Source: Paraburkholderia sp. Tr-20389 (lineage in GTDB: Bacteria > Pseudomonadota > Gammaproteobacteria > Burkholderiales > Burkholderiaceae). From it: a stretch of DNA of 64,000 nucleotides. This document shows positions 1 to 64,000 of the stretch, in pieces (positions within the stretch are counted from its first letter, which is position 1; every line of letters begins with the position of its first letter). A program made the position numbers and the translations under genes. Where the stretch lies: assembly GCF_017104565.1 (NCBI RefSeq), contig NZ_JAAGPD010000001.1, positions 927,316 to 991,315 of the forward strand, in the 5' to 3' direction. The notes under the pieces are model-generated. The model was not told the DNA's origin and searched no databases. It was given only the letters and a program-made list of their open reading frames with translations.

Positions 1-960
1 CTTCGCGTGGCCGTCCGGCGCGGCAAGCATCCAGAACAGAATCTGCGCACTGAGGAACGTGGCGAGATCGTCGTCGGGCCGCTCCGACTGACGCAGCACG
101 GCGGCGATATCGATCATGCCGGGACCGCCGTCCGCCTCATACCGTTGATGCGGCGGCTTGCCGAGCACCTGGCAAAAGTCCTCCTGCGGCAGCCGCAAAA
201 TCCACTTCCGCGAAGGATGCAACCGCCGGTCGAAGCGTTCGACGGCGAGTACTTTCTGTTTGCCGAAGGACAGGATGTCGGCATGCGGCACGGGCAACCC
301 GAACGCTCTGCAGAGCGCGAGACAAAGCCATTCGTTTTCGACTGAAGTGGTCCAATCCGCCTGCTTGTTGCCGACGAGCCCGAGCGGCAGCTTGAAGATG
401 TGCGTGGTCGGCGTCGCGCCGTGCGGACGCATCCACTTTCCCTTGTGACGAAGCAGCGCCGTCTTTTCCTGCGCCCCTGCGAGCGAGATGCGAAAGTCGT
501 CGTTGTCGCCGCCCGCGCCCGGACCGCTCGATGCAACCGTGCGCGCGAGCATCTGTTCGATCGCTTCGTCCGACATCGGCGTGCCGTCGATCCCGTCGAA
601 TCCTTCCGGCTGCGCGTCTTCGGCGAGCAGTTGCGCAGCGCCCACACAGTCGCGGCCGATAGCTTCGAGCAGATCGAAGGCGTCGGTGGTGGCCGTCCTG
701 AAGCGCGTGGCGAGACGCCGCCGGATCGCTTCGCTGTCGGGCAGCAGATTGTCGAAGTAATTGCGCACGCGCTCGCCGCGCAACGGCGCATCGTCGATCC
801 CAAATGGGAGCGACAGCGACAACGGCCGCCCCGCGTCCGACGCCATCCATTCGCGGTCGTACTGGAACTCCATGTCCCCGCGCGACGGAATGCGCCACGC
901 GCCGACCCGCAGACCGTTGGTCCACACCGACAGCGCGCGGGCATGAGACGGGCGGCCCAC
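1..960 (-). CDS. hipA: HipA-type serine/threonine kinase toxin (partial, cut by window edge)
   Basis: Kinase toxin of a HipBA module. E. coli HipA phosphorylates glutamyl-tRNA synthetase and induces dormancy; that target is family knowledge and is not shown here. The minus-strand frame reads from a GTG at 960 without a stop to base 1. It contains the HipA N-terminal wing (NGLRVGAWRIP, RPLSLSLPF), the NYFDNLLPDS segment, ISLAGAQEKTALL and THIFKLP. It ends at LAAPDGHAK, the start of the catalytic loop whose Asp is the general base. About 320 residues are present; the family is usually 400-440 aa, so the C-terminal quarter lies outside the window. The start sits 2 nt past the hipB stop; an in-frame GTG at 969 that overlaps hipB is an alternative. 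Co-transcription with hipB is therefore likely. Confidence 0.9.
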   Translation of the reverse strand, partial: MGRPSHARALSVWTNGLRVGAWRIPSRGDMEFQYDREWMASDAGRPLSLSLPFGIDDAPLRGERVRNYFDNLLPDSEAIRRRLATRFRTATTDAFDLLEAIGRDCVGAAQLLAEDAQPEGFDGIDGTPMSDEAIEQMLARTVASSGPGAGGDNDDFRISLAGAQEKTALLRHKGKWMRPHGATPTTHIFKLPLGLVGNKQADWTTSVENEWLCLALCRAFGLPVPHADILSFGKQKVLAVERFDRRLHPSRKWILRLPQEDFCQVLGKPPHQRYEADGGPGMIDIAAVLRQSERPDDDLATFLSAQILFWMLAAPDGHAK

Positions 961-962
961 GA

Positions 963-1211
963 CTACCACTCCGCCTGCGAGGGCGCAGTGCTCGCGGGCC
1001 GCGTCTGCACGCTCAGTTCGAGGCCGTACATGGCCAGCAGCGCAAACAGCTGCTCCGCGGTAATCGAGTCGGGATTGAGTTCGATCGCCGAGAGGCGGCT
1101 CTGGCTCAGGCCGACGCGCGACGCGGCCTGGGCCTGCGAAAGCCCTTTGCCGCGCCGTGCGGTGCGCAGAATCTGGCCGAGCTGTGGTGGGTTGAGCAAC
1201 GTGCGTTTCAT
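963..1211 (-). CDS. hipB: HipB-type antitoxin, XRE-family DNA-binding protein
   Basis: This 82-aa Cro/C1-type protein has a helix-turn-helix at about residues 8-62 (LGQILRTARRGKGLSQAQAA, then VGLSQSRLSAIE). In HipB proteins this domain dimerises, binds operator DNA and neutralises HipA. It lies immediately upstream of hipA, the canonical antitoxin-first order. The hydrophilic C-terminal tail (TRPASTAPSQAEW) resembles the flexible tail that engages HipA in known complexes. An inverted repeat with a TTACCTG/CAGGTAA dyad lies 20 bp before its start codon, which fits autorepression. The HTH class and hipA adjacency make the call secure; specificity is inferred. Confidence 0.9.
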   Translation of the reverse strand: MKRTLLNPPQLGQILRTARRGKGLSQAQAASRVGLSQSRLSAIELNPDSITAEQLFALLAMYGLELSVQTRPASTAPSQAEW

Positions 1212-1498
1212 CGCGTAGCGCCTCGATGGATTACCTGCCTGACAGGTAAATGCATTTTACGCGTATTACGGGTATTTGCAAGATAGTCGTGTGACAGGTA
1301 AAGAGAGGTTGACGTGATGCTCGTGCAGTGAAGCCTCGGACGCGCCTCCTGCGCCTTCTACCCACCAAACCGCATTGACAAGCGCGCATCCACCAACAAA
1401 TACTCTCAGGAAACTTTGTTGACCAAGGTGAATTCACAAGCGAAGCCGATTCATTGACCACCGCCGGCGGTGCCGGCACGTCCGAGGGAGTTGCCGAG
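1212..1498. other. Intergenic region between hipB and the small-membrane-protein cluster
   Basis: This 287-bp divergent region holds the hipBA operator repeats in its hipB-proximal third. The remainder (about 1303-1490) is comparatively AT-richer and has no reading frame with coding character. It should contain the promoter of the plus-strand cluster starting at 1499, but I could not assign -35/-10 boxes with confidence. I found no 16-bp TAC-N10-GTA dyad here, unlike the downstream methylamine promoters. Confidence 0.5.
1231..1302. promoter_or_regulatory. Candidate HipB operator: dyad plus repeated half-site
   Basis: TTACCTG at 1231-1237 and CAGGTAA at 1243-1249 form a perfect 7-bp inverted repeat with a 5-bp spacer, just upstream of hipB. 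The 11-mer TGACAGGTAAA within it (1240-1250) recurs exactly at 1292-1302, 52 bp away (about five helical turns). HipB proteins bind dyads of this kind and can bridge or loop between operators; binding here is inferred from position and symmetry. Confidence 0.6.
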
Positions 1499-1834
1499 AT
1501 GGAACACGCGATTCGCAAGCGCATCAATCAGATGTTCTCCCGCGACCGGCGCATGGCGCAGATTGCGCTCCTGCTGCTCTGGGTCACGATCGGCTACGTG
1601 TACTTCGCCGTCACCTCGCAGACAAACGACTTTTTCGTACGCGTCGCGCTCACCATTGGCGCGGGCGCGGTGCTCGTTTTCAACTCCGCGTCGATCCTTG
1701 CCATGATCCGTCATTACGAGGAAGACAAGGATCACATCTACGGGCTCGATATTCGTCACCTCGATGAGAATCGCGCGGCCAAAGCCGCACTCGCGACAGG
1801 CGACGGCGAAGCGCTCAGCCCGGCCGTCGACTAG
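1499..1834 (+). CDS. Small two-helix membrane protein of unknown function
   Basis: I do not recognise a named family. The start is ATG 1499, because GAGGGAG lies at 1484-1490 with good spacing; an upstream TTG at 1454 has no such site. The 111-aa product starts with a basic amphipathic segment (MEHAIRKRINQMFSRDRR), followed by two hydrophobic helices at roughly residues 23-41 and 50-70. It ends in a charged cytoplasmic-type tail (HYEEDKDHIYGLDIRHLDEN). It opens a same-strand cluster with two more tiny membrane proteins, a permease and two further unknowns. Such a protein could be an accessory or assembly factor for the permease, but that is inferred from context only. Confidence 0.6.
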   Translation: MEHAIRKRINQMFSRDRRMAQIALLLLWVTIGYVYFAVTSQTNDFFVRVALTIGAGAVLVFNSASILAMIRHYEEDKDHIYGLDIRHLDENRAAKAALATGDGEALSPAVD

Positions 1835-1957
1835 GCGCCCGATTTCCTTCTCAAGCAGCCCGATGTGTTCTCCCGGCGCCGTGCAGGCACCGGGCCGCTG
1901 CCGCATTGCGCTCCACTCTTGCAAACCGGAATGCCGTCACCCGAAAGGAGGCCCACC

Positions 1958-2344
1958 ATGGCAGCCGATTACGTTCCGCCCGTTCAGAAAGGCTTCGGCC
2001 AGCTCGTCGACAGCATCTTTCTGCTCGTGCTCGTCTATTGCAGTCTGCTCGCGCCGTTATTGCTCAAGACGCCCGACAAGCCACCTGAAGCACAAACTGC
2101 GAAGACCCAGGTGTCATGGCGCGAGCTTGGACAAACGCCCGCCATGGAAGCGCAATGGCGCAAGCTCGGCTATGACGCGCAGCAGGCGAAGCCGATCATC
2201 ACGTCCCGCTTCGATTACCAGATCGAACCCGTCTCGCTGATCGTGACTGCGCTCGTGATCGCGGGCTACTTCGTCTTCGTGCTGCGCGTGTCGGACAGGC
2301 AATACCGTCAGGTGATTGCCGAAAAATTCGGGGAGACGTCATGA
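1958..2344 (+). CDS. Small membrane protein of unknown function
   Basis: The start ATG 1958 is preceded by AAAGGAG at 1944-1950; longer in-frame starts lack a ribosome site. The 128-aa protein has one hydrophobic helix near the N-terminus (about residues 18-35) and a second at about 91-108 (IVTALVIAGYFVFVLRV). A hydrophilic middle of about 55 residues lies between them and probably faces the periplasm. No cofactor motif is visible. The stop overlaps the ATG of the next gene (ATGA), which indicates translational coupling. The composition matches its neighbours. The function is unknown; association with the permease at 2515 is inferred from the operon layout. Confidence 0.6.
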   Translation: MAADYVPPVQKGFGQLVDSIFLLVLVYCSLLAPLLLKTPDKPPEAQTAKTQVSWRELGQTPAMEAQWRKLGYDAQQAKPIITSRFDYQIEPVSLIVTALVIAGYFVFVLRVSDRQYRQVIAEKFGETS

Positions 2345-2481
2345 ACTTCTGGCAATGGCTGAGCAACGCCGCATGGGGTCTTTCGATCCTTATTTTCGCG
2401 TGGATTCTGATCGATGCGTTCCGGGTTCATCGCGATTACGACGACGACTTCCTGATGAGTTCGACGGAAGGCAAAGAGTGA
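2341..2481 (+). CDS. 46-aa single-pass membrane protein (short gene)
   Basis: ATG 2341 overlaps the preceding stop by 4 nt (ATGA). The frame runs 46 codons to TGA 2479-2481. The product starts MNFWQWLSNAAWG and has one transmembrane helix (about residues 11-27, GLSILIFAWILIDAF). It ends with an acidic tail (HRDYDDDFLMSSTEGKE). Stop/start coupling on its 5' side, only 33 nt to the next gene and sensible membrane topology support a real gene. Small proteins of this shape often act as permease or respiratory-complex subunits; that role is only inferred. Confidence 0.6.
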   Translation: MNFWQWLSNAAWGLSILIFAWILIDAFRVHRDYDDDFLMSSTEGKE

Positions 2482-2514
2482 TCCAACAGTCATCATGCCG
2501 CAAAGGAGCAGCTC

Positions 2515-3909
2515 ATGAGTGACGCAGCAGGCGTGGCACAGCAAGGCGAGCGGATCGCGTTGCTGAAAGTGTTGGGGCCGATTCACGTGTGGGCGCTCGG
2601 CGTCGGCATCGTGCTGGTCGGGGAATTCATGGGCTGGAACTTCTCGGTCGCGAAAGGCGGCGCATATGGATCGCTGATCGCGTGCTGGATCATCGGTCTG
2701 CTCTATACGTGCGTCGCGATGATCGATTCGGAAGTGACGTCGACCGTCGCCGCAGCGGGCGGCCAGTACACACAGGCCAAGCACATCATCGGACCGCTGA
2801 TGGCGTTCAACGTGGGCCTCTATCTGGTGATGGCCTACACGATGCTGGAAGCCGCCGACGCGCTGGTGGTCGGCGATCTGATCAAGGCGGTGGCCATCGA
2901 CTCGGGCTACGCGAATTTCGACTCGCGTCCCTTTACGCTGGTCACGATCGCCTTTCTCGCGCTGTTGAATTATCGCGGCGTATTCGTGACGCTCACAGTC
3001 AACTTCGTGATCACGGCTGTCGCGTTCATCGCGATCGTCGTGCTGTTTCTCGGCGTCGCGCCGTGGCATCCAGGGCAGACACTCATTCATCGCGAACTGC
3101 TCACGCAACTGCCATATGGATGGCTCGGCGTGGTCGCTGCGTTGCAGTTCGGCATGTGGTACTACCTCGGCATCGAAGGCACCTGTCAGGCCGCCGAAGA
3201 GGTTCGCTCGGCGGGCCGCTCCATTCCGCTCGGCACGATGTGCGGGATGATCACGCTGCTCGTTGCGGCGGCGATGACCTGGTACGTCGCGACCGGCCTG
3301 ATGCCGTGGGAATATCTCGGCCAGGCGGTGACGCCGCTGTACGACGCTGCCCGTCTGTCCGGCAGCAAGAGTTTGCAGACGCTGCTTTTCGTGGGCACGC
3401 TGTTCTCGGCGGTGGCCTCAGCGAACGGCTGCATCAACGATGCATCGCGCGCATGGTTCTCGATGTCTCGCGACCGCTATATGCCGATGTGGTTCGGCGC
3501 AGTGCATCCGCGTTACCGCACGCCTTATCGCGCGATCATCTTTCTCGTGCCGATCGCCATTTCGTTCGCGTTCACCGGGCTGCTCGATCAGGTAATCACG
3601 TTCTCGATCCTCTCGGGCCTGCTTGGCTACACGTTCATGTCGATCAACATCATCAAGTTTCGCCGCCAATGGCCGCTCGGCAGCATCAATCGCGGCTACA
3701 TCCATCCGTTCCACCCCATCCCCGCGATCGTGCTGGCAGTGCTGTGCACCGCGACATACTTTGCGACGTATCTCGGCTACGGCACGTCGCTGCTGTCGAT
3801 CATGGCCTTCTACATCATGGCGTCGATCTGGTTCGCGCTGCATCGATACAAATACGTGAAGCGCGGCGATCAGTTCACGATGGACTGGCCACGTCCGAAG
3901 CATTATTGA
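2515..3909 (+). CDS. APC-superfamily permease (ethanolamine/amino-acid permease-like)
   Basis: This 464-aa polytopic inner-membrane transporter has about 12 hydrophobic helices. The start ATG 2515 follows AAAGGAG at 2502-2508. The first-helix region GVGIVLVGEFMGWNFSVAKGG matches the glycine-rich unwound TM1 of APC transporters, and it most resembles the ethanolamine/polyamine branch. QFGMWYYLGIEGTCQAAEEV in the middle corresponds to the conserved TM6 region. The cluster lies directly beside methylated-amine catabolic genes, so a small amine is a plausible substrate; the sequence alone does not decide between amine, ethanolamine and amino acid. It is clearly distinct from the two paralogous permeases at 6490 and 14325. 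Confidence 0.75.
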   Translation: MSDAAGVAQQGERIALLKVLGPIHVWALGVGIVLVGEFMGWNFSVAKGGAYGSLIACWIIGLLYTCVAMIDSEVTSTVAAAGGQYTQAKHIIGPLMAFNVGLYLVMAYTMLEAADALVVGDLIKAVAIDSGYANFDSRPFTLVTIAFLALLNYRGVFVTLTVNFVITAVAFIAIVVLFLGVAPWHPGQTLIHRELLTQLPYGWLGVVAALQFGMWYYLGIEGTCQAAEEVRSAGRSIPLGTMCGMITLLVAAAMTWYVATGLMPWEYLGQAVTPLYDAARLSGSKSLQTLLFVGTLFSAVASANGCINDASRAWFSMSRDRYMPMWFGAVHPRYRTPYRAIIFLVPIAISFAFTGLLDQVITFSILSGLLGYTFMSINIIKFRRQWPLGSINRGYIHPFHPIPAIVLAVLCTATYFATYLGYGTSLLSIMAFYIMASIWFALHRYKYVKRGDQFTMDWPRPKHY

Positions 3910-3926
3910 CGCGAGGCGCGCCCGAC

Positions 3927-4604
3927 ATGCAATCAGCGGGAATCGTACTGGCGGCCCTCTTCGTGACCGCGCTGGTCCTGATGCACCGGCGCGATCGCCA
4001 TGCCTTGAGAGCGGAGCGGGGCAAGCTGTTCGATGCGTGCCTTGCGCTGTTCGAACGCCATCGCGTCACTCAGGATTCCGTCGCGTGGCCTGTGCTTGCC
4101 GGGACGTATGGCGGATATGAAGTGCACATCGCGCCACTCGTCGACGACGTCGTGTTTCGCAAGGTGCCGTCGCTATGGTTGCTGGTCACGGTGAAACGCG
4201 CTCTGCCGATAACGGGTACCGTCGACATGCTCGCGCGCGCGCAGAACACCGAGTTCTATTCGCCCGCCGATGGTTTGCCCGTTCGCGTCGCGACGCCGCA
4301 CGAATGGCCGCGCCAGATGACGATCAAGGCCGACAGGCCCGCTGCCGATCTTCCGCTTGCCGCGCTCGATCCTCACGTGCGGGCGTTCTTTGCCGACCCT
4401 CGCGCGAAGGAAATGCTCGTGACGCGCCAGGGTGTGAGGATGGTGTATCAGGCACACGGCGCGGACCGCAGCGAATATCTCGTGTTACGACGCGCCGTGT
4501 TTCGCGACGCACGCTTGCCGGCGGCGCTCGTCGGCTCGCTGCTCGATCAGGCCCTGCAGGTATGTTCCGCTGTGATGAAGGGAGGCGTTCATGGGCAAGC
4601 TTAA
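3927..4604 (+). CDS. Conserved hypothetical membrane-anchored protein
   Basis: The start ATG 3927 lies 17 nt after the permease stop; the ribosome site is weak (GAGG at 3913-3916). The 225-aa product has one N-terminal hydrophobic helix (AGIVLAALFVTALVLM, about residues 4-19), then a soluble domain of about 200 residues without Cys clusters or recognisable catalytic motifs. This topology suggests a signal-anchored protein with its domain on one face of the membrane. It overlaps the next gene by 14 nt. I do not recognise the family; its position behind the permease suggests a shared transcript. Confidence 0.6.
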   Translation: MQSAGIVLAALFVTALVLMHRRDRHALRAERGKLFDACLALFERHRVTQDSVAWPVLAGTYGGYEVHIAPLVDDVVFRKVPSLWLLVTVKRALPITGTVDMLARAQNTEFYSPADGLPVRVATPHEWPRQMTIKADRPAADLPLAALDPHVRAFFADPRAKEMLVTRQGVRMVYQAHGADRSEYLVLRRAVFRDARLPAALVGSLLDQALQVCSAVMKGGVHGQA

Positions 4605-4878
4605 GGCGGCACGGCCGGTGCATCCGTACATTGTTCTGGCAGCCGCAGTCCTGCTGCCATGTGCGGGACAGGTGCTCAACCGCATGCCGACGCGAGCGCT
4701 GATCATGCTGTTTTTCATGCTCTCGCTCGGCTTCGTGACCATGCAGCTTGCGCCGCCTGGGCGGTCGTTCGTCGGAAGCCATGCAGGCGGCGTGTTCGTC
4801 TACGCGATCGCCGTGATGGATGCATACATGCTCGCCCGCTATCGATGGGAAATGTTTCGGGCCCGCGCTGCTGTTTGA
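4591..4878 (+). CDS. Small multi-helix membrane protein, unknown
   Basis: The 95-aa product starts at ATG 4591, with GGGAGG at 4579-4584 lying inside the preceding gene. It has three hydrophobic stretches (about residues 12-28, 34-53 and 65-82) and a positively charged start (MGKLKAARPVHPY). The end YRWEMFRARAAV is also basic. No conserved functional residues are recognisable. It closes the six-gene cluster that begins at 1499; a 303-bp gap with regulatory elements follows. Confidence 0.6.
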   Translation: MGKLKAARPVHPYIVLAAAVLLPCAGQVLNRMPTRALIMLFFMLSLGFVTMQLAPPGRSFVGSHAGGVFVYAIAVMDAYMLARYRWEMFRARAAV

Positions 4879-5181
4879 TGACCGTCTTCGGGTGAATCGC
4901 TCGCCCGCGTACTCACGCGAGTACACCCTTCCGCATCACCGAACCGCAACGAGGCCAGACGCCTGAGCCTCGCTCCGGGCCGCACTGCGACGACACAGAC
5001 GTCACGCACAGCAAATAAAAAAGCCGTCGCCGCAATCGCGGCCTGCCCCCTTCCCCGTTTCGTCTACCTCATTAGTCGTACCCCGACTAACGGATTGAGC
5101 ATTTGTCGTCGATAAGAAACGATCTCACCTGTGGAGACGACGACACGCACGAATCCGATCATCGACCTAACGGAGTGTTCT
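4879..5181. other. Intergenic region upstream of the first GcvT-like gene
   Basis: This 303-bp stretch has no coding character. A perfect 6-bp inverted repeat GTACTC/GAGTAC with a 4-nt loop lies at 4909-4924, 30 bp after the last membrane gene. It has no T-run, so it is not a clear terminator. An A-tract at 5017-5022 next to a short GC hairpin (5029-5042) would read as a terminator only on the minus strand, where nothing needs ending. The promoter-proximal end carries the TAC-N10-GTA operator at 5065-5080. Confidence 0.5.
5065..5080. promoter_or_regulatory. NarL-type 7-2-7 operator candidate, site A
   Basis: TACCTCATTAGTCGTA fits TAC-N10-GTA, with half-sites TACCTCA and TACGACT facing each other across TT. 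It ends 101 bp before the GcvT-like start codon. It overlaps another dyad, TTAGTCG/CGACTAA (5072-5090). The same geometry recurs at 6366, 18549 and 28837. Binding by the NarL-family regulator at 28065 is inferred. Confidence 0.6.
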
Positions 5182-6312
5182 ATGGCAAATTCCTGGCGCA
5201 TCTCGGCGCTCGCAGACCGTCACCGTGCCCTGGGTTCCAGTCTCGAAGACTGGAACGGTATGGGCACGGCCTGGACCTATTCGACGGACCTCGCCGACCA
5301 CCACGAGACCATCCGCACGAAAGCCGGACTGATGGACGTATCCGGCCTGAAGAAAGTCCACTACGTGGGCCCGCATGCCGAAAGCCTGCTCGACTGGGCG
5401 ACCACGCGCGACATCGGCAAGCTGTATCCCGGCAAATCGGCTTACGCCGCGATCCTGAACGAGGAAGGCAAGTTCATCGACGACTGCATCGTGTACCGCA
5501 CGGGGCCCAATGCCTTCATGGTCGTGCATGGCGCGGGCACGGGCTACGAGCGGCTCGTGCGCTCCGCGCAGGGCCGCCAGGTCGCCGTACTGTTCGACGA
5601 CGATCTGCACGACCTGTCGCTGCAGGGACCGAACGCGGTGGATTTCCTCGCGGAACATGTCCCCAGCATCCGCGATCTGCCCTACTTCCATCACGTGCAA
5701 ACGCGCCTGTTCGGGCGCCCCGTGATGATCTCGCGGACCGGCTATACGGGTGAACGCGGCTACGAGATCTTCTGCAAAGCCGCCGACGCGCCGCTCATCT
5801 GGGACACGATACTCGCCAAAGGCGCGGGATTCGGCATCGTGCCATGCGCGTTCCTCGCGCTGGACTGGTTGCGCGTGGAGAGCTATCTCCTGTTCTTCCC
5901 GTACGACAACTCGGAGATGTACCCGTTCGCGGACGAAAAGGCGGGCGACACGTTGTGGGAGCTGGGTCTCGACTTCACCGTGTCGCCCGGCAAGACCGAG
6001 TTCTGCGGCGCGCGTGAACATTTCCGGCTCGCCGGCAAAGAGCGCTTCAGGATCTACGGCGTCGACATTGCAGCATCCAGGGCCGCGTCCGCAGGCGACA
6101 CGTTGTGGCGTGACGGAGAACAGGTCGGCGTCGTCACGTGCGGAATGTATTCAAGGCTCAGCAACCGCTCGCTCGCCATCGCCCGCATGAATGTCGCGCA
6201 AGCTCGCGACGGCGTCGCTCTGGAAGTGAGAGGCAGTGTCGATGCGCGCGCAACGGCGGCGGCATTGCCGTTCGACGACCCCGAAAAGAAGAAGCGCACC
6301 GCAATCGGCTAG
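5182..6312 (+). CDS. GcvT/aminomethyltransferase-family protein (DmmD-like), copy 1
   Basis: This 376-aa folate-binding protein belongs to the aminomethyltransferase (glycine cleavage T) family. It retains LMDVSGLKKVHYVGPHA at the N-terminus, ISRTGYTGERGYEIF (the folate-site signature) and a C-terminal barrel domain with LWRDGEQVGVVT. GcvT-like proteins beside demethylases move a formaldehyde-level carbon onto tetrahydrofolate. DmmD of marine dimethylamine degraders is one precedent I recall. ATG 5182 with CGGAG at 5171-5175 is preferred over GTG 5131. It precedes the permease at 6490 and lies behind operator site A. A second family member is at 18716. The substrate (DMA- or TMA-derived carbon, or another N-methyl compound) is not decided by sequence. 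Confidence 0.75.
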   Translation: MANSWRISALADRHRALGSSLEDWNGMGTAWTYSTDLADHHETIRTKAGLMDVSGLKKVHYVGPHAESLLDWATTRDIGKLYPGKSAYAAILNEEGKFIDDCIVYRTGPNAFMVVHGAGTGYERLVRSAQGRQVAVLFDDDLHDLSLQGPNAVDFLAEHVPSIRDLPYFHHVQTRLFGRPVMISRTGYTGERGYEIFCKAADAPLIWDTILAKGAGFGIVPCAFLALDWLRVESYLLFFPYDNSEMYPFADEKAGDTLWELGLDFTVSPGKTEFCGAREHFRLAGKERFRIYGVDIAASRAASAGDTLWRDGEQVGVVTCGMYSRLSNRSLAIARMNVAQARDGVALEVRGSVDARATAAALPFDDPEKKKRTAIG

Positions 6313-6365
6313 CCGTACCGCCGTTCATGGGCGGTTCCATTCTTGCTGGCATGCACCGACGGTCT

Positions 6366-6381
6366 TACCTACCCCGAGGTA
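6366..6381. promoter_or_regulatory. NarL-type 7-2-7 operator candidate, site B
   Basis: TACCTACCCCGAGGTA fits TAC-N10-GTA, with half-sites TACCTAC and TACCTCG (reverse complement of CGAGGTA). It ends 108 bp before the TTG start of the permease at 6490, nearly the same distance as site A from its gene. It implies that the permease has its own regulated promoter. Confidence 0.65.
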
Positions 6382-6489
6382 TTGTGAGCCGGAGGTTGCG
6401 CATTGCACCATGATTTCATGCCTTGTTCTTCAATATCGACAGATCACGGCCGCGACGCGTTGTCGGGCACGTGATCGAGGAGACGTAAA

Positions 6490-8130
6490 TTGAGTGCAAC
6501 CGAAGAGATTCACCGTCTGGAGGGACTGGCCGATGACGGCATGCGGTCGACCCTCAAACGCTCGCTGACATGGAAGGATGCGTTCTGGGTGGCGAGCGGC
6601 TCGCCTGCGTTCGTGCTCTTCACATTGGGCGCGATTGCCGCAACGGTCGGCCAGCCCGCATGGATCATCTGGATCGCGTCCATTTCCATCGGCTTCATCC
6701 AGTGCTTCACGTATGCCGAAATCTCCGGGCTCTTTCCTCATAAATCGGGCGGCGCGTCGATTTACGGCGCCATTGCATGGGTCCGGTACTCGAAGTTTCT
6801 TGCGCCCGTGTCCGTATGGTGCAACTGGTTTGCATGGTCGCCCGTGCTGGCGCTCGGCACGGGGCTCGGCGCGAGCTACATTCTCTCCACGCTCTTTCCC
6901 GCCGACGCCGCCATCAACACGTGGTCGTTCACGTTGATGAAGCTCGACTTCATCAAGGACGGTCTGAGCCTGCGCATCAACTCGACCTTCATCCTGGGCG
7001 CGTCCCTGCTGCTGCTGACGTTCTTCGTCCAGCACCACGGCGCCGAGCGTGCCGCGAAGCTGCAGAAGTACATGGGCATCATTGCCCTGATTCCGCTGAC
7101 CGTCTTCGGTCTCGAGCCGCTGCTCACCGGCACCGTCCACATGAGCAACTGGTTTCCGTTGCTGCCGCTTGCGCACGACGCCAAGGGCAACGTCGTTCCA
7201 GGCACATGGAATGCGGCCGGCTGGACGCTGATGATGGGCGGACTGTTCGTCGCGGGCTGGTCGACTTTCGGATTCGAAACCGCCGTGTGCTACACGCGCG
7301 AGTTCAAGAATCCGAAAACCGACACCTTCAAGGCGATCTTCTACTCGGGCCTGCTGTGCCTCGCGGTGTACATCCTCGTGCCGCTGTCGTTCCAGGGCGC
7401 GATGGGACTCAAGGGGCTGCTCGCCCCCGAAATCTACGACGGCACGGGTGTCGCGGCCGCGATGGCGCGAATCATCGGCGGCGGCACGGCGATCTTCTAC
7501 CTGATCGTCGTGATGCTCGTCTTCACGTTGCTGCTGTCGGTGATGACATCGATGATGGGCTCGTCCAGAACGCTGTATCAGGCATCCGTCGACGGCTGGC
7601 TGCCGCGTTATCTGTCGCATGTGAACGAGCACGGCGCACCGACGCGCGCGATGTGGACCGACCTCTGCTTCAACCTGATCCTGCTGATGATGTCGGATAA
7701 CGTCGCGGTGCTCGCGATGTCCAACGTCTGCTATTTCGCATTCGTGTTCCTGAACCTTCAGGCAGGCTGGATTCACCGGCTCGATCGTCCGACCTGGGCA
7801 CGTCCGTTCAAATGCCCGAACTGGCTGCTCGCGCTCGGCGCATTGTGCGGCTTCATCGACCTGGTGTGCATCGGCGCGGGCGCGGACATCTGGGGACCGG
7901 GCACCTTGCGCAACGGCCTCGTGGCGATTGCGCTGATCATCCCCGTGTTCATCTATCGGCACTACGTGCAGGACAAAGGCCGCTTCCCCGACGCCATGCT
8001 GGACGACCTGGAACTGCGGCCTGATGACGGCACGACCCGGCGCCGCGCCGCCTGGCTTCCGTATCTGACGCTGGTGGCGACCGTGCTCGTGGTCTGGCTG
8101 TCCCATCACTTCGCCGTGTTTCCGGCGTGA
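6490..8130 (+). CDS. APC-family permease, methylated-amine locus copy 1
   Basis: This 546-aa transporter has about 12-14 hydrophobic helices. The start is an unusual TTG at 6490, supported by AGGAGA at 6478-6483 and by the N-terminus matching the paralogue at 14325. Conserved stretches shared with that paralogue include SGGASIYGAIAWVRYSKF, VWCNWFAWSPVLA, FGFETAVCYTREFKNP and YLSHVNEHGAPTRAMWTDL. Placement between a GcvT-like gene and other methylated-amine genes suggests uptake of a methylated amine or quaternary amine; that is contextual inference. It lacks the roughly 20-residue loop insertion present in the other copy. It is probably regulated through operator site B and co-transcribed with the gene at 8173. 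Confidence 0.75.
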   Translation: MSATEEIHRLEGLADDGMRSTLKRSLTWKDAFWVASGSPAFVLFTLGAIAATVGQPAWIIWIASISIGFIQCFTYAEISGLFPHKSGGASIYGAIAWVRYSKFLAPVSVWCNWFAWSPVLALGTGLGASYILSTLFPADAAINTWSFTLMKLDFIKDGLSLRINSTFILGASLLLLTFFVQHHGAERAAKLQKYMGIIALIPLTVFGLEPLLTGTVHMSNWFPLLPLAHDAKGNVVPGTWNAAGWTLMMGGLFVAGWSTFGFETAVCYTREFKNPKTDTFKAIFYSGLLCLAVYILVPLSFQGAMGLKGLLAPEIYDGTGVAAAMARIIGGGTAIFYLIVVMLVFTLLLSVMTSMMGSSRTLYQASVDGWLPRYLSHVNEHGAPTRAMWTDLCFNLILLMMSDNVAVLAMSNVCYFAFVFLNLQAGWIHRLDRPTWARPFKCPNWLLALGALCGFIDLVCIGAGADIWGPGTLRNGLVAIALIIPVFIYRHYVQDKGRFPDAMLDDLELRPDDGTTRRRAAWLPYLTLVATVLVVWLSHHFAVFPA

Positions 8131-8172
8131 CGGATGCCCCGCAACGCCCATTCCGCTCAAGGAGCCTCGCAA

Positions 8173-8661
8173 GTGGACAGAACGGCATACATCGCCAGCA
8201 TCAAGGCGGCCTACGAAGGCGAGCTATACGGTGAGGCATGGTTCGCCGCCATGGCTCGCGAAGCCACGGCACCCGACCGTCAGCGCAAGCTCACGACGAT
8301 GGCGTGGCTCGAAGCCCAGACGGCCATGCGCATGATGCCGCTGGTGAGACGTCTCGGCATCGACGGCATCGACGAGGCGGCACAGCGTGAAAAGGGCATC
8401 CGGCTTGCGCAGCGGCATGCCGGGCAGTCGTGGCCCGTCTTCATTGCGTGGTTCATCGACGAGATCGGCCGGTTCGTCACGCTCTACGACGAACTGGAGC
8501 GCAACGGTCCCCCGGAAGACGCGGCGATCCTGGCCGAGCTTGCCCGTCACGAACGGGCGTTGCTCGACTTCGCCTGCCTCGAAGCGGAAGGCATGCCGGA
8601 TCGCTCGCTGGAACCTGTGCTCGCGCTGCTCGACATGCGCAGCAGCATGAGCACGCCCTGA
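8173..8661 (+). CDS. Ferritin-like four-helix-bundle protein, unknown role
   Basis: The start is GTG 8173, eight bases after CAAGGAG (8158-8164); an ATG at 8134 lacks such a site. The 162-aa product is entirely helical in character. Its acidic residues are spaced like ferritin-type metal ligands: EGELYGEAW in helix 1, TMAWLEAQT in helix 2, and ELARHERALLDFACLEAEG (ExxxH) in the last helix. No signal peptide is visible. It lies 42 nt after the permease and ends six bases before the convergent regulator gene. It could be a diiron oxidase, an iron store for the haem demethylase, or a structural relic; none of these is established. Confidence 0.55.
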   Translation: MDRTAYIASIKAAYEGELYGEAWFAAMAREATAPDRQRKLTTMAWLEAQTAMRMMPLVRRLGIDGIDEAAQREKGIRLAQRHAGQSWPVFIAWFIDEIGRFVTLYDELERNGPPEDAAILAELARHERALLDFACLEAEGMPDRSLEPVLALLDMRSSMSTP

Positions 8662-8667
8662 AACGGC

Positions 8668-10536
8668 TCAGGCGTCGCCCGCCGCTTCCCAACCGGATGC
8701 CGCCAGCACATGGTCGAGCACGTTCTTCGGATCGCCCTTGCCATGCCCGATCGACGCGCAACCGATGCGCGTCGGCACGCTGAACTCATGCCCTTCGATA
8801 CGAACGGGCGCTTCGAGCAGACCGCGCAGGTTGTCCTGAAGCTCGTCGAGCACGGCATCCGGATTCGCCGCCGCGCGTTGCGCAAGCCCTTGCGCGTCAC
8901 CGCACCACGCGAGCGCGTCGGCGCTGAAATCGACCACCATCACCACGAACACATGCGGGTCCAGCAGCGCCGCGCAATTGAGCTGCCCTTGCGTCACTTC
9001 GAGCCGCCTGCCCAGGTCGATCATCACGCGATCGGCATAGTCCTGTCCGAAGCGCGCCGCGACGTGTTCGAGTTCGCCGACGTTGATCGCGAAGATCGCG
9101 CACGGCAGCGGGGTTCGCGCCGAGATGGCCGCCGCGAACTCCATCCGGCCGATGAACATCGACGCACTCGCAAGGCCTGTCGAATGCTCGAACGTCAAGC
9201 GGCGGCGGGCGTTTTCCTCGACCATCTGCCTGCGCGCCACTTCCACGATGAAGCCTTCGAGTCCCATCAGCTCGTCGCGCGCCGAATAGACGCCGCAGCC
9301 CTGATCCCATACCCACTTGGTCTGTCCCGAGCGGTCCACGATCCGATAGGTCAGTTCATAGGGCTCGCGGGCGACCACGCGCGCCTGCACTTCGTTCCAC
9401 ACGAACTCACGGTCGTCGGGATGGATCAGCGAGCGGAACGCGAGGCGACTTTCGTCGATGAGTTCGAACGCCTCGTAGCCCGTCAGATCGAAGCACCCTT
9501 CGCTGACGAACTCCATCGACCAGTCGCGATTGTTCTGCCCGCGATAGATCATCGCCCGAAGGTTGGACAGCAGCGTGCGCAGACTGCGCCGGCTCGCGCG
9601 CAGCGCTTCTTCGTTGCGGCGGCGATTGGAGATGTCCGTCGCGAGACCGACGGCGCCGTCGAGAACACCCTCGTCGTCGGTCACGGCGTGCAGGCGCAAT
9701 TCGACATGCGCCGTGGTGTTGTCGGCGCGGATGAGACGTGCTTCCGTGACCAGCTCGCTAAGGTGGCCGTCGAGCAGCGCCTTCACGCGCGCATTCAGCG
9801 TCTCGGCGTCTTCGGGATGAAAGAACGAAGAGAACGGCTTGAGCTCCGCATCGCTGCCGACGGCGCGCATGAGGCTGCGCCACGCGGGATTCGAAAAGAT
9901 CAGACGTAACTCGCGGTCGACGCGGAACAGCGCCTGAGGCAACTGCAACACGGCATCCTTGCAGTGCTGCAGCAATTGAAGCTCGCTGCGCTGCGCATCG
10001 ACACTGGTATGCGGCGCGGGAAATTGCAGCAGCGTCATGCGCGAGCCGCGCGCGCGCAACGCCGTGACAGGGTGCAGGCGAAAACTGCCGTCGCCGTAGG
10101 CAATGCGCAGCGAGCCCGAGGTGCGCTCTTCGCCGTCGCGCGACTGCGTGAGCAATGCGGTCAGATCGAGCAGCGACTGTGGATGAACGAGATTGCTGAA
10201 CGGCATCCCGACGATTTCATCCGCGTAGGACTCCCAACGCGCGTGCTTGAGAAACGCGCTGTTGACGAACACGAGAGCGTCGTTGTCGAGCAGCACGGCG
10301 GGCGTGGAAAGATTGGCGGCGAATGCGCCCAGTTCCGGCGATTCGGTCGTGCGCACGATGCGCGGCGCCGTACGGCGTGCGCCGTACGCCATGCTGAGGA
10401 GAAACGCCGCAAGGCACCCTGCCAGCCCGATCGAGACATACAATAGATCATTGTTGTCAGGGCTGTATCCGAGTCTGGGAATCACCAGTGCAGCCACTGC
10501 AGCCAGCAATACCGTGGCGAACAGATAAACCGACAT
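8668..10536 (-). CDS. Membrane PAS-domain protein with degenerate GGDEF domain
   Basis: This 622-aa sensory protein has two N-terminal transmembrane helices (about residues 3-22 and 33-50). They are followed by three PAS/PAC-like modules (about 70-180, 195-310 and 315-440); the last carries the usual FEHSTGLAS linker into a diguanylate-cyclase-like domain. Where active enzymes have GG(D/E)EF, this protein reads DPHVF, so cyclase activity is unlikely. It may act as a c-di-GMP- or GTP-independent sensor. It is divergent from the histidine kinase at 10603 (66 bp between starts) and convergent with the ferritin-like gene. The ligand is unknown. Confidence 0.75.
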   Translation of the reverse strand: MSVYLFATVLLAAVAALVIPRLGYSPDNNDLLYVSIGLAGCLAAFLLSMAYGARRTAPRIVRTTESPELGAFAANLSTPAVLLDNDALVFVNSAFLKHARWESYADEIVGMPFSNLVHPQSLLDLTALLTQSRDGEERTSGSLRIAYGDGSFRLHPVTALRARGSRMTLLQFPAPHTSVDAQRSELQLLQHCKDAVLQLPQALFRVDRELRLIFSNPAWRSLMRAVGSDAELKPFSSFFHPEDAETLNARVKALLDGHLSELVTEARLIRADNTTAHVELRLHAVTDDEGVLDGAVGLATDISNRRRNEEALRASRRSLRTLLSNLRAMIYRGQNNRDWSMEFVSEGCFDLTGYEAFELIDESRLAFRSLIHPDDREFVWNEVQARVVAREPYELTYRIVDRSGQTKWVWDQGCGVYSARDELMGLEGFIVEVARRQMVEENARRRLTFEHSTGLASASMFIGRMEFAAAISARTPLPCAIFAINVGELEHVAARFGQDYADRVMIDLGRRLEVTQGQLNCAALLDPHVFVVMVVDFSADALAWCGDAQGLAQRAAANPDAVLDELQDNLRGLLEAPVRIEGHEFSVPTRIGCASIGHGKGDPKNVLDHVLAASGWEAAGDA

Positions 10537-10602
10537 GACGCTCTCGCTTCAAAAAACAGGATCACTGATCGCCAACGCCGCGCGAACTCACACTAACCGC
10601 CC

Positions 10603-12420
10603 ATGAATATCGACCAGTCTGCGCGCATTCATCGCTATCCGCTTTACGCGAAAGTCTGTTTGCTGCTCGCCTGTATCGTGGCGCTCATCACCGTGCTTTA
10701 CCTGGGCGCGTTCATGCAGACAAGAGGAAGCGAAGGCTTCCGGCAGACGCTGTTCTCGCTCGACGAAGCCATGCGGCTGGAACGCAAGGCCGCGAGCCTG
10801 CAAACGGATTCGCCCGATACCGCACGTGCCTTGAGAGAGCTGTCCGACTCGCTTGTCCGCAACGATACGCTACTGACGGACTGGAGGCAACGCGGCGCGC
10901 CCACGCCCGAAATCGGCGGCGCGCTGGCGGCGGTGAATGCGCCCGCTGCGCCGGAGCACGCGGGCAAACCCGATGTGAAGCTCGCGGCGCTCGGCGCGTT
11001 GCGCTCGCAGGTTGCGTATCAACGCGAGGTGCATGCCGCCGTGCTCGGACTGTTGCAGGCCTGCACCGTGTGTCTGCTGATCTTCGGCGTGGTGTCGCTC
11101 GCATGGGGCACGCGGCGCACGCTCGTCGCGCGGCCGCGCGCGGCATTGCAGGCGCTCGTTGAAACGGGGCTGAGCGTGCCGCAAGGCCGCGACGAAATCG
11201 ATCGCCTGCTGAAGCTCCAGGCCCAGCTCGCCGTGCGGCTGCGCACGGAGCAGGACGAGTCCGTGCGGCTCAAGCGCATCGTCGAGGACTATATTACGTT
11301 CGCCGACCAGTCGCTCGAACTGCTGCATCACATCTGCGCCCAGCTCGCCGAAGAAGAACCGTCCGGCCGCACGCTCGAAGCGCTGTTGCAACGTCTGGTC
11401 GGCGTGCTGCGCGCGCGGCGCATCGCACTGGTGGTCACGGAATCGACGGCACAACTGCTCGACATCGATCCCGTTGTCGCGCCCAATGGCGATGTGCCGT
11501 CCATCGTGCGCGCCCGTGTGACGAACGAACTGATGACGCTTGCCGGCACGCACACGTTCCCGCCGCTCGATAACGGCGAGGTGCCGCCGCCCGTGCTGGC
11601 CGCGCCCGTGCGCGTGCCGCTCGCGAGCTATGGCGTGCTGATCGCGGAGGGCGAGCCGGATACGCGCTTCGAGCTGCGCCACCTGTATCTGATGGAAACC
11701 ATCGCGAGCGTGCTGGCGCACGCGATCTCCAATCTCAGCCGCGACGTGCGAGACCGGCGCATGGCGCTGTTCGAAGAGCGCAATGCGATCGCGCGCGAAC
11801 TGCACGACTCGCTGGCACAGTCGCTGTCGTACATGAAGATACAGCTGGCCCGCCTGCAGGCCGTGCTGCCGCCCGAACTCTCACAAACCGACATCGCCGA
11901 AATCGCACGCGGCATTCGCGAAGGTATCGACAGCGCTTACCGGCAGTTGCGCGAACTGCTCACCACGTTCCGTTCGCCGATGCATGCACACGGCCTCGCA
12001 TCCACGCTCGAAGAACTTGCCGAGGAATTCGGCTCGCGCAGCGAAGTGCAGATTTCGATCGACAACCGCGTGCCGCGCATGCGTCTGTCCGTCAACGAGG
12101 AGATGCACGTCGCGCAGATCGTGCGCGAGGCGCTGACCAATGTGCTTCGCCATGCACGCGCGACGACAGCCCAGGTGCAACTGATGTCGGACGGCCACAC
12201 GATGACCGTATCGATCGACGACGACGGCCGCGGCATCAACCGCACCGAAGGCGACGAGCATCACTACGGCCTGTCGATCATGCGCGAGCGCGCCCGCAGC
12301 CTCGGCGGACGGCTCGAAGTGAAACCGGCCGAACGGGGCTCGCGCGTGGTGCTGACCTTCGTCCCCACCGCGCTCGCCGCATACAAGGCGCGCGCGACCA
12401 GCGGGGCCGGCGTGCGCTAG
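10603..12420 (+). CDS. NarX-like membrane sensor histidine kinase
   Basis: This 605-aa kinase has TM1 at about residues 17-37, a periplasmic segment of about 105 residues, TM2 at about 145-167, a GAF-like region (about 230-370), a HisKA_3 dimerisation domain and an HATPase domain. The H-box reads IARELHDSLAQSLSY with the phospho-acceptor His401. The N-box EALTNVLRHA and G-boxes DDDGRGI and GLSIMRERA are intact. HisKA_3 kinases pair with NarL/FixJ-type regulators. The only such regulator in the window is at 28065, about 15.6 kb away beyond the amine operons, so this looks like a split two-component pair. The signal could be a methylated amine or formaldehyde; that is unproven. Its 3' end overlaps the convergent porin gene by 4 nt. 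Confidence 0.85.
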   Translation: MNIDQSARIHRYPLYAKVCLLLACIVALITVLYLGAFMQTRGSEGFRQTLFSLDEAMRLERKAASLQTDSPDTARALRELSDSLVRNDTLLTDWRQRGAPTPEIGGALAAVNAPAAPEHAGKPDVKLAALGALRSQVAYQREVHAAVLGLLQACTVCLLIFGVVSLAWGTRRTLVARPRAALQALVETGLSVPQGRDEIDRLLKLQAQLAVRLRTEQDESVRLKRIVEDYITFADQSLELLHHICAQLAEEEPSGRTLEALLQRLVGVLRARRIALVVTESTAQLLDIDPVVAPNGDVPSIVRARVTNELMTLAGTHTFPPLDNGEVPPPVLAAPVRVPLASYGVLIAEGEPDTRFELRHLYLMETIASVLAHAISNLSRDVRDRRMALFEERNAIARELHDSLAQSLSYMKIQLARLQAVLPPELSQTDIAEIARGIREGIDSAYRQLRELLTTFRSPMHAHGLASTLEELAEEFGSRSEVQISIDNRVPRMRLSVNEEMHVAQIVREALTNVLRHARATTAQVQLMSDGHTMTVSIDDDGRGINRTEGDEHHYGLSIMRERARSLGGRLEVKPAERGSRVVLTFVPTALAAYKARATSGAGVR

Positions 12421-13559
12421 AACTTGTGCGACATCGCCAGCCGCGCAACGACCTGGTTTCCAGACGACGACAGCCCGGCGGACCCGACGATATGCGCGCC
12501 GTCCAGATCAGTACCCGTGTTCGCGTTGGTGTGCTGCCAGGCGCCCTGCACATAGACCGAGGTTCGCTTGCTGAGGCTGTAGTTCAGCATCAGCGCGACC
12601 TGGTGCCAGTTCGGACTGTCGCTCCCGGCAGTGGATTCGAGCTTGCCGTGCGTGAACGTGTAGGCGCCCGTCAGCGAGAGATCCGGCATGAAGTAATACT
12701 GTCCGTTGATCTCGATGTTGTCGAACTTCCACGACGTCCATGTCACCGTTCCGATGTCCGGCGCGTACCCGTTGCCCGTGGGCGACCTGACGTCGACGTG
12801 CGAATACGCGAGCGCAACGTTGGCGTTCTCCGAGAACGTCCATTTCACGCCCGCATCGATGTTCTGCTGCCGCGTCGCGACGAACACGGAGTCGGAGGTC
12901 ACGGCGCCGTCCGTTCCCGTGCCCGGACCGTTCAGATGCAGGTAGGCGACCGCGATGGACAACGGACCCGTGCCGTACGTCACGCCCGCGCTGTATGCCC
13001 GATTCGACGCGAAATTCGTCGAGTTGCTGAAGCCGTATACACCTTCCAGCTGGAAACCGGCGAGTGTCGGCGACACGTACTTCACCGAGTTGCTGAGCCG
13101 GAAGTCGAAGTCCGCATTGTCGTTATCGAACGGATGCGCGGCCAGATCGCCGATCGAGTTTCCGGCTGCCGTGAACGGACTCCACATATCGATCGTCGCA
13201 TCGTATTGCCGGCCGAACGTGAGCGTGCCGGCGGGTGCGGACGAAAGACCGACGAAGGCCTGCCGCCCGAACAGCCGGCCGCCTTCGTTGAGCTGGCCCG
13301 TGTTGATGTTGACGCCGTTTTCGAGCGTAAAGATCGCGCTCAATCCGCCGCCGAGATCTTCCGTTCCTTTCAGGCCAAAACTCGTTTCAGCCGTATCGCC
13401 GCTCACCATGGCAAAAGCATGGTGTCCACCGGCGTTGCTGGTGTAGTTCAAACCGTCATCGAGCACACCGTAGAGCGTGACGGAGCTTTGCGCATAGCTG
13501 GCTCCGCTTCCGCATAAGCACAAAGCGAAAAGCGCTGCATAGCGAGGTAGTTCATTCAT
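12417..13559 (-). CDS. Burkholderia-type trimeric outer-membrane porin
   Basis: This 380-aa general porin starts at ATG 13559; AAAGAGA lies upstream on the minus strand. A signal peptide is visible (YAALFALCLCGSGASYA, cleavage before QSSVTLYG). The mature start SSVTLYGVLDDGL is the hallmark of Gram-negative porins of the Burkholderiales. GNSI near the middle and a beta-barrel alternation follow, and the protein ends in SHKF with the terminal Phe that barrel insertion needs. Lying after the dimethylamine monooxygenase operon on the same strand (144-bp gap), it may admit amines, but general porins are unspecific. Confidence 0.9.
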   Translation of the reverse strand: MNELPRYAALFALCLCGSGASYAQSSVTLYGVLDDGLNYTSNAGGHHAFAMVSGDTAETSFGLKGTEDLGGGLSAIFTLENGVNINTGQLNEGGRLFGRQAFVGLSSAPAGTLTFGRQYDATIDMWSPFTAAGNSIGDLAAHPFDNDNADFDFRLSNSVKYVSPTLAGFQLEGVYGFSNSTNFASNRAYSAGVTYGTGPLSIAVAYLHLNGPGTGTDGAVTSDSVFVATRQQNIDAGVKWTFSENANVALAYSHVDVRSPTGNGYAPDIGTVTWTSWKFDNIEINGQYYFMPDLSLTGAYTFTHGKLESTAGSDSPNWHQVALMLNYSLSKRTSVYVQGAWQHTNANTGTDLDGAHIVGSAGLSSSGNQVVARLAMSHKF

Positions 13560-13703
13560 CGAAGTCTCTTTGTGATTACCAGCAGTGAGATAACGTGACA
13601 TGACGCGACATCGCGCGGACCGTTGCGATGCGCGCGAACTCACCGCGCCGCCGAAGCAGCGCGATGAGCGTCTCGATCAGACTTGGGGAAGAACGACAGC
13701 GAA

Positions 13704-14297
13704 CTACAGATAGGGATGGGAGACGGCAGGCAGTTCGCCGGATACTTCGGCATCCGCCTGCACGCCCATGAACGCGGCAAGGCGCCGTGAAAAATGATCG
13801 CGCACGAGGAGTTGCAGTCCGCACCCACCGCAGGTCACGACATTCCGCGTCACGGCCTCATTGAACGCGTGACAGTGAATGCAGTAGACGCGACGTTGCA
13901 GTGTGCCGCTGTGCTGCAACTGGACAGCCTCCGCCGCAAGCGCGTGGTGCTCCGCGATGCGTCGGATCGACCAGATGAACGGCTCGCTGCCGAGCACATA
14001 GATGCGCAGGCCGATGGTCGCGACGGCCGGGTCGCGCAACGCCTCGTCGAATGCCGCAAACAGCGCGGCGTCATCGGCGAAGGTGCGCTCTCTCGCTTCA
14101 TGGAACGTGACACCCGCGCCGTGCCGCGTGGCATCGTGCACCTCCCACACGTCCATCGGCGAGAGCCCCGCGAGCGCAAGGCTCGCACGTACGCAATCCT
14201 CGGCGCTCGCACCGTTGGTGATGAACCAGTGGCGCGTGCCGTGCAGATCGGGAGCCAGCCGCGCGTACTCGGGCCGGCTCTTGTTGGTCGACATCAT
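13704..14297 (-). CDS. DmmA-like subunit of dimethylamine monooxygenase
   Basis: This 197-aa protein has an alpha/beta N-terminal domain (LHGTRHWFITNGASAED, TIGLRIYVLGSEPFIW) and a C-terminal zinc-ribbon-like element CIHC...CGGC (about residues 139-159). I recognise it as the small subunit that accompanies the DUF3445 haem protein and the PDR/VanB reductase in DMA monooxygenase clusters (named DmmA in some schemes; naming differs between organisms). Start codons ATG 14297 and 14294 are both possible. It lies 27 nt after the permease in the same operon. DMA monooxygenase converts dimethylamine, O2 and NADPH to methylamine and formaldehyde. Its exact role (electron transfer or assembly) is not decided here. 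Confidence 0.65.
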   Translation of the reverse strand: MMSTNKSRPEYARLAPDLHGTRHWFITNGASAEDCVRASLALAGLSPMDVWEVHDATRHGAGVTFHEARERTFADDAALFAAFDEALRDPAVATIGLRIYVLGSEPFIWSIRRIAEHHALAAEAVQLQHSGTLQRRVYCIHCHAFNEAVTRNVVTCGGCGLQLLVRDHFSRRLAAFMGVQADAEVSGELPAVSHPYL

Positions 14298-14324
14298 GGC
14301 AGTTTCGTCCGTTCGATGCGGGGT

Positions 14325-16004
14325 TCAATAGATCGCGAGGCTGTGCGTGACAGCGACCACCAAGATGCCCGCCGCTACCGTCACGTAAGGCAGGATGCCT
14401 GCGCGCCGCGCCACGCTTTGCGAGCCGACGAGCTGCATGTCTTCCTTCATCGCATCGGGGAAATGCCCCTTGTCGGTCACGTAGTGACGGAACAGGAACA
14501 CGGGCAGGATCAGCGCCGCGAAGCACAGGCCCGAGATCAGCGTGCCGGAGCCCCAGATATCCGCACCCATGCCGAGCAGCGCGAGATTGACGAACGAGAA
14601 CAGCGTGCCGAGCGCGAGCAGCCAGTTCGGCGCGCGGAACGGCCGGCTCCAGTCCGGGCGGTCCATCCGGTGAATCCATGCGGAATTCAGGTTCAGGAAG
14701 TTGAAGATGATGTAGCCGACATTCGACATCGCCAGCACGAACACATAGTCGGACATCAACAGCAGGACCAGGTTGAAGCACAGGTCCGTCCACATCGCGC
14801 GGGTCGGCGCGCCGTGTTCGTTGACGTGCGACAGGTACTTCGGCAGCCAGCCGTCGACGGACGCCTGATACAGCGTACGCGACGAGCCCGCCATCGACGT
14901 CATGATGGCCAGCACCAGCGCCAGCACCAGCATCACGATCAGCACGCGCTCGACCAGCAAGCCGCCGTGAATCATCGGCGCCATCGCTTTTGCGACGCCC
15001 ATGCCGCTGTAGATGTCGGGCGAAAGCATGCCGTCGTACACGGCGGGCGTGACGATGTTGCCCGCGGCATCCTTGACGGCGGGCGTGACCATGTGGCCGA
15101 GACCCAGCACGCCCTGGAACGCGAGCGGCACGATCGTGAACACGAAGATGCACAGCAGGCCGGAATACAGAATGGCCTTGAACGTGTCGACCTTCGGATC
15201 GCGGAATTCACGCGTGTAGCAGACGGCCGTTTCGAAGCCATACGTGGACCATGCGGCGATGAACAGTCCACCTGCCATCAGCGTGATACCCGCTCGATCC
15301 CATGTTCCGTCGACGATCTGCCCGGCGCTGTCCTTCGCGAACGGCACGAGCGGAAACAGGTTGTGCAACGGAAGATCGCCGCTGAAGAGCGGCACCGTGC
15401 CGACGAGAATCAGAGGCACCAGCGCGGCGATGCCGAGTATCGTCTGAATGCGTGCCGCGTTCAGAATGCCGCGGTGCTGAATCGCGAAGGTGACCAGCAG
15501 CACGACCGCGCCGAGTATGAAGGTCGAGTTGATCCGCAGGCTCAGGCCCGAACGGATCCAGTCGAGACTCACCAGCGTGACCTGCCATGTGTTGATCGCC
15601 GCGTCCGCCGGGAACAGCACGGAGAGTATGTAGCCCGCCGCGAGCCCCGAGCCGATCGCCAGCACGGGCGACCACGCGAACCAGTTGCACCAGACCGACA
15701 ATGGCGCAAACAGCTTCGAATAGCGGACCCACGCGATCGCGCCATACACCGACGCGCCACCCGACTTGTGAGGAAAGAGACCGGCGATCTCCGCATACGA
15801 GAACGACTGGATGAAACCAAGTCCGATCGAGATGATCCATACCGCCCACGACAGCTTGCCGACCGTCGCCGCAATCGACCCGATCGAAAACAGCACGAGC
15901 GCGGGCACGCCGCTCGCCACCCAGAATGCACCCGTCCAGCTGATCTTTCGATGTAAGGTACCGTCCGCTGCCTCGGCAACGTAGTCTTCGGAAACCGCAC
16001 TCAT
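14325..16004 (-). CDS. APC-family permease, methylated-amine locus copy 2
   Basis: This 559-aa paralogue of the permease at 6490 is very similar along its whole length (SGGASVYGAIAWVRYSKLF, YGFETAVCYTREFRDP, YLSHVNEHGAPTRAMWTDLC). ATG 16004 is preceded by AAAGGAC. A loop of about 20 residues with a repeated VTPAV (VTPAVKDAAGNIVTPAVYDG) is inserted before the segment equivalent to APEIYDGTGVA in copy 1. Insertion between the haem demethylase and the DmmA-like gene argues for import of dimethylamine or a related amine; the substrate is inferred. A gap of 163 bp with a hairpin separates it from the upstream gene. Confidence 0.8.
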   Translation of the reverse strand: MSAVSEDYVAEAADGTLHRKISWTGAFWVASGVPALVLFSIGSIAATVGKLSWAVWIISIGLGFIQSFSYAEIAGLFPHKSGGASVYGAIAWVRYSKLFAPLSVWCNWFAWSPVLAIGSGLAAGYILSVLFPADAAINTWQVTLVSLDWIRSGLSLRINSTFILGAVVLLVTFAIQHRGILNAARIQTILGIAALVPLILVGTVPLFSGDLPLHNLFPLVPFAKDSAGQIVDGTWDRAGITLMAGGLFIAAWSTYGFETAVCYTREFRDPKVDTFKAILYSGLLCIFVFTIVPLAFQGVLGLGHMVTPAVKDAAGNIVTPAVYDGMLSPDIYSGMGVAKAMAPMIHGGLLVERVLIVMLVLALVLAIMTSMAGSSRTLYQASVDGWLPKYLSHVNEHGAPTRAMWTDLCFNLVLLLMSDYVFVLAMSNVGYIIFNFLNLNSAWIHRMDRPDWSRPFRAPNWLLALGTLFSFVNLALLGMGADIWGSGTLISGLCFAALILPVFLFRHYVTDKGHFPDAMKEDMQLVGSQSVARRAGILPYVTVAAGILVVAVTHSLAIY

Positions 16005-16139
16005 AACTGTCGTCCTTTTTCCGGTGGAATACCGATTGTGGGAATCGATCCGCGTGAAAGCACCCGCTCCGCGCCATGGAAGCGCGAACGCGGGAAGGAA
16101 ACACTGAACAGCTTGTGGTTGTTAACGGCGTAGATCGTT

Positions 16140-16167
16140 AAAGGCATGCACCCCGGCGAATGCCCTT
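16140..16167 (-). promoter_or_regulatory. Hairpin immediately after the haem-demethylase stop
   Basis: On the minus strand AAGGGCAT pairs with ATGCCTTT (8 bp including one G-U) across a 12-nt loop, directly after the stop of the gene at 16168. Only three Ts follow, so it is a weak terminator at best. It could stabilise the upstream mRNA or attenuate expression of the permease. Confidence 0.4.
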
Positions 16168-17238
16168 CTATGCAACTTCCACCCCGAGCCGCTCGACTTC
16201 GGGATGCGTGCCCTTCGAAAGCGTCGTGCCGTCATCGAGCGGCGCGAGCCATTCGATGGCCGTCTGCCGGTAGCGCGTGATGCCTTTGTAATCGGCAAGC
16301 TCGGGCGGCAGCGTCGACAGCACGCGATGCAGGCGCTTGCCCCATTTCGGCACGCGCGCCAGTTCGCCGATACCAATCAGGTAGCAGCGCACGCAAAAGA
16401 GAATCGCGTTGCTGCGCGGCAGGCGGAACAGCGTCTGCAATTCCACGCGCAAATGCAGCTTGTCGCCCACATTCTGCGGCGTCACGCTCGCGCGGTCGCG
16501 GCCCCACTCGTGGTAGTTCTCCGGGGAGGTATCGAGCCGCGGATTGACCGTCATCGTCCAGTTCAGCCGGCGCACGGGCGCACCCAGTTGCAGGCGCAAC
16601 AGAAACTTCAGCGCGCGTTCGAAGATGCCTGCCTGATGCGCGAGAGGAACCGGGCCGTGCCATTCCATGAAGTTCATGCCGAGGTCGAAGTCGAGCGACC
16701 AGTCAGCCTGGGTCGTGACCATCCCGCCGTCCATGAACAGATTGTCGTCGCGGTGATCGATCAGCACGTAGTCGCCCTGCGCCTGGCGCGTGATGTACTC
16801 GAACGGAGAGCACGGCAGCGTGCTTGCATCGCCGAACGTGAACGTCTGTTCGAGACCGAGCGGACGGTTGATCCACGTCCACCGGTCGCCGTCGCGCGTC
16901 AGCGAGAAATGCTCGGGGTAATCCTCGGCGAGACTTTCCATGATCAGTTCGAGCGTGTCCCATTGCGCCGCGTCCATGTGCTCCAGCACCTGACAGCGCA
17001 GCGGATCGCGTTCGAGCGTCAGCGCGCGGTCCCGGCACTCGGCCACGTAGTGCTCGTCAATGTCGAACGTCGACAGGAACACAGGCGAGTTGCCCTCTTT
17101 TACATGCGGCTCGATATTGATCGAATACATGTACGCGTCTTCGGGAAACGGAAACGGAAAACGCAGGATCGCCTCGTCGCTGTTTCGAAACGTATAGGTG
17201 TCGCGGAAGGTTTCGTCCTTCTTGAAGTCGATAGCCAT
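16168..17238 (-). CDS. Haem-dependent oxidative N-demethylase (DUF3445), dimethylamine monooxygenase catalytic subunit
   Basis: This 356-aa cytoplasmic protein belongs to the DUF3445 (HODM) family, the haem-binding subunit of dimethylamine monooxygenase. Recognisable stretches are RFPFPFPEDAYMYSINIEPH, HRDDNLFMDGGMVTTQ, MEWHGPVPL and LRVELQTLFRLPRSNAILF; the last is the conserved C-terminal family signature. The start ATG 17238 follows GGGGGAT. It lies 15 nt downstream of the reductase and is surely co-transcribed. The reaction inferred from the family is oxidative removal of one methyl group from dimethylamine as formaldehyde, giving methylamine. A different secondary or tertiary amine substrate is possible. 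Confidence 0.8.
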   Translation of the reverse strand: MAIDFKKDETFRDTYTFRNSDEAILRFPFPFPEDAYMYSINIEPHVKEGNSPVFLSTFDIDEHYVAECRDRALTLERDPLRCQVLEHMDAAQWDTLELIMESLAEDYPEHFSLTRDGDRWTWINRPLGLEQTFTFGDASTLPCSPFEYITRQAQGDYVLIDHRDDNLFMDGGMVTTQADWSLDFDLGMNFMEWHGPVPLAHQAGIFERALKFLLRLQLGAPVRRLNWTMTVNPRLDTSPENYHEWGRDRASVTPQNVGDKLHLRVELQTLFRLPRSNAILFCVRCYLIGIGELARVPKWGKRLHRVLSTLPPELADYKGITRYRQTAIEWLAPLDDGTTLSKGTHPEVERLGVEVA

Positions 17239-17253
17239 GAGATCCCCCTTGCG

Positions 17254-18210
17254 TTAGATGTTCAGCACGAGGCGTTCGCCCCGGGCGCGCGACACACAGG
17301 GCAGCATCTGACATCCCGTGGCCCGCTCGGCCTCGCCGAGGCAGAAGTCCCGATGATCCGGCTCGCCTTCGAGCACATCGAGCGCGCAGGTGCCGCACGC
17401 GCCGCCACGGCACATGTACGGCGCGTCCACCCCTTCGCGCTCCAGCGCCTCGAGCAGGCTTTCGTCGCTTCGCACCCTGACTTCGCGCCCGCTTTGCGCA
17501 AGCACGGCCGTAAAGGGCGCGCCATGCGAGCCGCCGCCGAAGCTCTCCTGATGGAAATGACTCGCGGGCCAGCCCAGCGCGCGCGCCGTGCTCGCCACGC
17601 CGCTCATCAGGCCTTCCGGTCCGCAGGTATAGAGATGCGTACCCGCCGGCTGCCGCGCGAGCATCGCGCCAAAGCGCTCGCTCGCGTCGCATAGGTCGGT
17701 GTACACGGTGATGCCGCCCGTCGTGCGCGTCGCGATCAACTCGCTGAACGACGCCTCGTCTTCGGGACGGCAGCACAGATGCATCTCGACGCGCGCGCCC
17801 GCCTGCGCCAGCTCGGGCAGCATCGACAGGAACGGCGTGAGGCCGATGCCGCCCGCGATCATCACGTGCTTCGCGCCGCGCCGCGCGATCGGGAAGAAGT
17901 TCGACGGCATCGAAATTTCAAGCTCGCTGCCTTCGTGCACGTCGCTGTGCATGAACGCGGAACCGCCGCGCGACTGGGGCACGCGGCGCACCATGATCTG
18001 ATACGCGTCGCGCGCGCCGGCGGGCGTGGTGAGCGAATAGGCGTTGCGCCACACGCGTTCCTTGCCGCGCATCGTCACGACGACATGGCTGCCCGCCGAA
18101 TACGCCGGAAGCCGGCCTCCACTGGCACATTCGAGCGTAAAGCGCCGCACATCTTGCGTCACCGGCTCGACGCGTGCGACTCGCACGGGGATCGTTCTCG
18201 AAGCATTCAT
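17254..18210 (-). CDS. PDR/VanB-family oxidoreductase, dimethylamine monooxygenase reductase
   Basis: This 318-aa reductase has an FMN-type ferredoxin-reductase domain (WRNAYSLTTPA for flavin, MIAGGIGLTPFLSM for the pyridine nucleotide, YTCGPEGLM). A C-terminal plant-type 2Fe-2S domain has ligands in CRGGACGTC and LPCVSRA. It would pass electrons from NAD(P)H to the haem N-demethylase encoded 15 nt downstream. ATG 18210 is chosen because GGAGGTG lies 9-15 bases upstream; a longer frame to 18285 has no ribosome site. It is the first gene of the minus-strand operon, 129 bp from the near-consensus operator at 18339-18354. Confidence 0.85.
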   Translation of the reverse strand: MNASRTIPVRVARVEPVTQDVRRFTLECASGGRLPAYSAGSHVVVTMRGKERVWRNAYSLTTPAGARDAYQIMVRRVPQSRGGSAFMHSDVHEGSELEISMPSNFFPIARRGAKHVMIAGGIGLTPFLSMLPELAQAGARVEMHLCCRPEDEASFSELIATRTTGGITVYTDLCDASERFGAMLARQPAGTHLYTCGPEGLMSGVASTARALGWPASHFHQESFGGGSHGAPFTAVLAQSGREVRVRSDESLLEALEREGVDAPYMCRGGACGTCALDVLEGEPDHRDFCLGEAERATGCQMLPCVSRARGERLVLNI

Positions 18211-18338
18211 GCCGTCGACACCTCCATAAGTCTCAGCTGTGGGCGTGAGTGACAGACACGCTGCGTGTCCTTCACGTCGTTGCATTCATGGAAGAAGCAT
18301 CGGCCTGCAAAAAACGCTTATCAATGATTCAGTGGGGG

Positions 18339-18354
18339 TAGTCCCTGCGCAGTA
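18339..18354. promoter_or_regulatory. Near-consensus 7-2-7 operator, site F (dmm operon)
   Basis: Read on the minus strand, TACTGCGCAGGGACTA matches TAC-N10-GTA except for the last triplet (CTA). It lies 129 bp before the reductase start codon, in the same distance range as sites A, B and D. The single mismatch lowers confidence. Confidence 0.4.
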
Positions 18355-18548
18355 ATGGTTGTCGCGCACGACGCTGTCCGTCACGCCATCCGGCGCTTCA
18401 CGAGGGTCTCGCCGATGTCGGCGCGAGCCGCGCCCGCATTGGCGCTCCCGCCTCTTTTACCGATGCCTTTCGGCAAACGTACAGTCTCGCTTCGCAGCCG
18501 GACGTGCTCATTTTCTTCTTGCGCCGGCGCAGCCGGAGTACCCGCGTC

Positions 18549-18564
18549 TACCCACCGGGAGGTA
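18549..18564. promoter_or_regulatory. NarL-type 7-2-7 operator candidate, site C (TMADH operon)
   Basis: TACCCACCGGGAGGTA fits TAC-N10-GTA, with half-sites TACCCAC and TACCTCC separated by CG. It lies 151 bp upstream of the second GcvT-like gene, the first gene of the TMADH operon. Its right arm GGGAGGTA is identical to that of site D. Confidence 0.65.
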
Positions 18565-18715
18565 GTGCCACCGGGCGATTGTGGGGCGAAATTGAACGGC
18601 AGAGACTTGCGCTCATCGACGCTGGCCCATCCAGCCCGTCCGATATCGCCGCCTTCGCAACACCAAACGCGTGCAGTCATTGCCCAGTAAAGGGTCCTAC
18701 TTTCGGGAAAACATC

Positions 18716-19828
18716 ATGACAAGGCAATCCATTCTCAACGCCCGTCATCGCGAGCTAGGTTCGAAGCTCGATGGCGACTCCTGGAACGACATGCCGATTC
18801 CCTGGTACTACTCGGGCGATCCGTATGACGACGTGGTCGCCGTGCGCACGGCAGCGGGCCTCTACGACATCAGCGCGCTCAACATCGTGCGCGTGACGGG
18901 CCCCGATGCGGCAGCCGTGATCGACAGCATCTGCGCGGTCGACGTGAGCCGCATGAAGCCGGGCACCGCTCGGCTCGCGGCCGAAGTCGACGAGCGCGGC
19001 GGCGTCTGCGACGACCTGATGGTGATCTACGACGCTCCGCAGCATTTCAGGCTCTCGCATGGCGGCGGCACCACGCAGTCGCTTCTCGAACGCGCCGCGC
19101 ACAAGCGCAACGTGGAATGGCGCCAGGACTTCGACGTGCACATGCTGTCGCTGCAAGGTCCGCGTTCGACCGACATCCTGCAGCCGCACATCGGCATCGA
19201 ACTGAACAAGCTGCCCTACTTCGCGCACGTCGAGACACAACTCTTCGGCCGCAAGATCATCGTGTCGCGCGGCGGCTATTCGGGCGAACAGGGCTTCGAA
19301 GTGTCGTGCGCTTCCGCCGACGCCGTCGCGCTGTGGGACGGCATTCTCGATGCGGGCAAGCCGCACGGCGCGGTGCCCGCCTCGTGGATGTCGCTGGAAA
19401 TCGCGCGGATCGAAGCCGCGCTGCTCTTCTATCCGTTCGACATGCCCGAAGGCGACACCACGCCGTGGGAGCTGAATCTCGACTGGATGGTCGACGTCGA
19501 CAAGGCGGGCGACTACGTCGGCAAGCAGGCCTTGCTCGCCGCGCGCGGCAAGGAACGCGTGAAGCAGGCGGGCGTGGTCGTCAGGCACGACGCGGCCGTG
19601 AGCGCCGGTTCGCCGATCTATATCGGCGACGAGCAGGTCGGCGTCGTGACGAGTTCGATTTTCAGCCGCTATCTGATGCAGTCGCTCGCGATGGTGCACC
19701 TGAAGCCGAACCACACGGCCCTCGGCACCAAGGTCGAGATTCGCGACGCGGCCGGCAAGTTCAACGGCGTCGTCAGCAAGACGCCGTTCTACGACCCGAT
19801 GCGCTTGCGCACCCGCGTCGCCGCCTGA
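18716..19828 (+). CDS. GcvT/aminomethyltransferase-family protein (DmmD-like), copy 2
   Basis: This 370-aa member of the aminomethyltransferase family is homologous to the protein at 5182 but well diverged. It shows AAGLYDISALNIVRVTGPDA, IVSRGGYSGEQGFEV (folate-site signature) and a C-terminal barrel with YIGDEQVGVVTSSIF. It probably binds tetrahydrofolate and captures the methyl-group carbon as methylene-THF, which would feed the serine cycle directly; this is inferred from family and context. ATG 18716 is preceded by a weak GGGA. It leads the TMADH operon behind operator site C, with a 165-bp gap and a strong hairpin before tmd. Confidence 0.75.
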   Translation: MTRQSILNARHRELGSKLDGDSWNDMPIPWYYSGDPYDDVVAVRTAAGLYDISALNIVRVTGPDAAAVIDSICAVDVSRMKPGTARLAAEVDERGGVCDDLMVIYDAPQHFRLSHGGGTTQSLLERAAHKRNVEWRQDFDVHMLSLQGPRSTDILQPHIGIELNKLPYFAHVETQLFGRKIIVSRGGYSGEQGFEVSCASADAVALWDGILDAGKPHGAVPASWMSLEIARIEAALLFYPFDMPEGDTTPWELNLDWMVDVDKAGDYVGKQALLAARGKERVKQAGVVVRHDAAVSAGSPIYIGDEQVGVVTSSIFSRYLMQSLAMVHLKPNHTALGTKVEIRDAAGKFNGVVSKTPFYDPMRLRTRVAA

Positions 19829-19850
19829 CACGCAGTCCCCACGATACGGC

Positions 19851-19879
19851 GGCACGCGCAACGCCGCAGCGCGCGTGCC
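19851..19879 (+). promoter_or_regulatory. Intercistronic hairpin between the GcvT-like gene and tmd
   Basis: GGCACGCGC (19851-19859) and GCGCGTGCC (19871-19879) form a perfect 9-bp stem with an 11-nt loop, 22 bp after the upstream stop. No U-tract follows, so mRNA processing or stabilisation is more likely than termination. Confidence 0.45.
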
Positions 19880-19969
19880 GTCACCACGAGAAAGACAGAG
19901 GCAGAGCGAAGTACAAGAACTGTCCAGGGTTCGACGGTCCACGGCCGTAGCCCGCCTTTGTCTCGGTAG

Positions 19970-22186
<2,217 letters not shown>

Positions 22187-22202
22187 CGCAGCGGTAAGCA
22201 AC

Positions 22203-22228
22203 GGAAGCCGGCAAGGCCGCCGGCTTCC
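22203..22228 (+). promoter_or_regulatory. Strong intercistronic hairpin after tmd
   Basis: GGAAGCCGGC (22203-22212) pairs perfectly with GCCGGCTTCC (22219-22228) around a 6-nt loop, 16 bp after the tmd stop. The following sequence is pyrimidine-rich but has no T-run. It may protect the abundant tmd message from 3' decay or partly terminate transcription before the downstream electron-transfer genes. Confidence 0.55.
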
Positions 22229-22348
22229 TCCGCCCTTCCCCGCAGTCAGGACGCCACGCGCATCGCGCCGTCCGGATCGCCGCACCCGGCGATTCGTGCA
22301 GCCGATGCCGGGGCGGGTGCCCCTTTTACTCTTTCAACGGACGAGCCC

Positions 22349-24511
22349 ATGTCGAGCGCAGCGAACTTCGACCCCGTCAACGTCACCCGGATCCTCTTCG
22401 AGGGCTTCCCCACGTTCGCGATCGTACTGTTCTATCTGGCAGGCGTCGGCGCGATGGCCGCATTCGCGTGGGGCGTCTATGTGCAGGTGCGCAAGTACCG
22501 GCGCGGCAAACCCGTAGCCGGCCCGATCGATCTGCGCGAACGCGTCGGCGCCATGGTGCGCGTGGTGCTGAGCCATCGCACGATCGCGCGACGCGACCCG
22601 GCAGCGGGCCGCGCGCATCGCTTCATTTTCTACGGCTTCGCGGTGCTGTTCCTCGGCACGGCGACCGTCACCGTCGACTACGACATCACCGCGCGCTTTC
22701 TCGGCTTCCATTTCTGGAACGGCAACTTCTATCTGTTCTTCAAGCTGGCGATGAATCTCGCCGGCCTGTCGCTGGTGGGCGGGTTGATCTACATGATGGC
22801 GCGGCGCGGCTGGATCAAACCGCCGAAGCTCGATTACACGCGCCCCGATCGCAAGCCCGGCGACCCCGACTACGACCGCAGCGGATATCGTCGCGAAGAC
22901 TGGGCCTTCCTGTGGTCGCTCGTGCTGATCGGCATCACCGGCTTCGTGCTGAGCGGCTTGCGCCTCGTGTGGCTGCAGGATCGCGCCGTGGTGTGGGACA
23001 CGCGCTGGTGGTCGCCCGTTGCGGCGCTGCTCGCCGAGATCATGCGCGGCGCGGGGCTCAGCGCGTCGGCCGCATACGTAATGCGCACGGGTCTGTGGTG
23101 GTTTCACGGCGCGCTCGCGCTGACGTTCATTGCGCTCATCCCGTACACCAAGGTCAAGCACATCTTCACGGCAAGCGGCTCGCTGCTGATGCGCGACCCG
23201 CTCGCCGCGCAGCGCCTGCCGAAAGTGGAGGCCGACGCGCCGCGCGCAGGCTACAAGACGATCACCGACTTCACGTGGAAGCATCTGCTCAATCTCGACG
23301 CCTGCACCAAGTGCGGCCGCTGTCATGAGGCTTGCCCCGCGCGCGCCGTCGGTGCGCCGCTCTCGCCGCGCGACGTGATCCTGTCGCTGCGCGAATTCGC
23401 CAACGACGCGCTGGAGAAAAACACGCTGCCCGAAGAGGTCAAGCTCGACGTGCACGGCAAGGACATCGGCCAGGTCTTCATGGAAACGGTCTGGTCGTGC
23501 CGGACCTGCATGGCGTGCGTGGAGATCTGCCCGGTCGCCGTCGAACACGTGCCCATCATCGTGCAGTTGCGCCGCAATCTCGTCGAAGACGGCAACATGG
23601 AACCGCAGGTGCAGAAGACCTTGCAGGCCATCCACAAGAACGGCAACTCGTTCAACGAATCGAAACGCAAACGCGCCGCGTGGACCAAGTCGCTGCCCTT
23701 CCCGATCAAGGATGCGCGCAAGGAGCCCGTCGATCTGCTGTGGTTCGTCGGCGACTACGCGTCGTTCGATCCGCGCAACCAGCGTGTCACGCAGGGTTTC
23801 GCCACGTTGCTGCACGATACGGAGGTGGATTTCGGCCTGCTGTTCGAAGGCGAAGCGAACGCGGGCAACGATGTGCGGCGCGTCGGCGAAGAAGGCCTGT
23901 ATGAAGTGCTCGCGACGCAGAACATCGCGACACTCGGCACCTCACAGTTCCGTCGCATCGTCACCACAGACCCTCATTCGTACAACACGATCCGCAACGA
24001 GTACCCGGACTTCGGCGGCCACTTCGAGATCGAGCACTACACGAGCCTCGTCGCGCGCATGCTCGCCGAGGGCCGGCTGCGTCCGAAGCGCAAGCTCGGC
24101 TATCGCGTGACCTTCCATGATCCGTGTCACCTCGGCCGCTTCAACAAGGGCTACGACGCGCCGCGCCAGATCATCGAAGCGCTCGGCTGCGATCTCGTCG
24201 AAATGAAACGCTCGCGCGACAACTCGTTCTGCTGTGGCGCAGGCGGCGGCCGTATCTGGATGAACGATCCCGTCGGTCAGGAAAAGCCCTCTCAAAACCG
24301 CATGAAGGAAGCGGCCAGCATCGAAGGTCTGGAGGTGTTCGTCGTGTGCTGCCCGAAAGACCTGACGATGTTCGAAGACGCGCTGAAGACGAGCGGCTAC
24401 GAAGGACGTTTCGTCGTGCGCGAGCTGATCGAGCTGATTGCCGAGAGCCTCGTCGACGTCAACGACGACGCGCCGCCCGCGGACGATGTCCGCATCACGG
24501 CCGACGCCTGA
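22349..24511 (+). CDS. Membrane Fe-S oxidoreductase (DgcB / ETF:quinone oxidoreductase-like)
   Basis: This 720-aa protein has an N-terminal integral-membrane region with about six helices (residues 20-300, NarI/haem-b-like, including FWNGNFYLFFKLAMNL and LWWFHGALALTFIAL). Two 4Fe-4S motifs follow (CTKCGRCHEACP and CRTCMACVEICP), then CCG domains (DPCHLGRF, NSFCCGAGGG, VVCCPKD) as in heterodisulfide reductase HdrD. Relatives include DgcB of dimethylglycine catabolism and the ETF:menaquinone oxidoreductase family. Between TMADH and EtfBA, its likely job is to take electrons from reduced ETF into the quinone pool. The start ATG 22349 lies 162 bp after tmd. The assignment to ETF is contextual. 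Confidence 0.75.
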   Translation: MSSAANFDPVNVTRILFEGFPTFAIVLFYLAGVGAMAAFAWGVYVQVRKYRRGKPVAGPIDLRERVGAMVRVVLSHRTIARRDPAAGRAHRFIFYGFAVLFLGTATVTVDYDITARFLGFHFWNGNFYLFFKLAMNLAGLSLVGGLIYMMARRGWIKPPKLDYTRPDRKPGDPDYDRSGYRREDWAFLWSLVLIGITGFVLSGLRLVWLQDRAVVWDTRWWSPVAALLAEIMRGAGLSASAAYVMRTGLWWFHGALALTFIALIPYTKVKHIFTASGSLLMRDPLAAQRLPKVEADAPRAGYKTITDFTWKHLLNLDACTKCGRCHEACPARAVGAPLSPRDVILSLREFANDALEKNTLPEEVKLDVHGKDIGQVFMETVWSCRTCMACVEICPVAVEHVPIIVQLRRNLVEDGNMEPQVQKTLQAIHKNGNSFNESKRKRAAWTKSLPFPIKDARKEPVDLLWFVGDYASFDPRNQRVTQGFATLLHDTEVDFGLLFEGEANAGNDVRRVGEEGLYEVLATQNIATLGTSQFRRIVTTDPHSYNTIRNEYPDFGGHFEIEHYTSLVARMLAEGRLRPKRKLGYRVTFHDPCHLGRFNKGYDAPRQIIEALGCDLVEMKRSRDNSFCCGAGGGRIWMNDPVGQEKPSQNRMKEAASIEGLEVFVVCCPKDLTMFEDALKTSGYEGRFVVRELIELIAESLVDVNDDAPPADDVRITADA

Positions 24512-24542
24512 GCAACACGACCTCCAGCGACCCATCGCCGCC

Positions 24543-26099
24543 ATGACGCCCACCGCCCGTCACGCCGACAGCCAACCGTGCGCCGCGCATGACGCACGCG
24601 CGGGCGCGCGGCTGCGTCGCCACTGGCGGGAACTCATGCGGCTCGCGCTCGACGCGCCGGATGCGCTCGCTTGCGCGATGCTCTATCCGCACGCGGGCGG
24701 TGCCGAGCGCAAGCGGCTGGAAGCGCGCATGTTCGGCGCACGCAGCGAACGGCTCGCGCTCGCGGCCTGCCCGTATGCGCCGCCTGCCGTGCTTGCAAGG
24801 CTTTGCATACTCGCCACCGCCGACGCTGACGGCACGCTGGCGACGCGCCTCGCCCGCAACGCCGCCACGCCCGCCGACGGATTGGAAAGGCTTGCCGCGT
24901 CGCTCGAAGCCACGACGGCTGAGCAAGGCACCCAACGCCTCGCGCAACTGATCGCGCGACATCCGCTTGCACCGCCCGCGCTGCTGGAGAAAATCGCGGC
25001 GCACGCCGACAGCATCGAAACCTTGCGCTCGCTATGCGAAAACGTCGGCATACAGCCCGATCTGCTGGCGCACCTCGCCGGCCGCGGTATCGCGCCGTTG
25101 CAGCGGCTGCTCGCCATTCACTTCGCAACGGATGCACGCACGCTGCATCAGCTATGGCAAAGCACGCGTGAAAGCGCCGTGCGCGCTCAGGTGCTGCGTC
25201 ATCGCGCGTGCCCGAACGAACTGTTGCGCACGGTCCCGGCATCGAGCGCGGAACGGCGCAGCCTCGCATCGAACGTGCGCACGGCCGCCGAGATCCTGAC
25301 CGCACTGGCACGCGATGACGACCCGACCGTCCGCCGCGCCGCCGCCACCAATCCGGCGACACCCGCAGGCGCGCTGATCTTGCTGTGCTTCGACGCGGAC
25401 ACGCTCGTCAGACGCGCGGTCGCCGTGCGCGACGATCTGCCTCTCAAGGTCGTCGAGTGGCTCGCCAGCGACGGCGACGTGTGGGTGCGCAGCAGTCTCG
25501 CGCGCAACCGGGCCTGCCCACGCAGCTGGCTCGATCGTCTTGCACGTGACCGCGAGCCCGACGTGCGCCGCTCGGTCACGCGCCATACGGGTTGCCCGAT
25601 GACACTGCTCGCGCTGCTCGCGAACGACGAGGTCGCGTGGGTCCGCGCGGGCGTCGCATTGCGCGACGAACTGCCCGGCAGCGTGCTGCATCGTCTGTTG
25701 CAGGACGACGATATCGACGTGCTGGCGGGCGTCGCGCGCCATCGCGGCACGCCGCAGGCAACGCTCGCGCGCCTTGCCCAGCATGCGTCGCCCGATGTGC
25801 GGCGTGCCGTCATCCTCAACCGCCATGCGCAGCGGCGCGTGTTGCTGCCGCTGCGCGACGAGTCGTATCCGCTGCACCGCGTGCTCGTGTTCATGCATCA
25901 GAGCCTGACCGATGCGGACCGCTGGCGCATGCGCTTCGAACCGGACATGGAGGCACGTGCCCGCATGTACGGCCATCTCGCCGGCACACTCGCCGCCGCG
26001 CGCGAACGGGAGTGCCAGCAACGGCGCGCCGCTGACGAAGCGGGACCGCCTGAGCCAGACACACATCAATTGACCACATCAGTGGAGGAGGCAGGATGA
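24543..26099 (+). CDS. Leucine-rich-repeat-variant (LRV/HEAT-like) protein
   Basis: This roughly 518-aa soluble protein is built largely of about 24-residue alpha-helical repeats from residue ~190 to ~450. Examples are VRRAAATNPATPAGALILL, VRSSLARNRACPRSWLDRLA, VRRSVTRHTGCPMTLLALLA and VRRAVILNRHAQ. These match the LRV pattern first described in Azotobacter, whose N-terminus carries a 4Fe-4S cluster. The N-terminal part here has scattered Cys (QPCAAH, LACAML, LAACPYA, RLCILA) that could do the same. The start is uncertain: ATG 24543 avoids overlap with the upstream gene, and 24486 is possible. Its stop overlaps the etfB start (ATGA), so it is translationally coupled to the TMADH electron carrier. 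The role is unknown; assembly of flavin/Fe-S proteins is a guess. Confidence 0.7.
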   Translation: MTPTARHADSQPCAAHDARAGARLRRHWRELMRLALDAPDALACAMLYPHAGGAERKRLEARMFGARSERLALAACPYAPPAVLARLCILATADADGTLATRLARNAATPADGLERLAASLEATTAEQGTQRLAQLIARHPLAPPALLEKIAAHADSIETLRSLCENVGIQPDLLAHLAGRGIAPLQRLLAIHFATDARTLHQLWQSTRESAVRAQVLRHRACPNELLRTVPASSAERRSLASNVRTAAEILTALARDDDPTVRRAAATNPATPAGALILLCFDADTLVRRAVAVRDDLPLKVVEWLASDGDVWVRSSLARNRACPRSWLDRLARDREPDVRRSVTRHTGCPMTLLALLANDEVAWVRAGVALRDELPGSVLHRLLQDDDIDVLAGVARHRGTPQATLARLAQHASPDVRRAVILNRHAQRRVLLPLRDESYPLHRVLVFMHQSLTDADRWRMRFEPDMEARARMYGHLAGTLAAARERECQQRRAADEAGPPEPDTHQLTTSVEEAG

Positions 26100-26896
26100 A
26101 GATACTCGTAACCATCAAGCAGGTCACGTCGCTCGACGAGGATTTCGAGCTGCGCGACGACGACCGCGACGTCGAAGCGGACTTTCATGTCTTCGACCTC
26201 AACGAATGGGATCACTACGCGCTTGAAGAAGCGCTGCGGCTCAAGGAAGGCGCCGACGGCGACGGCATCGAAGTCGTCGTCGTCACCGTCGGCCCGGAGC
26301 GCGCCGACGAAGAGCTGCGCAAGTGCCTCGCCAAAGGCGCCGACCGCGCGATCCGCATCTGGAACGACGAACTGGAAGACGCCGACCCGATCGGCATCGC
26401 GCGCGCGCTCGCCGCGCTGGCGCGCCGCGAAGCGCCCGACATGATCTTCGCCGGCGTGCAGGCGTCCGACCATGCGTACGGCGCAACAGGGATGGCGCTC
26501 GCGGGTCTGCTCGACTGGCCGCACGCGGCTGTCGTCGCCGGTCTGGAATACGCGCCCGGCGCGGGCACGGCCAGCGCGCGCCGCGAGCTGGAAGGGGGCG
26601 CCTACGCGAATGTCACCGTGCAATGCCCCGCCGTGCTCACGCTGCAACTGGGCATCAACACGCCGCGTTACGCGTCGCTGCGCGGCATCAAGCAGGCCGC
26701 GTCGCGGCCGATCGAAGCCGTGACGCCGGACGCACTCGGTCTGCCCGCGGAGCAGACGGGCGCACGAGGATCGCTGTCGCGCATCCGGCGCGTCTATGTG
26801 CCCGAACTCGGACGTGCGCAGATGATCGACGGCACGCCCGCCGAACAGGCCGCCCGCCTCGCGGGCATCATCAAGGAACTTCGGGGAGAAGCGTAA
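26096..26896 (+). CDS. etfB: Electron-transfer flavoprotein beta subunit, TMADH-linked
   Basis: This 266-aa beta subunit is of the Methylophilus TMADH-ETF type. The start MKILVTIKQV and the segments DLNEWDHYALEEALRLKEG, VEVVVVTVGPERADEELRKCLAKGADRAIRI, LQLGINTPRYASLRGIKQA and YVPELGRAQMIDG are all characteristic. It holds the AMP site; with EtfA it accepts single electrons from TMADH. ATG 26096 has GGAGGAGGCAGG immediately upstream and overlaps the LRV stop by 4 nt. The operon context and resemblance to the dedicated methylotroph ETF, rather than the housekeeping one, make the partner assignment strong. Confidence 0.92.
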   Translation: MKILVTIKQVTSLDEDFELRDDDRDVEADFHVFDLNEWDHYALEEALRLKEGADGDGIEVVVVTVGPERADEELRKCLAKGADRAIRIWNDELEDADPIGIARALAALARREAPDMIFAGVQASDHAYGATGMALAGLLDWPHAAVVAGLEYAPGAGTASARRELEGGAYANVTVQCPAVLTLQLGINTPRYASLRGIKQAASRPIEAVTPDALGLPAEQTGARGSLSRIRRVYVPELGRAQMIDGTPAEQAARLAGIIKELRGEA

Positions 26897-27846
26897 TGAG
26901 CGGGATTCTGGTTATTGCTGAACATCGTCAGGGGCAACTGCGCCCCGTGAGCACCGAACTGATCGGCGCCGCGCGTGAAGCGGGCGGCGAACGCGTGACG
27001 GTCGCCGTGCTGGGCGCAACGCCCGCAGCATTCGTCGACGCGCTCAAGCTGGCAGGCGTCGACGAGATCGTCACTGTGCAGACGGCGAGCGATGCGTTCG
27101 ACCCCGACACGTACCAGGCCGTTGCACAGGCGCTGATCGAAGCGCGCCAGCCCTCGCTCGTGCTGCTGCCGCATACGATCGACACGCTGGGTTACGCCGC
27201 GCCTCTCGCGGTCAAGGGGAACTACGGCTTCACCACTGACACATTCGGGCTCGCACGCGACGGCGACGGCTGGATCGCCACGCGCGCGGGCTACGGGCAG
27301 AAGGTCAACATGGAGATCGAGTTTCCCGGGCACGCCACCGTCGTCGTCACCGTGCGGCCCGGCGCGTTCAAGGCGCCCGACGCCGCCGGAACGCCCGAGG
27401 TCAGCACATTCGACGCCCCCGCCGTCACGCCGCGCAGCACTCATGTGTCGTTCGAAGAACCCGCTGCGAGCGGCGACGTGGATATCGTCGGTGCGGACTT
27501 CATCATGTCGATTGGCCGTGGCATCGGCGAGGAAACGAACGTTGAACAGTTCCGCGAACTCGCCGGCTCGCTCGGCGCGACGCTCGGCTGCTCGCGTCCC
27601 ATCGCGGACTCGGGCTGGCTGCCGAAAGCGCATCAGGTCGGCCAGTCCGGCAAGACAGCAGCCGCCTGCAAACTGTATATCGCCATGGGCATCTCGGGCT
27701 CGGTGCAGCACATGGCGGGCATGAAGCACGTCGAGAACATCATCGCCGTCAATACCGATCCCGAAGCGTCGATCTTCTCGATCGCGAAGTACGGCATCGT
27801 CGGCGACATCTTCGACATTGCGGAAGAACTGCGCGGCCACTTCTAA
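26896..27846 (+). CDS. etfA: Electron-transfer flavoprotein alpha subunit, TMADH-linked
   Basis: This 316-aa FAD-binding subunit starts SGILVIAEHRQGQLRPVSTEL. The C-terminal FAD domain reads IMSIGRGIGEETNVEQF, CSRPIADSGWLPK, QVGQSGKTA, MGISGSVQHMAGMK and IIAVNTDPEASIF, all intact. It is about 50-60% like the Methylophilus protein by my recollection, not computed. The start codon overlaps the etfB stop by one base (TAATG) behind GGGGAGAA. It is the last gene of the TMADH operon; a possible terminator follows at 27864. Confidence 0.92.
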   Translation: MSGILVIAEHRQGQLRPVSTELIGAAREAGGERVTVAVLGATPAAFVDALKLAGVDEIVTVQTASDAFDPDTYQAVAQALIEARQPSLVLLPHTIDTLGYAAPLAVKGNYGFTTDTFGLARDGDGWIATRAGYGQKVNMEIEFPGHATVVVTVRPGAFKAPDAAGTPEVSTFDAPAVTPRSTHVSFEEPAASGDVDIVGADFIMSIGRGIGEETNVEQFRELAGSLGATLGCSRPIADSGWLPKAHQVGQSGKTAAACKLYIAMGISGSVQHMAGMKHVENIIAVNTDPEASIFSIAKYGIVGDIFDIAEELRGHF

Positions 27847-27863
27847 ACCGGCATCATGGAAAA

Positions 27864-27902
27864 CCCGGAACGCGCGTGCATTCCGGGTGCAAACTATTTT
27901 TT
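27864..27902 (+). terminator. Possible rho-independent terminator after etfA
   Basis: CCCGGAA (27864-27870) pairs with TTCCGGG (27881-27887), and a run of six Ts lies at 27897-27902. The T-run is displaced about 9 nt from the stem, so efficiency is doubtful, but it marks the end of the TMADH operon. Confidence 0.5.
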
Positions 27903-28064
27903 CAATTGTGGTTAATTGCTAAACTCATCGACGCAACACTTCGGCAACAGAAACAATAAGCCACCGCTCACAGCTTCACGACATCGCCCTGCGCCGCAAG
28001 ACGCAGTCAAGCCAGCCGGACCGACGAAGCGCATTGGTCTGGTCAATGAGTCCAGGAAGAGCAG

Positions 28065-28712
28065 ATGGTCCCTCACACAGTACTTCTGATCGACGATCAC
28101 GCGTTGTTTCGCAAGGGCGTCGCACAACTGATCCAGATGAACCCGGCGTTCGAGGTCACGGGCGAAGCGACCTCGGGTCAGGATGGCATCGAAATGGCCG
28201 TGCGGCTCAAGCCGGATGTCGTTTTGATCGACCTGAACATGCCGCGCATGAACGGCATCGAAACGCTCGAAGGCATGCGCCAGGCCGGTGTCGACGCGCG
28301 CTTCATCATGCTGACGGTGTCGGACAACGAGCGCGACGTGGTCGCCGCGTTGCGCGCGGGCGCACACGGGTATCTGCTGAAGGACATGGACCCCGAGGAC
28401 TTGTGCGTGTCGCTGCAGAAAGCGCTGAAAGGCACGGCCGTGCTGAGCGAATCCGTCACGGGCAGTCTCGTTCATGCGCTCTCGGGCGGCCAGCGCATTC
28501 CCGCTGCGCAGAACGATCTGACGGCCCGCGAAGTCGAGGTGTTCGATTACCTCGTGGCGGGCCTGTGCAACAAGGCGATCGCACGCAAGCTCGACATCAG
28601 CGTGGGCACGGTCAAGGTGCACGTCAAGCACGTGCTGCGCAAGCTCGATCTGCACTCGCGTCTCGAAGCCGTGCTGTGGCAGCAGGAACACGGCTCGCGC
28701 TCGCATCACTGA
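28065..28712 (+). CDS. NarL/FixJ-family response regulator
   Basis: This 215-aa regulator has a receiver domain (residues 4-120) with phospho-acceptor Asp56 in VVLIDLNMP, acidic pair DD at 10-11, switch Thr in MLTVSDNE and Lys in YLLKDMD. A LuxR-type helix-turn-helix follows (LTAREVEVFDYLVAGLCNKA, ISVGTVKVHVKHVLRKL). ATG 28065 follows AGGAAGA. No kinase gene adjoins it. The HisKA_3 kinase at 10603 has the right class and sits at the other end of the methylated-amine block. NarL-family dimers bind 7-2-7 inverted heptamers, the same geometry as the TAC-N10-GTA sites at 5065, 6366, 18549 and 28837, so it is the best candidate regulator of these operons. Confidence 0.88.
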   Translation: MVPHTVLLIDDHALFRKGVAQLIQMNPAFEVTGEATSGQDGIEMAVRLKPDVVLIDLNMPRMNGIETLEGMRQAGVDARFIMLTVSDNERDVVAALRAGAHGYLLKDMDPEDLCVSLQKALKGTAVLSESVTGSLVHALSGGQRIPAAQNDLTAREVEVFDYLVAGLCNKAIARKLDISVGTVKVHVKHVLRKLDLHSRLEAVLWQQEHGSRSHH

Positions 28713-28836
28713 TATCGCGGCGCGTATGCGCCGCTTCCGATCCCCATCATCGACGCCGCGTCCTGCTCGCGGCGGCGTTCTGCTGTGCGTGCCTCGCGCA
28801 TCGCGTATCGCGTATCGCGCTGCTCTGGTTAACCTC

Positions 28837-28852
28837 TACTCCCCGGGAGGTA
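28837..28852. promoter_or_regulatory. NarL-type 7-2-7 operator candidate, site D
   Basis: TACTCCCCGGGAGGTA is the most symmetric of the set (TACTCCC / TACCTCC around CG). It lies 106 bp before the preferred start of the sigma54 activator at 28959, inside the 246-bp gap after the response regulator gene. It suggests that the regulator controls the activator in a cascade. Confidence 0.65.
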
Positions 28853-28958
28853 GCCCATCATGGCCGATTGTCACGTGAATTCCGATTGCCAATAATGGGC
28901 TTCAATGTGGCGCACTGTCCGCATGCAAGTGCGCAGCGAATTCTCGGAGATGTTCACC

Positions 28959-30992
28959 ATGTCGTCATGCCAGCCGCTCGCGGGACAAGCCAGCCAGGTC
29001 GAAGCCATCATGCGCACGCGCCCTGGCGGATTCGCACCGAGCGCGCCCGTGGTCCGCTCGTGGACGCGCTGCATCGAAAACTACGGACTCGATCCCGACG
29101 TGTGCCTGCCGCCGCCCGTGATGACGAGCGCCGAACTCGCGTTGCGCCGCGAACAGAATGCCAGTCTGGTCGATTGCGCGAAGCTCGAGATGGCCACGCT
29201 CTATCAGCAGCTTGGCGACTCCGAGCTTGCCGTCGTCCTCACGGATAGCGACGGCGTGATCCTGCATCTCGCGTCTTCGCCGGAGTTCGCAGGCGAGGTC
29301 GAAGACTGGGGATTGTGCGCGGGCGCCATATGGAACGAACGCGAAGCGGGCACGAACGGCATGGGCACCTGCCTCGCGGAAGGCGAAGCGATCGCCGTGC
29401 GCCAGCACGAACATTTCTACCAGCGCTATACCTCGCTCACCTGCGCGGCCGTGCCCGTATTCGACGAAGGCGGATCGATCGCGGGCGTGCTCGACGTCAC
29501 CAGCCGCTCGCCGCTGTTGCAGCAGCATTCGCTCGTGCTGGTAGGCATGTCGCGGCAGATGATCGAAAACCGTCTGCTCGATGCCCGTCATACGCACGCG
29601 TTTCGTATCCAGTTTCACAGCAGGCCCGAGTTCGTCGGCACCTTGCATGCGGGCAAGCTCACGGTCGACGATGACGGCACGATCCTCGGCGCGAACCGCA
29701 GCGCGCTCGCGCAACTGGGTTTCGTGACGCTTGACGAGATCGCCGGCAAGCCGGTCACTGAAATCTTCAATGCGTCGCTGGGCGAGATCGTCGCGCGCAG
29801 CACGCGCAGCTCGTTCTATCCCGTAGCGATCTATCGCACGCACGCATCGAGCCGCTTCTTCGTCGTCGCCCAGGAGCCGCGCGATCGTGCCGCACGCGAA
29901 ACCATCGCGCCCGCACGCGCGGAAGCATCGAACGATGACGCGTCGTCGGCGCTCGCTCGCCGTCCGGCTCGCGCAACGCGCAGCACGAGCCCATTGCGCC
30001 AGGGCACAGCGCGCGTCGAATTCGGCGATGCGCAGATCGCGAGTCAGTTCGATCTCGGCGCGCGCGTGATCGATCGCGGCATCGCCGTGCTCGTTCACGG
30101 CGAAACGGGCAGCGGCAAGGAAGTGTTCGCCAATGCACTGCATGCCGCGAGTGAACGCAGCAACGGCCCGTTCGTCGCGGTCAACTGTGCTTCGCTGCCG
30201 GAACATCTGATCGAAAGCGAACTGTTCGGCTATCGCGCCGGTGCTTTTACGGGCGCGCAGCGCGAAGGACGGCGCGGCAAGATTCTGCAGGCCGACGGCG
30301 GCACGCTGTTCCTCGATGAAATCGGCGACATGCCGCTCGCGTTGCAAGCGCGGCTGTTGCGCGTGCTGGAAGAACGCGAAGTCACGCCGCTCGGTTCGGA
30401 AGCGGTCGTCAAGGTCGACTTTCAGCTCGTGAGCGCGAGCCATCGCGACCTGAACGAACTCGTCGAAAGCGGGCAGTTCCGTGAAGATCTCTACTACCGG
30501 CTCAATGGCGTGATGCTGGAGCTTCCGCCGCTGCGCGCGCGCAAGGACAAGCTCGCGCTGATCCGCCACTTGCTGGAGAAGGAGCGCGCGCCGGCGCCAC
30601 GGCTTTCAGCGGATGTGCGGCAGATTCTGCTCGACAGCGACTGGCCGGGCAATATCCGCCAGTTGCGCAACGTGCTGCGTACGGCAACGGCGCTCTGCGA
30701 CGGCGATGAACTCACCACGGCACATCTGCCCGCGTGGCTCGTGCAGCGTGAGAAGAACCTGAATCGGCCGCAAGCCGTCAGTGCGCCCACGGCCCTCTCC
30801 GACACCGACGACTCCGCCGATACGGAAGAGGCATCGAACGCACCGCTCAATGCGATTCTGCAGGCCGAACGCGAAGCACTGCTCGCGTTGCTCGACAAGC
30901 ACCGCTGGAATGTGAGCCAGGTTGCGCTCGCGCTCGGCATCACGCGCAATACGCTCTACCGGAAGATGAGGCGCGTGCACATCAAGACGTGA
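28959..30992 (+). CDS. Sigma54-dependent transcriptional activator (AcoR-type: GAF-PAS-AAA+-Fis)
   Basis: This roughly 677-aa activator has an N-terminal GAF-like sensor (about 60-200), a PAS-like domain (about 215-290), an AAA+ domain and a C-terminal Fis-type HTH (WNVSQVALALGITRNTLYRKM). The AAA+ domain includes Walker A (VHGETGSGKE), the sigma54-contact loop GAFTGAQ, Walker B (GGTLFLDEIGDM) and the arginine-finger region. ATG 28959 with CGGAG at 28945-28949 is preferred; ATGs at 28905 and 28923 lack this. The organisation matches AcoR/acetoin-class regulators. It closes the methylated-amine block and sits behind operator site D. Its targets must have -24/-12 promoters, which I could not find convincingly in the window. 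Confidence 0.88.
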   Translation: MSSCQPLAGQASQVEAIMRTRPGGFAPSAPVVRSWTRCIENYGLDPDVCLPPPVMTSAELALRREQNASLVDCAKLEMATLYQQLGDSELAVVLTDSDGVILHLASSPEFAGEVEDWGLCAGAIWNEREAGTNGMGTCLAEGEAIAVRQHEHFYQRYTSLTCAAVPVFDEGGSIAGVLDVTSRSPLLQQHSLVLVGMSRQMIENRLLDARHTHAFRIQFHSRPEFVGTLHAGKLTVDDDGTILGANRSALAQLGFVTLDEIAGKPVTEIFNASLGEIVARSTRSSFYPVAIYRTHASSRFFVVAQEPRDRAARETIAPARAEASNDDASSALARRPARATRSTSPLRQGTARVEFGDAQIASQFDLGARVIDRGIAVLVHGETGSGKEVFANALHAASERSNGPFVAVNCASLPEHLIESELFGYRAGAFTGAQREGRRGKILQADGGTLFLDEIGDMPLALQARLLRVLEEREVTPLGSEAVVKVDFQLVSASHRDLNELVESGQFREDLYYRLNGVMLELPPLRARKDKLALIRHLLEKERAPAPRLSADVRQILLDSDWPGNIRQLRNVLRTATALCDGDELTTAHLPAWLVQREKNLNRPQAVSAPTALSDTDDSADTEEASNAPLNAILQAEREALLALLDKHRWNVSQVALALGITRNTLYRKMRRVHIKT

Positions 30993-31023
30993 AGACGTGA
31001 CGCGCCTCGCGGCGCATGCCGGT

Positions 31024-31797
31024 TCAGTTCGGCAGGTTGGAGCGCATCTGCATGTCCATCCCAGCGGCAGCATGATCGCCGCGCGCCGGACGATGCCATT
31101 TACGCGGACCGCCGATCAGTTCCGTCAATTCGCCGATGCTGTCGATCACGCGCATGCACGGCAGTTCGCTCACGGGATGATCGCTGCTGTATCCATAGCT
31201 GACGCACACCATCGGCATGCCCGCCGCCTGCGCCGCGAGCGCGTCCGTCACCGAATCGCCGACGAACAGCGTATGCGCCGGATCGACGCCGAGTGCTTCG
31301 CATGCGTGCAGCAGCGGCTCGGGGTCCGGCTTGCGCGGCAGCCGCGCGTTGCCGTCGACGACCATGTCGAACCATGCCTGCAATCCGAAGCGCCACATCA
31401 GCGGATCGACGAAACGCGTCTCCTTGTTGGTGACGAGGCCGAGCTTGAGCCCCATGCCGCGCAGGCTGTCGAGCGTCGCTTCAGCGCCGGGATAAGGCTG
31501 CGTCAACTGCTCGTCGTCGCGGCAGATCTGGTGGTAGCAGGACTCGTAACGGCGCAGCACGAGATCGAGCGTCGCGGGTCGCGACTCGACGCCCAGCAGC
31601 GTCAGCGCGCGATCGACGAGAATCTCGGACCCGCCACCGATCAACGTTTGCGCGACGCCTGGCGCGAGCAGCGGAAGGCCGTTTTCGGCCAGCGCGCGGT
31701 TGAGCGCATTGCCGATATCCGGCGACGTGTGCAACAGCGTGCCGTCGAGATCGAACAGCACGGCATCGATCGGCAGATTGCGCGGCATGACTTGCAT
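31024..31797 (-). CDS. gph: Phosphoglycolate phosphatase
   Basis: This 257-aa HAD-superfamily hydrolase has the nucleophile motif DAVLFDLDGTLLHTSPDI, the Thr motif LGLVTNK, the Lys in ARLPRKPDPEPLLHA and the acidic motif FVGDSVTDALAAQAAG. It removes phosphate from 2-phosphoglycolate, the RuBisCO oxygenation product. This fits its place in the prk/fbp cluster as a CbbZ/Gph-type gene. An unusual hydrophilic tail of about 25 residues (PRKWHRPARGDHAAAGMDMQ) extends beyond the HAD core. It is convergent with the sigma54 activator, 31 bp apart. Confidence 0.88.
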   Translation of the reverse strand: MQVMPRNLPIDAVLFDLDGTLLHTSPDIGNALNRALAENGLPLLAPGVAQTLIGGGSEILVDRALTLLGVESRPATLDLVLRRYESCYHQICRDDEQLTQPYPGAEATLDSLRGMGLKLGLVTNKETRFVDPLMWRFGLQAWFDMVVDGNARLPRKPDPEPLLHACEALGVDPAHTLFVGDSVTDALAAQAAGMPMVCVSYGYSSDHPVSELPCMRVIDSIGELTELIGGPRKWHRPARGDHAAAGMDMQMRSNLPN

Positions 31798-31844
31798 GTC
31801 TGTGTCTCCTGTTGACGGTTAGGACGTTCGTTCGTGCAGAACGA

Positions 31845-32717
31845 TCAGGCCGCGCGTCTCTGGCGGTCGATCATCTGCAGGATCATGGGTGTGAAGATCA
31901 GCTGCATCGCGAGCCCCATCTTGCCGCCCGGTACGACGATCACATTGGGCCGGCTCATGAACGAGTCGTGCAGCATCGTGAGCAGATAGGGAAAGTCGAT
32001 CCCCTTCGGGTTCGTGAAGCGGATCACGACAAAACTTTCGTCGGCGCTCGGAATGTCTCGGGCGGTGAACGGATTCGACGTGTCGACAGTCGGCACGCGC
32101 TGGAAGTTGACATGCGTGCGGCTGAATTGCGGACAGATGTGATGCGCGTAGTCCGGCATGCGGCGCAGGATCGTGTCCATCACGGCTTCCTGCGAGTAGC
32201 CGCGCAGCGTCTTGTCGCGATGCAGCTTCTGGATCCATTCGAGATTGATGATGGGCACGACGCCCACCAGCAGATCCGCGTGCTGCGCCACGTCGATCCC
32301 GCGACCGACGAACCCTCCGTGCAGCCCTTCGTAGAAGAGCAGATCGGTGGGCGGCTCCAGGTCCATCCACGGCGAGAACATGCCGGGTTCCAGACCGTAC
32401 TGCGCGGCCTCGGCTTCATCGTGCAGATACTTGCGCACACGCCCTCGCCCCGTCGCCGCATATTCGGCGAACAGCGCGGCGAGTTCTTCGAGCAGATTCG
32501 CCTCGGGTCCGAAGTGACTGAACTGACGTTGTGTTTCCTCCGCCTCTTTCATCGCGGCGCGCATCGCCAGGCGGTCGTAGCGATGAAACGCGTCGCCTTC
32601 GACGATCTGCGCATTGAGCTTTTCGCGCCGGAAGATGTGCTGAAAACTGTTCATGACGGTGGTGGTGCCGGCGCCGCTCGAGCCCGTCACCGCGACAATC
32701 GGATGTTCGATCGACAT
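31845..32717 (-). CDS. prk: Phosphoribulokinase (proteobacterial class I)
   Basis: This 290-aa kinase, the usual size of the proteobacterial enzyme, phosphorylates ribulose 5-phosphate to RuBP, the Calvin-cycle step unique to this pathway. The P-loop reads GSSGAGTTT; EGDAFHRYDR, LLFYEGLHGGF and PIINLEWIQKLHRDK are family signatures. ATG 32717 follows GGGGAGCGAG. It lies 15 nt downstream of the FBPase-like gene and 47 bp before gph, forming a cbb-type operon without RuBisCO. Likely controlled by the divergent CbbR-type gene at 34009. Confidence 0.92.
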   Translation of the reverse strand: MSIEHPIVAVTGSSGAGTTTVMNSFQHIFRREKLNAQIVEGDAFHRYDRLAMRAAMKEAEETQRQFSHFGPEANLLEELAALFAEYAATGRGRVRKYLHDEAEAAQYGLEPGMFSPWMDLEPPTDLLFYEGLHGGFVGRGIDVAQHADLLVGVVPIINLEWIQKLHRDKTLRGYSQEAVMDTILRRMPDYAHHICPQFSRTHVNFQRVPTVDTSNPFTARDIPSADESFVVIRFTNPKGIDFPYLLTMLHDSFMSRPNVIVVPGGKMGLAMQLIFTPMILQMIDRQRRAA

Positions 32718-32732
32718 GCTCTCGCTCCCCGT

Positions 32733-33875
32733 CTACACGCGTGCTTCCGGACGAAACAGCGAGCGCTCGTTGAAGAGCGGCGACGTGAACGGCGTGTCTT
32801 CGCCCCGCTCGTGTTCGCGGTGATAACGCTCGATGCGCTCCACCTCGCACCGTGTGCCGAAGAACATCGGCGTACGTGCGTGCGTATCGTTGTCGGCGGT
32901 GACATCGAGAAGCCGCGCGCGTCCCGTGCTGGCTAGGCCGCCCGCCTGCTCGACGAGCCACGCGAGCGCCTGCGCCTGATACAGCAGCGGCTGACGCGCG
33001 GCGCGCGGCGCACAGCGGCTCTCGCGCGGCAACAGACACAAGCCGCCCCGCATCAGGGTACGGTGTGTATCGGCGACCAGCGATGCAATCCAGCGCGTTT
33101 CGAAGTCGCGCTGGCGCACGCCCGCGCTGCCGTCGCGGCACTCGTTGACGTAACGCTGCACAGGCGGTTCCCAGAAGCGCTCGTTGCCGCCGTTAACGGC
33201 CAGTTCGGCGCCCTGCTCGGGAATGCGCATCTCGCGATGCGTCAGCACGAATTCACCGCGTTCGCGGCAAAGCGTGAAGCCGTGCGTGCCGCGCCCGACT
33301 GTGATCACGAGTATCGTCGCCGGACCGTAGAGCGCGTAACCGGCCGCAAGCTGTCTGGAGCCCGCGATCACGCAGCCGCCATCGGCGCTTGCCGCACCCG
33401 CGTGGCGGATCGAGAACACCGTGCCGAGCGCGACGTTCGATTCGGCATTCGCCGCGCCGTCGAGCGAGTCGGCAAACAGCACATAGCGGCCCGCCGATGT
33501 CGGGCGCGCGGACGCCATGCCGGGCAGGACCAGCCCTGCGATTCCGGCGCTGCGTTCGCACATCGCGATCAACCTATCCTGGACGGCCACGCTCAAGGCC
33601 GTATCGCCCGGCGTTGCGTGCCGCGATCCGCCAATCGCGCCTTGTGCGATGCGCGCGGCAATACGCTTCACCGTACCTGCGATTTCGTCGATCACCTCAC
33701 GGAGCCCTTCGGCGTCGGCGGCATGCACGACGCCGGGCGCCTGCGCACGGCGCGGCGCCAGATGGTCGGCGAGAAAGTCCGGCAGCGCCGGTTGAGCGCC
33801 ATCCATGTCGACGCAGCGGCCGCTCGCGATGCCGGCGGACTGCGCCTGCTCGCCTGGTTCAATTCGTGCATTCAT
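32733..33875 (-). CDS. Class I fructose-1,6-bisphosphatase-like protein with altered metal site
   Basis: This 380-aa protein belongs to the FBPase class I family, the Calvin-cycle/gluconeogenic phosphatase. It keeps the DxxDG core ([13 protein letters not shown], canonical FDPLDGSSN) and [18 protein letters not shown]. However, the acidic pair of the canonical SEE loop is replaced (GMASARPTS), and the Glu of LLYEANPMA reads Gln (LLYQAQALA). Thus two of the four usual Mg2+ ligands appear missing, so activity may be low or changed. ATG 33875 follows GAGG. It is the first gene of the operon opposite cbbR. By position it would be the operon's cbbF, but function is uncertain. Confidence 0.75.
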
Positions 33876-33958
33876 CGTGACCTCGATCGTCCGTTGCTTG
33901 CGTTGACCGCTGGCAAACACAGTAAGCCAGCGGGCCCGAGAGAAAAATTCAGAGATTC

Positions 33959-33983
33959 TTATTTGCGCTTTAAGCGATGCTTA
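33959..33983. promoter_or_regulatory. CbbR-type LysR operator candidate
   Basis: The triplet TTA recurs at 33959, 33970 and 33981, exactly 11 bp apart, on one face of the helix. Within it TAAGC-GAT-GCTTA (33971-33983) is a perfect dyad and a T-N11-A box. It lies between the divergent fbp-like gene and cbbR, where CbbR-type proteins bind. Binding is inferred. Confidence 0.6.
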
Positions 33984-34008
33984 TCTGCCGCTGCGTGGAG
34001 TGACCATC

Positions 34009-34980
34009 ATGCTCAACCTGCTTCGCACCCTCACGCTGCGCCAGTTGCAGATCTTCGCGGCTGCCGCGCAATACGAGAGCTTCGCGCGCGCCGCGGAGGT
34101 GCTGCATCTGACGCAGCCAGCCGTATCGATGCAGATCAAGCAACTCGAAGAAGCGATCGGACTCGCGCTGTTCGAGCGCATCGGTCGTCGAATCGCGCTC
34201 ACCGAGGCAGGCACGACGCTGTCGCATCACGCGAAGCGCATTCTTGGCGACATCAAGGATGCCGACGATGCGATGCGCGCCCTCTCTTCGGCGGATGGCG
34301 GCACCGTGTCGATCGGTCTCGTCAGCACCGCCCGCTACTTCGTGCCGCGACAGATTTCGCGCTATGCGGAGCGGCATCCGAAAGTCGATATCCACTTTTC
34401 GATCGCCAAACGCGACACGTTGCTGCGCCAGTTGCAGGACAACGCGATCGACCTCGCCGTGATGGGCCGTCCTTCCGTCGAACTCGACGCGCACTGCGAA
34501 CCGCTCGCGTACAACCCGCACGTGATTGCCGCAAGTACGACGCATCCATTCGTCGATGCAGCGCGTTTCGACTTGCACGAACTGCGCCATGACACTTTTC
34601 TGATGCGCGAGCCGGGTTCCGACACGGCGGCCGTCGCGAATGAAATGTTCCAGCAGCATCTGTTCACGCCGGCCCGCACGCTCGCGCTCGACAGCCACGA
34701 GACGGTCAAGCAGGCGGTGGTGGCGGGCATGGGCGTGAGCCTGCTGCCGCTGCACACGCTGCGGCTCGAACTGCTCGCGCGCGAGATAGCGATCCTGCAC
34801 GTGAACGGCACGCCCATCGATCGCGTGTGGCACGTGGTGCATATGAACGCAAAGCAACTGTCGCCTGCCTGCGCAGCGTTCCGGCGCTTTCTGATCGAGA
34901 AGACGGGTTCGTGGCTCGAAGGCCAGTTCGCGGACCTCACGCCGCCTGCTCAGGTCGCGAGTCCGTTCGTGCAGACATGA
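34009..34980 (+). CDS. cbbR: LysR-family regulator, CbbR type
   Basis: This 323-aa LysR regulator has an N-terminal winged HTH (LTLRQLQIFAAAAQYESFARA, LTQPAVSMQIKQLEEAIGLALF) and a two-lobed effector domain (VSIGLVSTARYFVPRQI, HETVKQAVVAGMGVSLLPL). The LTLRQLQIF start and divergence from prk/fbp genes fit CbbR, which activates Calvin-cycle operons in response to metabolites. ATG 34009 with GGAG nine bases upstream is preferred over GTG 34000. A second, related LysR gene lies at 52908. Confidence 0.8.
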   Translation: MLNLLRTLTLRQLQIFAAAAQYESFARAAEVLHLTQPAVSMQIKQLEEAIGLALFERIGRRIALTEAGTTLSHHAKRILGDIKDADDAMRALSSADGGTVSIGLVSTARYFVPRQISRYAERHPKVDIHFSIAKRDTLLRQLQDNAIDLAVMGRPSVELDAHCEPLAYNPHVIAASTTHPFVDAARFDLHELRHDTFLMREPGSDTAAVANEMFQQHLFTPARTLALDSHETVKQAVVAGMGVSLLPLHTLRLELLAREIAILHVNGTPIDRVWHVVHMNAKQLSPACAAFRRFLIEKTGSWLEGQFADLTPPAQVASPFVQT

Positions 34981-35083
34981 AGCAAAATGTCACCGATTTT
35001 GCACAAGGTCCGCTTGCACACCGTTCTTCCCGACGGACGTCCCGTTGAAAACATCCGCCGCGCGCACACGCAATTTCAAAGGC

Positions 35084-35099
35084 GTTCACGCGTGTGAAC
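35084..35099. promoter_or_regulatory. Palindrome upstream of the H4MPT gene cluster
   Basis: GTTCAC and GTGAAC form a perfect 6-bp inverted repeat around GCGT, about 74 bp before the beta-RFAP synthase start and within the 192-bp gap after cbbR. It is a plausible operator for the formaldehyde-oxidation operon; the binding protein is unknown. Confidence 0.4.
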
Positions 35100-35172
35100 G
35101 GCACGCATGGCATAGCGCTTGCGTTTGATGCCCCGACAACGATCACCCGTCCAGGGATTGGGGAACGCGCCT

Positions 35173-36192
35173 ATGAGCCTGCATGGCACCGCTGAATCGA
35201 CGAAGCACACCAGCATCGTCACCGTAAACGCACCCGGACGTCTGCATCTGGGATTCCTCGATCCGGGCGCGTCGCTCGGACGACGCTTCGGCAGTCTCGG
35301 GCTCGTGATCGACGGCATCAGCACGACGCTCGACGCGCGCCTTTCGTCGGATGACGAGGACCACTACAGCGCCGTGCCGTCGGCCCAAGATGAATTGCCG
35401 CGCGTGAAGGCGCATATCGACACGCTGCGCAATCTGACGGGACACGACACGCCCGTCGATATCCGGCTGCGTCGCACATTGCCGGCCCATGCCGGGCTCG
35501 GCTCCGGCACGCAACTCGCGCTGACTGTCGGTCATGCGTTCGCGCGTCTGCACGGCCTCGATCTCAGCGCGGCTCAACTCGCTCCGGCGCTTGCGCGCGG
35601 TGCGCGTTCAGGTGTCGGCATCGCCGGGTTCGAGCGCGGCGGACTGATCGTCGATGGCGGTCCGCGCGGGCCCGGCGTGTTGCCGCCCGTGCTGTCGCGC
35701 TTTGACTTCCCGTCCACATGGCGCGTGATGCTCGTGTTCGACGATGCGCGCACAGGGCTCTCCGGTCCGGCGGAACGCCAGGCGCTCGCCGCGCTGCCGC
35801 CGTTCCCGCAGGCACTCGCCGCGCATGCGTGCCATCTGACCTTGATGCAGATACTCCCCGCCGTCGCGGAACACGAGTTCGCGCCCTTCGCGCAAGGCGT
35901 GAGCGCGCTGCAGGACGGCATCGGCCGCTACTTCGCGAAGTCGCAAGGCGGCATCTATACGAGCCCCGACGTCGGACGCGTGCTCGACTGGATCGGCGCG
36001 CGCTATTGCGCGGGCATCGGCCAGAGTTCGTGGGGGCCGACCGGGTTCGCGATCATGGAGTCGCAGGAAGAAGCGGAACACGCGCTGCGTTCGGCGCGCG
36101 ACGCGCAAGAGATCGGGCCCGGACTGCGAGTCGAGATCGTCAGAGGACTCAACGCGGGCGCTACCGTCACCTGGGCATCGGCCCAGGATTGA
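35173..36192 (+). CDS. Beta-ribofuranosylaminobenzene 5'-phosphate synthase
   Basis: This 339-aa GHMP-kinase-like enzyme catalyses the first committed step of (tetrahydro)methanopterin synthesis, condensing PRPP with 4-hydroxybenzoate or p-aminobenzoate. Diagnostic stretches are VNAPGRLHLGFLDPGASLGRRFG and the glycine-rich loop LPAHAGLGSGTQLALTVGHA. ARGARSGVGIAGFERGGLI and the C-terminal GQSSWGPTGFAIM also match. ATG 35173 is chosen by the conserved N-terminal length. It is the first gene of a plus-strand operon with mtdB, a ligase, mch and two further genes, and its presence alone implies an H4MPT pathway. Confidence 0.9.
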   Translation: MSLHGTAESTKHTSIVTVNAPGRLHLGFLDPGASLGRRFGSLGLVIDGISTTLDARLSSDDEDHYSAVPSAQDELPRVKAHIDTLRNLTGHDTPVDIRLRRTLPAHAGLGSGTQLALTVGHAFARLHGLDLSAAQLAPALARGARSGVGIAGFERGGLIVDGGPRGPGVLPPVLSRFDFPSTWRVMLVFDDARTGLSGPAERQALAALPPFPQALAAHACHLTLMQILPAVAEHEFAPFAQGVSALQDGIGRYFAKSQGGIYTSPDVGRVLDWIGARYCAGIGQSSWGPTGFAIMESQEEAEHALRSARDAQEIGPGLRVEIVRGLNAGATVTWASAQD

Positions 36193-36214
36193 TCACCCTG
36201 TTTACCGAGGAAAC

Positions 36215-37135
36215 ATGGAACGCCAACACATTCTCCATATGTTCACACCGGGACGGCAGATGAGCCCGTTCGACGTGAACATGGCCGTCGATGCGGGCTA
36301 TCAGGTCGTCGTGCCCTACACCGATGTCGACGCCAAACTGATCGGGCCGCTGACACAGGATGCGATTTTTTCGCGCGGCCCCAAAGGCGTCGCGCACACA
36401 GGCATCTTCATCGGCGGACGCGACGTGATGCTCGCCACCGACATGCTGCGCCTCTCGCGCGAAGCGATGGTGCCGCCGTTCGAAGTGTCCGTATTCGCCG
36501 ATCCGAGCGGCTCGTTCACGACGGCGGCCGCGCTCGTCGCGAGCGTCGAATGGCAACTGCGCCACGCATTCGACACGAGTCTCGATGGCAAGCGCGTGCT
36601 CGTGTTCGGCGGAACGGGGCCGGTTGGACTGATCGCGGGCGTGCTGGCGGCGCAGACCGGCGCGCGCGTGTCGCTGGCGAGCAGCCGCGGACTCGACGCC
36701 GCGCGACAGGCGTGCGAGCGCGCCACCGCGCGCTTCGGTGCCGCGCTCGAAGGCGCCGATGCAAGCAGCGCCGATGCGCTGGCGGAAACCTTGAAGTCCG
36801 TCGACGTCGTGTTCGCGACGGCGGCTGCCGGCGTCGAAGTGATGAGCGCGCAGCAGGTGAACGATGCGTCGCGCCTGCTCGTCGCCGCCGATGTGAACGC
36901 GGTGCCGCCTGCGGGCATCGCGGGCGTCGGCGTGATGGACAACGGCAAGCGCGTCGGTCAGCACGGCGCGCTCGGCATCGGCGCGCTCGCGATCGGCAAC
37001 GTCAAATACGAAGTGCAGCAGCGGCTCTTCATGCAGATGCTCGCGGCGAAGCAAAAGGTCTATCTCGGCTTCGAAGACGCGATGGAGATGGCCCGCCGCG
37101 TGGTGGCCGAGCGTTCCTCGCTCGCCGCAGCCTGA
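36215..37135 (+). CDS. mtdB: NAD(P)-dependent methylene-tetrahydromethanopterin dehydrogenase
   Basis: This 306-aa MtdA/MtdB-family protein oxidises methylene-H4MPT to methenyl-H4MPT. The start ILHMFTPGRQMSPFDVNMAVDAGY and the Rossmann motif VLVFGGTGPVGLIAG are typical, as are DVNAVPPAGIAGVGVMDNG and GIGALAIGNVKYEVQ. Location in the H4MPT cluster indicates MtdB rather than the folate-linked MtdA. ATG 36215 follows GAGGAAAC, 22 nt after the previous gene. Coenzyme preference (NAD versus NADP) is not readable. Confidence 0.9.
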   Translation: MERQHILHMFTPGRQMSPFDVNMAVDAGYQVVVPYTDVDAKLIGPLTQDAIFSRGPKGVAHTGIFIGGRDVMLATDMLRLSREAMVPPFEVSVFADPSGSFTTAAALVASVEWQLRHAFDTSLDGKRVLVFGGTGPVGLIAGVLAAQTGARVSLASSRGLDAARQACERATARFGAALEGADASSADALAETLKSVDVVFATAAAGVEVMSAQQVNDASRLLVAADVNAVPPAGIAGVGVMDNGKRVGQHGALGIGALAIGNVKYEVQQRLFMQMLAAKQKVYLGFEDAMEMARRVVAERSSLAAA

Positions 37136-37142
37136 GGCCGCC

Positions 37143-38327
37143 GTGTCGCCGCCCGTCGTCGTTGTCGCCGCGTTGTCCGCCCGCATGCTGGCCGAGTCGG
37201 CGCGGCGTGCCGGCTGGCGCGTGATCGTGCTCGATCTGTTCGGCGACACCGACACGCGGCGAACGTCGGGCATGTGGTATTCGATCGGCGAATCCGAGTC
37301 GCTGTCGATCGATCCACGACGTGTGCGCGAAGCGCTCGACGCGGCCAGCCGCGTCCCGAACGTGATCGGCTGGATTGCAGGCAGCGGTTTCGAAGCGCAT
37401 CGCGAACTGCTCGACGACAGGCGCATCGCGCTTGCTCCGATCGGCAACACGCGAAAAGCATGCGACGCGGTGCGCGACCCGGCGTGCTTCTTCGCGTTGC
37501 TGGACGACGCGGGCATTCCTCATCCCGACATACAGTTGCAAGTACCTGCCGATACAGCAGGTTGGCTCGTCAAACGCGCGAACGGCACGGGCGGCGTTCA
37601 TATCCACCACGCCTCCGCGACCATCGCAGTGAACGGCGACAGCTATTTTCAGCGCCATCAAGCAGGCCGTTCGATGTCGGCGCTGTTCATCGCGGATACG
37701 CGTCGCGCCGCGATCATCGGCTTCAATGAACAGTTGATCGTTTCGAGCAACACGCATCCGTTCGTCTATGGCGGTGCGCTGGGAAACATCGACGTGCCGC
37801 GGTCGCTGCGCGAACAGATCACCCGCGCTGCGAATGCCATCGTGTCGCGCGCCGGACTCAAAGGGCTCAACAGTCTCGACTTCATTTTCGACGGCGAGCG
37901 TTGCTTCGTGCTCGAAGTCAACGCGCGGCCCTCGGCCACGCTGTCCCTTCATGATCGCGACGCCAACCCGTCGCTGCTGGCGCTGCATACGCGCGCGTGC
38001 GCGGGCGCGCCGCTCGATGCCGATGAATCGAATCCGTTCGATCAGACAGCGTCGATGCGCGGCGAGCTGATCGTGTTCGCCGATCGCGACCGCAAGATAT
38101 CGCCGGAATTCGTTCAGCGCGCATTGAATCTCGGCTGGTGTCACGACATTCCCGTCACGGGCAGTGTCGTCGCGGCGGGCGCGCCGTTGTGCAGCGTATC
38201 GGCGGACTGCGCGCACGGCACGCCGCCGGCCACACTACGCAAGGAACTCGCCGCCCGCGCAGCAACCGTTCTCTCCATCGACATCACCCGGAAATCAGGC
38301 CATGCAGACCTCCCCCTCTCTCGCTGA
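37143..38327 (+). CDS. ATP-grasp protein of the H4MPT cluster (orf17-like)
   Basis: This 394-aa ATP-grasp family ligase starts at GTG 37143, 7 nt after mtdB. A pre-ATP-grasp domain (SPPVVVVAALSARMLAESARRAGWRVIVLDLFGDTDTR in part) precedes the ATP-binding fold (GWLVKRANGTGGVHI), and LDFIFDGERCFVLEVNARPS supplies the metal-binding residues. Homologues sit in H4MPT islands of Methylobacterium (orf17). Their exact substrate in methanopterin or methylofuran synthesis is unknown to me. It overlaps mch by 26 nt, so the two are translationally linked. Confidence 0.8.
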   Translation: MSPPVVVVAALSARMLAESARRAGWRVIVLDLFGDTDTRRTSGMWYSIGESESLSIDPRRVREALDAASRVPNVIGWIAGSGFEAHRELLDDRRIALAPIGNTRKACDAVRDPACFFALLDDAGIPHPDIQLQVPADTAGWLVKRANGTGGVHIHHASATIAVNGDSYFQRHQAGRSMSALFIADTRRAAIIGFNEQLIVSSNTHPFVYGGALGNIDVPRSLREQITRAANAIVSRAGLKGLNSLDFIFDGERCFVLEVNARPSATLSLHDRDANPSLLALHTRACAGAPLDADESNPFDQTASMRGELIVFADRDRKISPEFVQRALNLGWCHDIPVTGSVVAAGAPLCSVSADCAHGTPPATLRKELAARAATVLSIDITRKSGHADLPLSR

Positions 38328-39330
38328 TGTTTCGCCGTCGCCTTCGTTTCTGAGCGTCAACACGCTGGTTCGGCCGTTGATCGCGAGTCTGCTCGAACGA
38401 CACACCGAACTCGGCATCGATGCGAAGCGCGACGAGCGCGGCGTGATGATCGTCGATGCAGGCATCGATACGTCCGGCAGCGTCGCCGCGGGTATCGCAA
38501 TCGGCGAAATCTGCATGGGCGGCCTGGGGCGCGTCGCGTTGCGCGCCGCTGCGTCGCGCAACGCGACGGAAGAATGGCCGACGTTCGTCGAGATCGCCAG
38601 CGCGCAACCGGTGCTGGCCTGCCTCGCGTCGCAATACGCAGGCTGGAGTCTTGCGGCGAGCAAGGAAGAAACGGGCGGCAAAAAGTTCTTCGCGCTCGGC
38701 TCGGGGCCGGCGCGTTCGCTCGCGTGCAAGGAGCCGCTATTCGACGAACTCGATTACCGCGACGTCGTGTCGACGGGCTGCCTCGTGCTCGAAGTGGATC
38801 GCGCGCCGCCCGCTGTCGTGATCGACAAGATTCTGCGCGACTGCAAGTTGCAGCCGCGCAATCTCACGCTGATCCTCACGCCGACGTCGAGCCGCGCGGG
38901 CACCACGCAAGTGGTTGCGCGCGCGCTCGAAGTCGCGCTGCACAAGGCGCACGAACTCGGCTTCGCGCTCGACGACATTCGCGAAGGCTCCGCCAGTGCG
39001 CCATTGCCGCCGCCCGCGCAAGACGGCGTCGAAGCGATGGGCCGCACCAACGACGCCATCCTGTACGGCGGCCGTGTGCATCTGAGCGTGACGGGCAGCG
39101 ACGACGCCGCTCGCGATCTCGCGCGACGCCTTCCCTCTTCTGCATCGAAAGACTTTGGCCGGCCGTTCGCCGACGTGTTCAAGGAATACGAATTCGACTT
39201 CTACAAGATCGATCCTGCGCTTTTCGCGCCCGCCGAAGTCTGGGTCAGCAATCTGACCACGGGACGCACCTTCCACGCGGGCGCAACCCGTTTCGATCTG
39301 CTGCGCCCGCTGTGGCTCGACGAGGTGTGA
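38302..39330 (+). CDS. mch: Methenyl-tetrahydromethanopterin cyclohydrolase
   Basis: This 342-aa enzyme interconverts methenyl-H4MPT and formyl-H4MPT in formaldehyde oxidation. Characteristic segments are MIVDAGIDTSGSVAAGIAIGEICMGGLGRV, FALGSGPARSLACKE and LEVDRAPPAVVI. MGRTNDAILYGGRVHLSV and the C-terminal PFADVFKEYEFDFYKIDP also belong. ATG 38302 begins inside the preceding gene. Length and motifs agree with bacterial Mch. It is followed after one base by the RimK-like ligase gene. Confidence 0.93.
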   Translation: MQTSPSLADVSPSPSFLSVNTLVRPLIASLLERHTELGIDAKRDERGVMIVDAGIDTSGSVAAGIAIGEICMGGLGRVALRAAASRNATEEWPTFVEIASAQPVLACLASQYAGWSLAASKEETGGKKFFALGSGPARSLACKEPLFDELDYRDVVSTGCLVLEVDRAPPAVVIDKILRDCKLQPRNLTLILTPTSSRAGTTQVVARALEVALHKAHELGFALDDIREGSASAPLPPPAQDGVEAMGRTNDAILYGGRVHLSVTGSDDAARDLARRLPSSASKDFGRPFADVFKEYEFDFYKIDPALFAPAEVWVSNLTTGRTFHAGATRFDLLRPLWLDEV

Positions 39331-39331
39331 G

Positions 39332-40285
39332 ATGACAGGCACCCCGCTCGCCGTCGCGATCATGACGGACGAAACCGGCTGGCATACCTCGCGTCTCAAA
39401 CGGGCGCTGCGCGAGCGCGGCGCGCAGGGCCGCTGCGTCGATCTGGCCGACTGCCGCTTCGACACCACGCATGCGCCGCACGGACTCGCGATTCCAGGCT
39501 ACGGACGCGGCCTGCCCGATGCCGTCATCGTGCGCGGCATCGCGGGCGGGACCTTCGAGCAGGTCACCGTGCGGCTCGGCATCCTGCACGCGCTGCGGGA
39601 ACTCGGCGTGCCCGTCTACAACGACGCCCGGGCGATCGAGCGCAGCGTCGACAAATCGATGACCACCTTTCTGCTGCATCGCGCGGGGATTCCGACGCCG
39701 CCGACATGGGTGTCCGAATCCGCCCCGTTCGCGCAGCGCGTGCTGATGCGCGAAGGCAGGCAAAACCACGAGGTCGTGATCAAGCCGCTATTCGGTTCGC
39801 AAGGCAAGGGCGTGATGCGGATCGGCGCGAGCCCCGAGGGTTGCGAGCCGCTGCCGGCGCTGAAGGCGTATGGACAGCTCGCGTATCTGCAGCGCTTCGT
39901 CAGGCCCGTCAGCGAGCCGGGCTATGACTGGCGCGTGATGGTGATCGGCGGCAAGGCGATGACTGCCATGCGCAGGATCAGCGAGCATTGGGTGCACAAC
40001 GTCGCGCAAGGCGCGCGCTGCGAGGAAGCGGAACTCAGCGCGCCGCTCGCGACGCTCGCCGAACGCGCGAGCGCCGCGCTCGGACTCGACTACGCAGGCG
40101 TCGACCTGATTCCTTGCGACGACAACCCGTTCGGCTCGACCGTGATCGAGGTGAACGGCGTGGCCGCGTGGCGCGGGCTGCAGTCGGTGACATCGTTCGA
40201 TATCGCGGGCTGTATCGTCGACGATCTGCTGAACCGGCGCATGGCGCTTGCGCGGCGCGCCGTCGACATCAAGGAAGTCGCATGA
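39332..40285 (+). CDS. RimK-like ATP-grasp ligase of the H4MPT cluster (orf5-like)
   Basis: This 317-aa glutamate-ligase-type ATP-grasp protein begins SMTTFLLHRAGIPTPPTWV in its central region. VVIKPLFGSQGKGVMRI is the ATP-grasp loop, and DWRVMVIGGKAMTAMRRIS and GVDLIP...TVIEVNGVAAW complete the metal site. In Methylobacterium the counterpart is orf5. Related enzymes add gamma- or alpha-linked glutamates to cofactors, which would suit methanopterin or polyglutamylated methylofuran; the exact product is inferred. It starts right at the mch stop and overlaps the next gene (ATGATG/TGA). Confidence 0.8.
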   Translation: MTGTPLAVAIMTDETGWHTSRLKRALRERGAQGRCVDLADCRFDTTHAPHGLAIPGYGRGLPDAVIVRGIAGGTFEQVTVRLGILHALRELGVPVYNDARAIERSVDKSMTTFLLHRAGIPTPPTWVSESAPFAQRVLMREGRQNHEVVIKPLFGSQGKGVMRIGASPEGCEPLPALKAYGQLAYLQRFVRPVSEPGYDWRVMVIGGKAMTAMRRISEHWVHNVAQGARCEEAELSAPLATLAERASAALGLDYAGVDLIPCDDNPFGSTVIEVNGVAAWRGLQSVTSFDIAGCIVDDLLNRRMALARRAVDIKEVA

Positions 40286-41223
40286 TGCCCGGCACGCGCG
40301 CCGATACGATCGCCGACGCCTTCGCGTGGGCGTGCGCGCTCGACGTGCTGTGCGCGAAGCCCGGCAACGTCAGCTTCGGCGCGCCGGGGCATCGGATGAC
40401 AGCCGATCTGTTCATCGCCAGCGCGCAGGCGTCGTGTCCCGCCGTGACGGCATGCGGCGCGAGCGTGGGCGAACGCATCGAGCGCGCGGTGAGTCTGTCG
40501 ATGCGGGCAGCCGGCTGCAATACGAATCTGGGCATCGTACTGCTATGCGCGCCGCTCGCGCATGCATTCGAAAGCCTGCACACGACGCAACGCGGACCGA
40601 CCGCGCACGAAGCGCATCTCGCCGTGCGCGCGACCCTGTCGCGTCTGGATCTGAGCGATGCGTGCGCCGCCTATCGCGCGATTGCGCTGGCCAATCCGGG
40701 CGGCCTCGGCGAAGCGCCCAGCCAGAATGTCGGCACAGCGCCGACCGTCGATCTGCTCAGCGCGATGACGCTGGCAAGAGACCGCGACAGCATCGCGCGT
40801 CAGTATGCGAGCGGCTTCGTCGACGTGCTCAGCTATGGTGTGATCCAGATGCGCGCGGCCTTGGGCGCGGCGCCCGTCGGTCCCACCGATCAACCGCGTC
40901 TGCTGCGAGCGGTGCTCAGAACGTGGCTTGCGTTTCTGTCCCACTGGCCCGACTCGCATATCGCAAGAAAGCACGGTATCGCGGTGGCGCGCAGAGTCAC
41001 GCTCGATGCCCGCGCGTGGCACATGCAAACAGCGCTCGACTTCGACAAGCTCGCTGCATGGGACGATGCGATGAAGCGCGAAGGCATCAACCCAGGCACG
41101 ACTGCGGACCTGACGGTAGCAACGCTTTTCGCATGCGCCTGCCTGGACCCTTCGCTGCTGCGCGTGCGTTGCATGGAAAGCGCAGCACGCGAGGCCAGCA
41201 TCGAAATCGCTGCCGAATACTAA
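40282..41223 (+). CDS. CitG/MdcB-like triphosphoribosyl-dephospho-CoA synthase family (orf7-like)
   Basis: This 313-aa protein of the CitG family contains LDVLCAKPGNVSFGAPGHRMTADLF, AAGCNTNLGIVLLCAPLAHA and GINPGTTADLTVATLF, the conserved family blocks. In H4MPT clusters of methylotrophs this gene (orf7) is needed for the pathway but its reaction is unclear. By analogy it may handle a phosphoribosyl group during methanopterin synthesis. ATG 40282 follows AAGGA at 40271-40275. It ends the plus-strand operon begun at 35173 and is convergent with the FolB-like gene, 28 bp apart. Confidence 0.8.
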   Translation: MMPGTRADTIADAFAWACALDVLCAKPGNVSFGAPGHRMTADLFIASAQASCPAVTACGASVGERIERAVSLSMRAAGCNTNLGIVLLCAPLAHAFESLHTTQRGPTAHEAHLAVRATLSRLDLSDACAAYRAIALANPGGLGEAPSQNVGTAPTVDLLSAMTLARDRDSIARQYASGFVDVLSYGVIQMRAALGAAPVGPTDQPRLLRAVLRTWLAFLSHWPDSHIARKHGIAVARRVTLDARAWHMQTALDFDKLAAWDDAMKREGINPGTTADLTVATLFACACLDPSLLRVRCMESAAREASIEIAAEY

Positions 41224-41251
41224 ACGGCGCGTGCTTCAGGTGCGCCGGCTA

Positions 41252-41665
41252 TCACGGCCAGCGCACGGTCCGCTCGATCGTCACGCCGACCGCCCTCACA
41301 TTCGCGAACTTCGCGGGCTTCGCCAGCGACACGCGCACCCAGTGCGCGCCGAAATCGACGATCAGCATCTGCGCGACCGATTCCGCGAGCGCCTCCAGCA
41401 ACTGCATCTTGTGCGTCGCGAGCAGCGACACGAGCGCCGTGTGTACCTTGCTGTAGTCGATCGTGTCGCCGATCTGATCGGTGTCGCACGCATGACTGTG
41501 CGGCACGCCTGCCCACAGGTCGATCCGCACCGGCTGCAGATTGGTCAGCTCGTCCGGGTCGATGCCGATCACGGTGTCGCCCTCGAAGCCTTCAATAAAA
41601 ATCACGTCCATCTCGGATGCAGCGAGATGTGGCCGCTCGAGCACGTTCTTGTCGATTACGTTCAT
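41252..41665 (-). CDS. Dihydroneopterin aldolase (FolB)-family protein
   Basis: This 137-aa tunnelling-fold protein carries DVIFIEGFEGDTVIGIDPDEL at the N-terminus, a signature of FolB/dihydroneopterin aldolases, and ALAESVAQMLIVDF in the second half. It probably makes the 6-hydroxymethyl pterin precursor shared by folate and methanopterin. Its position within the methanopterin cluster suggests a dedicated copy. It lies alone on the minus strand between two plus-strand gene groups, with a 200-bp gap to the flavoprotein gene. Confidence 0.75.
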   Translation of the reverse strand: MNVIDKNVLERPHLAASEMDVIFIEGFEGDTVIGIDPDELTNLQPVRIDLWAGVPHSHACDTDQIGDTIDYSKVHTALVSLLATHKMQLLEALAESVAQMLIVDFGAHWVRVSLAKPAKFANVRAVGVTIERTVRWP

Positions 41666-41865
41666 CTGGGTTCCTTACCTGTCGATCCGTCAAGCGCACT
41701 CATGCAAGAAGCGGCCCAGGCACGAATGTCGCAAGCATTGGATATGAACGCGCCCGCGCAAGCCGTCTGTATCGCGCATACGGCTAATCGCCACATACAA
41801 GGCTGATCGCGACGCGTCGCATTGTGTATCGCAAACTGAACAACCTGGCTGCGCCACCGACGACG

Positions 41866-42447
41866 ATGACGACGACCCACATGCAACACCCGCCACGCTT
41901 CGCCTGGGCTATCACCGGCTCCGGACATGGGCTGATCGAGTCGCTCGATATCGCGGCGACGTTGCTGCCTCATGTCGATCTGTTCCTGTCGCGCGCCGCC
42001 GAAGAAGTGCTGCCGCTATACAAGATCGAACTCGCAGAACTCAAGGCGCGCTTCAAGGTGTTCCGCGACAACAGCGCGAGCGCGGTGCCCGTCGGCATGC
42101 TGTATGACGAGAACCGCTATCACACGGTCGTCGTCGCGCCCGCCACCAGCAATACCGTCGCGAAATGCGCGTTCGGCATCTCGGACACGCTGCCGACCAA
42201 CATGTTCGCGCAGGCGGGCAAGCTGGGCATTCCGGGCATCGTGTTCGCATGCGACACACAGCCCGTCGTCGTCACGAAGAGTCCGCTCGACTGGGTCGAG
42301 CTGCGTCCGCGCAATATCGAACTCGACAACGTCGAGCGGTTGAAACGAATCGATCATTGCCGCGTCGTGTGCTCGCTGGACGAATTGCGCGCAGCGCTCG
42401 ACGCGCGCGTGGCCGAGGTCGACATGCCGTGCTGCGCGAGCGCCTGA
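41866..42447 (+). CDS. Dihydromethanopterin reductase-like flavoprotein (DmrB/AfpA type)
   Basis: This roughly 193-aa flavoprotein belongs to the Dfp/archaeoflavoprotein family. FAWAITGSGHGLIESLDIA binds FMN, and VVAPATSNTVAKCAFGISDTLPTNMFAQAG is the family signature. GIPGIVFACD and the C-terminal HCRVVCSLDEL also fit. DmrB-like proteins reduce dihydromethanopterin to H4MPT, the last step of cofactor synthesis. ATG 41866 and 41881 are both possible starts. The stop overlaps the next start (TGATG). Confidence 0.75.
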   Translation: MTTTHMQHPPRFAWAITGSGHGLIESLDIAATLLPHVDLFLSRAAEEVLPLYKIELAELKARFKVFRDNSASAVPVGMLYDENRYHTVVVAPATSNTVAKCAFGISDTLPTNMFAQAGKLGIPGIVFACDTQPVVVTKSPLDWVELRPRNIELDNVERLKRIDHCRVVCSLDELRAALDARVAEVDMPCCASA

Positions 42448-43832
42448 TGGAACATATCGTTTTCCTCACCGGCCGCCTTGCCCAGCCCGCACTCGAACGC
42501 GTGCTGCGCACTCTTGCGCCCGCGCCGTTCAGCTGGGAGATTCGCGAGATCGGCCTGCAGGTCGCGGCGCTGATGACGGCGGATATGATCCGGCGCCGTG
42601 TCGCCGCGCCCATCGCAGCCGACCGGGTGATCGTGCCTGGCCGATGCCGCGGCGATCTCGATGCGCTCTCCGCGCACTACGGCATTCCCGTTCAGCGCGG
42701 CCCCGAAGAACTCAAAGACTTGCCGGGATGGTTCGACTGCAGCGCCCGCGCCGTCGATCTGACGAAGCACGATATCGCGATCTTCGCGGAGATCGTCGAT
42801 GCGCCGCATCTGGGCGTCGACGCGATCTGCGCGCGAGCGGCAACTCTCGCCGCCGATGGTGCCGATGTGATCGATCTCGGCTGTCTGCCCGCGACGCCGT
42901 TTCCACACCTCGCCGATTCGATCCGCGCGTTGAAGTCGCAAGGGTACAAGGTCAGCGTCGATTCGATGGACGTGAAGGAACTGGTGCGCGGCGGCCGCGC
43001 GGGCGCGGATTATCTGCTGAGCCTGACGGCCGATTCGCTCTGGGTGCTCAACGACATCGACTCGACGCCCGTGCTGATTCCGCGCACGCCAGGCGACGAA
43101 GCCTCGCTATACGAAGCCATCGATACGATGCAGCAACAGGGCCGGCCCTTTCTCGCCGATCCGATCCTCGATCCGCTGCCCTTCGGGCTGCTGAAATCGC
43201 TCACGCGCTATCAGCGCCTGCGCGAGCGCTATGCCGACGCGCCGATCCTGATGGGCACGGGCAACGTCACGGAACTCACGGAAGCGGACACCAGCGGCAT
43301 CCACGCGGTGCTGCTGGGCATCGGCATCGAACTGGGCATCGCGGGCATTCTCACGACGCAGGTCAGCGGTCATGCGCGCTGCGCGATACGCGAAGCCGAT
43401 GTTGCCCGCCGCATGATGTACGCGGCCCGCGAAGGCCAGACGCTCCCCAAGGGCTTCACCCATCAGTTGATGACGACGCACGCGAAGCATCCGTTTCCGG
43501 ATACGCCCGACGAGATTGCCGCAACGGCCGCCGCCATCCGCGATCCGAACTTTCGCGTCCAGGTCTCGACGGACGGCATTCACGTGTACAACCGCGACGG
43601 CCATCATCTCGCCGCCGATGCATTCGCGCTCTGGCCGCATCTGCGTCTGGAAGCGGACGGCGCACACGCGTTCTACATGGGTGTCGAACTCGCGCGCGCG
43701 GAACTCGCGTGGCGGCTCGGCAAGCGCTATAGCCAGGATCAGCCGCTGGAATGGGGATGCGCGGTCCCACGCGAAGCAGACGAGCTGCTCGCGCAATGCG
43801 CGCCCGGTACGACTCGCAGAAAGGAAGCATGA
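42447..43832 (+). CDS. Dihydropteroate synthase-related protein of the H4MPT cluster
   Basis: This 461-aa protein has an N-terminal domain of about 140 residues (HIVFLTGRLAQPALERVL) fused to a TIM-barrel domain like DHPS (AATLAADGADVIDLGCLPA, YKVSVDSMDVKELVRGG, FLADPILDPLPFG, LMGTGNVTELTEADTSGIH). Such long DHPS-like proteins are typical of bacterial and archaeal H4MPT clusters and may join the pterin to the ribofuranosyl aryl unit, in place of classical DHPS; this role is inferred. The start overlaps the flavoprotein stop, and its stop overlaps the next start (ATGA). Confidence 0.82.
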   Translation: MEHIVFLTGRLAQPALERVLRTLAPAPFSWEIREIGLQVAALMTADMIRRRVAAPIAADRVIVPGRCRGDLDALSAHYGIPVQRGPEELKDLPGWFDCSARAVDLTKHDIAIFAEIVDAPHLGVDAICARAATLAADGADVIDLGCLPATPFPHLADSIRALKSQGYKVSVDSMDVKELVRGGRAGADYLLSLTADSLWVLNDIDSTPVLIPRTPGDEASLYEAIDTMQQQGRPFLADPILDPLPFGLLKSLTRYQRLRERYADAPILMGTGNVTELTEADTSGIHAVLLGIGIELGIAGILTTQVSGHARCAIREADVARRMMYAAREGQTLPKGFTHQLMTTHAKHPFPDTPDEIAATAAAIRDPNFRVQVSTDGIHVYNRDGHHLAADAFALWPHLRLEADGAHAFYMGVELARAELAWRLGKRYSQDQPLEWGCAVPREADELLAQCAPGTTRRKEA

Positions 43833-44428
43833 CCATGATCCACGAAACCGTCGTCACGACCGTCACGCCCGAAGGCAAGCCGCACATCGCGCCGATGGGC
43901 GTGCGCCAGCAAGGCAATACCTTTCTGCTGATGCCGTTCCTGCCGTCTGCCACCTACGACAACGTGATCTCGACCGGCTGCGCCGTCGTCAACTTCACGA
44001 CGGACGTGCGGGTGTTCGCCGGCTGTGTCACGGGCAGGCGCACGTGGCCGACCGTCGCCGTCGATCACGTGCGTTGCGTGCGGCTCGCCGATACGCTCGC
44101 GCACGCCGAACTGCGGCTCGCCTCGGTGAACGACGACGCGCAGCGTCCGACCCTCGTGATGGAGTGCGTCGCGCGTTGCACGGATGCGCCGTTCACGGGC
44201 CTCAACCGCGCGCAGGCCGCTGTGATCGAAGGCGCGGTGCTGGTCAGCCGGCTCGCGATGCTGCCGCGCGAGAAGATCGAGGCCGAGGTGGCTTACCTGT
44301 CCATCGCCATCGACAAGACGGCCGGGCCGCGCGAGCAGCAGGCGTGGCAATGGCTGATGGACGCCGTGCATGCTTTTTTCGCAAGACCGGCCGAGGCCGA
44401 TCATGTTCTGAACGAGGAGGCCTTATGA
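43829..44428 (+). CDS. DUF447-family protein of the H4MPT cluster
   Basis: This protein of about 199 aa has a flavin-reductase-like split barrel (IHETVVTTVTPEGKPHIAPMGV, NVISTGCAVVNFTTDVRVFAG) and belongs to DUF447, found with methanopterin genes in archaea and methylotrophs. No catalytic residues are known to me. ATG 43829 overlaps the upstream stop; ATG 43835 is better spaced from AAGGA (43821-43825), so translation may begin there. The stop overlaps mfnB (ATGA), giving a four-gene coupled run from 41866. Confidence 0.75.
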   Translation: MTMIHETVVTTVTPEGKPHIAPMGVRQQGNTFLLMPFLPSATYDNVISTGCAVVNFTTDVRVFAGCVTGRRTWPTVAVDHVRCVRLADTLAHAELRLASVNDDAQRPTLVMECVARCTDAPFTGLNRAQAAVIEGAVLVSRLAMLPREKIEAEVAYLSIAIDKTAGPREQQAWQWLMDAVHAFFARPAEADHVLNEEAL

Positions 44429-45198
44429 TCCGTATGCTCGCCAGTGTGCGCAACCTCGACGAGGCGCGCGACGCCGCCAGGGCCGGCGCCGATCTCATCG
44501 ACCTGAAAGAGCCCGGCGCGGGCGCGCTTGGCGCCGTCTCCGCAGCTCGTATCGCGCATGTCGTGCAGTCGCTGCGTGCCGACTATCCCCGTCTGCCCAT
44601 CAGCGCGGCAATCGGAGATCTGCTGCCGGGCGACGACGCGGGCCTGGTGTTTCGCGCCGCGCAGGCGGGGCGTTGCGGCGTCGACTATGTGAAGGCGGGC
44701 GTCCCCGCCGACGGCGGCTCGTTCGATATCGCGTGTCGAACGCTCGCGTACATGCGCGGGCTTCAATGGAACATGGTGCCCGTGCTGCTGGTCGACAACG
44801 GCCTCGACTTGCGGATAGTCGACTACGCGGCCGAACTGCGCTTCGCTGCCGTCATGGTGGATACGGCCACCAAGAAGCGCGGCAATCTCTTTCAATGCGT
44901 GCCGCTCGCGGTGCTCGACCACATGGTGCAGATCGCGCGTGCCCACGACGTGATGGCGGGACTCGCGGGCTCGCTGCTCAGCGGGCACGTGCCGTTGATC
45001 CGCGCGCTCGGCCCCGATATCGCCGGCTTCCGCACGGCACTGTGCGACGGCTCGCGCACGGGGCGCCTCAATGCCGCGCGCGTGCACGATCTGCGCGCGC
45101 GGTTGTCGTACCCCGCCCATACGCCGGGCGCGGCGAGCCCCGCCGCCAACGATACCGGCTTCGGCGCTGTCGCAATCCGTCAGTCCGTGGTCGCGTGA
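44425..45198 (+). CDS. mfnB: (5-Formylfuran-3-yl)methyl phosphate synthase (MfnB/DUF556)
   Basis: This 257-aa TIM-barrel enzyme makes the furan ring of methanofuran-type cofactors from glyceraldehyde 3-phosphate. Blocks MLASVRNLDEARDAARAGAD, LIDLKEPGAGALGAVSAARI, VDYVKAGVPADGG and AAVMVDTATKKRGNLF carry the active-site lysines and acidic residues of the family. ATG 44425 follows AGGAGG. Its last 19 bases overlap the 3' end of the convergent kinase gene at 45180. The C-terminal tail beyond the barrel (SYPAHTPGAASPAANDTG) looks unstructured. Confidence 0.88.
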   Translation: MIRMLASVRNLDEARDAARAGADLIDLKEPGAGALGAVSAARIAHVVQSLRADYPRLPISAAIGDLLPGDDAGLVFRAAQAGRCGVDYVKAGVPADGGSFDIACRTLAYMRGLQWNMVPVLLVDNGLDLRIVDYAAELRFAAVMVDTATKKRGNLFQCVPLAVLDHMVQIARAHDVMAGLAGSLLSGHVPLIRALGPDIAGFRTALCDGSRTGRLNAARVHDLRARLSYPAHTPGAASPAANDTGFGAVAIRQSVVA

Positions 45199-45770
45199 AG
45201 CAGCAGGTCGCGCACGCGCGCGCCGTCGGTCCGGCTCAGCAGATCGACGGGATACGGCGCGTCGTGCGTGAACCCGGCCAATGAGCGGTCGACGATACCC
45301 AGCGCGGCGTATTCGTCGATCGATCGCTCCCGCTCGATGTCGCACGACTTCACGATCACCAGACGTTCCGCGTTCAAGCGGTTCGCGAGCCACGCGGCGA
45401 GGCTGTCCGACGTGACGTCCCAACTGGTCAGCCGGTTGGGCTCCTGATACAGCAGGTCGAGGGGCGCCCATACCGCGACGCGGCCCGCATGCAGCGCGGC
45501 GCGAATCTGCGCATCCGTTGCGGCGATCACGAGGCGCCGGGATATGCCTTGCATCAGCAGCGCATATTGCGCCATCGCCAGCACGGCCATGTTGTGCGCG
45601 GCGACGTCGTCGAAACGCCAGATGTCCTGATGCTCGCGGGCCTGCTCCGCGAAATCGCCGCCGCCCGGCACGATCACGACGCGCCCGCCGCCGAAGTCGA
45701 CCAGATCCGTGAGCCATTCTTCGAGCAACGGATCGCGGCTCATGCTGCCGCCAATCTTCACGACCCACAT
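45180..45770 (-). CDS. Amino-acid-kinase-family protein, MfnE-like
   Basis: This 196-aa aspartate/amino-acid-kinase-fold protein starts MWVVKIGGSM and carries VVIVPGGGDFAEQ and TSWDVTSDSLAAWLA, the typical nucleotide and substrate loops. MfnE phosphorylates (aminomethyl)furanmethyl phosphate in methanofuran synthesis; orfY of Methylobacterium is the corresponding gene. It is the last of three minus-strand genes with the mfnF and mfnD-like genes. Function is inferred from family and context. Confidence 0.75.
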   Translation of the reverse strand: MWVVKIGGSMSRDPLLEEWLTDLVDFGGGRVVIVPGGGDFAEQAREHQDIWRFDDVAAHNMAVLAMAQYALLMQGISRRLVIAATDAQIRAALHAGRVAVWAPLDLLYQEPNRLTSWDVTSDSLAAWLANRLNAERLVIVKSCDIERERSIDEYAALGIVDRSLAGFTHDAPYPVDLLSRTDGARVRDLLLHATTD

Positions 45771-45800
45771 AGACGCCTCATGTGCGGAGTTTGCCGAAAT

Positions 45801-46871
45801 TCAAACGGTCGCATCAGCCATGCAGCGTTCGTCCGCGCGCAGCAGCGCAACAGCGACGGCGGGCGCGCAGACCTGCGTCCAGCGCGCGGCTGTGTCATCT
45901 GTGTCATCGGCATCGACGAGCGACGCAAACGGCATCACGTCGCGCCCGAACTGGGCCGCCAGCTCGTCGGCAAGAAAGGCCCCGCAGCCCGCCGCGACAA
46001 GCACGACGTCATGCCCGAGACCGACACGCCCAAGCACCTGGGCGAGGTTCGCCGACAGATGCGCAAGCTGCGCCTTGCGCCATTCGCGCGCGAAGCACTC
46101 CCAGTCGGCCATCGACGCTTCGCGCGCATCGCGGCCGATCATTCGCGCGAGACGCCGGCTGCTGCCGAGGCGATCCTTCTCGCCGCCGTCGGCAGCGGGA
46201 TGCTGATCGTGCAGCGGATCGAGTTCGCCTGTCAGCCGGTAGATATCGGCCGTGGTCGCGAACAGTTCGTTCATCACGTTGTGCGGCTCGCCGCGAAAGC
46301 GGATGCGCGGCGCGAGCGCACACAACGGCGTGCGCACGACGCCCTGATAGACGAGTTCGCCGGATCGGAGCCGCCCCGCGTCGTCCGTCCCGCGCGAAAC
46401 GAGCACGCCTTCGCGGATCGCGATGAAGTCCGTCGTGGTGCTGCCGATATCGACGAGCACCGCTGCGGGCACGCGCGCCGCTATCAAGGCCGCCGTCGCG
46501 TGCCAGTTGGCGGAGGCGATGTCGGCCCAATGGTCCGTGACGGCTTCGTAGGGCTGCCATCCGGCGCGCCCTGCGTAGAACGATGTACGCGGCCCGAAGC
46601 GGCTCGCCAGCCGGTTCGCCAGCGCGCCCACGCCCGTCTCGCGATCGTCGAAAATGTCGGCCATTTCGCCGCTCATGGTGACCGCATGCTCCGCGTCGCC
46701 GTGATCGGGCCAGCGCTGCGCGGCGGCGTCGAACACGGCATCGAGATGCGCGACGCCCTGCCATAGCGGACAGACCCATTGCATCACGTCGCACACGCGT
46801 CCTGATTCGATCCGCGCCGCCTTCACATGCGCGCCGCCGATGTCCCAGCCGATCACGAGATCACGCTGCAT
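45801..46871 (-). CDS. Methanofuran-type cofactor synthase, MfnF-like (H4MPT-linked C1 pathway protein)
   Basis: This 356-aa protein has an ASKHA-type ATPase fold. VIGWDIGGAHVKAAR is the phosphate-1 motif and VLVDIGSTTTDFIAI phosphate-2; LVAAGCGAFLADELA lies near the C-terminus. MfnF joins the aminomethylfuran unit to the tyramine-glutamate part of methanofuran. The start overlaps the end of the mfnD-like gene by 11 nt. The next gene, mfnE-like, follows after 30 bp. Confidence 0.8.
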   Translation of the reverse strand: MQRDLVIGWDIGGAHVKAARIESGRVCDVMQWVCPLWQGVAHLDAVFDAAAQRWPDHGDAEHAVTMSGEMADIFDDRETGVGALANRLASRFGPRTSFYAGRAGWQPYEAVTDHWADIASANWHATAALIAARVPAAVLVDIGSTTTDFIAIREGVLVSRGTDDAGRLRSGELVYQGVVRTPLCALAPRIRFRGEPHNVMNELFATTADIYRLTGELDPLHDQHPAADGGEKDRLGSSRRLARMIGRDAREASMADWECFAREWRKAQLAHLSANLAQVLGRVGLGHDVVLVAAGCGAFLADELAAQFGRDVMPFASLVDADDTDDTAARWTQVCAPAVAVALLRADERCMADATV

Positions 46872-47859
46872 GGCGCCTCCGATCGAGGTCGTCGCCGAGA
46901 TCGAAATGGCCGTCGACCACGCTTGCGCCGAGGTTGAAATCGAGCATGCGGGACAGCGCCGGATACGCGCACGTCACGCGCGGATTGACTTCGATCACGA
47001 CCGGCCCGCGTTGCGGATGCCAGACGAGGTCGATGCCGACGAACCCCGCCAGGCCCGGCAGCGCGCGAGCGATGCGTGCGGCGAGCGCCCTGCACGTCGC
47101 GGCCTTGTCGTCGGAAAGCGGGATGACGTTCGCCGTCACGCCTTCGTAACTGATCTGTCCGTCATCGATGCCGATATGCTGGCGGTTGATGCCGAGCAGT
47201 TGCGCATGGCCGTGGTTGCAAAGCAGAGAAAGACTCAGCGCATCGCCGTCGATCCACGCTTCGAGCGTCACGCTTTCGCCCAACGCGGCGCGACGCAGGA
47301 ACACGTATTCGGCCTGCCGGTAGTCGCGATAGACGCGGGTATCGACAGCACCTGCTCCATCGTCGGGCTTGACGACCCAGGCGCTTGCGTTACGCGCGAC
47401 GTCGAGCGGCGCCTCCACCGACCACGCGCGCGGCGTCGACATGCCAGCCTGCGCGAGACAGCGCGCCGTACGGCGCTTGCTGCTCGCGATATGCAGCGTC
47501 GCCGCGTCGCAACCGATCCAGCGCGCGGAATCGACTGCTTCGCACATCGCGCTCAGCACCCCGCCCGTCTCAGGCGCGATCACCCACACGGCGTCGTGAC
47601 GGCGTGCTTCCGCTGCGAGAAAACGCGTCGGCGGTATCGCGAGCGGTGCGCAAAGCCAGTCGATAACAGGTTTGGTCTCCATCGCCTCGCGTGCTTCGTC
47701 GTGGCCCGCGACACAGGTCAGCGCGATGTGATCGGACCGCGCGAGATCGCGTGCCACCGCGTCGCGCATCGCCCTGCCCTGCATTCGCAGGTCCGCGGAC
47801 ACGCTACCGTCCGCGTCGCCATAGGCACTGAGATGTTCGTACAGCAGGATCTTTTTCAT
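46861..47859 (-). CDS. ATP-grasp ligase, MfnD-like (tyramine-glutamate ligase type)
   Basis: This 332-aa ATP-grasp protein starts at ATG 47859 behind GGGGAG; a longer upstream frame is rejected for lack of a ribosome site. ILLYEHLSAYGDADGSVSAD opens the family, SAWVVKPDDGAGAVDTRVY is the ATP-binding loop and GFVGIDLVWHPQRGPVVIEVNPR gives the metal residues. MfnD adds glutamate to tyramine in methanofuran synthesis. Bacterial methylofuran also has a tyrosine/glutamate chain, so a similar job is probable. It is divergent from fhcB, with about 244 bp between start codons. Confidence 0.72.
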   Translation of the reverse strand: MKKILLYEHLSAYGDADGSVSADLRMQGRAMRDAVARDLARSDHIALTCVAGHDEAREAMETKPVIDWLCAPLAIPPTRFLAAEARRHDAVWVIAPETGGVLSAMCEAVDSARWIGCDAATLHIASSKRRTARCLAQAGMSTPRAWSVEAPLDVARNASAWVVKPDDGAGAVDTRVYRDYRQAEYVFLRRAALGESVTLEAWIDGDALSLSLLCNHGHAQLLGINRQHIGIDDGQISYEGVTANVIPLSDDKAATCRALAARIARALPGLAGFVGIDLVWHPQRGPVVIEVNPRVTCAYPALSRMLDFNLGASVVDGHFDLGDDLDRRRHAA

Positions 47860-48103
47860 CGCTTGCTCCCCGTGCAGGTGGTCGCGTTTCGTGCCTGCTG
47901 CATTCATGTTCCATGCCATCGATCTCCACGCCGTGTGCCTGTCCTTTGTCATCCGTCGACGCGTGACAGTCTGCATCGTGCACGGCGCAAAACACGTCGA
48001 ACGAGCGCACCGCGTACGCGTCTTCCGTATCGAAGCGTCTCGCGCAACTGCCTGCGAGACGTGTCTTCAACGCAAATGGCACATGAGTTGCTGTCAGGCG
48101 GAC

Positions 48104-49444
48104 ATGACCTCGAACCGCTCTCCTACTTCCTGGACGTGTCCGTTCTGCCCGCTGTTATGCGACCGGCTTTCGATAGCGACGGACACGACATTGACCTTGA
48201 ACGGCACCGACTGTCCGCGTGCGAAGCGGGCGCTCGCGCAGTTCGGCACGCGTCCGGCTCAGGCACAGCCGACACTCGACGGTAAACCGCTCGGCTTCGA
48301 CGATGCGGTCGGCCTCGCGGCACAATGGCTTGCGCACGCAAGGCAGCCCTTGTTCGCGGGCATGGCCACTGACGTTGCCGGCACGCGCACGCTGTATCGG
48401 CTTGCGAACGCGAGCGCCGCGATCATCGATCATGCGCACGGCCGCTCGCTGATGCGCAGCCTCACCGCGATCCAGGATCGCGGCGCGTTCACGACGACGC
48501 TTTCCGAAGTGCGCACGCGCTCGGACCTGATCGTCTGCTTCGCGTCGACGCCGGCGACGCGCTACCCCGAGTTCTTCCAGCGCTGCGGAATCGGCGCCGC
48601 GCCGCGCGACGCGTCGGGTCCCGCGCAACGCGAAGTGATATACGTCGGTAGTGAAGTCGACGCGAACCTCGCGCGCGACGCACAGCCAGCAACGGTTTCG
48701 CAACGCGCGATACCGCTGCATGGCGATCTGTACGAGACGGTGGCGCTGCTGAACCTGCACGTCGACCAGCTTCTGCAGGGCAAACCGCATGCGGGCACCG
48801 CGCCCGAACTCGAAGCGCTCGCCGGCCGGATGCTCGCCGCGCGTTACGTGACGCTCGTCTGGAATACGGCCGACCTGCCCGGCGATCACGCGGCGCTGCT
48901 CGTCGAAGCACTCGACCGTCTGACCAAGTCGATCAACCTCAGGACACGCGCGGGCAATCTCGCGCTCGGCGGAGACGACGGCGCGGCCACTGTGAACCAG
49001 ACGCTCACATGGATGTCCGGTTTGCCGCTACGCACAGGCATCCATCGCAGCGGCCTCGAACACGATCCGCATCGTTACGATACGGCGCGTCTGCTCGCAG
49101 ACCATGCTGTCGATGCAATGGTCTGGGTCGCGAGCTTCGGTGTCGATTTGCCGCCGCCGCAAACCGGCGTGCCGACCGTGGTGCTCGGTCATCCGGGGCT
49201 CGCGCCGCTATGCGCGGATAGACACGGGCCCACGCTGTTCATCCCCGTGTCGACGCCAGGCATCGGCTCCGGCGGACACCTGTTCCGCGCGGACGGCGGT
49301 GTGGTGCTGCCGCTCGTGCCCATCTATGAAGACACGCTGCCTGCCGTCGCGCACGTCGCGGCACAGATCGCGCAGGCCCTCGGTGGATCGCTTACGAGCG
49401 CGTCATTCACCGCGACGTCCGCGTCAAAGGAGCCCGCACGATGA
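48104..49444 (+). CDS. fhcB: Formyltransferase/hydrolase complex subunit B
   Basis: This roughly 446-aa homologue of formylmethanofuran dehydrogenase subunit B (FwdB/FmdB) shows the N-terminal Cys motif CPFCPLLCD and the molybdopterin-enzyme-like fold (LFAGMATDVAGTRTLYRLA, RAGNLALGGDDGAATVNQ). In the bacterial Fhc complex this subunit is structural; formate is released by hydrolysis rather than redox chemistry. The start is uncertain: ATG 48104 or 48083, neither with a clear ribosome site. It overlaps fhcA by 4 nt and heads the operon fhcBADC. Confidence 0.88.
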   Translation: MTSNRSPTSWTCPFCPLLCDRLSIATDTTLTLNGTDCPRAKRALAQFGTRPAQAQPTLDGKPLGFDDAVGLAAQWLAHARQPLFAGMATDVAGTRTLYRLANASAAIIDHAHGRSLMRSLTAIQDRGAFTTTLSEVRTRSDLIVCFASTPATRYPEFFQRCGIGAAPRDASGPAQREVIYVGSEVDANLARDAQPATVSQRAIPLHGDLYETVALLNLHVDQLLQGKPHAGTAPELEALAGRMLAARYVTLVWNTADLPGDHAALLVEALDRLTKSINLRTRAGNLALGGDDGAATVNQTLTWMSGLPLRTGIHRSGLEHDPHRYDTARLLADHAVDAMVWVASFGVDLPPPQTGVPTVVLGHPGLAPLCADRHGPTLFIPVSTPGIGSGGHLFRADGGVVLPLVPIYEDTLPAVAHVAAQIAQALGGSLTSASFTATSASKEPAR

Positions 49445-51129
49445 GCACGTTCCGCTTGCGCGGTGGCCGCGTGTACGACCCCGCGTCCCGCATCGACGGG
49501 CAGATCAGGGACATCTGCGTGCGCGACGGCAAGATCGTCGATCTGCCCGAACAGGAGCCCGTCGATTGCGAATACGACGCGTCGGGCATGATCGTGATGG
49601 CGGGCGGCATCGACATGCATTCGCATATCGGCGGCGGCAAGGTGAATCTCGCGCGACTGCTGATGCCGGAAGATCATCGCAACCGGGCCGCGCCCGAGAA
49701 TCCGCTCGAACTCGCTTCATGCGGCGACTGCACGCCCGGCACGTTCGCGACGGGCTACCGCTACGCCGAGATGGGCTACACGGCCGCGTTCGAGCCGGCC
49801 ATGATCGCGTCGAACGCGCGTCACACGCACCTCGAAATGGGCGACACGCCGATCATCGATCACGGCGCCTATGTGATGCTCGGCAACGACGAACTGTTCC
49901 TGCGCATGCTGGCCGAGCACACCGACTACGAACGCATGCGCGATTACGTCGGCTGGTCGATCAACGCGAGCCGCGCACTCGGCGTGAAGGTCGTCAACCC
50001 AGGCGGGATATCGGCGTTCAAGTTCAACCAGCGCAGCCTGGATGTCGACGAACACCACACGCACTACGGCATCACGCCGCGCAACGTGCTGCATGTGCTG
50101 GCCCGCGCGCTGACCGATCTCGGCGTGCCGCACCCGCTGCATATTCACGCGAGCAATCTCGGCGTGCCCGGCAATATCGATTCGACGCTCGCCACCATCG
50201 ATGCGCTCGAAGGTCTTCCCGGCCACCTCACGCATATCCAGTTCCATAGCTACGGCAACGACGGGCCGAAGAAATTTTCGTCGGCGGCGCATCGCATTGC
50301 CGAGGCCGTCAACGCGAATCCGAACATTTCGATCGACGTCGGCCAGATCATGTTCGGCCAGACGGTGACGGCTTCCGGCGACACGATGAAGCAGGTCAAA
50401 CAGGCCGCGTTCGCTTCGCCGCGCAAGTGGATCGCGGGCGATATCGAATGCGACGCGGGCTGCGGCGTCGTGCCGTTTCGCTACCGGGAAACGAGCTATG
50501 TCAACGCACTGCAATGGACGATCGGGCTCGAACTGTTTCTGCTCGTGAAGAACCCGTGGCAGATCACGCTCACGACCGATCATCCGAACGGCGGCCCGTT
50601 CACGAGCTATCCGCACCTGATCCGTCTGCTGATGGACAAATCGTTCCGCGACGAACAACTGGCGAAGCTTCATCCCGATGTCGCCGCGCAGTCGCCGCTT
50701 GCTGGCCTCACGCGCGAACTCGATCTGACCGAGATCGCGATCCTCACACGCGCCGCGCCCGCGCGGCTGCTGGGGCTCGCCGATCGCGGACGGCTCGATG
50801 CGGGCGCCGCCGCCGATATCGCCGTGTACCGCGAGCATGCCGATCGCGAAGCGATGTTCCGCACGCCCGCTTATGTGTTCAAGGACGGCGAACTGGTCGC
50901 ACGCGAAGGCCGCATCGTCGCGACGCCCGCGGGCGGCACGCACTATGTCGAGCCCGAGTTCGACCGCTCGATCGAAAAGATCGTCGAGGACTACGGCGAC
51001 GCCTACCTCGCGACCAACATGCGGCGCGCGCCCATCAGCCGCGACGAACTCTGCCTGTGCGGCAACGGCGGCCGTCTGCTGCCCGCTGCGTGCGGCATCC
51101 ACCGACAACCGCGTGCGGAGTCTGCGTGA
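49441..51129 (+). CDS. fhcA: Formyltransferase/hydrolase complex subunit A
   Basis: This 562-aa amidohydrolase-fold subunit, homologous to FwdA, carries the hydrolytic site that releases formate from formylmethanofuran. GGIDMHSHIGGGKVNLARLL supplies the metal-binding His residues. VVNPGGISAFKFN, HIHASNLGVPGN, THIQFHSYG and TTDHPNGGPFTSYPHLIRLLM are conserved blocks. The ATG overlaps the fhcB stop (ATGA), and the stop shares one base with the fhcD start (TGATG). Confidence 0.93.
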   Translation: MSTFRLRGGRVYDPASRIDGQIRDICVRDGKIVDLPEQEPVDCEYDASGMIVMAGGIDMHSHIGGGKVNLARLLMPEDHRNRAAPENPLELASCGDCTPGTFATGYRYAEMGYTAAFEPAMIASNARHTHLEMGDTPIIDHGAYVMLGNDELFLRMLAEHTDYERMRDYVGWSINASRALGVKVVNPGGISAFKFNQRSLDVDEHHTHYGITPRNVLHVLARALTDLGVPHPLHIHASNLGVPGNIDSTLATIDALEGLPGHLTHIQFHSYGNDGPKKFSSAAHRIAEAVNANPNISIDVGQIMFGQTVTASGDTMKQVKQAAFASPRKWIAGDIECDAGCGVVPFRYRETSYVNALQWTIGLELFLLVKNPWQITLTTDHPNGGPFTSYPHLIRLLMDKSFRDEQLAKLHPDVAAQSPLAGLTRELDLTEIAILTRAAPARLLGLADRGRLDAGAAADIAVYREHADREAMFRTPAYVFKDGELVAREGRIVATPAGGTHYVEPEFDRSIEKIVEDYGDAYLATNMRRAPISRDELCLCGNGGRLLPAACGIHRQPRAESA

Positions 51130-52079
51130 TGAGTGTGACAACTTCGCCGCGCAGCGTGCGCGGTGTGTCGATCGACGACACCTTCGCCGAAGCCTTCCCG
51201 ATGAAGGCGACGCGCCTCATCGTCACGGCGCGCGATGCCACATGGGCGCGCAATGCGGCGCTCGCGGCAACCGGCTTCGCGACCTCCGTGATCGCCTGCG
51301 GTTGCGAAGCCGGCATCGAGCGCGAGGTATCGCCCGACGAAACACCGGACGGACGACCGGGCGTCGCACTGCTGCTGTTTTCGATGTCCGGCAAGGAGCT
51401 CGCGAAACAGGTCGAGCGCCGCGTCGGACAGTGCGTGCTGACCTGCCCGACGACAGCCGTGTTCGGCGGAATCGAGAATGGCGAGCCGATTGCGCTCGGC
51501 AAGAATCTGCGCTTCTTCGGCGACGGCTGGCAGATCGCGAAGATGATCGACGGCAAGCGCTACTGGCGCGTGCCCGTGATGGACGGCGAGTTCGTCGCCG
51601 AGGAGACCACTTCGGTCATCAAGGGCGTGGGCGGCGGCAATCTGCTCTTTCTCGCGCGCGATACCGACGCGGCGCTTCGTGCCGCGCAGACTGCCGTGCG
51701 TGCGATACGCAACGTGCCGAATGTGATCATGCCGTTTCCGGGCGGCGTCGTACGCTCGGGGTCGAAGGTCGGCTCGAAGTATTCTGCGCTGCCCGCCTCG
51801 ACCAACGATGCATTCTGTCCGGGCCTTGCCGAACTCGCGCTGCGCACCGAACTGCACGGCGACGTGCGAAGCGTGCTGGAGATCGTGATAGACGGATTGA
51901 GCGAGGCAGATGTGGCCGACGCGATGCGTGTCGGCATCGACGCCGCGACGGGAGAGGACGCCGGTGTCGCACATGGCCTCGTGCGGATCTCGGCGGGCAA
52001 CTACGGCGGCAAGCTCGGGCCGTTCCACTTCCATCTGCATCAACTGTGCGACCAACTGACTGAGCCGGAGAGCCGATGA
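51129..52079 (+). CDS. fhcD: Formylmethanofuran:tetrahydromethanopterin formyltransferase, complex subunit D
   Basis: This 316-aa Ftr-type subunit moves the formyl group between H4MPT and the furan cofactor. IDDTFAEAFPMKATRLIVTA, CEAGIEREVSPDETPDGRPG, FFGDGWQ and FVAEETTSVIKGVGGGN are strongly conserved. The C-terminal SAGNYGGKLGPFHFHLHQL is the family end. Starts at ATG 51129 in the TGATG junction and overlaps fhcC by 4 nt. Confidence 0.93.
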   Translation: MSVTTSPRSVRGVSIDDTFAEAFPMKATRLIVTARDATWARNAALAATGFATSVIACGCEAGIEREVSPDETPDGRPGVALLLFSMSGKELAKQVERRVGQCVLTCPTTAVFGGIENGEPIALGKNLRFFGDGWQIAKMIDGKRYWRVPVMDGEFVAEETTSVIKGVGGGNLLFLARDTDAALRAAQTAVRAIRNVPNVIMPFPGGVVRSGSKVGSKYSALPASTNDAFCPGLAELALRTELHGDVRSVLEIVIDGLSEADVADAMRVGIDAATGEDAGVAHGLVRISAGNYGGKLGPFHFHLHQLCDQLTEPESR

Positions 52080-52900
52080 AGCGCATCACGTTACGTCTGA
52101 AACAGGCGCCCGCGTTGCGCATCGATGCACGCGAATTGCTGCCCGCACGGCTCGCGGAACTCGCTATGCAAGACATCTGCGCGATCACACTTTGGCATGG
52201 CGCCGAGCGGATAAGCGTCGGCGATCTGTTCGCGGTGAATGTCGACGAAGGCTCGCGCGATGCCCCGCAACTCGTGTTCGAAGGCGACATGCAACGCTTC
52301 GACCGCCTCGGCATGCGCATGAACGCGGGCCACATTCTCGTCGACGGCAACGCAGGCGATTTCGTCGGCTTGCAGATGAGCGCGGGAACGGTGCTGGTCG
52401 ACGGCCATTGCGGGAGCTTCGCAGCATGCGAGCTGACGGGCGGACGGATCGAGATTCGCGGCGATGCAGGCGACTTCGCGGGCGCTGCGCTGCCCGGCGA
52501 CATGGACGGCATGCGCGGCGGCACGCTCGTGATTCACGGCGACGCGGGCGCACGCCTCGGCGATCGCATGCGGCGCGGCACGATCGCGGTGTTCGGTTCG
52601 GCGGGCGCATTCGTCGCGTCGCGCATGGTCGCGGGCACTGTCGCGATTGCGGGCAAGGTTGGAGAACATCCGGCGTATGGCATGCGACGCGGCTCGCTCG
52701 TGCTGCTCGATCCCGCCTGGCCCACGACTCCGCGCCTCGCCGAAAACAGCAGCGACATCGACGTATTCTGGCGGCTGCTCGTGCCGACGCTCGCGCGCGA
52801 AGGCGGCGCTTTCGCGATGCTGTCGCGCACGCGTGCCCCACTGAGGCTGCGCGGCGATGTGTCGGTTCAGGGCAAAGGCGAAATCCTGCTGCCGGCTTAG
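52076..52900 (+). CDS. fhcC: Formyltransferase/hydrolase complex subunit C
   Basis: This 274-aa subunit, homologous to FwdC and the C-terminal domain of glutamate synthase, forms a right-handed beta helix built of GxxGxxxG-type turns. Examples are GHILVDGNAGDFVGLQM, GRIEIRGDAGDFAGA, GTLVIHGDAGARLG and GTVAIAGKVGEHPAYGM. It scaffolds the Fhc complex. ATG 52076 overlaps the fhcD stop. It ends 7 bp before the convergent LysR gene, closing the H4MPT region. Confidence 0.92.
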   Translation: MKRITLRLKQAPALRIDARELLPARLAELAMQDICAITLWHGAERISVGDLFAVNVDEGSRDAPQLVFEGDMQRFDRLGMRMNAGHILVDGNAGDFVGLQMSAGTVLVDGHCGSFAACELTGGRIEIRGDAGDFAGAALPGDMDGMRGGTLVIHGDAGARLGDRMRRGTIAVFGSAGAFVASRMVAGTVAIAGKVGEHPAYGMRRGSLVLLDPAWPTTPRLAENSSDIDVFWRLLVPTLAREGGAFAMLSRTRAPLRLRGDVSVQGKGEILLPA

Positions 52901-52907
52901 GCCTTGG

Positions 52908-53831
52908 TCAGACTTCCATCGCCACCCGCTCGCCCGCCTCGTGCGCGCCGCTCACGAGGCTGTCCCTGAACGCGGACGCTGCCGTCGAAAGCTGCTTGCT
53001 CTCGCGATGCACCAGATACAGATACCGCACGATAGGAAAATGCTCGACGTCGAGCACCTTGAGCCGCAGCGTTTCCAGCTCGGCCATGATCGTCGCGAGG
53101 GGAACGACTGACAGGCCCATGCCCGCCTGCACCGCCCACTTGATCGCCTCGTTGCTGCTCACTTCCATACCCGGCCGAAAGCTGCCGCGATGCTCGGCGA
53201 AGAAACGCTCCATCGCGCGGCGCGTGCCGGAGCCCGACTCGCGTACGAGGAACGTTTCGCGCTCCAACGCTTCAAGTGCGATGCGGCGCGCGCGCACGAG
53301 CGCATGATCGGGCGGCGCGATCATCACCAGCGGATTTTTCGCCACGCGCACGGCAGCGAGCCCTTGCCCTTCGGGCGGCAGTCCCATGATCGCGAGATCG
53401 GTCTCGTTGTTCGCCAGTTCGTTCAGCACGCACTCCCTGTTCCCCACCGAGAGACTCACCCTCACACCGGGAAACGCACGTGTGAACTTCGCGATCAACT
53501 GAAGCGCGAGCGGATTGGCCGTGCCGCTCACCAGCGACACCTTCAGCTTGCCCTGCTTCATGTCCCGCAACTGGTCGAGCGAGGTTTCGAGCACGGATAA
53601 CTGCTGCTGAAGCAGACGCGTATGGCTGTATAGCTCCTTGCCCGCAGCCGTCAGAAAAACGCGCCGCCCGACCTGCTCGAAGAGCGGCATGCCGATGCTC
53701 GTTTCGAGCTGCTTCAGTTGCGACGAAACGCCGGGTTGCGTCAGATGAAGCTCTTCCGCAGCGCGCGAAAAACTCAGGTGGCGCGCGCTCGCTTCGAACA
53801 CGCGCAACTGACGCAAAGTCAGATGCAGCAT
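52908..53831 (-). CDS. LysR-family regulator, QscR/CbbR-like
   Basis: This 307-aa LysR regulator has an HTH at about residues 3-62 (LTLRQLRVFEASARHLSFSRA, LTQPGVSSQLKQLETSIGMPL) and an effector domain (VSLVSGTANPLALQLI, NEAIKWAVQAGMGLSVVPL). ATG 53831 with GGAG and GGGAG upstream is preferred over 53861. It is divergent from the serine-cycle operon. In Methylobacterium the LysR-type QscR controls that pathway, and CbbR is its close relative, so this protein probably regulates glyA-mcl. The effector is unknown (formyl-H4F serves QscR by recollection). Confidence 0.8.
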   Translation of the reverse strand: MLHLTLRQLRVFEASARHLSFSRAAEELHLTQPGVSSQLKQLETSIGMPLFEQVGRRVFLTAAGKELYSHTRLLQQQLSVLETSLDQLRDMKQGKLKVSLVSGTANPLALQLIAKFTRAFPGVRVSLSVGNRECVLNELANNETDLAIMGLPPEGQGLAAVRVAKNPLVMIAPPDHALVRARRIALEALERETFLVRESGSGTRRAMERFFAEHRGSFRPGMEVSSNEAIKWAVQAGMGLSVVPLATIMAELETLRLKVLDVEHFPIVRYLYLVHRESKQLSTAASAFRDSLVSGAHEAGERVAMEV

Positions 53832-53971
53832 CTCGCTCCCTATCCTCCTGAACGCAGCCATAACCGCTCGATTTCACGTCTCAACTCTACCAGCCGGGGC
53901 TACGCCCGCAATGCCCATGAGGGAGTACCCCGCGAGGTTTCACGCCCGCCCGGCAAGGCTCGCACGCATGG

Positions 53972-53986
53972 TTATGGGTCGGATAA
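53972..53986. promoter_or_regulatory. LysR-type box upstream of the serine-cycle operon
   Basis: TTAT and ATAA at 53972-53975 and 53983-53986 form an inverted repeat around GGGTCGG, containing a T-N11-A core. It lies 113 bp before glyA and 141 bp from the divergent LysR start, the usual position for such boxes. Confidence 0.5.
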
Positions 53987-54098
53987 GTAACCCGAATGAG
54001 TGTTTTGCGCGGCACGCCTCTACCATCGTTTCAACAGGAATGCGAAGGGGGCGCGCAATACGTCTGGCCCGTCCGGTCCACTCAAGAGAGGTTCATCC

Positions 54099-55415
54099 AT
54101 GTTCAGCTACAAAAACACGCTCGCCGTCACCGACCCGGAACTGCAGCACGCGATTGCGGCGGAAACGCAGCGCCAGCAGGATCACATCGAGCTGATCGCA
54201 TCGGAAAACTATACGTCGCCCGCCGTGCTCGAAGCGCAGGGATCGCAGCTCACGAACAAATACGCGGAAGGCTATCCGGGCAAGCGTTACTACGGCGGAT
54301 GCGAACACGTCGACGTCGTCGAGCAGTTGGCGATCGATCGCGCGAAGCAGCTCTTCAACGCCGATCACGCGAACGTGCAGCCGCATTCGGGATCGCAGGC
54401 GAATCAGGCCGTCTATCTGTCCGCGCTCAAGCCGGGCGACACGATTCTCGGCATGTCGCTCGCACATGGCGGCCACCTCACGCATGGTGCGTCGGTGAAC
54501 GTGAGCGGCAAGCTGTTCAACGCGGTGTCGTACGGCCTCGATCCCGAGACGGAAGAAATCGACTACGACGCAGCCCAGCGGCTCGCGGAGGAACATCGGC
54601 CGCGCATGATCGTCGCGGGCGCGTCCGCGTATTCGCTCGTGATCGACTGGCAGCGTTTTCGCGCGATCGCCGACAGCGTCGGCGCAACGTTGCTCGTCGA
54701 TATGGCGCACTACGCCGGTCTCGTCGCGGCCGGTCTCTACCCGAGCCCGGTCGGGATCGCCGATTACGTGACCACCACCACGCACAAGACGCTGCGCGGT
54801 CCGCGCGGCGGTCTGATCCTCTCGCGCGCCGACACCGCGAAGGCGATCGATTCGACGATCTTCCCCGGCATCCAGGGCGGCCCGTTGATGCATGTGATCG
54901 CGGGCAAGGCGGCCGCGTTGCGCGAAGCGATGACGGACGAATTCCGCCAGTACCAGCAACAGGTGCTCGTCAACGCACGCACCATCGCGCAGACACTCCA
55001 GCAGCGCGGCTTGCGGATCGTGTCGGGGCGCACCGATTCGCATGTGTTTCTCGTCGACCTGCGCGCGAAGAACGTGACGGGCAAGGAAGCGGAAGCCGCG
55101 CTCGGCCGCGCGTTCATCACGGTCAACAAGAACGCGATTCCGAACGATCCGCAAAAGCCCTTCGTGACGAGCGGCGTGCGCATCGGTTCGCCCGCCATCA
55201 CGACGCGCGGCCTGCGCGAAGCCGAAGCGGAACAGCTCGCGCATCTGATCGCCGACGTGCTCGACGCGCCCGGCAACGATCTGGTGATCCGCCGCACCGC
55301 CGACGCCGTGCTCGCGCTCACCGCGAAGTTCCCCGTGTATCGCGACGCGCCCGACGCACTGCGCCAGGACGCAACGCGCGACGACCGTGCAGCCGCCGGC
55401 CGCAGCGCGCATTGA
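54099..55415 (+). CDS. glyA: Serine hydroxymethyltransferase (serine-cycle copy)
   Basis: This 438-aa PLP enzyme joins methylene-H4F and glycine to give serine, the entry step of the serine cycle. [58 protein letters not shown] and [17 protein letters not shown] (with the PLP lysine) are all intact. ATG 54099 follows AGAGAGG. The tail is about 20 residues longer than in the housekeeping enzyme ([16 protein letters not shown]). First gene of the operon ending at 63845, so probably a C1-dedicated paralogue. Confidence 0.93.
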
Positions 55416-55462
55416 CAACCCTTCGAGCGACTTCTCAAGCCCATCAATCAAGGAGACAAACC

Positions 55463-56728
55463 ATGTCGAACACTTCAGGCTCGCGCATCGCCGGACGCAA
55501 CATCCTCGCCGTCCCCGGCCCGACGAACGTTCCCGACGCCGTGCTGCGCGCGATGGTCGTATCGATGGAAGACCACCGCTCGACGAAATTCCCCGAACTC
55601 GCGCATGGCCTGCTGTCCGACCTGAAGAAGATCTATCGGACGGCGGAAGGCCAGCCGTTCATCTTCCCGTCGTCGGGCACGGGCGCATGGGAAGCGGCGC
55701 TCACCAATACGCTGTCGCCCGGCGACCGCGTGCTGGTGCCGCGTTTCGGCCAGTTCAGCCATCTGTGGGCGGACATGGCGCAGCGATTCGGCTTCGACGT
55801 GGAGATTCTCGACGTCGATTGGGGCGAAGGCGTGCCCGTCGAACGGATCGCGGAGATTCTCAAGGCGGACCGGCAGCACACCATCAAGGGCATTCTCGCG
55901 TGTCACAACGAAACGGCGACGGGCGTGACGAGCGATATCGGCGCACTGCGCCGCGCGATGGACGACGCAGGTCACCCGGCCTTGCTGTTCGTCGACGGCG
56001 TGAGTTCGATCGGCTGCATCGACTTCCGCATGGACGAATGGGGCGTCGATCTCGCGGTGACGGGCTCGCAGAAAGGCCTGATGTTGCCGGCAGGTCTCGG
56101 CATCCTGTGCGTGAGCCAGAAGGCGCTGAAGGCCATCAGTCATGCGAAATCGCGCCGCTGCTACTTCGATCTCGCCGACATGGTGCGCACCAACGCCACC
56201 GGCTACTTCCCGTACACGCCCGCGCTGTCGCTGCTCTACGGGCTGCGCGCCGCGCTCGACCTGCTGTTCGAGGAAGGGCTCGATAACGTCTTCGCGCGGC
56301 ATCACTATCTCGCCTCGGGCGTGCGCGCCGCCGTCACGGAAGGCTGGGGGCTGGAGCTGTGCGCGAAGGGACCCAGGTGGCATTCGGATACGGTCTCCGC
56401 GATCGTCGTGCCGGAAGGCATCAACGGCGCGCAGGTGATCGACACCGCGTATCGCCGCTACAACCTCGCGCTCGGCGCAGGGCTGTCGAAGGTCGCGGGC
56501 AAGGTGTTCCGCATCGGCCATCTCGGCGACCTGAATGAACTGATGCTGATGAGCGCGATCGCGGGTGCGGAAATGGCGATGCTCGACACCGGCATCGACG
56601 TGCGTCCGGGCAGCGGCGTCGGCGCGGCAGGCCAGTACTGGCGCACGCACACGCCGGGCGCTCAGGCGGTCCACGCGAGCGCGCAAACGGCGGCTCAACC
56701 CGCCCCGCGCCGCGTCGCCGCTGCCTGA
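55463..56728 (+). CDS. sgaA: Serine-glyoxylate aminotransferase
   Basis: This 421-aa class V aminotransferase converts serine and glyoxylate to hydroxypyruvate and glycine. NILAVPGPTNVPDAVLRAM, FIFPSSGTGAWEAALTN, LLFVDGVSSIGCIDFRMDEWGVD and VTGSQKGLMLPAGLG (PLP lysine) mark the family. ATG 55463 follows AAGGAGA. The Ala/Gln-rich C-terminal tail (about 20 residues) is unusual but short. It lies 47 bp after glyA. Confidence 0.93.
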   Translation: MSNTSGSRIAGRNILAVPGPTNVPDAVLRAMVVSMEDHRSTKFPELAHGLLSDLKKIYRTAEGQPFIFPSSGTGAWEAALTNTLSPGDRVLVPRFGQFSHLWADMAQRFGFDVEILDVDWGEGVPVERIAEILKADRQHTIKGILACHNETATGVTSDIGALRRAMDDAGHPALLFVDGVSSIGCIDFRMDEWGVDLAVTGSQKGLMLPAGLGILCVSQKALKAISHAKSRRCYFDLADMVRTNATGYFPYTPALSLLYGLRAALDLLFEEGLDNVFARHHYLASGVRAAVTEGWGLELCAKGPRWHSDTVSAIVVPEGINGAQVIDTAYRRYNLALGAGLSKVAGKVFRIGHLGDLNELMLMSAIAGAEMAMLDTGIDVRPGSGVGAAGQYWRTHTPGAQAVHASAQTAAQPAPRRVAAA

Positions 56729-56820
56729 TTCGCTTCCTGAGTGCAGCTACCCGAGTGCGCGTCCGATGCAGCCGCATCGGACCGTGCGCTTCCCGCTCAT
56801 CTCACGGCACCCACGACACC

Positions 56821-57777
56821 ATGCAACATGAAATCGTCTTTCTCGACCGTTCGACGCTGAATGCCGATGTGCGGCGCCCCGCGTTCGATCACCACTGGGT
56901 CCAGTATGCGTCGACCTCCGTGCATGAGGTCGAGCAGCGGCTCGACGGCGCCACCATCGCGATCACGAACAAGGTGCCGCTGCGGGCCAATGTGCTCGAC
57001 CGGCACCCGTCGATCAAAATGATCGCCGTGGCGGCGACGGGCTACGACTGCGTCGATACCGCGTACTGCCGCGAGCGCGGAATCGCCGTCGCCAACATTC
57101 GCGGCTACGCGACGCACACGGTGCCCGAGCATACGTTCGCGCTGATGCTCGCGTTGCGGCGCAACCTGTTCGCCTATCGCAACGACGTGCAGCGCGGACG
57201 CTGGCAACAGGCGCGGCAGTTCTGCTTCTTCGATCACCCGATCAGCGATCTGCATGGCGCGACGCTCGGCATCATCGGCGGCGGCGCGCTCGGCCAGGGC
57301 ACGGCGCAGATCGCGCGCGGCTTCGGCATGCGCGTGATCTTCGCGGCGCACGACTCGCAGCGCACGCGGTTGCCCGGCGCCGAATACGTGCCGCTCGAAA
57401 CCCTGCTGCGCACCTCCGACGTGATCTCGCTGCATGCGCCGCTCACGCCCGCGACACGCAACCTGATCGGTCTCGACCAGTTGCGCATGATGAAGCCCAG
57501 TTGCCTGCTGATCAACACGGCACGCGGCGGGCTCGTGTGCGAAGCCTCGCTGGCGACGGCGCTGAAGGAAGGCGTGATCGCCGGCGCGGGCTTCGACGTG
57601 CTGAGCCAGGAGCCGCCCGTCGCGGGCAATCCGCTGCTCGAACTCGATCTGCCCAACTTCATCCTGACCCCTCACGTCGCGTGGGCGTCCGACGACGCCA
57701 TGCAGTCGCTCGCCGACCAGTTGATCGAGAACATCGAGGCCTTCGCACGCGGCGAGCCTCGCAATCTCGTGATCTGA
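56821..57777 (+). CDS. hprA: Hydroxypyruvate reductase (D-2-hydroxyacid dehydrogenase)
   Basis: This 318-aa NAD-dependent enzyme reduces hydroxypyruvate to D-glycerate. The Rossmann motif is [17 protein letters not shown]. The catalytic residues appear in order: Arg in [12 protein letters not shown], Glu in [12 protein letters not shown] and His in LTPHVAWAS. Length and C-terminus agree with methylotroph HprA. ATG 56821 lies 92 bp after sgaA; the ribosome site is weak. Confidence 0.9.
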
Positions 57778-57826
57778 CGGTCAAGGAATTACGCGAAAAC
57801 CTACGCAATACCAAGGAGACATCGAT

Positions 57827-59014
57827 ATGGACATTCACGAGTATCAGGCCAAAGATCTGCTGGCCGGCTTCGGCGTGCCGATCCAGCGCGGCGCGGTGGC
57901 CTACACGCCGGATCAGGCGGTGTACTGCGCAACCGAACTCGGCGGCTGGCACTGGGCCGTCAAGGCGCAGATCCATTCGGGCGCGCGCGGCAAGGCAGGC
58001 GGCATCAAGCTGTGCGAGACCTATCACGACGTGCACGAAGCGGCGACCTCGCTGTTCGGCAAGCAACTCGTGACGACGCAGACGGGACCGGAAGGCAAGG
58101 TCGTCGAGCGTGTGTACGTGGAAGTCGCGGAGAAGTTCGATCGTGAAATCTACCTCGGCATCGTGCTCGACCGGAAAGCGGAACGCGTGCGCGTGATCGC
58201 GTCCTCGCAGGGCGGCATGGATATCGAGGAAATCGTCCACACGAACCCGGAAGCCGTGCTTCAGGCCGTGGTCGAACCCGCCGTCGGTTTGCAGCCCTTC
58301 CAGGCGCGCGAAATCGCCTTCGGTCTCGGCCTGAGCATCAAGCAGGTGAGCCGCGCCGTCTCCACGATCATGGGCGCGTACCGCGCGTTCCGCGATCTCG
58401 ATGCGACGATGGTGGAGATCAACCCGCTCGTCGTGACGACGGACGACCGCGTGATCGCGCTCGACGCCAAGATCTCGTTCGACGACAACGGCCTGTTCCG
58501 CCACCCACACGTATCGGAAATGCGCGACGCCGCGCAGGAAGATCCGCGCGAAGCGGAAGCCGCGCAGTTCGGCCTGAACTACGTCGGGCTCGACGGCGAT
58601 ATCGGCTGCATCATCAACGGCGCCGGCCTCGCGATGGCCACCATGGACACCATCAAATACGCGGGAGGCGAGCCCGCCAACTTTCTCGACGTCGGCGGCG
58701 GCGCTTCGCCCGAACGCGTGGCGGCCGCGTTCCGCCTCGTGTTGTCGGACCAGAACGTGTCGGCCGTGCTCGTCAACATCTTCGCCGGCATCAACCGCTG
58801 CGACTGGGTTGCGGAGGGCGTCGTGCAGGCCGCGCGCGGGCTGAGAGTGCCGCTCGTCGTGCGGCTGGCGGGCACGAATGTCGAGGAGGGACGACGCATC
58901 ATCAACGAAAGCGGCCTGCCCATCATCGCGGCGGAATCGCTGCTGGAAGCGGCACAAAAGGCCGTCGAGGCGTCCAAGGCGCACCGCGCGCGCCTCGCCG
59001 GCAACCACCGATAA
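57827..59014 (+). CDS. mtkA: Malate-CoA ligase (malate thiokinase) beta subunit
   Basis: This 395-aa subunit resembles succinyl-CoA synthetase beta. [19 protein letters not shown] opens the ATP-grasp domain, [19 protein letters not shown] follows, and [26 protein letters not shown] gives Mg2+ ligands. [21 protein letters not shown] and [15 protein letters not shown] lie in the CoA-ligase part. In the serine cycle it activates malate to malyl-CoA; the neighbours ppc and mcl favour this over succinate. ATG 57827 follows AAGGAGA. Confidence 0.9.
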
Positions 59015-59025
59015 GGAGAACGGAC

Positions 59026-59931
59026 ATGAGCATCCTGATCGACGAAACCACCCGCGTCATCGTGCAGGGCTTCACGGGCGACAAGGCCTCGTTCCACGCG
59101 AAAGAGATGATTGCCTACGGCACCAACGTGGTGGGCGGCGTGACGCCCGGCAAGGGCGGCAAGCATCACCTCGAACGTCCCGTCTTCGACACCGTGAAAG
59201 ACGCCGTGCGCGAAACGGGCGCGACCGCGAGCCTCGTGTTCGTGCCGCCGCCCTACTGCGCCGACGCCATCATGGAAGCCGCCGACGCCGGTCTGAAACT
59301 CGTCTGCGTGATCACCGACGGCATTCCGGCTCAGGACATGATGCGCGTGAAGCGCTATCTGCTGCGCTATCCGAAGGAAGCGCGCACGATGGTGGTCGGC
59401 CCGAACTGCGCGGGCATCATCAGCGCCGGACGCGCGATGCTCGGCATCATGCCGGGCCATATCTACCGGCGCGGCAATATCGGCATCGTGTCGCGCTCGG
59501 GCACGCTCGGCTACGAAGCCGCCGCGCAACTCAACGCGCTCGGTCTCGGCGTGACGACGAGCGTGGGCATCGGCGGCGATCCCATCAACGGCAGTTCGTT
59601 CCTCGATCATCTGAAGCTGTTCGAGCAGGACCCCGAAACCGAAGCCGTGGTGATGATCGGCGAGATCGGCGGCCCGCAGGAGGCCGAAGCCGCGAAGTGG
59701 GTCAGCGAGCATATGACGAAGCCCGTGGTCGGCTATGTGGCCGGTCTCACTGCGCCGAAAGGACGGCGCATGGGGCATGCGGGCGCAATCATCTCGGCGG
59801 CGGGCGACAGTGCGGCCGAGAAAGCGCAGATCATGCAGTCCTATGGCCTCTCGGTTGCGCCCAGCGCATCCGAGCTGGGTTCCACCGTTGCCTCAGTGCT
59901 CGAAAGCAATGTCGCGCGCCGCGTTGCCTGA
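59026..59931 (+). CDS. mtkB: Malate-CoA ligase alpha subunit
   Basis: This 301-aa alpha subunit carries [22 protein letters not shown] in its CoA-binding domain, [20 protein letters not shown] and the phospho-histidine loop [12 protein letters not shown]. It forms malyl-CoA with MtkA. ATG 59026 follows AAGGAGA, 11 bp after mtkA. Its last 23 bases overlap the start of ppc. Confidence 0.9.
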
Positions 59932-62821
59932 CTGGGGCTACGGCATCGACACACAGCCCGACTCGCCGCGCGTCGAGGCTGTGCGCCCCCTCCATGCGGG
60001 CAGGCACGCCGCCGTCGACGGGCTGCACAAGCTCGCCGCCGCGTCGGCGTCACTGCCCGCGCTCAGTGCGGACGAATACGAACACGCTGTGATCGATCTG
60101 CTGTCGGAACTGCTGCGCGATATCGCGCGTGCCCGTCAGCCGGAAGTGGAACGCACGCTGCGCGGCGAGTCCGCGCACGAATCGATGAGCGAGCTGATGC
60201 GCGAGCGGATGGACGACCGCACCGCGCGCGTCGTGCTGCGGCGCATGCTGCAGGCGCAGGGCATGTGGTTCCAGTTGCTCAGCATCGCCGAACAGAGCAC
60301 TGCGATGCGCCGTCGCCGTGAGATCGAACTCGAAGGCGGCTATGACAGGCTGCCCGATTCGTTCGCGCGCGTGATTGCCGAAGTCGCGGAAGCGGGCGTC
60401 CCCGCCAGCGAAGTGCGCGACGTGCTGGGCCATATGAAAGTGCGGCCCGTGCTGACGGCTCATCCGACGGAAGCGAAGCGCGTCACCGTGCTCGAAATCC
60501 ACCGGCGCATCTACCGGCGTCTGATGGAACTCGAATCGCCGCGCTGGACGCCGCGCGAACGCTACACGCTCGTGCTCGCGCTGAGAAACGACATCGAGCT
60601 GTTGTGGATGAGCGGCGAACTGCGGCTCGAAAAGCCCACGGTCGCACAAGAGGTGGCGTGGGGTCTGCACTTCTTCGGCGAGACGCTGTTCGAAGCCGTG
60701 CCGCTGCTGTTCGACAAACTGGAGAGCGCGCTCGAACGGCACTATCCGGGCGAGCGCTTCGACATGCCGCGCTTTTTCCAGTTCGGCTCTTGGATAGGCG
60801 GCGATCGCGACGGCAATCCGTTCGTCGACGACAGCGTCACGCGCGCGACGCTGCATGAGAATAGACTCGCGTGCCTGAAGCGTTATCGCCTGCGTCTCGT
60901 CGAACTGGCGCAGACGCTGAGCATCACGTCCGAGGCGCTGCCCTTGCCCGACAGTTTCCACGAAGCACTGGCGCGCGTGCTGATGGCGAGCGGCGAACCC
61001 GCGTCGGTCGCGTCGCGCAATCCGGGCGAACTGTTCCGTCAATATCTGACGTGCGTCCTGCGCCGGCTCGACGCATCGCTTGCCAACGCAAGCCGCCCCG
61101 CCGACGGCGTGCCCGTTCAAGGCGGCTACACCAGCGCGGACGAACTGGCCGCCGACCTGCTGGTGATCGAACAGACGCTGCTCGCGACGGAAAGCGGCCA
61201 GCTCGCGCGCATGTTGATCCGCCCGTTGCGGCACGAAGTGGAGACGTTCCGCTTCAGCACCGTGCAACTCGATCTGCGTCAGAACACGACCGTCATCGAG
61301 CAGGCGCTGCAGAGCTTGTGGCGCGCGACCTGCGGCACGTCGGGCGAGCCGCCCGCGAGCGATTCGCCCGAATGGAAGGCGTGGCTGCTGAGCGAACTGG
61401 CCCAGCCTTCCGACAGCGAAGCCGAACGCGAGCGACGTTTCCAGTCGCTGCCGCCCGAAGAGGCCCAGACGCTGCAGATTTTCCGCACGGTTCGGGAGAT
61501 GCGTCAGCAGGTGGATCGCAACGCATTCGGCGCGTTCATTCTCAGCATGACGCATCGCGCGAGCGACGTGCTCGGCGTCTATCTGCTCGCGAAGGAAGCC
61601 GGTCTCTTTTCCGACGCGGCGGGCACCGAAAGCTGCACACTGCCCGTCGTGCCGCTGCTCGAAACCATCGACGACCTGCGCCGCGCGCCAGAAATCCTGC
61701 GCGAACTGCTGGCCGTGCCGATGGTCCGCCGCAGTATCCGTGCGCAAGGCGGCGTGCAGGAAATCATGATCGGCTATTCCGATTCGAACAAGGACGGCGG
61801 ATTCTTCGCGAGCAACTGGGAGCTGTCGAAGGCGCAGACGAAAATCAGGCGGCTCGGCGACGAACTGGGCGTCGCGATGGCGTTCTTCCACGGACGCGGC
61901 GGCTCCGTGAGCCGGGGTGGCATCGCTGCCGGCCGCGCGATCGCCGCGTTGCCCGCCGGCTCCGTCGACGGACGTTTCCGCGTGACCGAACAGGGCGAAG
62001 TGGTGTCGTTCAAATACGCGAATCGCGGCACGGCGCAGTATCACGTCGAGTTGCTGGCGTCGAGCGTGCTCGAACATACGCTGAAGTCCGAACGCGAAGA
62101 CGCGTTGTTGCCCAAGGGCGAATTCGACGAGGCGATGGAAGCGTTGTCGGGCGCGTCGCGGGCCGCGTACGCGAAGTTCATCGAGCAGCCGGGCATGTTG
62201 GCTTATTTCCAGGCGGCGAGCCCGCTCGAAGAACTGTCGATGCTCAACATGGGCTCGCGCCCTGCCCGCCGTTTCGGCGCGAAGAGTCTGCAGGATCTGC
62301 GCGCGATTCCCTGGGTGTTCGCATGGGCGCAGAACCGTCACGCGTTGACGGGCTGGTACGGAGTAGGCAGCGCGATCGACGGCTTTCTCTCCGTGCGGCA
62401 GGAACGCGGACTCGATCTGCTGCGGCGCATGTTCAACGAATCGCGGCTCTTCAGGCTCGTGATCGACGAAGTCGAGAAGACGCTCGCGCAGGTCAACCTG
62501 GAGATCGCACGCGAATACGCGAGCCTCGTTCCCGATGAGCAGATCCGCGACACGATCTTTACGCAGGTCGAAACCGAATACCGGCTGACCGTGAAGATGG
62601 TGCAGGCCGTCACGGGTTCGTCGGGGCCCGGTACGCGCTTTCCGAAGTTCAGTGCCCGTCTGGAGCGCAGGCTGCCCGCCATCGATCTGATCAGCCGGCA
62701 GCAGATCGAATTGCTTCGCCTTTACCGTTCGGCGCAGACGGAACGGCAGCGGCGCGCGTATCAGGTGCCGCTGCTGCTGTCCATCAACTGCATTGCATCG
62801 GGCTTCGGCGCGACGGGCTGA
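59909..62821 (+). CDS. ppc: Phosphoenolpyruvate carboxylase (serine-cycle type)
   Basis: This roughly 970-aa enzyme makes oxaloacetate from PEP and bicarbonate, supplying malate for MtkAB. VLTAHPTEAKRVTVLEIHR has the catalytic His; GSWIGGDRDGNPFVDDSVT, IGYSDSNKDGGFFASNW and FFHGRGGSVSRGG are the active-site loops. The C-terminus ends INCIASGFGATG. ATG 59909 lies inside mtkB; no strong ribosome site is visible, so coupling is likely, and a TTG at 59924 is an alternative. The protein has a longer N-terminal arm than E. coli Ppc. Confidence 0.92.
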   Translation: MSRAALPDWGYGIDTQPDSPRVEAVRPLHAGRHAAVDGLHKLAAASASLPALSADEYEHAVIDLLSELLRDIARARQPEVERTLRGESAHESMSELMRERMDDRTARVVLRRMLQAQGMWFQLLSIAEQSTAMRRRREIELEGGYDRLPDSFARVIAEVAEAGVPASEVRDVLGHMKVRPVLTAHPTEAKRVTVLEIHRRIYRRLMELESPRWTPRERYTLVLALRNDIELLWMSGELRLEKPTVAQEVAWGLHFFGETLFEAVPLLFDKLESALERHYPGERFDMPRFFQFGSWIGGDRDGNPFVDDSVTRATLHENRLACLKRYRLRLVELAQTLSITSEALPLPDSFHEALARVLMASGEPASVASRNPGELFRQYLTCVLRRLDASLANASRPADGVPVQGGYTSADELAADLLVIEQTLLATESGQLARMLIRPLRHEVETFRFSTVQLDLRQNTTVIEQALQSLWRATCGTSGEPPASDSPEWKAWLLSELAQPSDSEAERERRFQSLPPEEAQTLQIFRTVREMRQQVDRNAFGAFILSMTHRASDVLGVYLLAKEAGLFSDAAGTESCTLPVVPLLETIDDLRRAPEILRELLAVPMVRRSIRAQGGVQEIMIGYSDSNKDGGFFASNWELSKAQTKIRRLGDELGVAMAFFHGRGGSVSRGGIAAGRAIAALPAGSVDGRFRVTEQGEVVSFKYANRGTAQYHVELLASSVLEHTLKSEREDALLPKGEFDEAMEALSGASRAAYAKFIEQPGMLAYFQAASPLEELSMLNMGSRPARRFGAKSLQDLRAIPWVFAWAQNRHALTGWYGVGSAIDGFLSVRQERGLDLLRRMFNESRLFRLVIDEVEKTLAQVNLEIAREYASLVPDEQIRDTIFTQVETEYRLTVKMVQAVTGSSGPGTRFPKFSARLERRLPAIDLISRQQIELLRLYRSAQTERQRRAYQVPLLLSINCIASGFGATG

Positions 62822-62867
62822 GCGCCCAGCGCCGAAACCTTCAAAGATTGCCTACAGGAGAACGCAT

Positions 62868-63845
62868 ATGAGCTTTACTGTCATCGAGCAGGCCAAGGCA
62901 CGGCTGCATCGTTCCGAGCTGGCCGTCCCCGGCTCGAATACCGCGATGTTCGAGAAGGCCGCGCGCTCGGCTGCCGACATCATCTTTCTCGACTGCGAAG
63001 ACGCCGTCGCGCCGGACGACAAAGAACAGGCGCGCAAGAACATCGTCGAAGGGCTCAACGAGATCGACTGGGGCACCAAGACGATGATGGTCCGCATCAA
63101 CGGTCTCGATACGCATTACATGTATCGCGACGTCGTCGATATCGTCGAAGCGTGCCCGCGTCTCGACATGATCCTGATTCCGAAGGTCGGCGTGGCCGCC
63201 GACGTGTATGCCGTCGACATGCTCGTCACGCAGATCGAGGCCGCTCGCCGGCGCACGAAGAAGATCGGCTTCGAAGTGCTGATCGAAACCGCGCTCGGCA
63301 TGGCGAACGTCGAGAGTATCGCGCAATCGAGCCGCCGCCTGGAGGCGATGTCGTTCGGCGTCGCGGACTACGCGGCATCGACGCGCGCACGCACGACGGT
63401 GATCGGCGGCGTGAATCGCGACTACGGTGTGCTCACGGACAAGAACGAGCGCGGCGAGCGCGACTACTTCTGGGGCGACCAATGGCACGCCGCGCAAACG
63501 CGGATGATGGTGGCATGCCGCGCGTACGGGCTGCGTCCCATCGACGGCCCGTTCGGCGACTTCAGCGATCCCGACGGCTACGATGCGGCCGCGCGCCGCG
63601 CCGCCGTGTTGGGTTATGAAGGCAAGTGGGCGATCCATCCGTCGCAGATCGAACTCGCCAATCGCGTGTTCACGCCCGCCGAGGCCGAAGTCACCAAGGC
63701 GCGCCGCATCATGGACGCGATGGCGCAAGCCGCGAAGGAAGGCAAAGGCGCGGTTTCGCTGGATGGGCGACTGATCGATGCTGCGAGTATCCGTATGGCT
63801 GAAGCGCTGCTCGCGACGGCGGATGCGATCGGGAATAACAGGTAG
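62868..63845 (+). CDS. mcl: Malyl-CoA lyase
   Basis: This 325-aa CitE-like lyase cleaves malyl-CoA to acetyl-CoA and glyoxylate. ARLHRSELAVPGSNTAMFEKA, IIFLDCEDAVAPDDKEQAR (metal-binding acids), MILIPKVGVAADVYAVD, EVLIETALGMANVESIAQ and MSFGVADYAASTRAR are intact, and GYEGKWAIHPSQIELANRVF is the C-terminal signature. ATG 62868 follows CAGGAG. It is the last gene of the serine-cycle operon, followed by a terminator. Confidence 0.93.
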   Translation: MSFTVIEQAKARLHRSELAVPGSNTAMFEKAARSAADIIFLDCEDAVAPDDKEQARKNIVEGLNEIDWGTKTMMVRINGLDTHYMYRDVVDIVEACPRLDMILIPKVGVAADVYAVDMLVTQIEAARRRTKKIGFEVLIETALGMANVESIAQSSRRLEAMSFGVADYAASTRARTTVIGGVNRDYGVLTDKNERGERDYFWGDQWHAAQTRMMVACRAYGLRPIDGPFGDFSDPDGYDAAARRAAVLGYEGKWAIHPSQIELANRVFTPAEAEVTKARRIMDAMAQAAKEGKGAVSLDGRLIDAASIRMAEALLATADAIGNNR

Positions 63846-63939
63846 TGGGAATGCGAAGGGCGGCCCGCGGGCCTAATGCCGTTCAGTTAAGGTCTCTTTT
63901 GAGGACTCGAACGGTATAACGAAACGGTCTGGACTTGAC

Positions 63940-63971
63940 GGCCCGAGCGCAAGAGCGCCCGGGCCGTTTTT
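63940..63971 (+). terminator. Rho-independent terminator of the serine-cycle operon
   Basis: GGCCCG (63940-63945) and GCGC (63947-63950) pair with GCGC (63955-63958) and CGGGCC (63960-63965) around AAGA, with one A-C mismatch. A run of five Ts follows at 63967-63971. It lies 95 bp after the mcl stop. Confidence 0.85.
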
Positions 63972-64000
63972 CGTTGATAAGTTGCTTGAGCCGCTCACGC

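Follow-up and report, generated by a model that had tools for sequence, protein, structure and literature searches.

A NarX/NarL-type two-component system probably re-purposed for methylated amines in Paraburkholderia

From the perspective of their control, the methylated-amine genes of Paraburkholderia sp. Tr-20389 are best explained as targets of a NarX/NarL-type two-component system that has probably been re-purposed for methylated amines, the dyads upstream of these genes being its NarL sites. This reading is built on DNA and protein sequences and starts from a window of 64,000 nucleotides (the whole stretch of DNA that was analysed), which is part of a methylotrophy island. Its genes are arranged in the order gcvT1, TMAO-type permease, PAS protein, kinase, porin, dmm (minus strand), gcvT2-tmd-Fe-S-ETF, narL1 and sigma54 activator; past the activator lie genes for HAD, phosphoribulokinase and FBPase as well as tetrahydromethanopterin and serine-cycle genes. 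The features on which the argument draws are the following:

5065..5080, plus strand: dyad before gcvT1, TACCTCATTAGTCGTA, with one good half; TTGAGC at 5095-5100, N17, AACGAT at 5118-5123
5182..6312, plus strand: gcvT1, GcvT-fold protein
6366..6381, plus strand: dyad before the TMAO-type permease gene; TTG at 6396, no clear -10
6490..8130, plus strand: TMAO permease-type transporter (NF053774, 828.6 bits, cut-off 690)
10603..12420, plus strand: NarX/NarQ-like sensor kinase, the proposed partner (HisKA_3, HATPase_c, GAF_3)
13704..18285, minus strand: dmm operon (DmmA-like protein, permease, HODM alpha-like protein, ferredoxin/FAD reductase)
18339..18354, minus strand: degenerate dyad facing dmm, TACTGCGCAGGGACTA; 14 nt, TTGATA at 18324-18319, N17, GATGCT at 18301-18296
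18549..18564, plus strand: dyad before the gcvT2/tmd operon; TTGTGG at 18579-18584, N17, GAGACT at 18602-18607
18716..27846, plus strand: gcvT2, tmd-type OYE flavoprotein, Fe-S protein, LRV-repeat protein, ETF subunits
28065..28712, plus strand: narL1, NarL-type response regulator, the proposed binder (NarL equivalog model NF007935, 268.2 bits, cut-off 250)
28837..28852, plus strand: dyad before the sigma54-activator gene; TTGTCA at 28868-28873, N17, AATAAT at 28891-28896
28959..30992, plus strand: sigma54 activator (GAF, AAA+ with GAFTGA loop, Fis-type HTH)
35108..35122, plus strand: sigma54 -24/-12-like site TGGCATAGCGCTTGC before the tetrahydromethanopterin operon (9/10 consensus letters)

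The LRV-repeat gene (24438-26099, plus strand) lies within the tmd operon, flanked by the Fe-S and ETF genes, and is found in 10 of 12 same-genus regions, the window included. Two plus-strand ORFs, 30997-31815 and 31812-32936, were set aside as shadows of the minus-strand HAD-hydrolase, phosphoribulokinase and FBPase genes, and 'o250' in locus L068 was likewise called too long.

The exact TAC-N10-GTA dyads that the first-pass annotation had reported at 5065, 6366, 18549 and 28837 were all found again, and the gaps to the start codons at 5182, 6490, 18716 and 28959 are 101, 108, 151 and 106 bp. The window contains six copies of the pattern, the other two (10371 and 45296) lying within ORFs of the ORF lists, against an expectation of 0.89 (sd 0.91), and no dinucleotide shuffle out of 100 reached six, which agrees with the earlier view that the dyads exceed chance; the background then assumed, one chance copy per about 9 kb, was an overestimate, the shuffles giving about one per 70 kb. 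A further, one-mismatch copy at 18339-18354 does exist, but its orientation had to be amended, as it is a degenerate minus-strand element pointing towards dmm. It lies 128 bp upstream of the dmm start at 18210 (minus strand), which is preferred on its ribosome site, the longest ORF beginning at 18285; its second arm reads CTA instead of GTA and its interior matches TACYYM poorly. The dyad at 5065 has a single good half (TACCTCA).

A TTG follows each of these five dyads, 14 nt downstream at gcvT1, the permease, dmm (minus strand) and gcvT2 and 15 nt downstream at the activator; a trinucleotide shared equally well arose in 15 of 20,000 random draws of five intergenic stretches. This dyad-TTG spacing common to five window promoters is new here. 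The TTG and the hexamer 17 bases on are read as putative -35 and -10 boxes of a sigma70 promoter, which would place the dyad near -58, presumably an activating position. The same letters recur in relatives, with TTG at gcvT2 in 10/10 (+14), at the activator in 9/9 exact dyads (+15), at gcvT1 in 4/4 and at dmm in 10/10 (+14), and the bases 17 past it are GAGACT at gcvT2 and AATAAT at the activator in 10/10 each. The permease promoter has TTG in two of three relatives, with TCG in G021.

Conservation in related genomes, a check set beforehand, came out in favour of the dyads. Among genomes in which both flanking genes could be located by tblastn (gcvT2/tmd is missing there from G069 and G039), an exact dyad precedes gcvT2/tmd in 10/10 and the sigma54 activator in 9/10, G020 being one base short. 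The gcvT1 promoter carries an exact dyad in four of the seven genomes with gcvT1 and a one-mismatch form in two more, and none was seen in G047; the permease promoter does so in three of the six genomes with the permease, and in G087 and G005 a dyad occupies the permease position although the permease was not found there. The dmm-facing TAC-N10-CTA is kept in 8 of 10 same-genus genomes, the window included. Two further relatives, Caballeronia glathei (L086) and P. oxyphila (L087), have dyads at both the gcvT2 and activator promoters, and in other Burkholderiales families, Methylophilaceae among them, the gcvT2 dyad is present in all five loci that hold that stretch, each of which also has narL (L080 and L092 are left out, the gcvT2 upstream stretch being absent from them). 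These other-family dyads were listed at 5 or 6 of 6 core letters, and some occur also in other loci (L076, L081, L101); at +14 their gcvT2 promoters show TTT in three cases, TTG in one and neither in L079.

The motif scan of the whole genome that had been asked for as a check led to the same genes. TACYYM is the NarL half-site core as published (accessible text of PMC4886647), and the strict form TACYYMN4KRRGTA occurs seven times in 8,997,065 bases, the backward-pattern control giving 13. Three of the seven copies are in the window and one stands before the methylamine (N-methylglutamate) operon beside a second narL, which the scan reached blindly. With 0.67% of the genome in the two methylated-amine regions, finding four of the seven copies there corresponds to P 6.8e-8, an optimistic value because the interior letters of the strict pattern were partly derived from these very sites. 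A dyad with one TACYYM half and TTG 14 nt downstream occurs four times genome-wide (three in the window, one beside narL2), and never in the backward control. Across 11 narL-bearing genomes, 35 of 62 strict matches fall in methylated-amine loci (33 in fetched loci plus two more) and 27 elsewhere; for the extended form the split is 23 and 11 of 34. In G020, 7 of 10 strict matches lie elsewhere, six of them one repeated sequence. The comparison set, 11 of the listed genomes (out of 129) that gave no match to narL at E 1e-60, had 18 strict matches in total, one to three each. G039 bears narL, and near that narL no such site was found.

On the protein side, the best candidate for the predicted binder of the dyads is the NarL-type protein encoded at 28065. 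It matches E. coli NarL (PDB 1a04) with E 1.6e-61, with an identical recognition helix (TVKVHVKH), and its receiver Asp region PDVVLIDLNMP aligns with PDLILLDLNMP of E. coli NarL; its nearest named relatives are from Paraburkholderia (95-96%). The second protein, narL2, is 80% identical and is encoded on another contig (narL1 on C19, narL2 on C23). The helix is TVKVHVKH in 16 and TVKVHIK[HN] in 4 of 20 methylated-amine NarLs. The narG-linked NarL of the same genome is 44% identical and has the helix TVKIHVRN; narG itself is on contigs C34 and C42, apart from narL1 and narL2, so that no linkage to nitrate respiration is seen. In a NarL tree the methylated-amine and nar labels need two changes, one change sufficing in 24% of bootstrap trees, and the single methylated-amine clade that was looked for was not resolved there. 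Taken with the promoter data, the regulon first proposed keeps its NarL reading, and is amended in that there are two narL paralogs and a wider regulon, with gcvT1 and permease sites that are not kept everywhere.

The proposed partner, the kinase at 10603, matches NarQ/NarX models in its cytoplasmic (kinase) half only and below cut-off. Using the periplasmic consensus given in the available part of PMC8199190, the nitrate P-box is absent from 17 of 17 methylated-amine-locus kinases (13 + 4), the window kinase included, so a nitrate signal is unlikely for them; it is present in both narG-locus kinases read (L076 and L081), a sample that excludes the source genome's own. In other families the kinase adjoins narL in 6 of 7 loci, and in the window it is 15.6 kb away from narL1. 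Judging from the targets, the signal would be a methylated amine or a product of one.

In the mechanism that we propose, the dyads would be sites of narL1 and probably also of narL2. When methylated amines or a product are present, the kinase at 10603 would phosphorylate NarL, a dimer of which would bind the 7-2-7 site. The centre of that site would lie near -58, some 22-23 bp upstream of a weak -35 box, a spacing which suggests that bound NarL would recruit sigma70 RNA polymerase. Bound NarL would in this way switch on the TMAO permease, the GcvT-like proteins, dmm, tmd, the N-methylglutamate operon and the sigma54 activator, and the activator may then turn on the tetrahydromethanopterin operon via 35108.

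Other owners of the sites have to be weighed against this mechanism. Two narG genes are present in the genome, along with a narG-linked NarL that would share the DNA consensus, and it is conceivable, if improbable, that the nitrate NarXL pair owns the dyads, with nitrate controlling methylated-amine use and the local NarL a spare copy. Against this stand the different helix of the narG-linked protein, the distribution of the strict sites (four of seven in methylated-amine loci and none on the narG contigs C34 and C42) and the fact that in other families, too, the local NarL goes with these operons. The sigma54 activator at 28959 is encoded within the locus and has a dyad before its own gene, as would suit a protein that used the dyads both as enhancers and as its own operator; G143, G147 and G149 have no homolog of it at E <= 1e-90, and because G143 and G147 nevertheless retain narL and the gcvT2 dyad, the activator is not taken as the binder. 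The dyads, moreover, keep a fixed distance from sigma70-like rather than -24/-12 boxes, and the enhancer reading is rated slightly below the nitrate one.

Just as doubtful as the enhancer reading is the idea that another factor reads the dyads, for instance the HTH/cupin regulator whose gene adjoins narL2 and accompanies the N-methylglutamate operon: the element TTTCCTGTCAGGAAA in the same promoter would suit such a protein better, and the form of the dyad is that published for NarL. Least probable of all, and already disfavoured, is that the dyads reflect chance or the common ancestry of functionless intergenic DNA. TAC-N10-GTA is short and some of the relatives are close, but the dyad, the TTG and the -10 letters persist amid diverging flanks, and the layout is common to non-homologous promoters and kept in other families.

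The genes next to narL2 (purU, soxB/soxA-like genes and a type III glutamate-ammonia ligase, 626.8 bits against a cut-off of 469.6) form an operon that we take to be the N-methylglutamate route of methylamine use. Its dyad, 88 bp upstream, is present before purU in 8/8 same-genus relatives, a count that leaves out G047, G039, G064 and G067, the last two because they were examined after the blind scan had matched there, with strict matches immediately before purU-soxB. The promoter layout differs from that of the window, as the operon has its own TTGACA-N17-TACTGT some 65-77 nt beyond the dyad. Between dyad and purU lies the HTH/cupin-type palindrome (L068 13152-13166), which is kept in aligned relatives with one base different in G069; together with the HTH-plus-cupin regulator, whose gene travels with the operon, it probably forms a second control layer.

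Also beside narL2 (L068 15789-16388, plus strand; G000:C23), a dyad-14-TTG promoter runs divergently from narL2 and is followed by a small ORF and then by a near-invariant structured stretch of about 65 nt that ends in a terminator. This stretch is likely a small RNA of the regulon. Strong matches occur in 7 of 147 genomes, plus two weak ones of 30 bases; the eight aligned copies (two from G005) have a fold z of -3.13, and a search of Rfam gave sub-threshold matches only and no family.

As for the sigma54 activator, it may act at the putative 35108 site on the tetrahydromethanopterin operon. The letters TGGCAT..CGCTTGC of this site are invariant in 7/7 aligned genomes (G047, G064 and G067 offered no alignable stretch). 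It was the only match retained, since the 24 weak sigma54 matches (at least 8/10 letters) within the window's first 40 kb are mostly coding, and none adjoining the dyads has GG/GC correctly placed. The gene at G000:C19:5897-7924 (minus strand) encodes another activator of this type, with 59% identity to the one in the window.

The closest known counterparts are the NarX-NarL/NarQ-NarP systems of E. coli, which share the curated NarL model, the recognition helix and the 7-2-7 dyads with TACYYM arms (excerpts of PMC4886647 and PMC4549865); an engineered 7-2-7 site of E. coli NarL, TACCCCTAAAGGGGTA, has the same form as the dyads (PMC4549865, in part). Unlike in E. coli, the kinase has no P-box and the targets are methylated-amine operons, and the sites lie near -58 by estimate, whereas those of napF and yeaR are at -38 to -49 (same portion of PMC4549865). 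Within the Burkholderiaceae, the NarX-NarL pair of Burkholderia pseudomallei is a nitrate sensor, and the accessible text of PMC8742066 makes no mention of methylamine. A single regulator over the entire TMA-to-MMA pathway is known in Ruegeria pomeroyi, but that protein, TmaR, is AraC-type and kinase-free, as opposed to a two-component system of another family here; TmoR of the same organism is a separate tmm repressor (both from the available part of PMC13390433). No AraC-family regulator was found among those locus proteins that were scanned, a subset of the ORFs. In Methyloversatilis, induction of the N-methylglutamate genes is accompanied by that of an unnamed regulator (PMC5023235, accessible portion), and a literature search that covered few subscription papers found no link between NarL and methylated amines.

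A broader proposal can be made tentatively, at somewhat short of an even chance: that a non-nitrate NarX-NarL branch is the master methylated-amine switch throughout the order Burkholderiales, in Burkholderiaceae, Methylophilaceae and two or more other families. A remodelled periplasmic sensor would read a methylated amine or a product, NarL would drive all steps from TMAO/TMA to methylamine and, via the sigma54 activator, formaldehyde oxidation, and the conserved small RNA would be an extra output. As sources of nitrogen and carbon, methylated amines are widespread; a master regulator described for their use is TmaR, an AraC-type protein of marine bacteria (PMC13390433). If the reading holds, a nitrate-signalling module would have been re-aimed at a new signal with its DNA code unchanged in soil and freshwater Burkholderiales, and it would provide a regulon of about seven promoters together with a candidate methylated-amine sensor.
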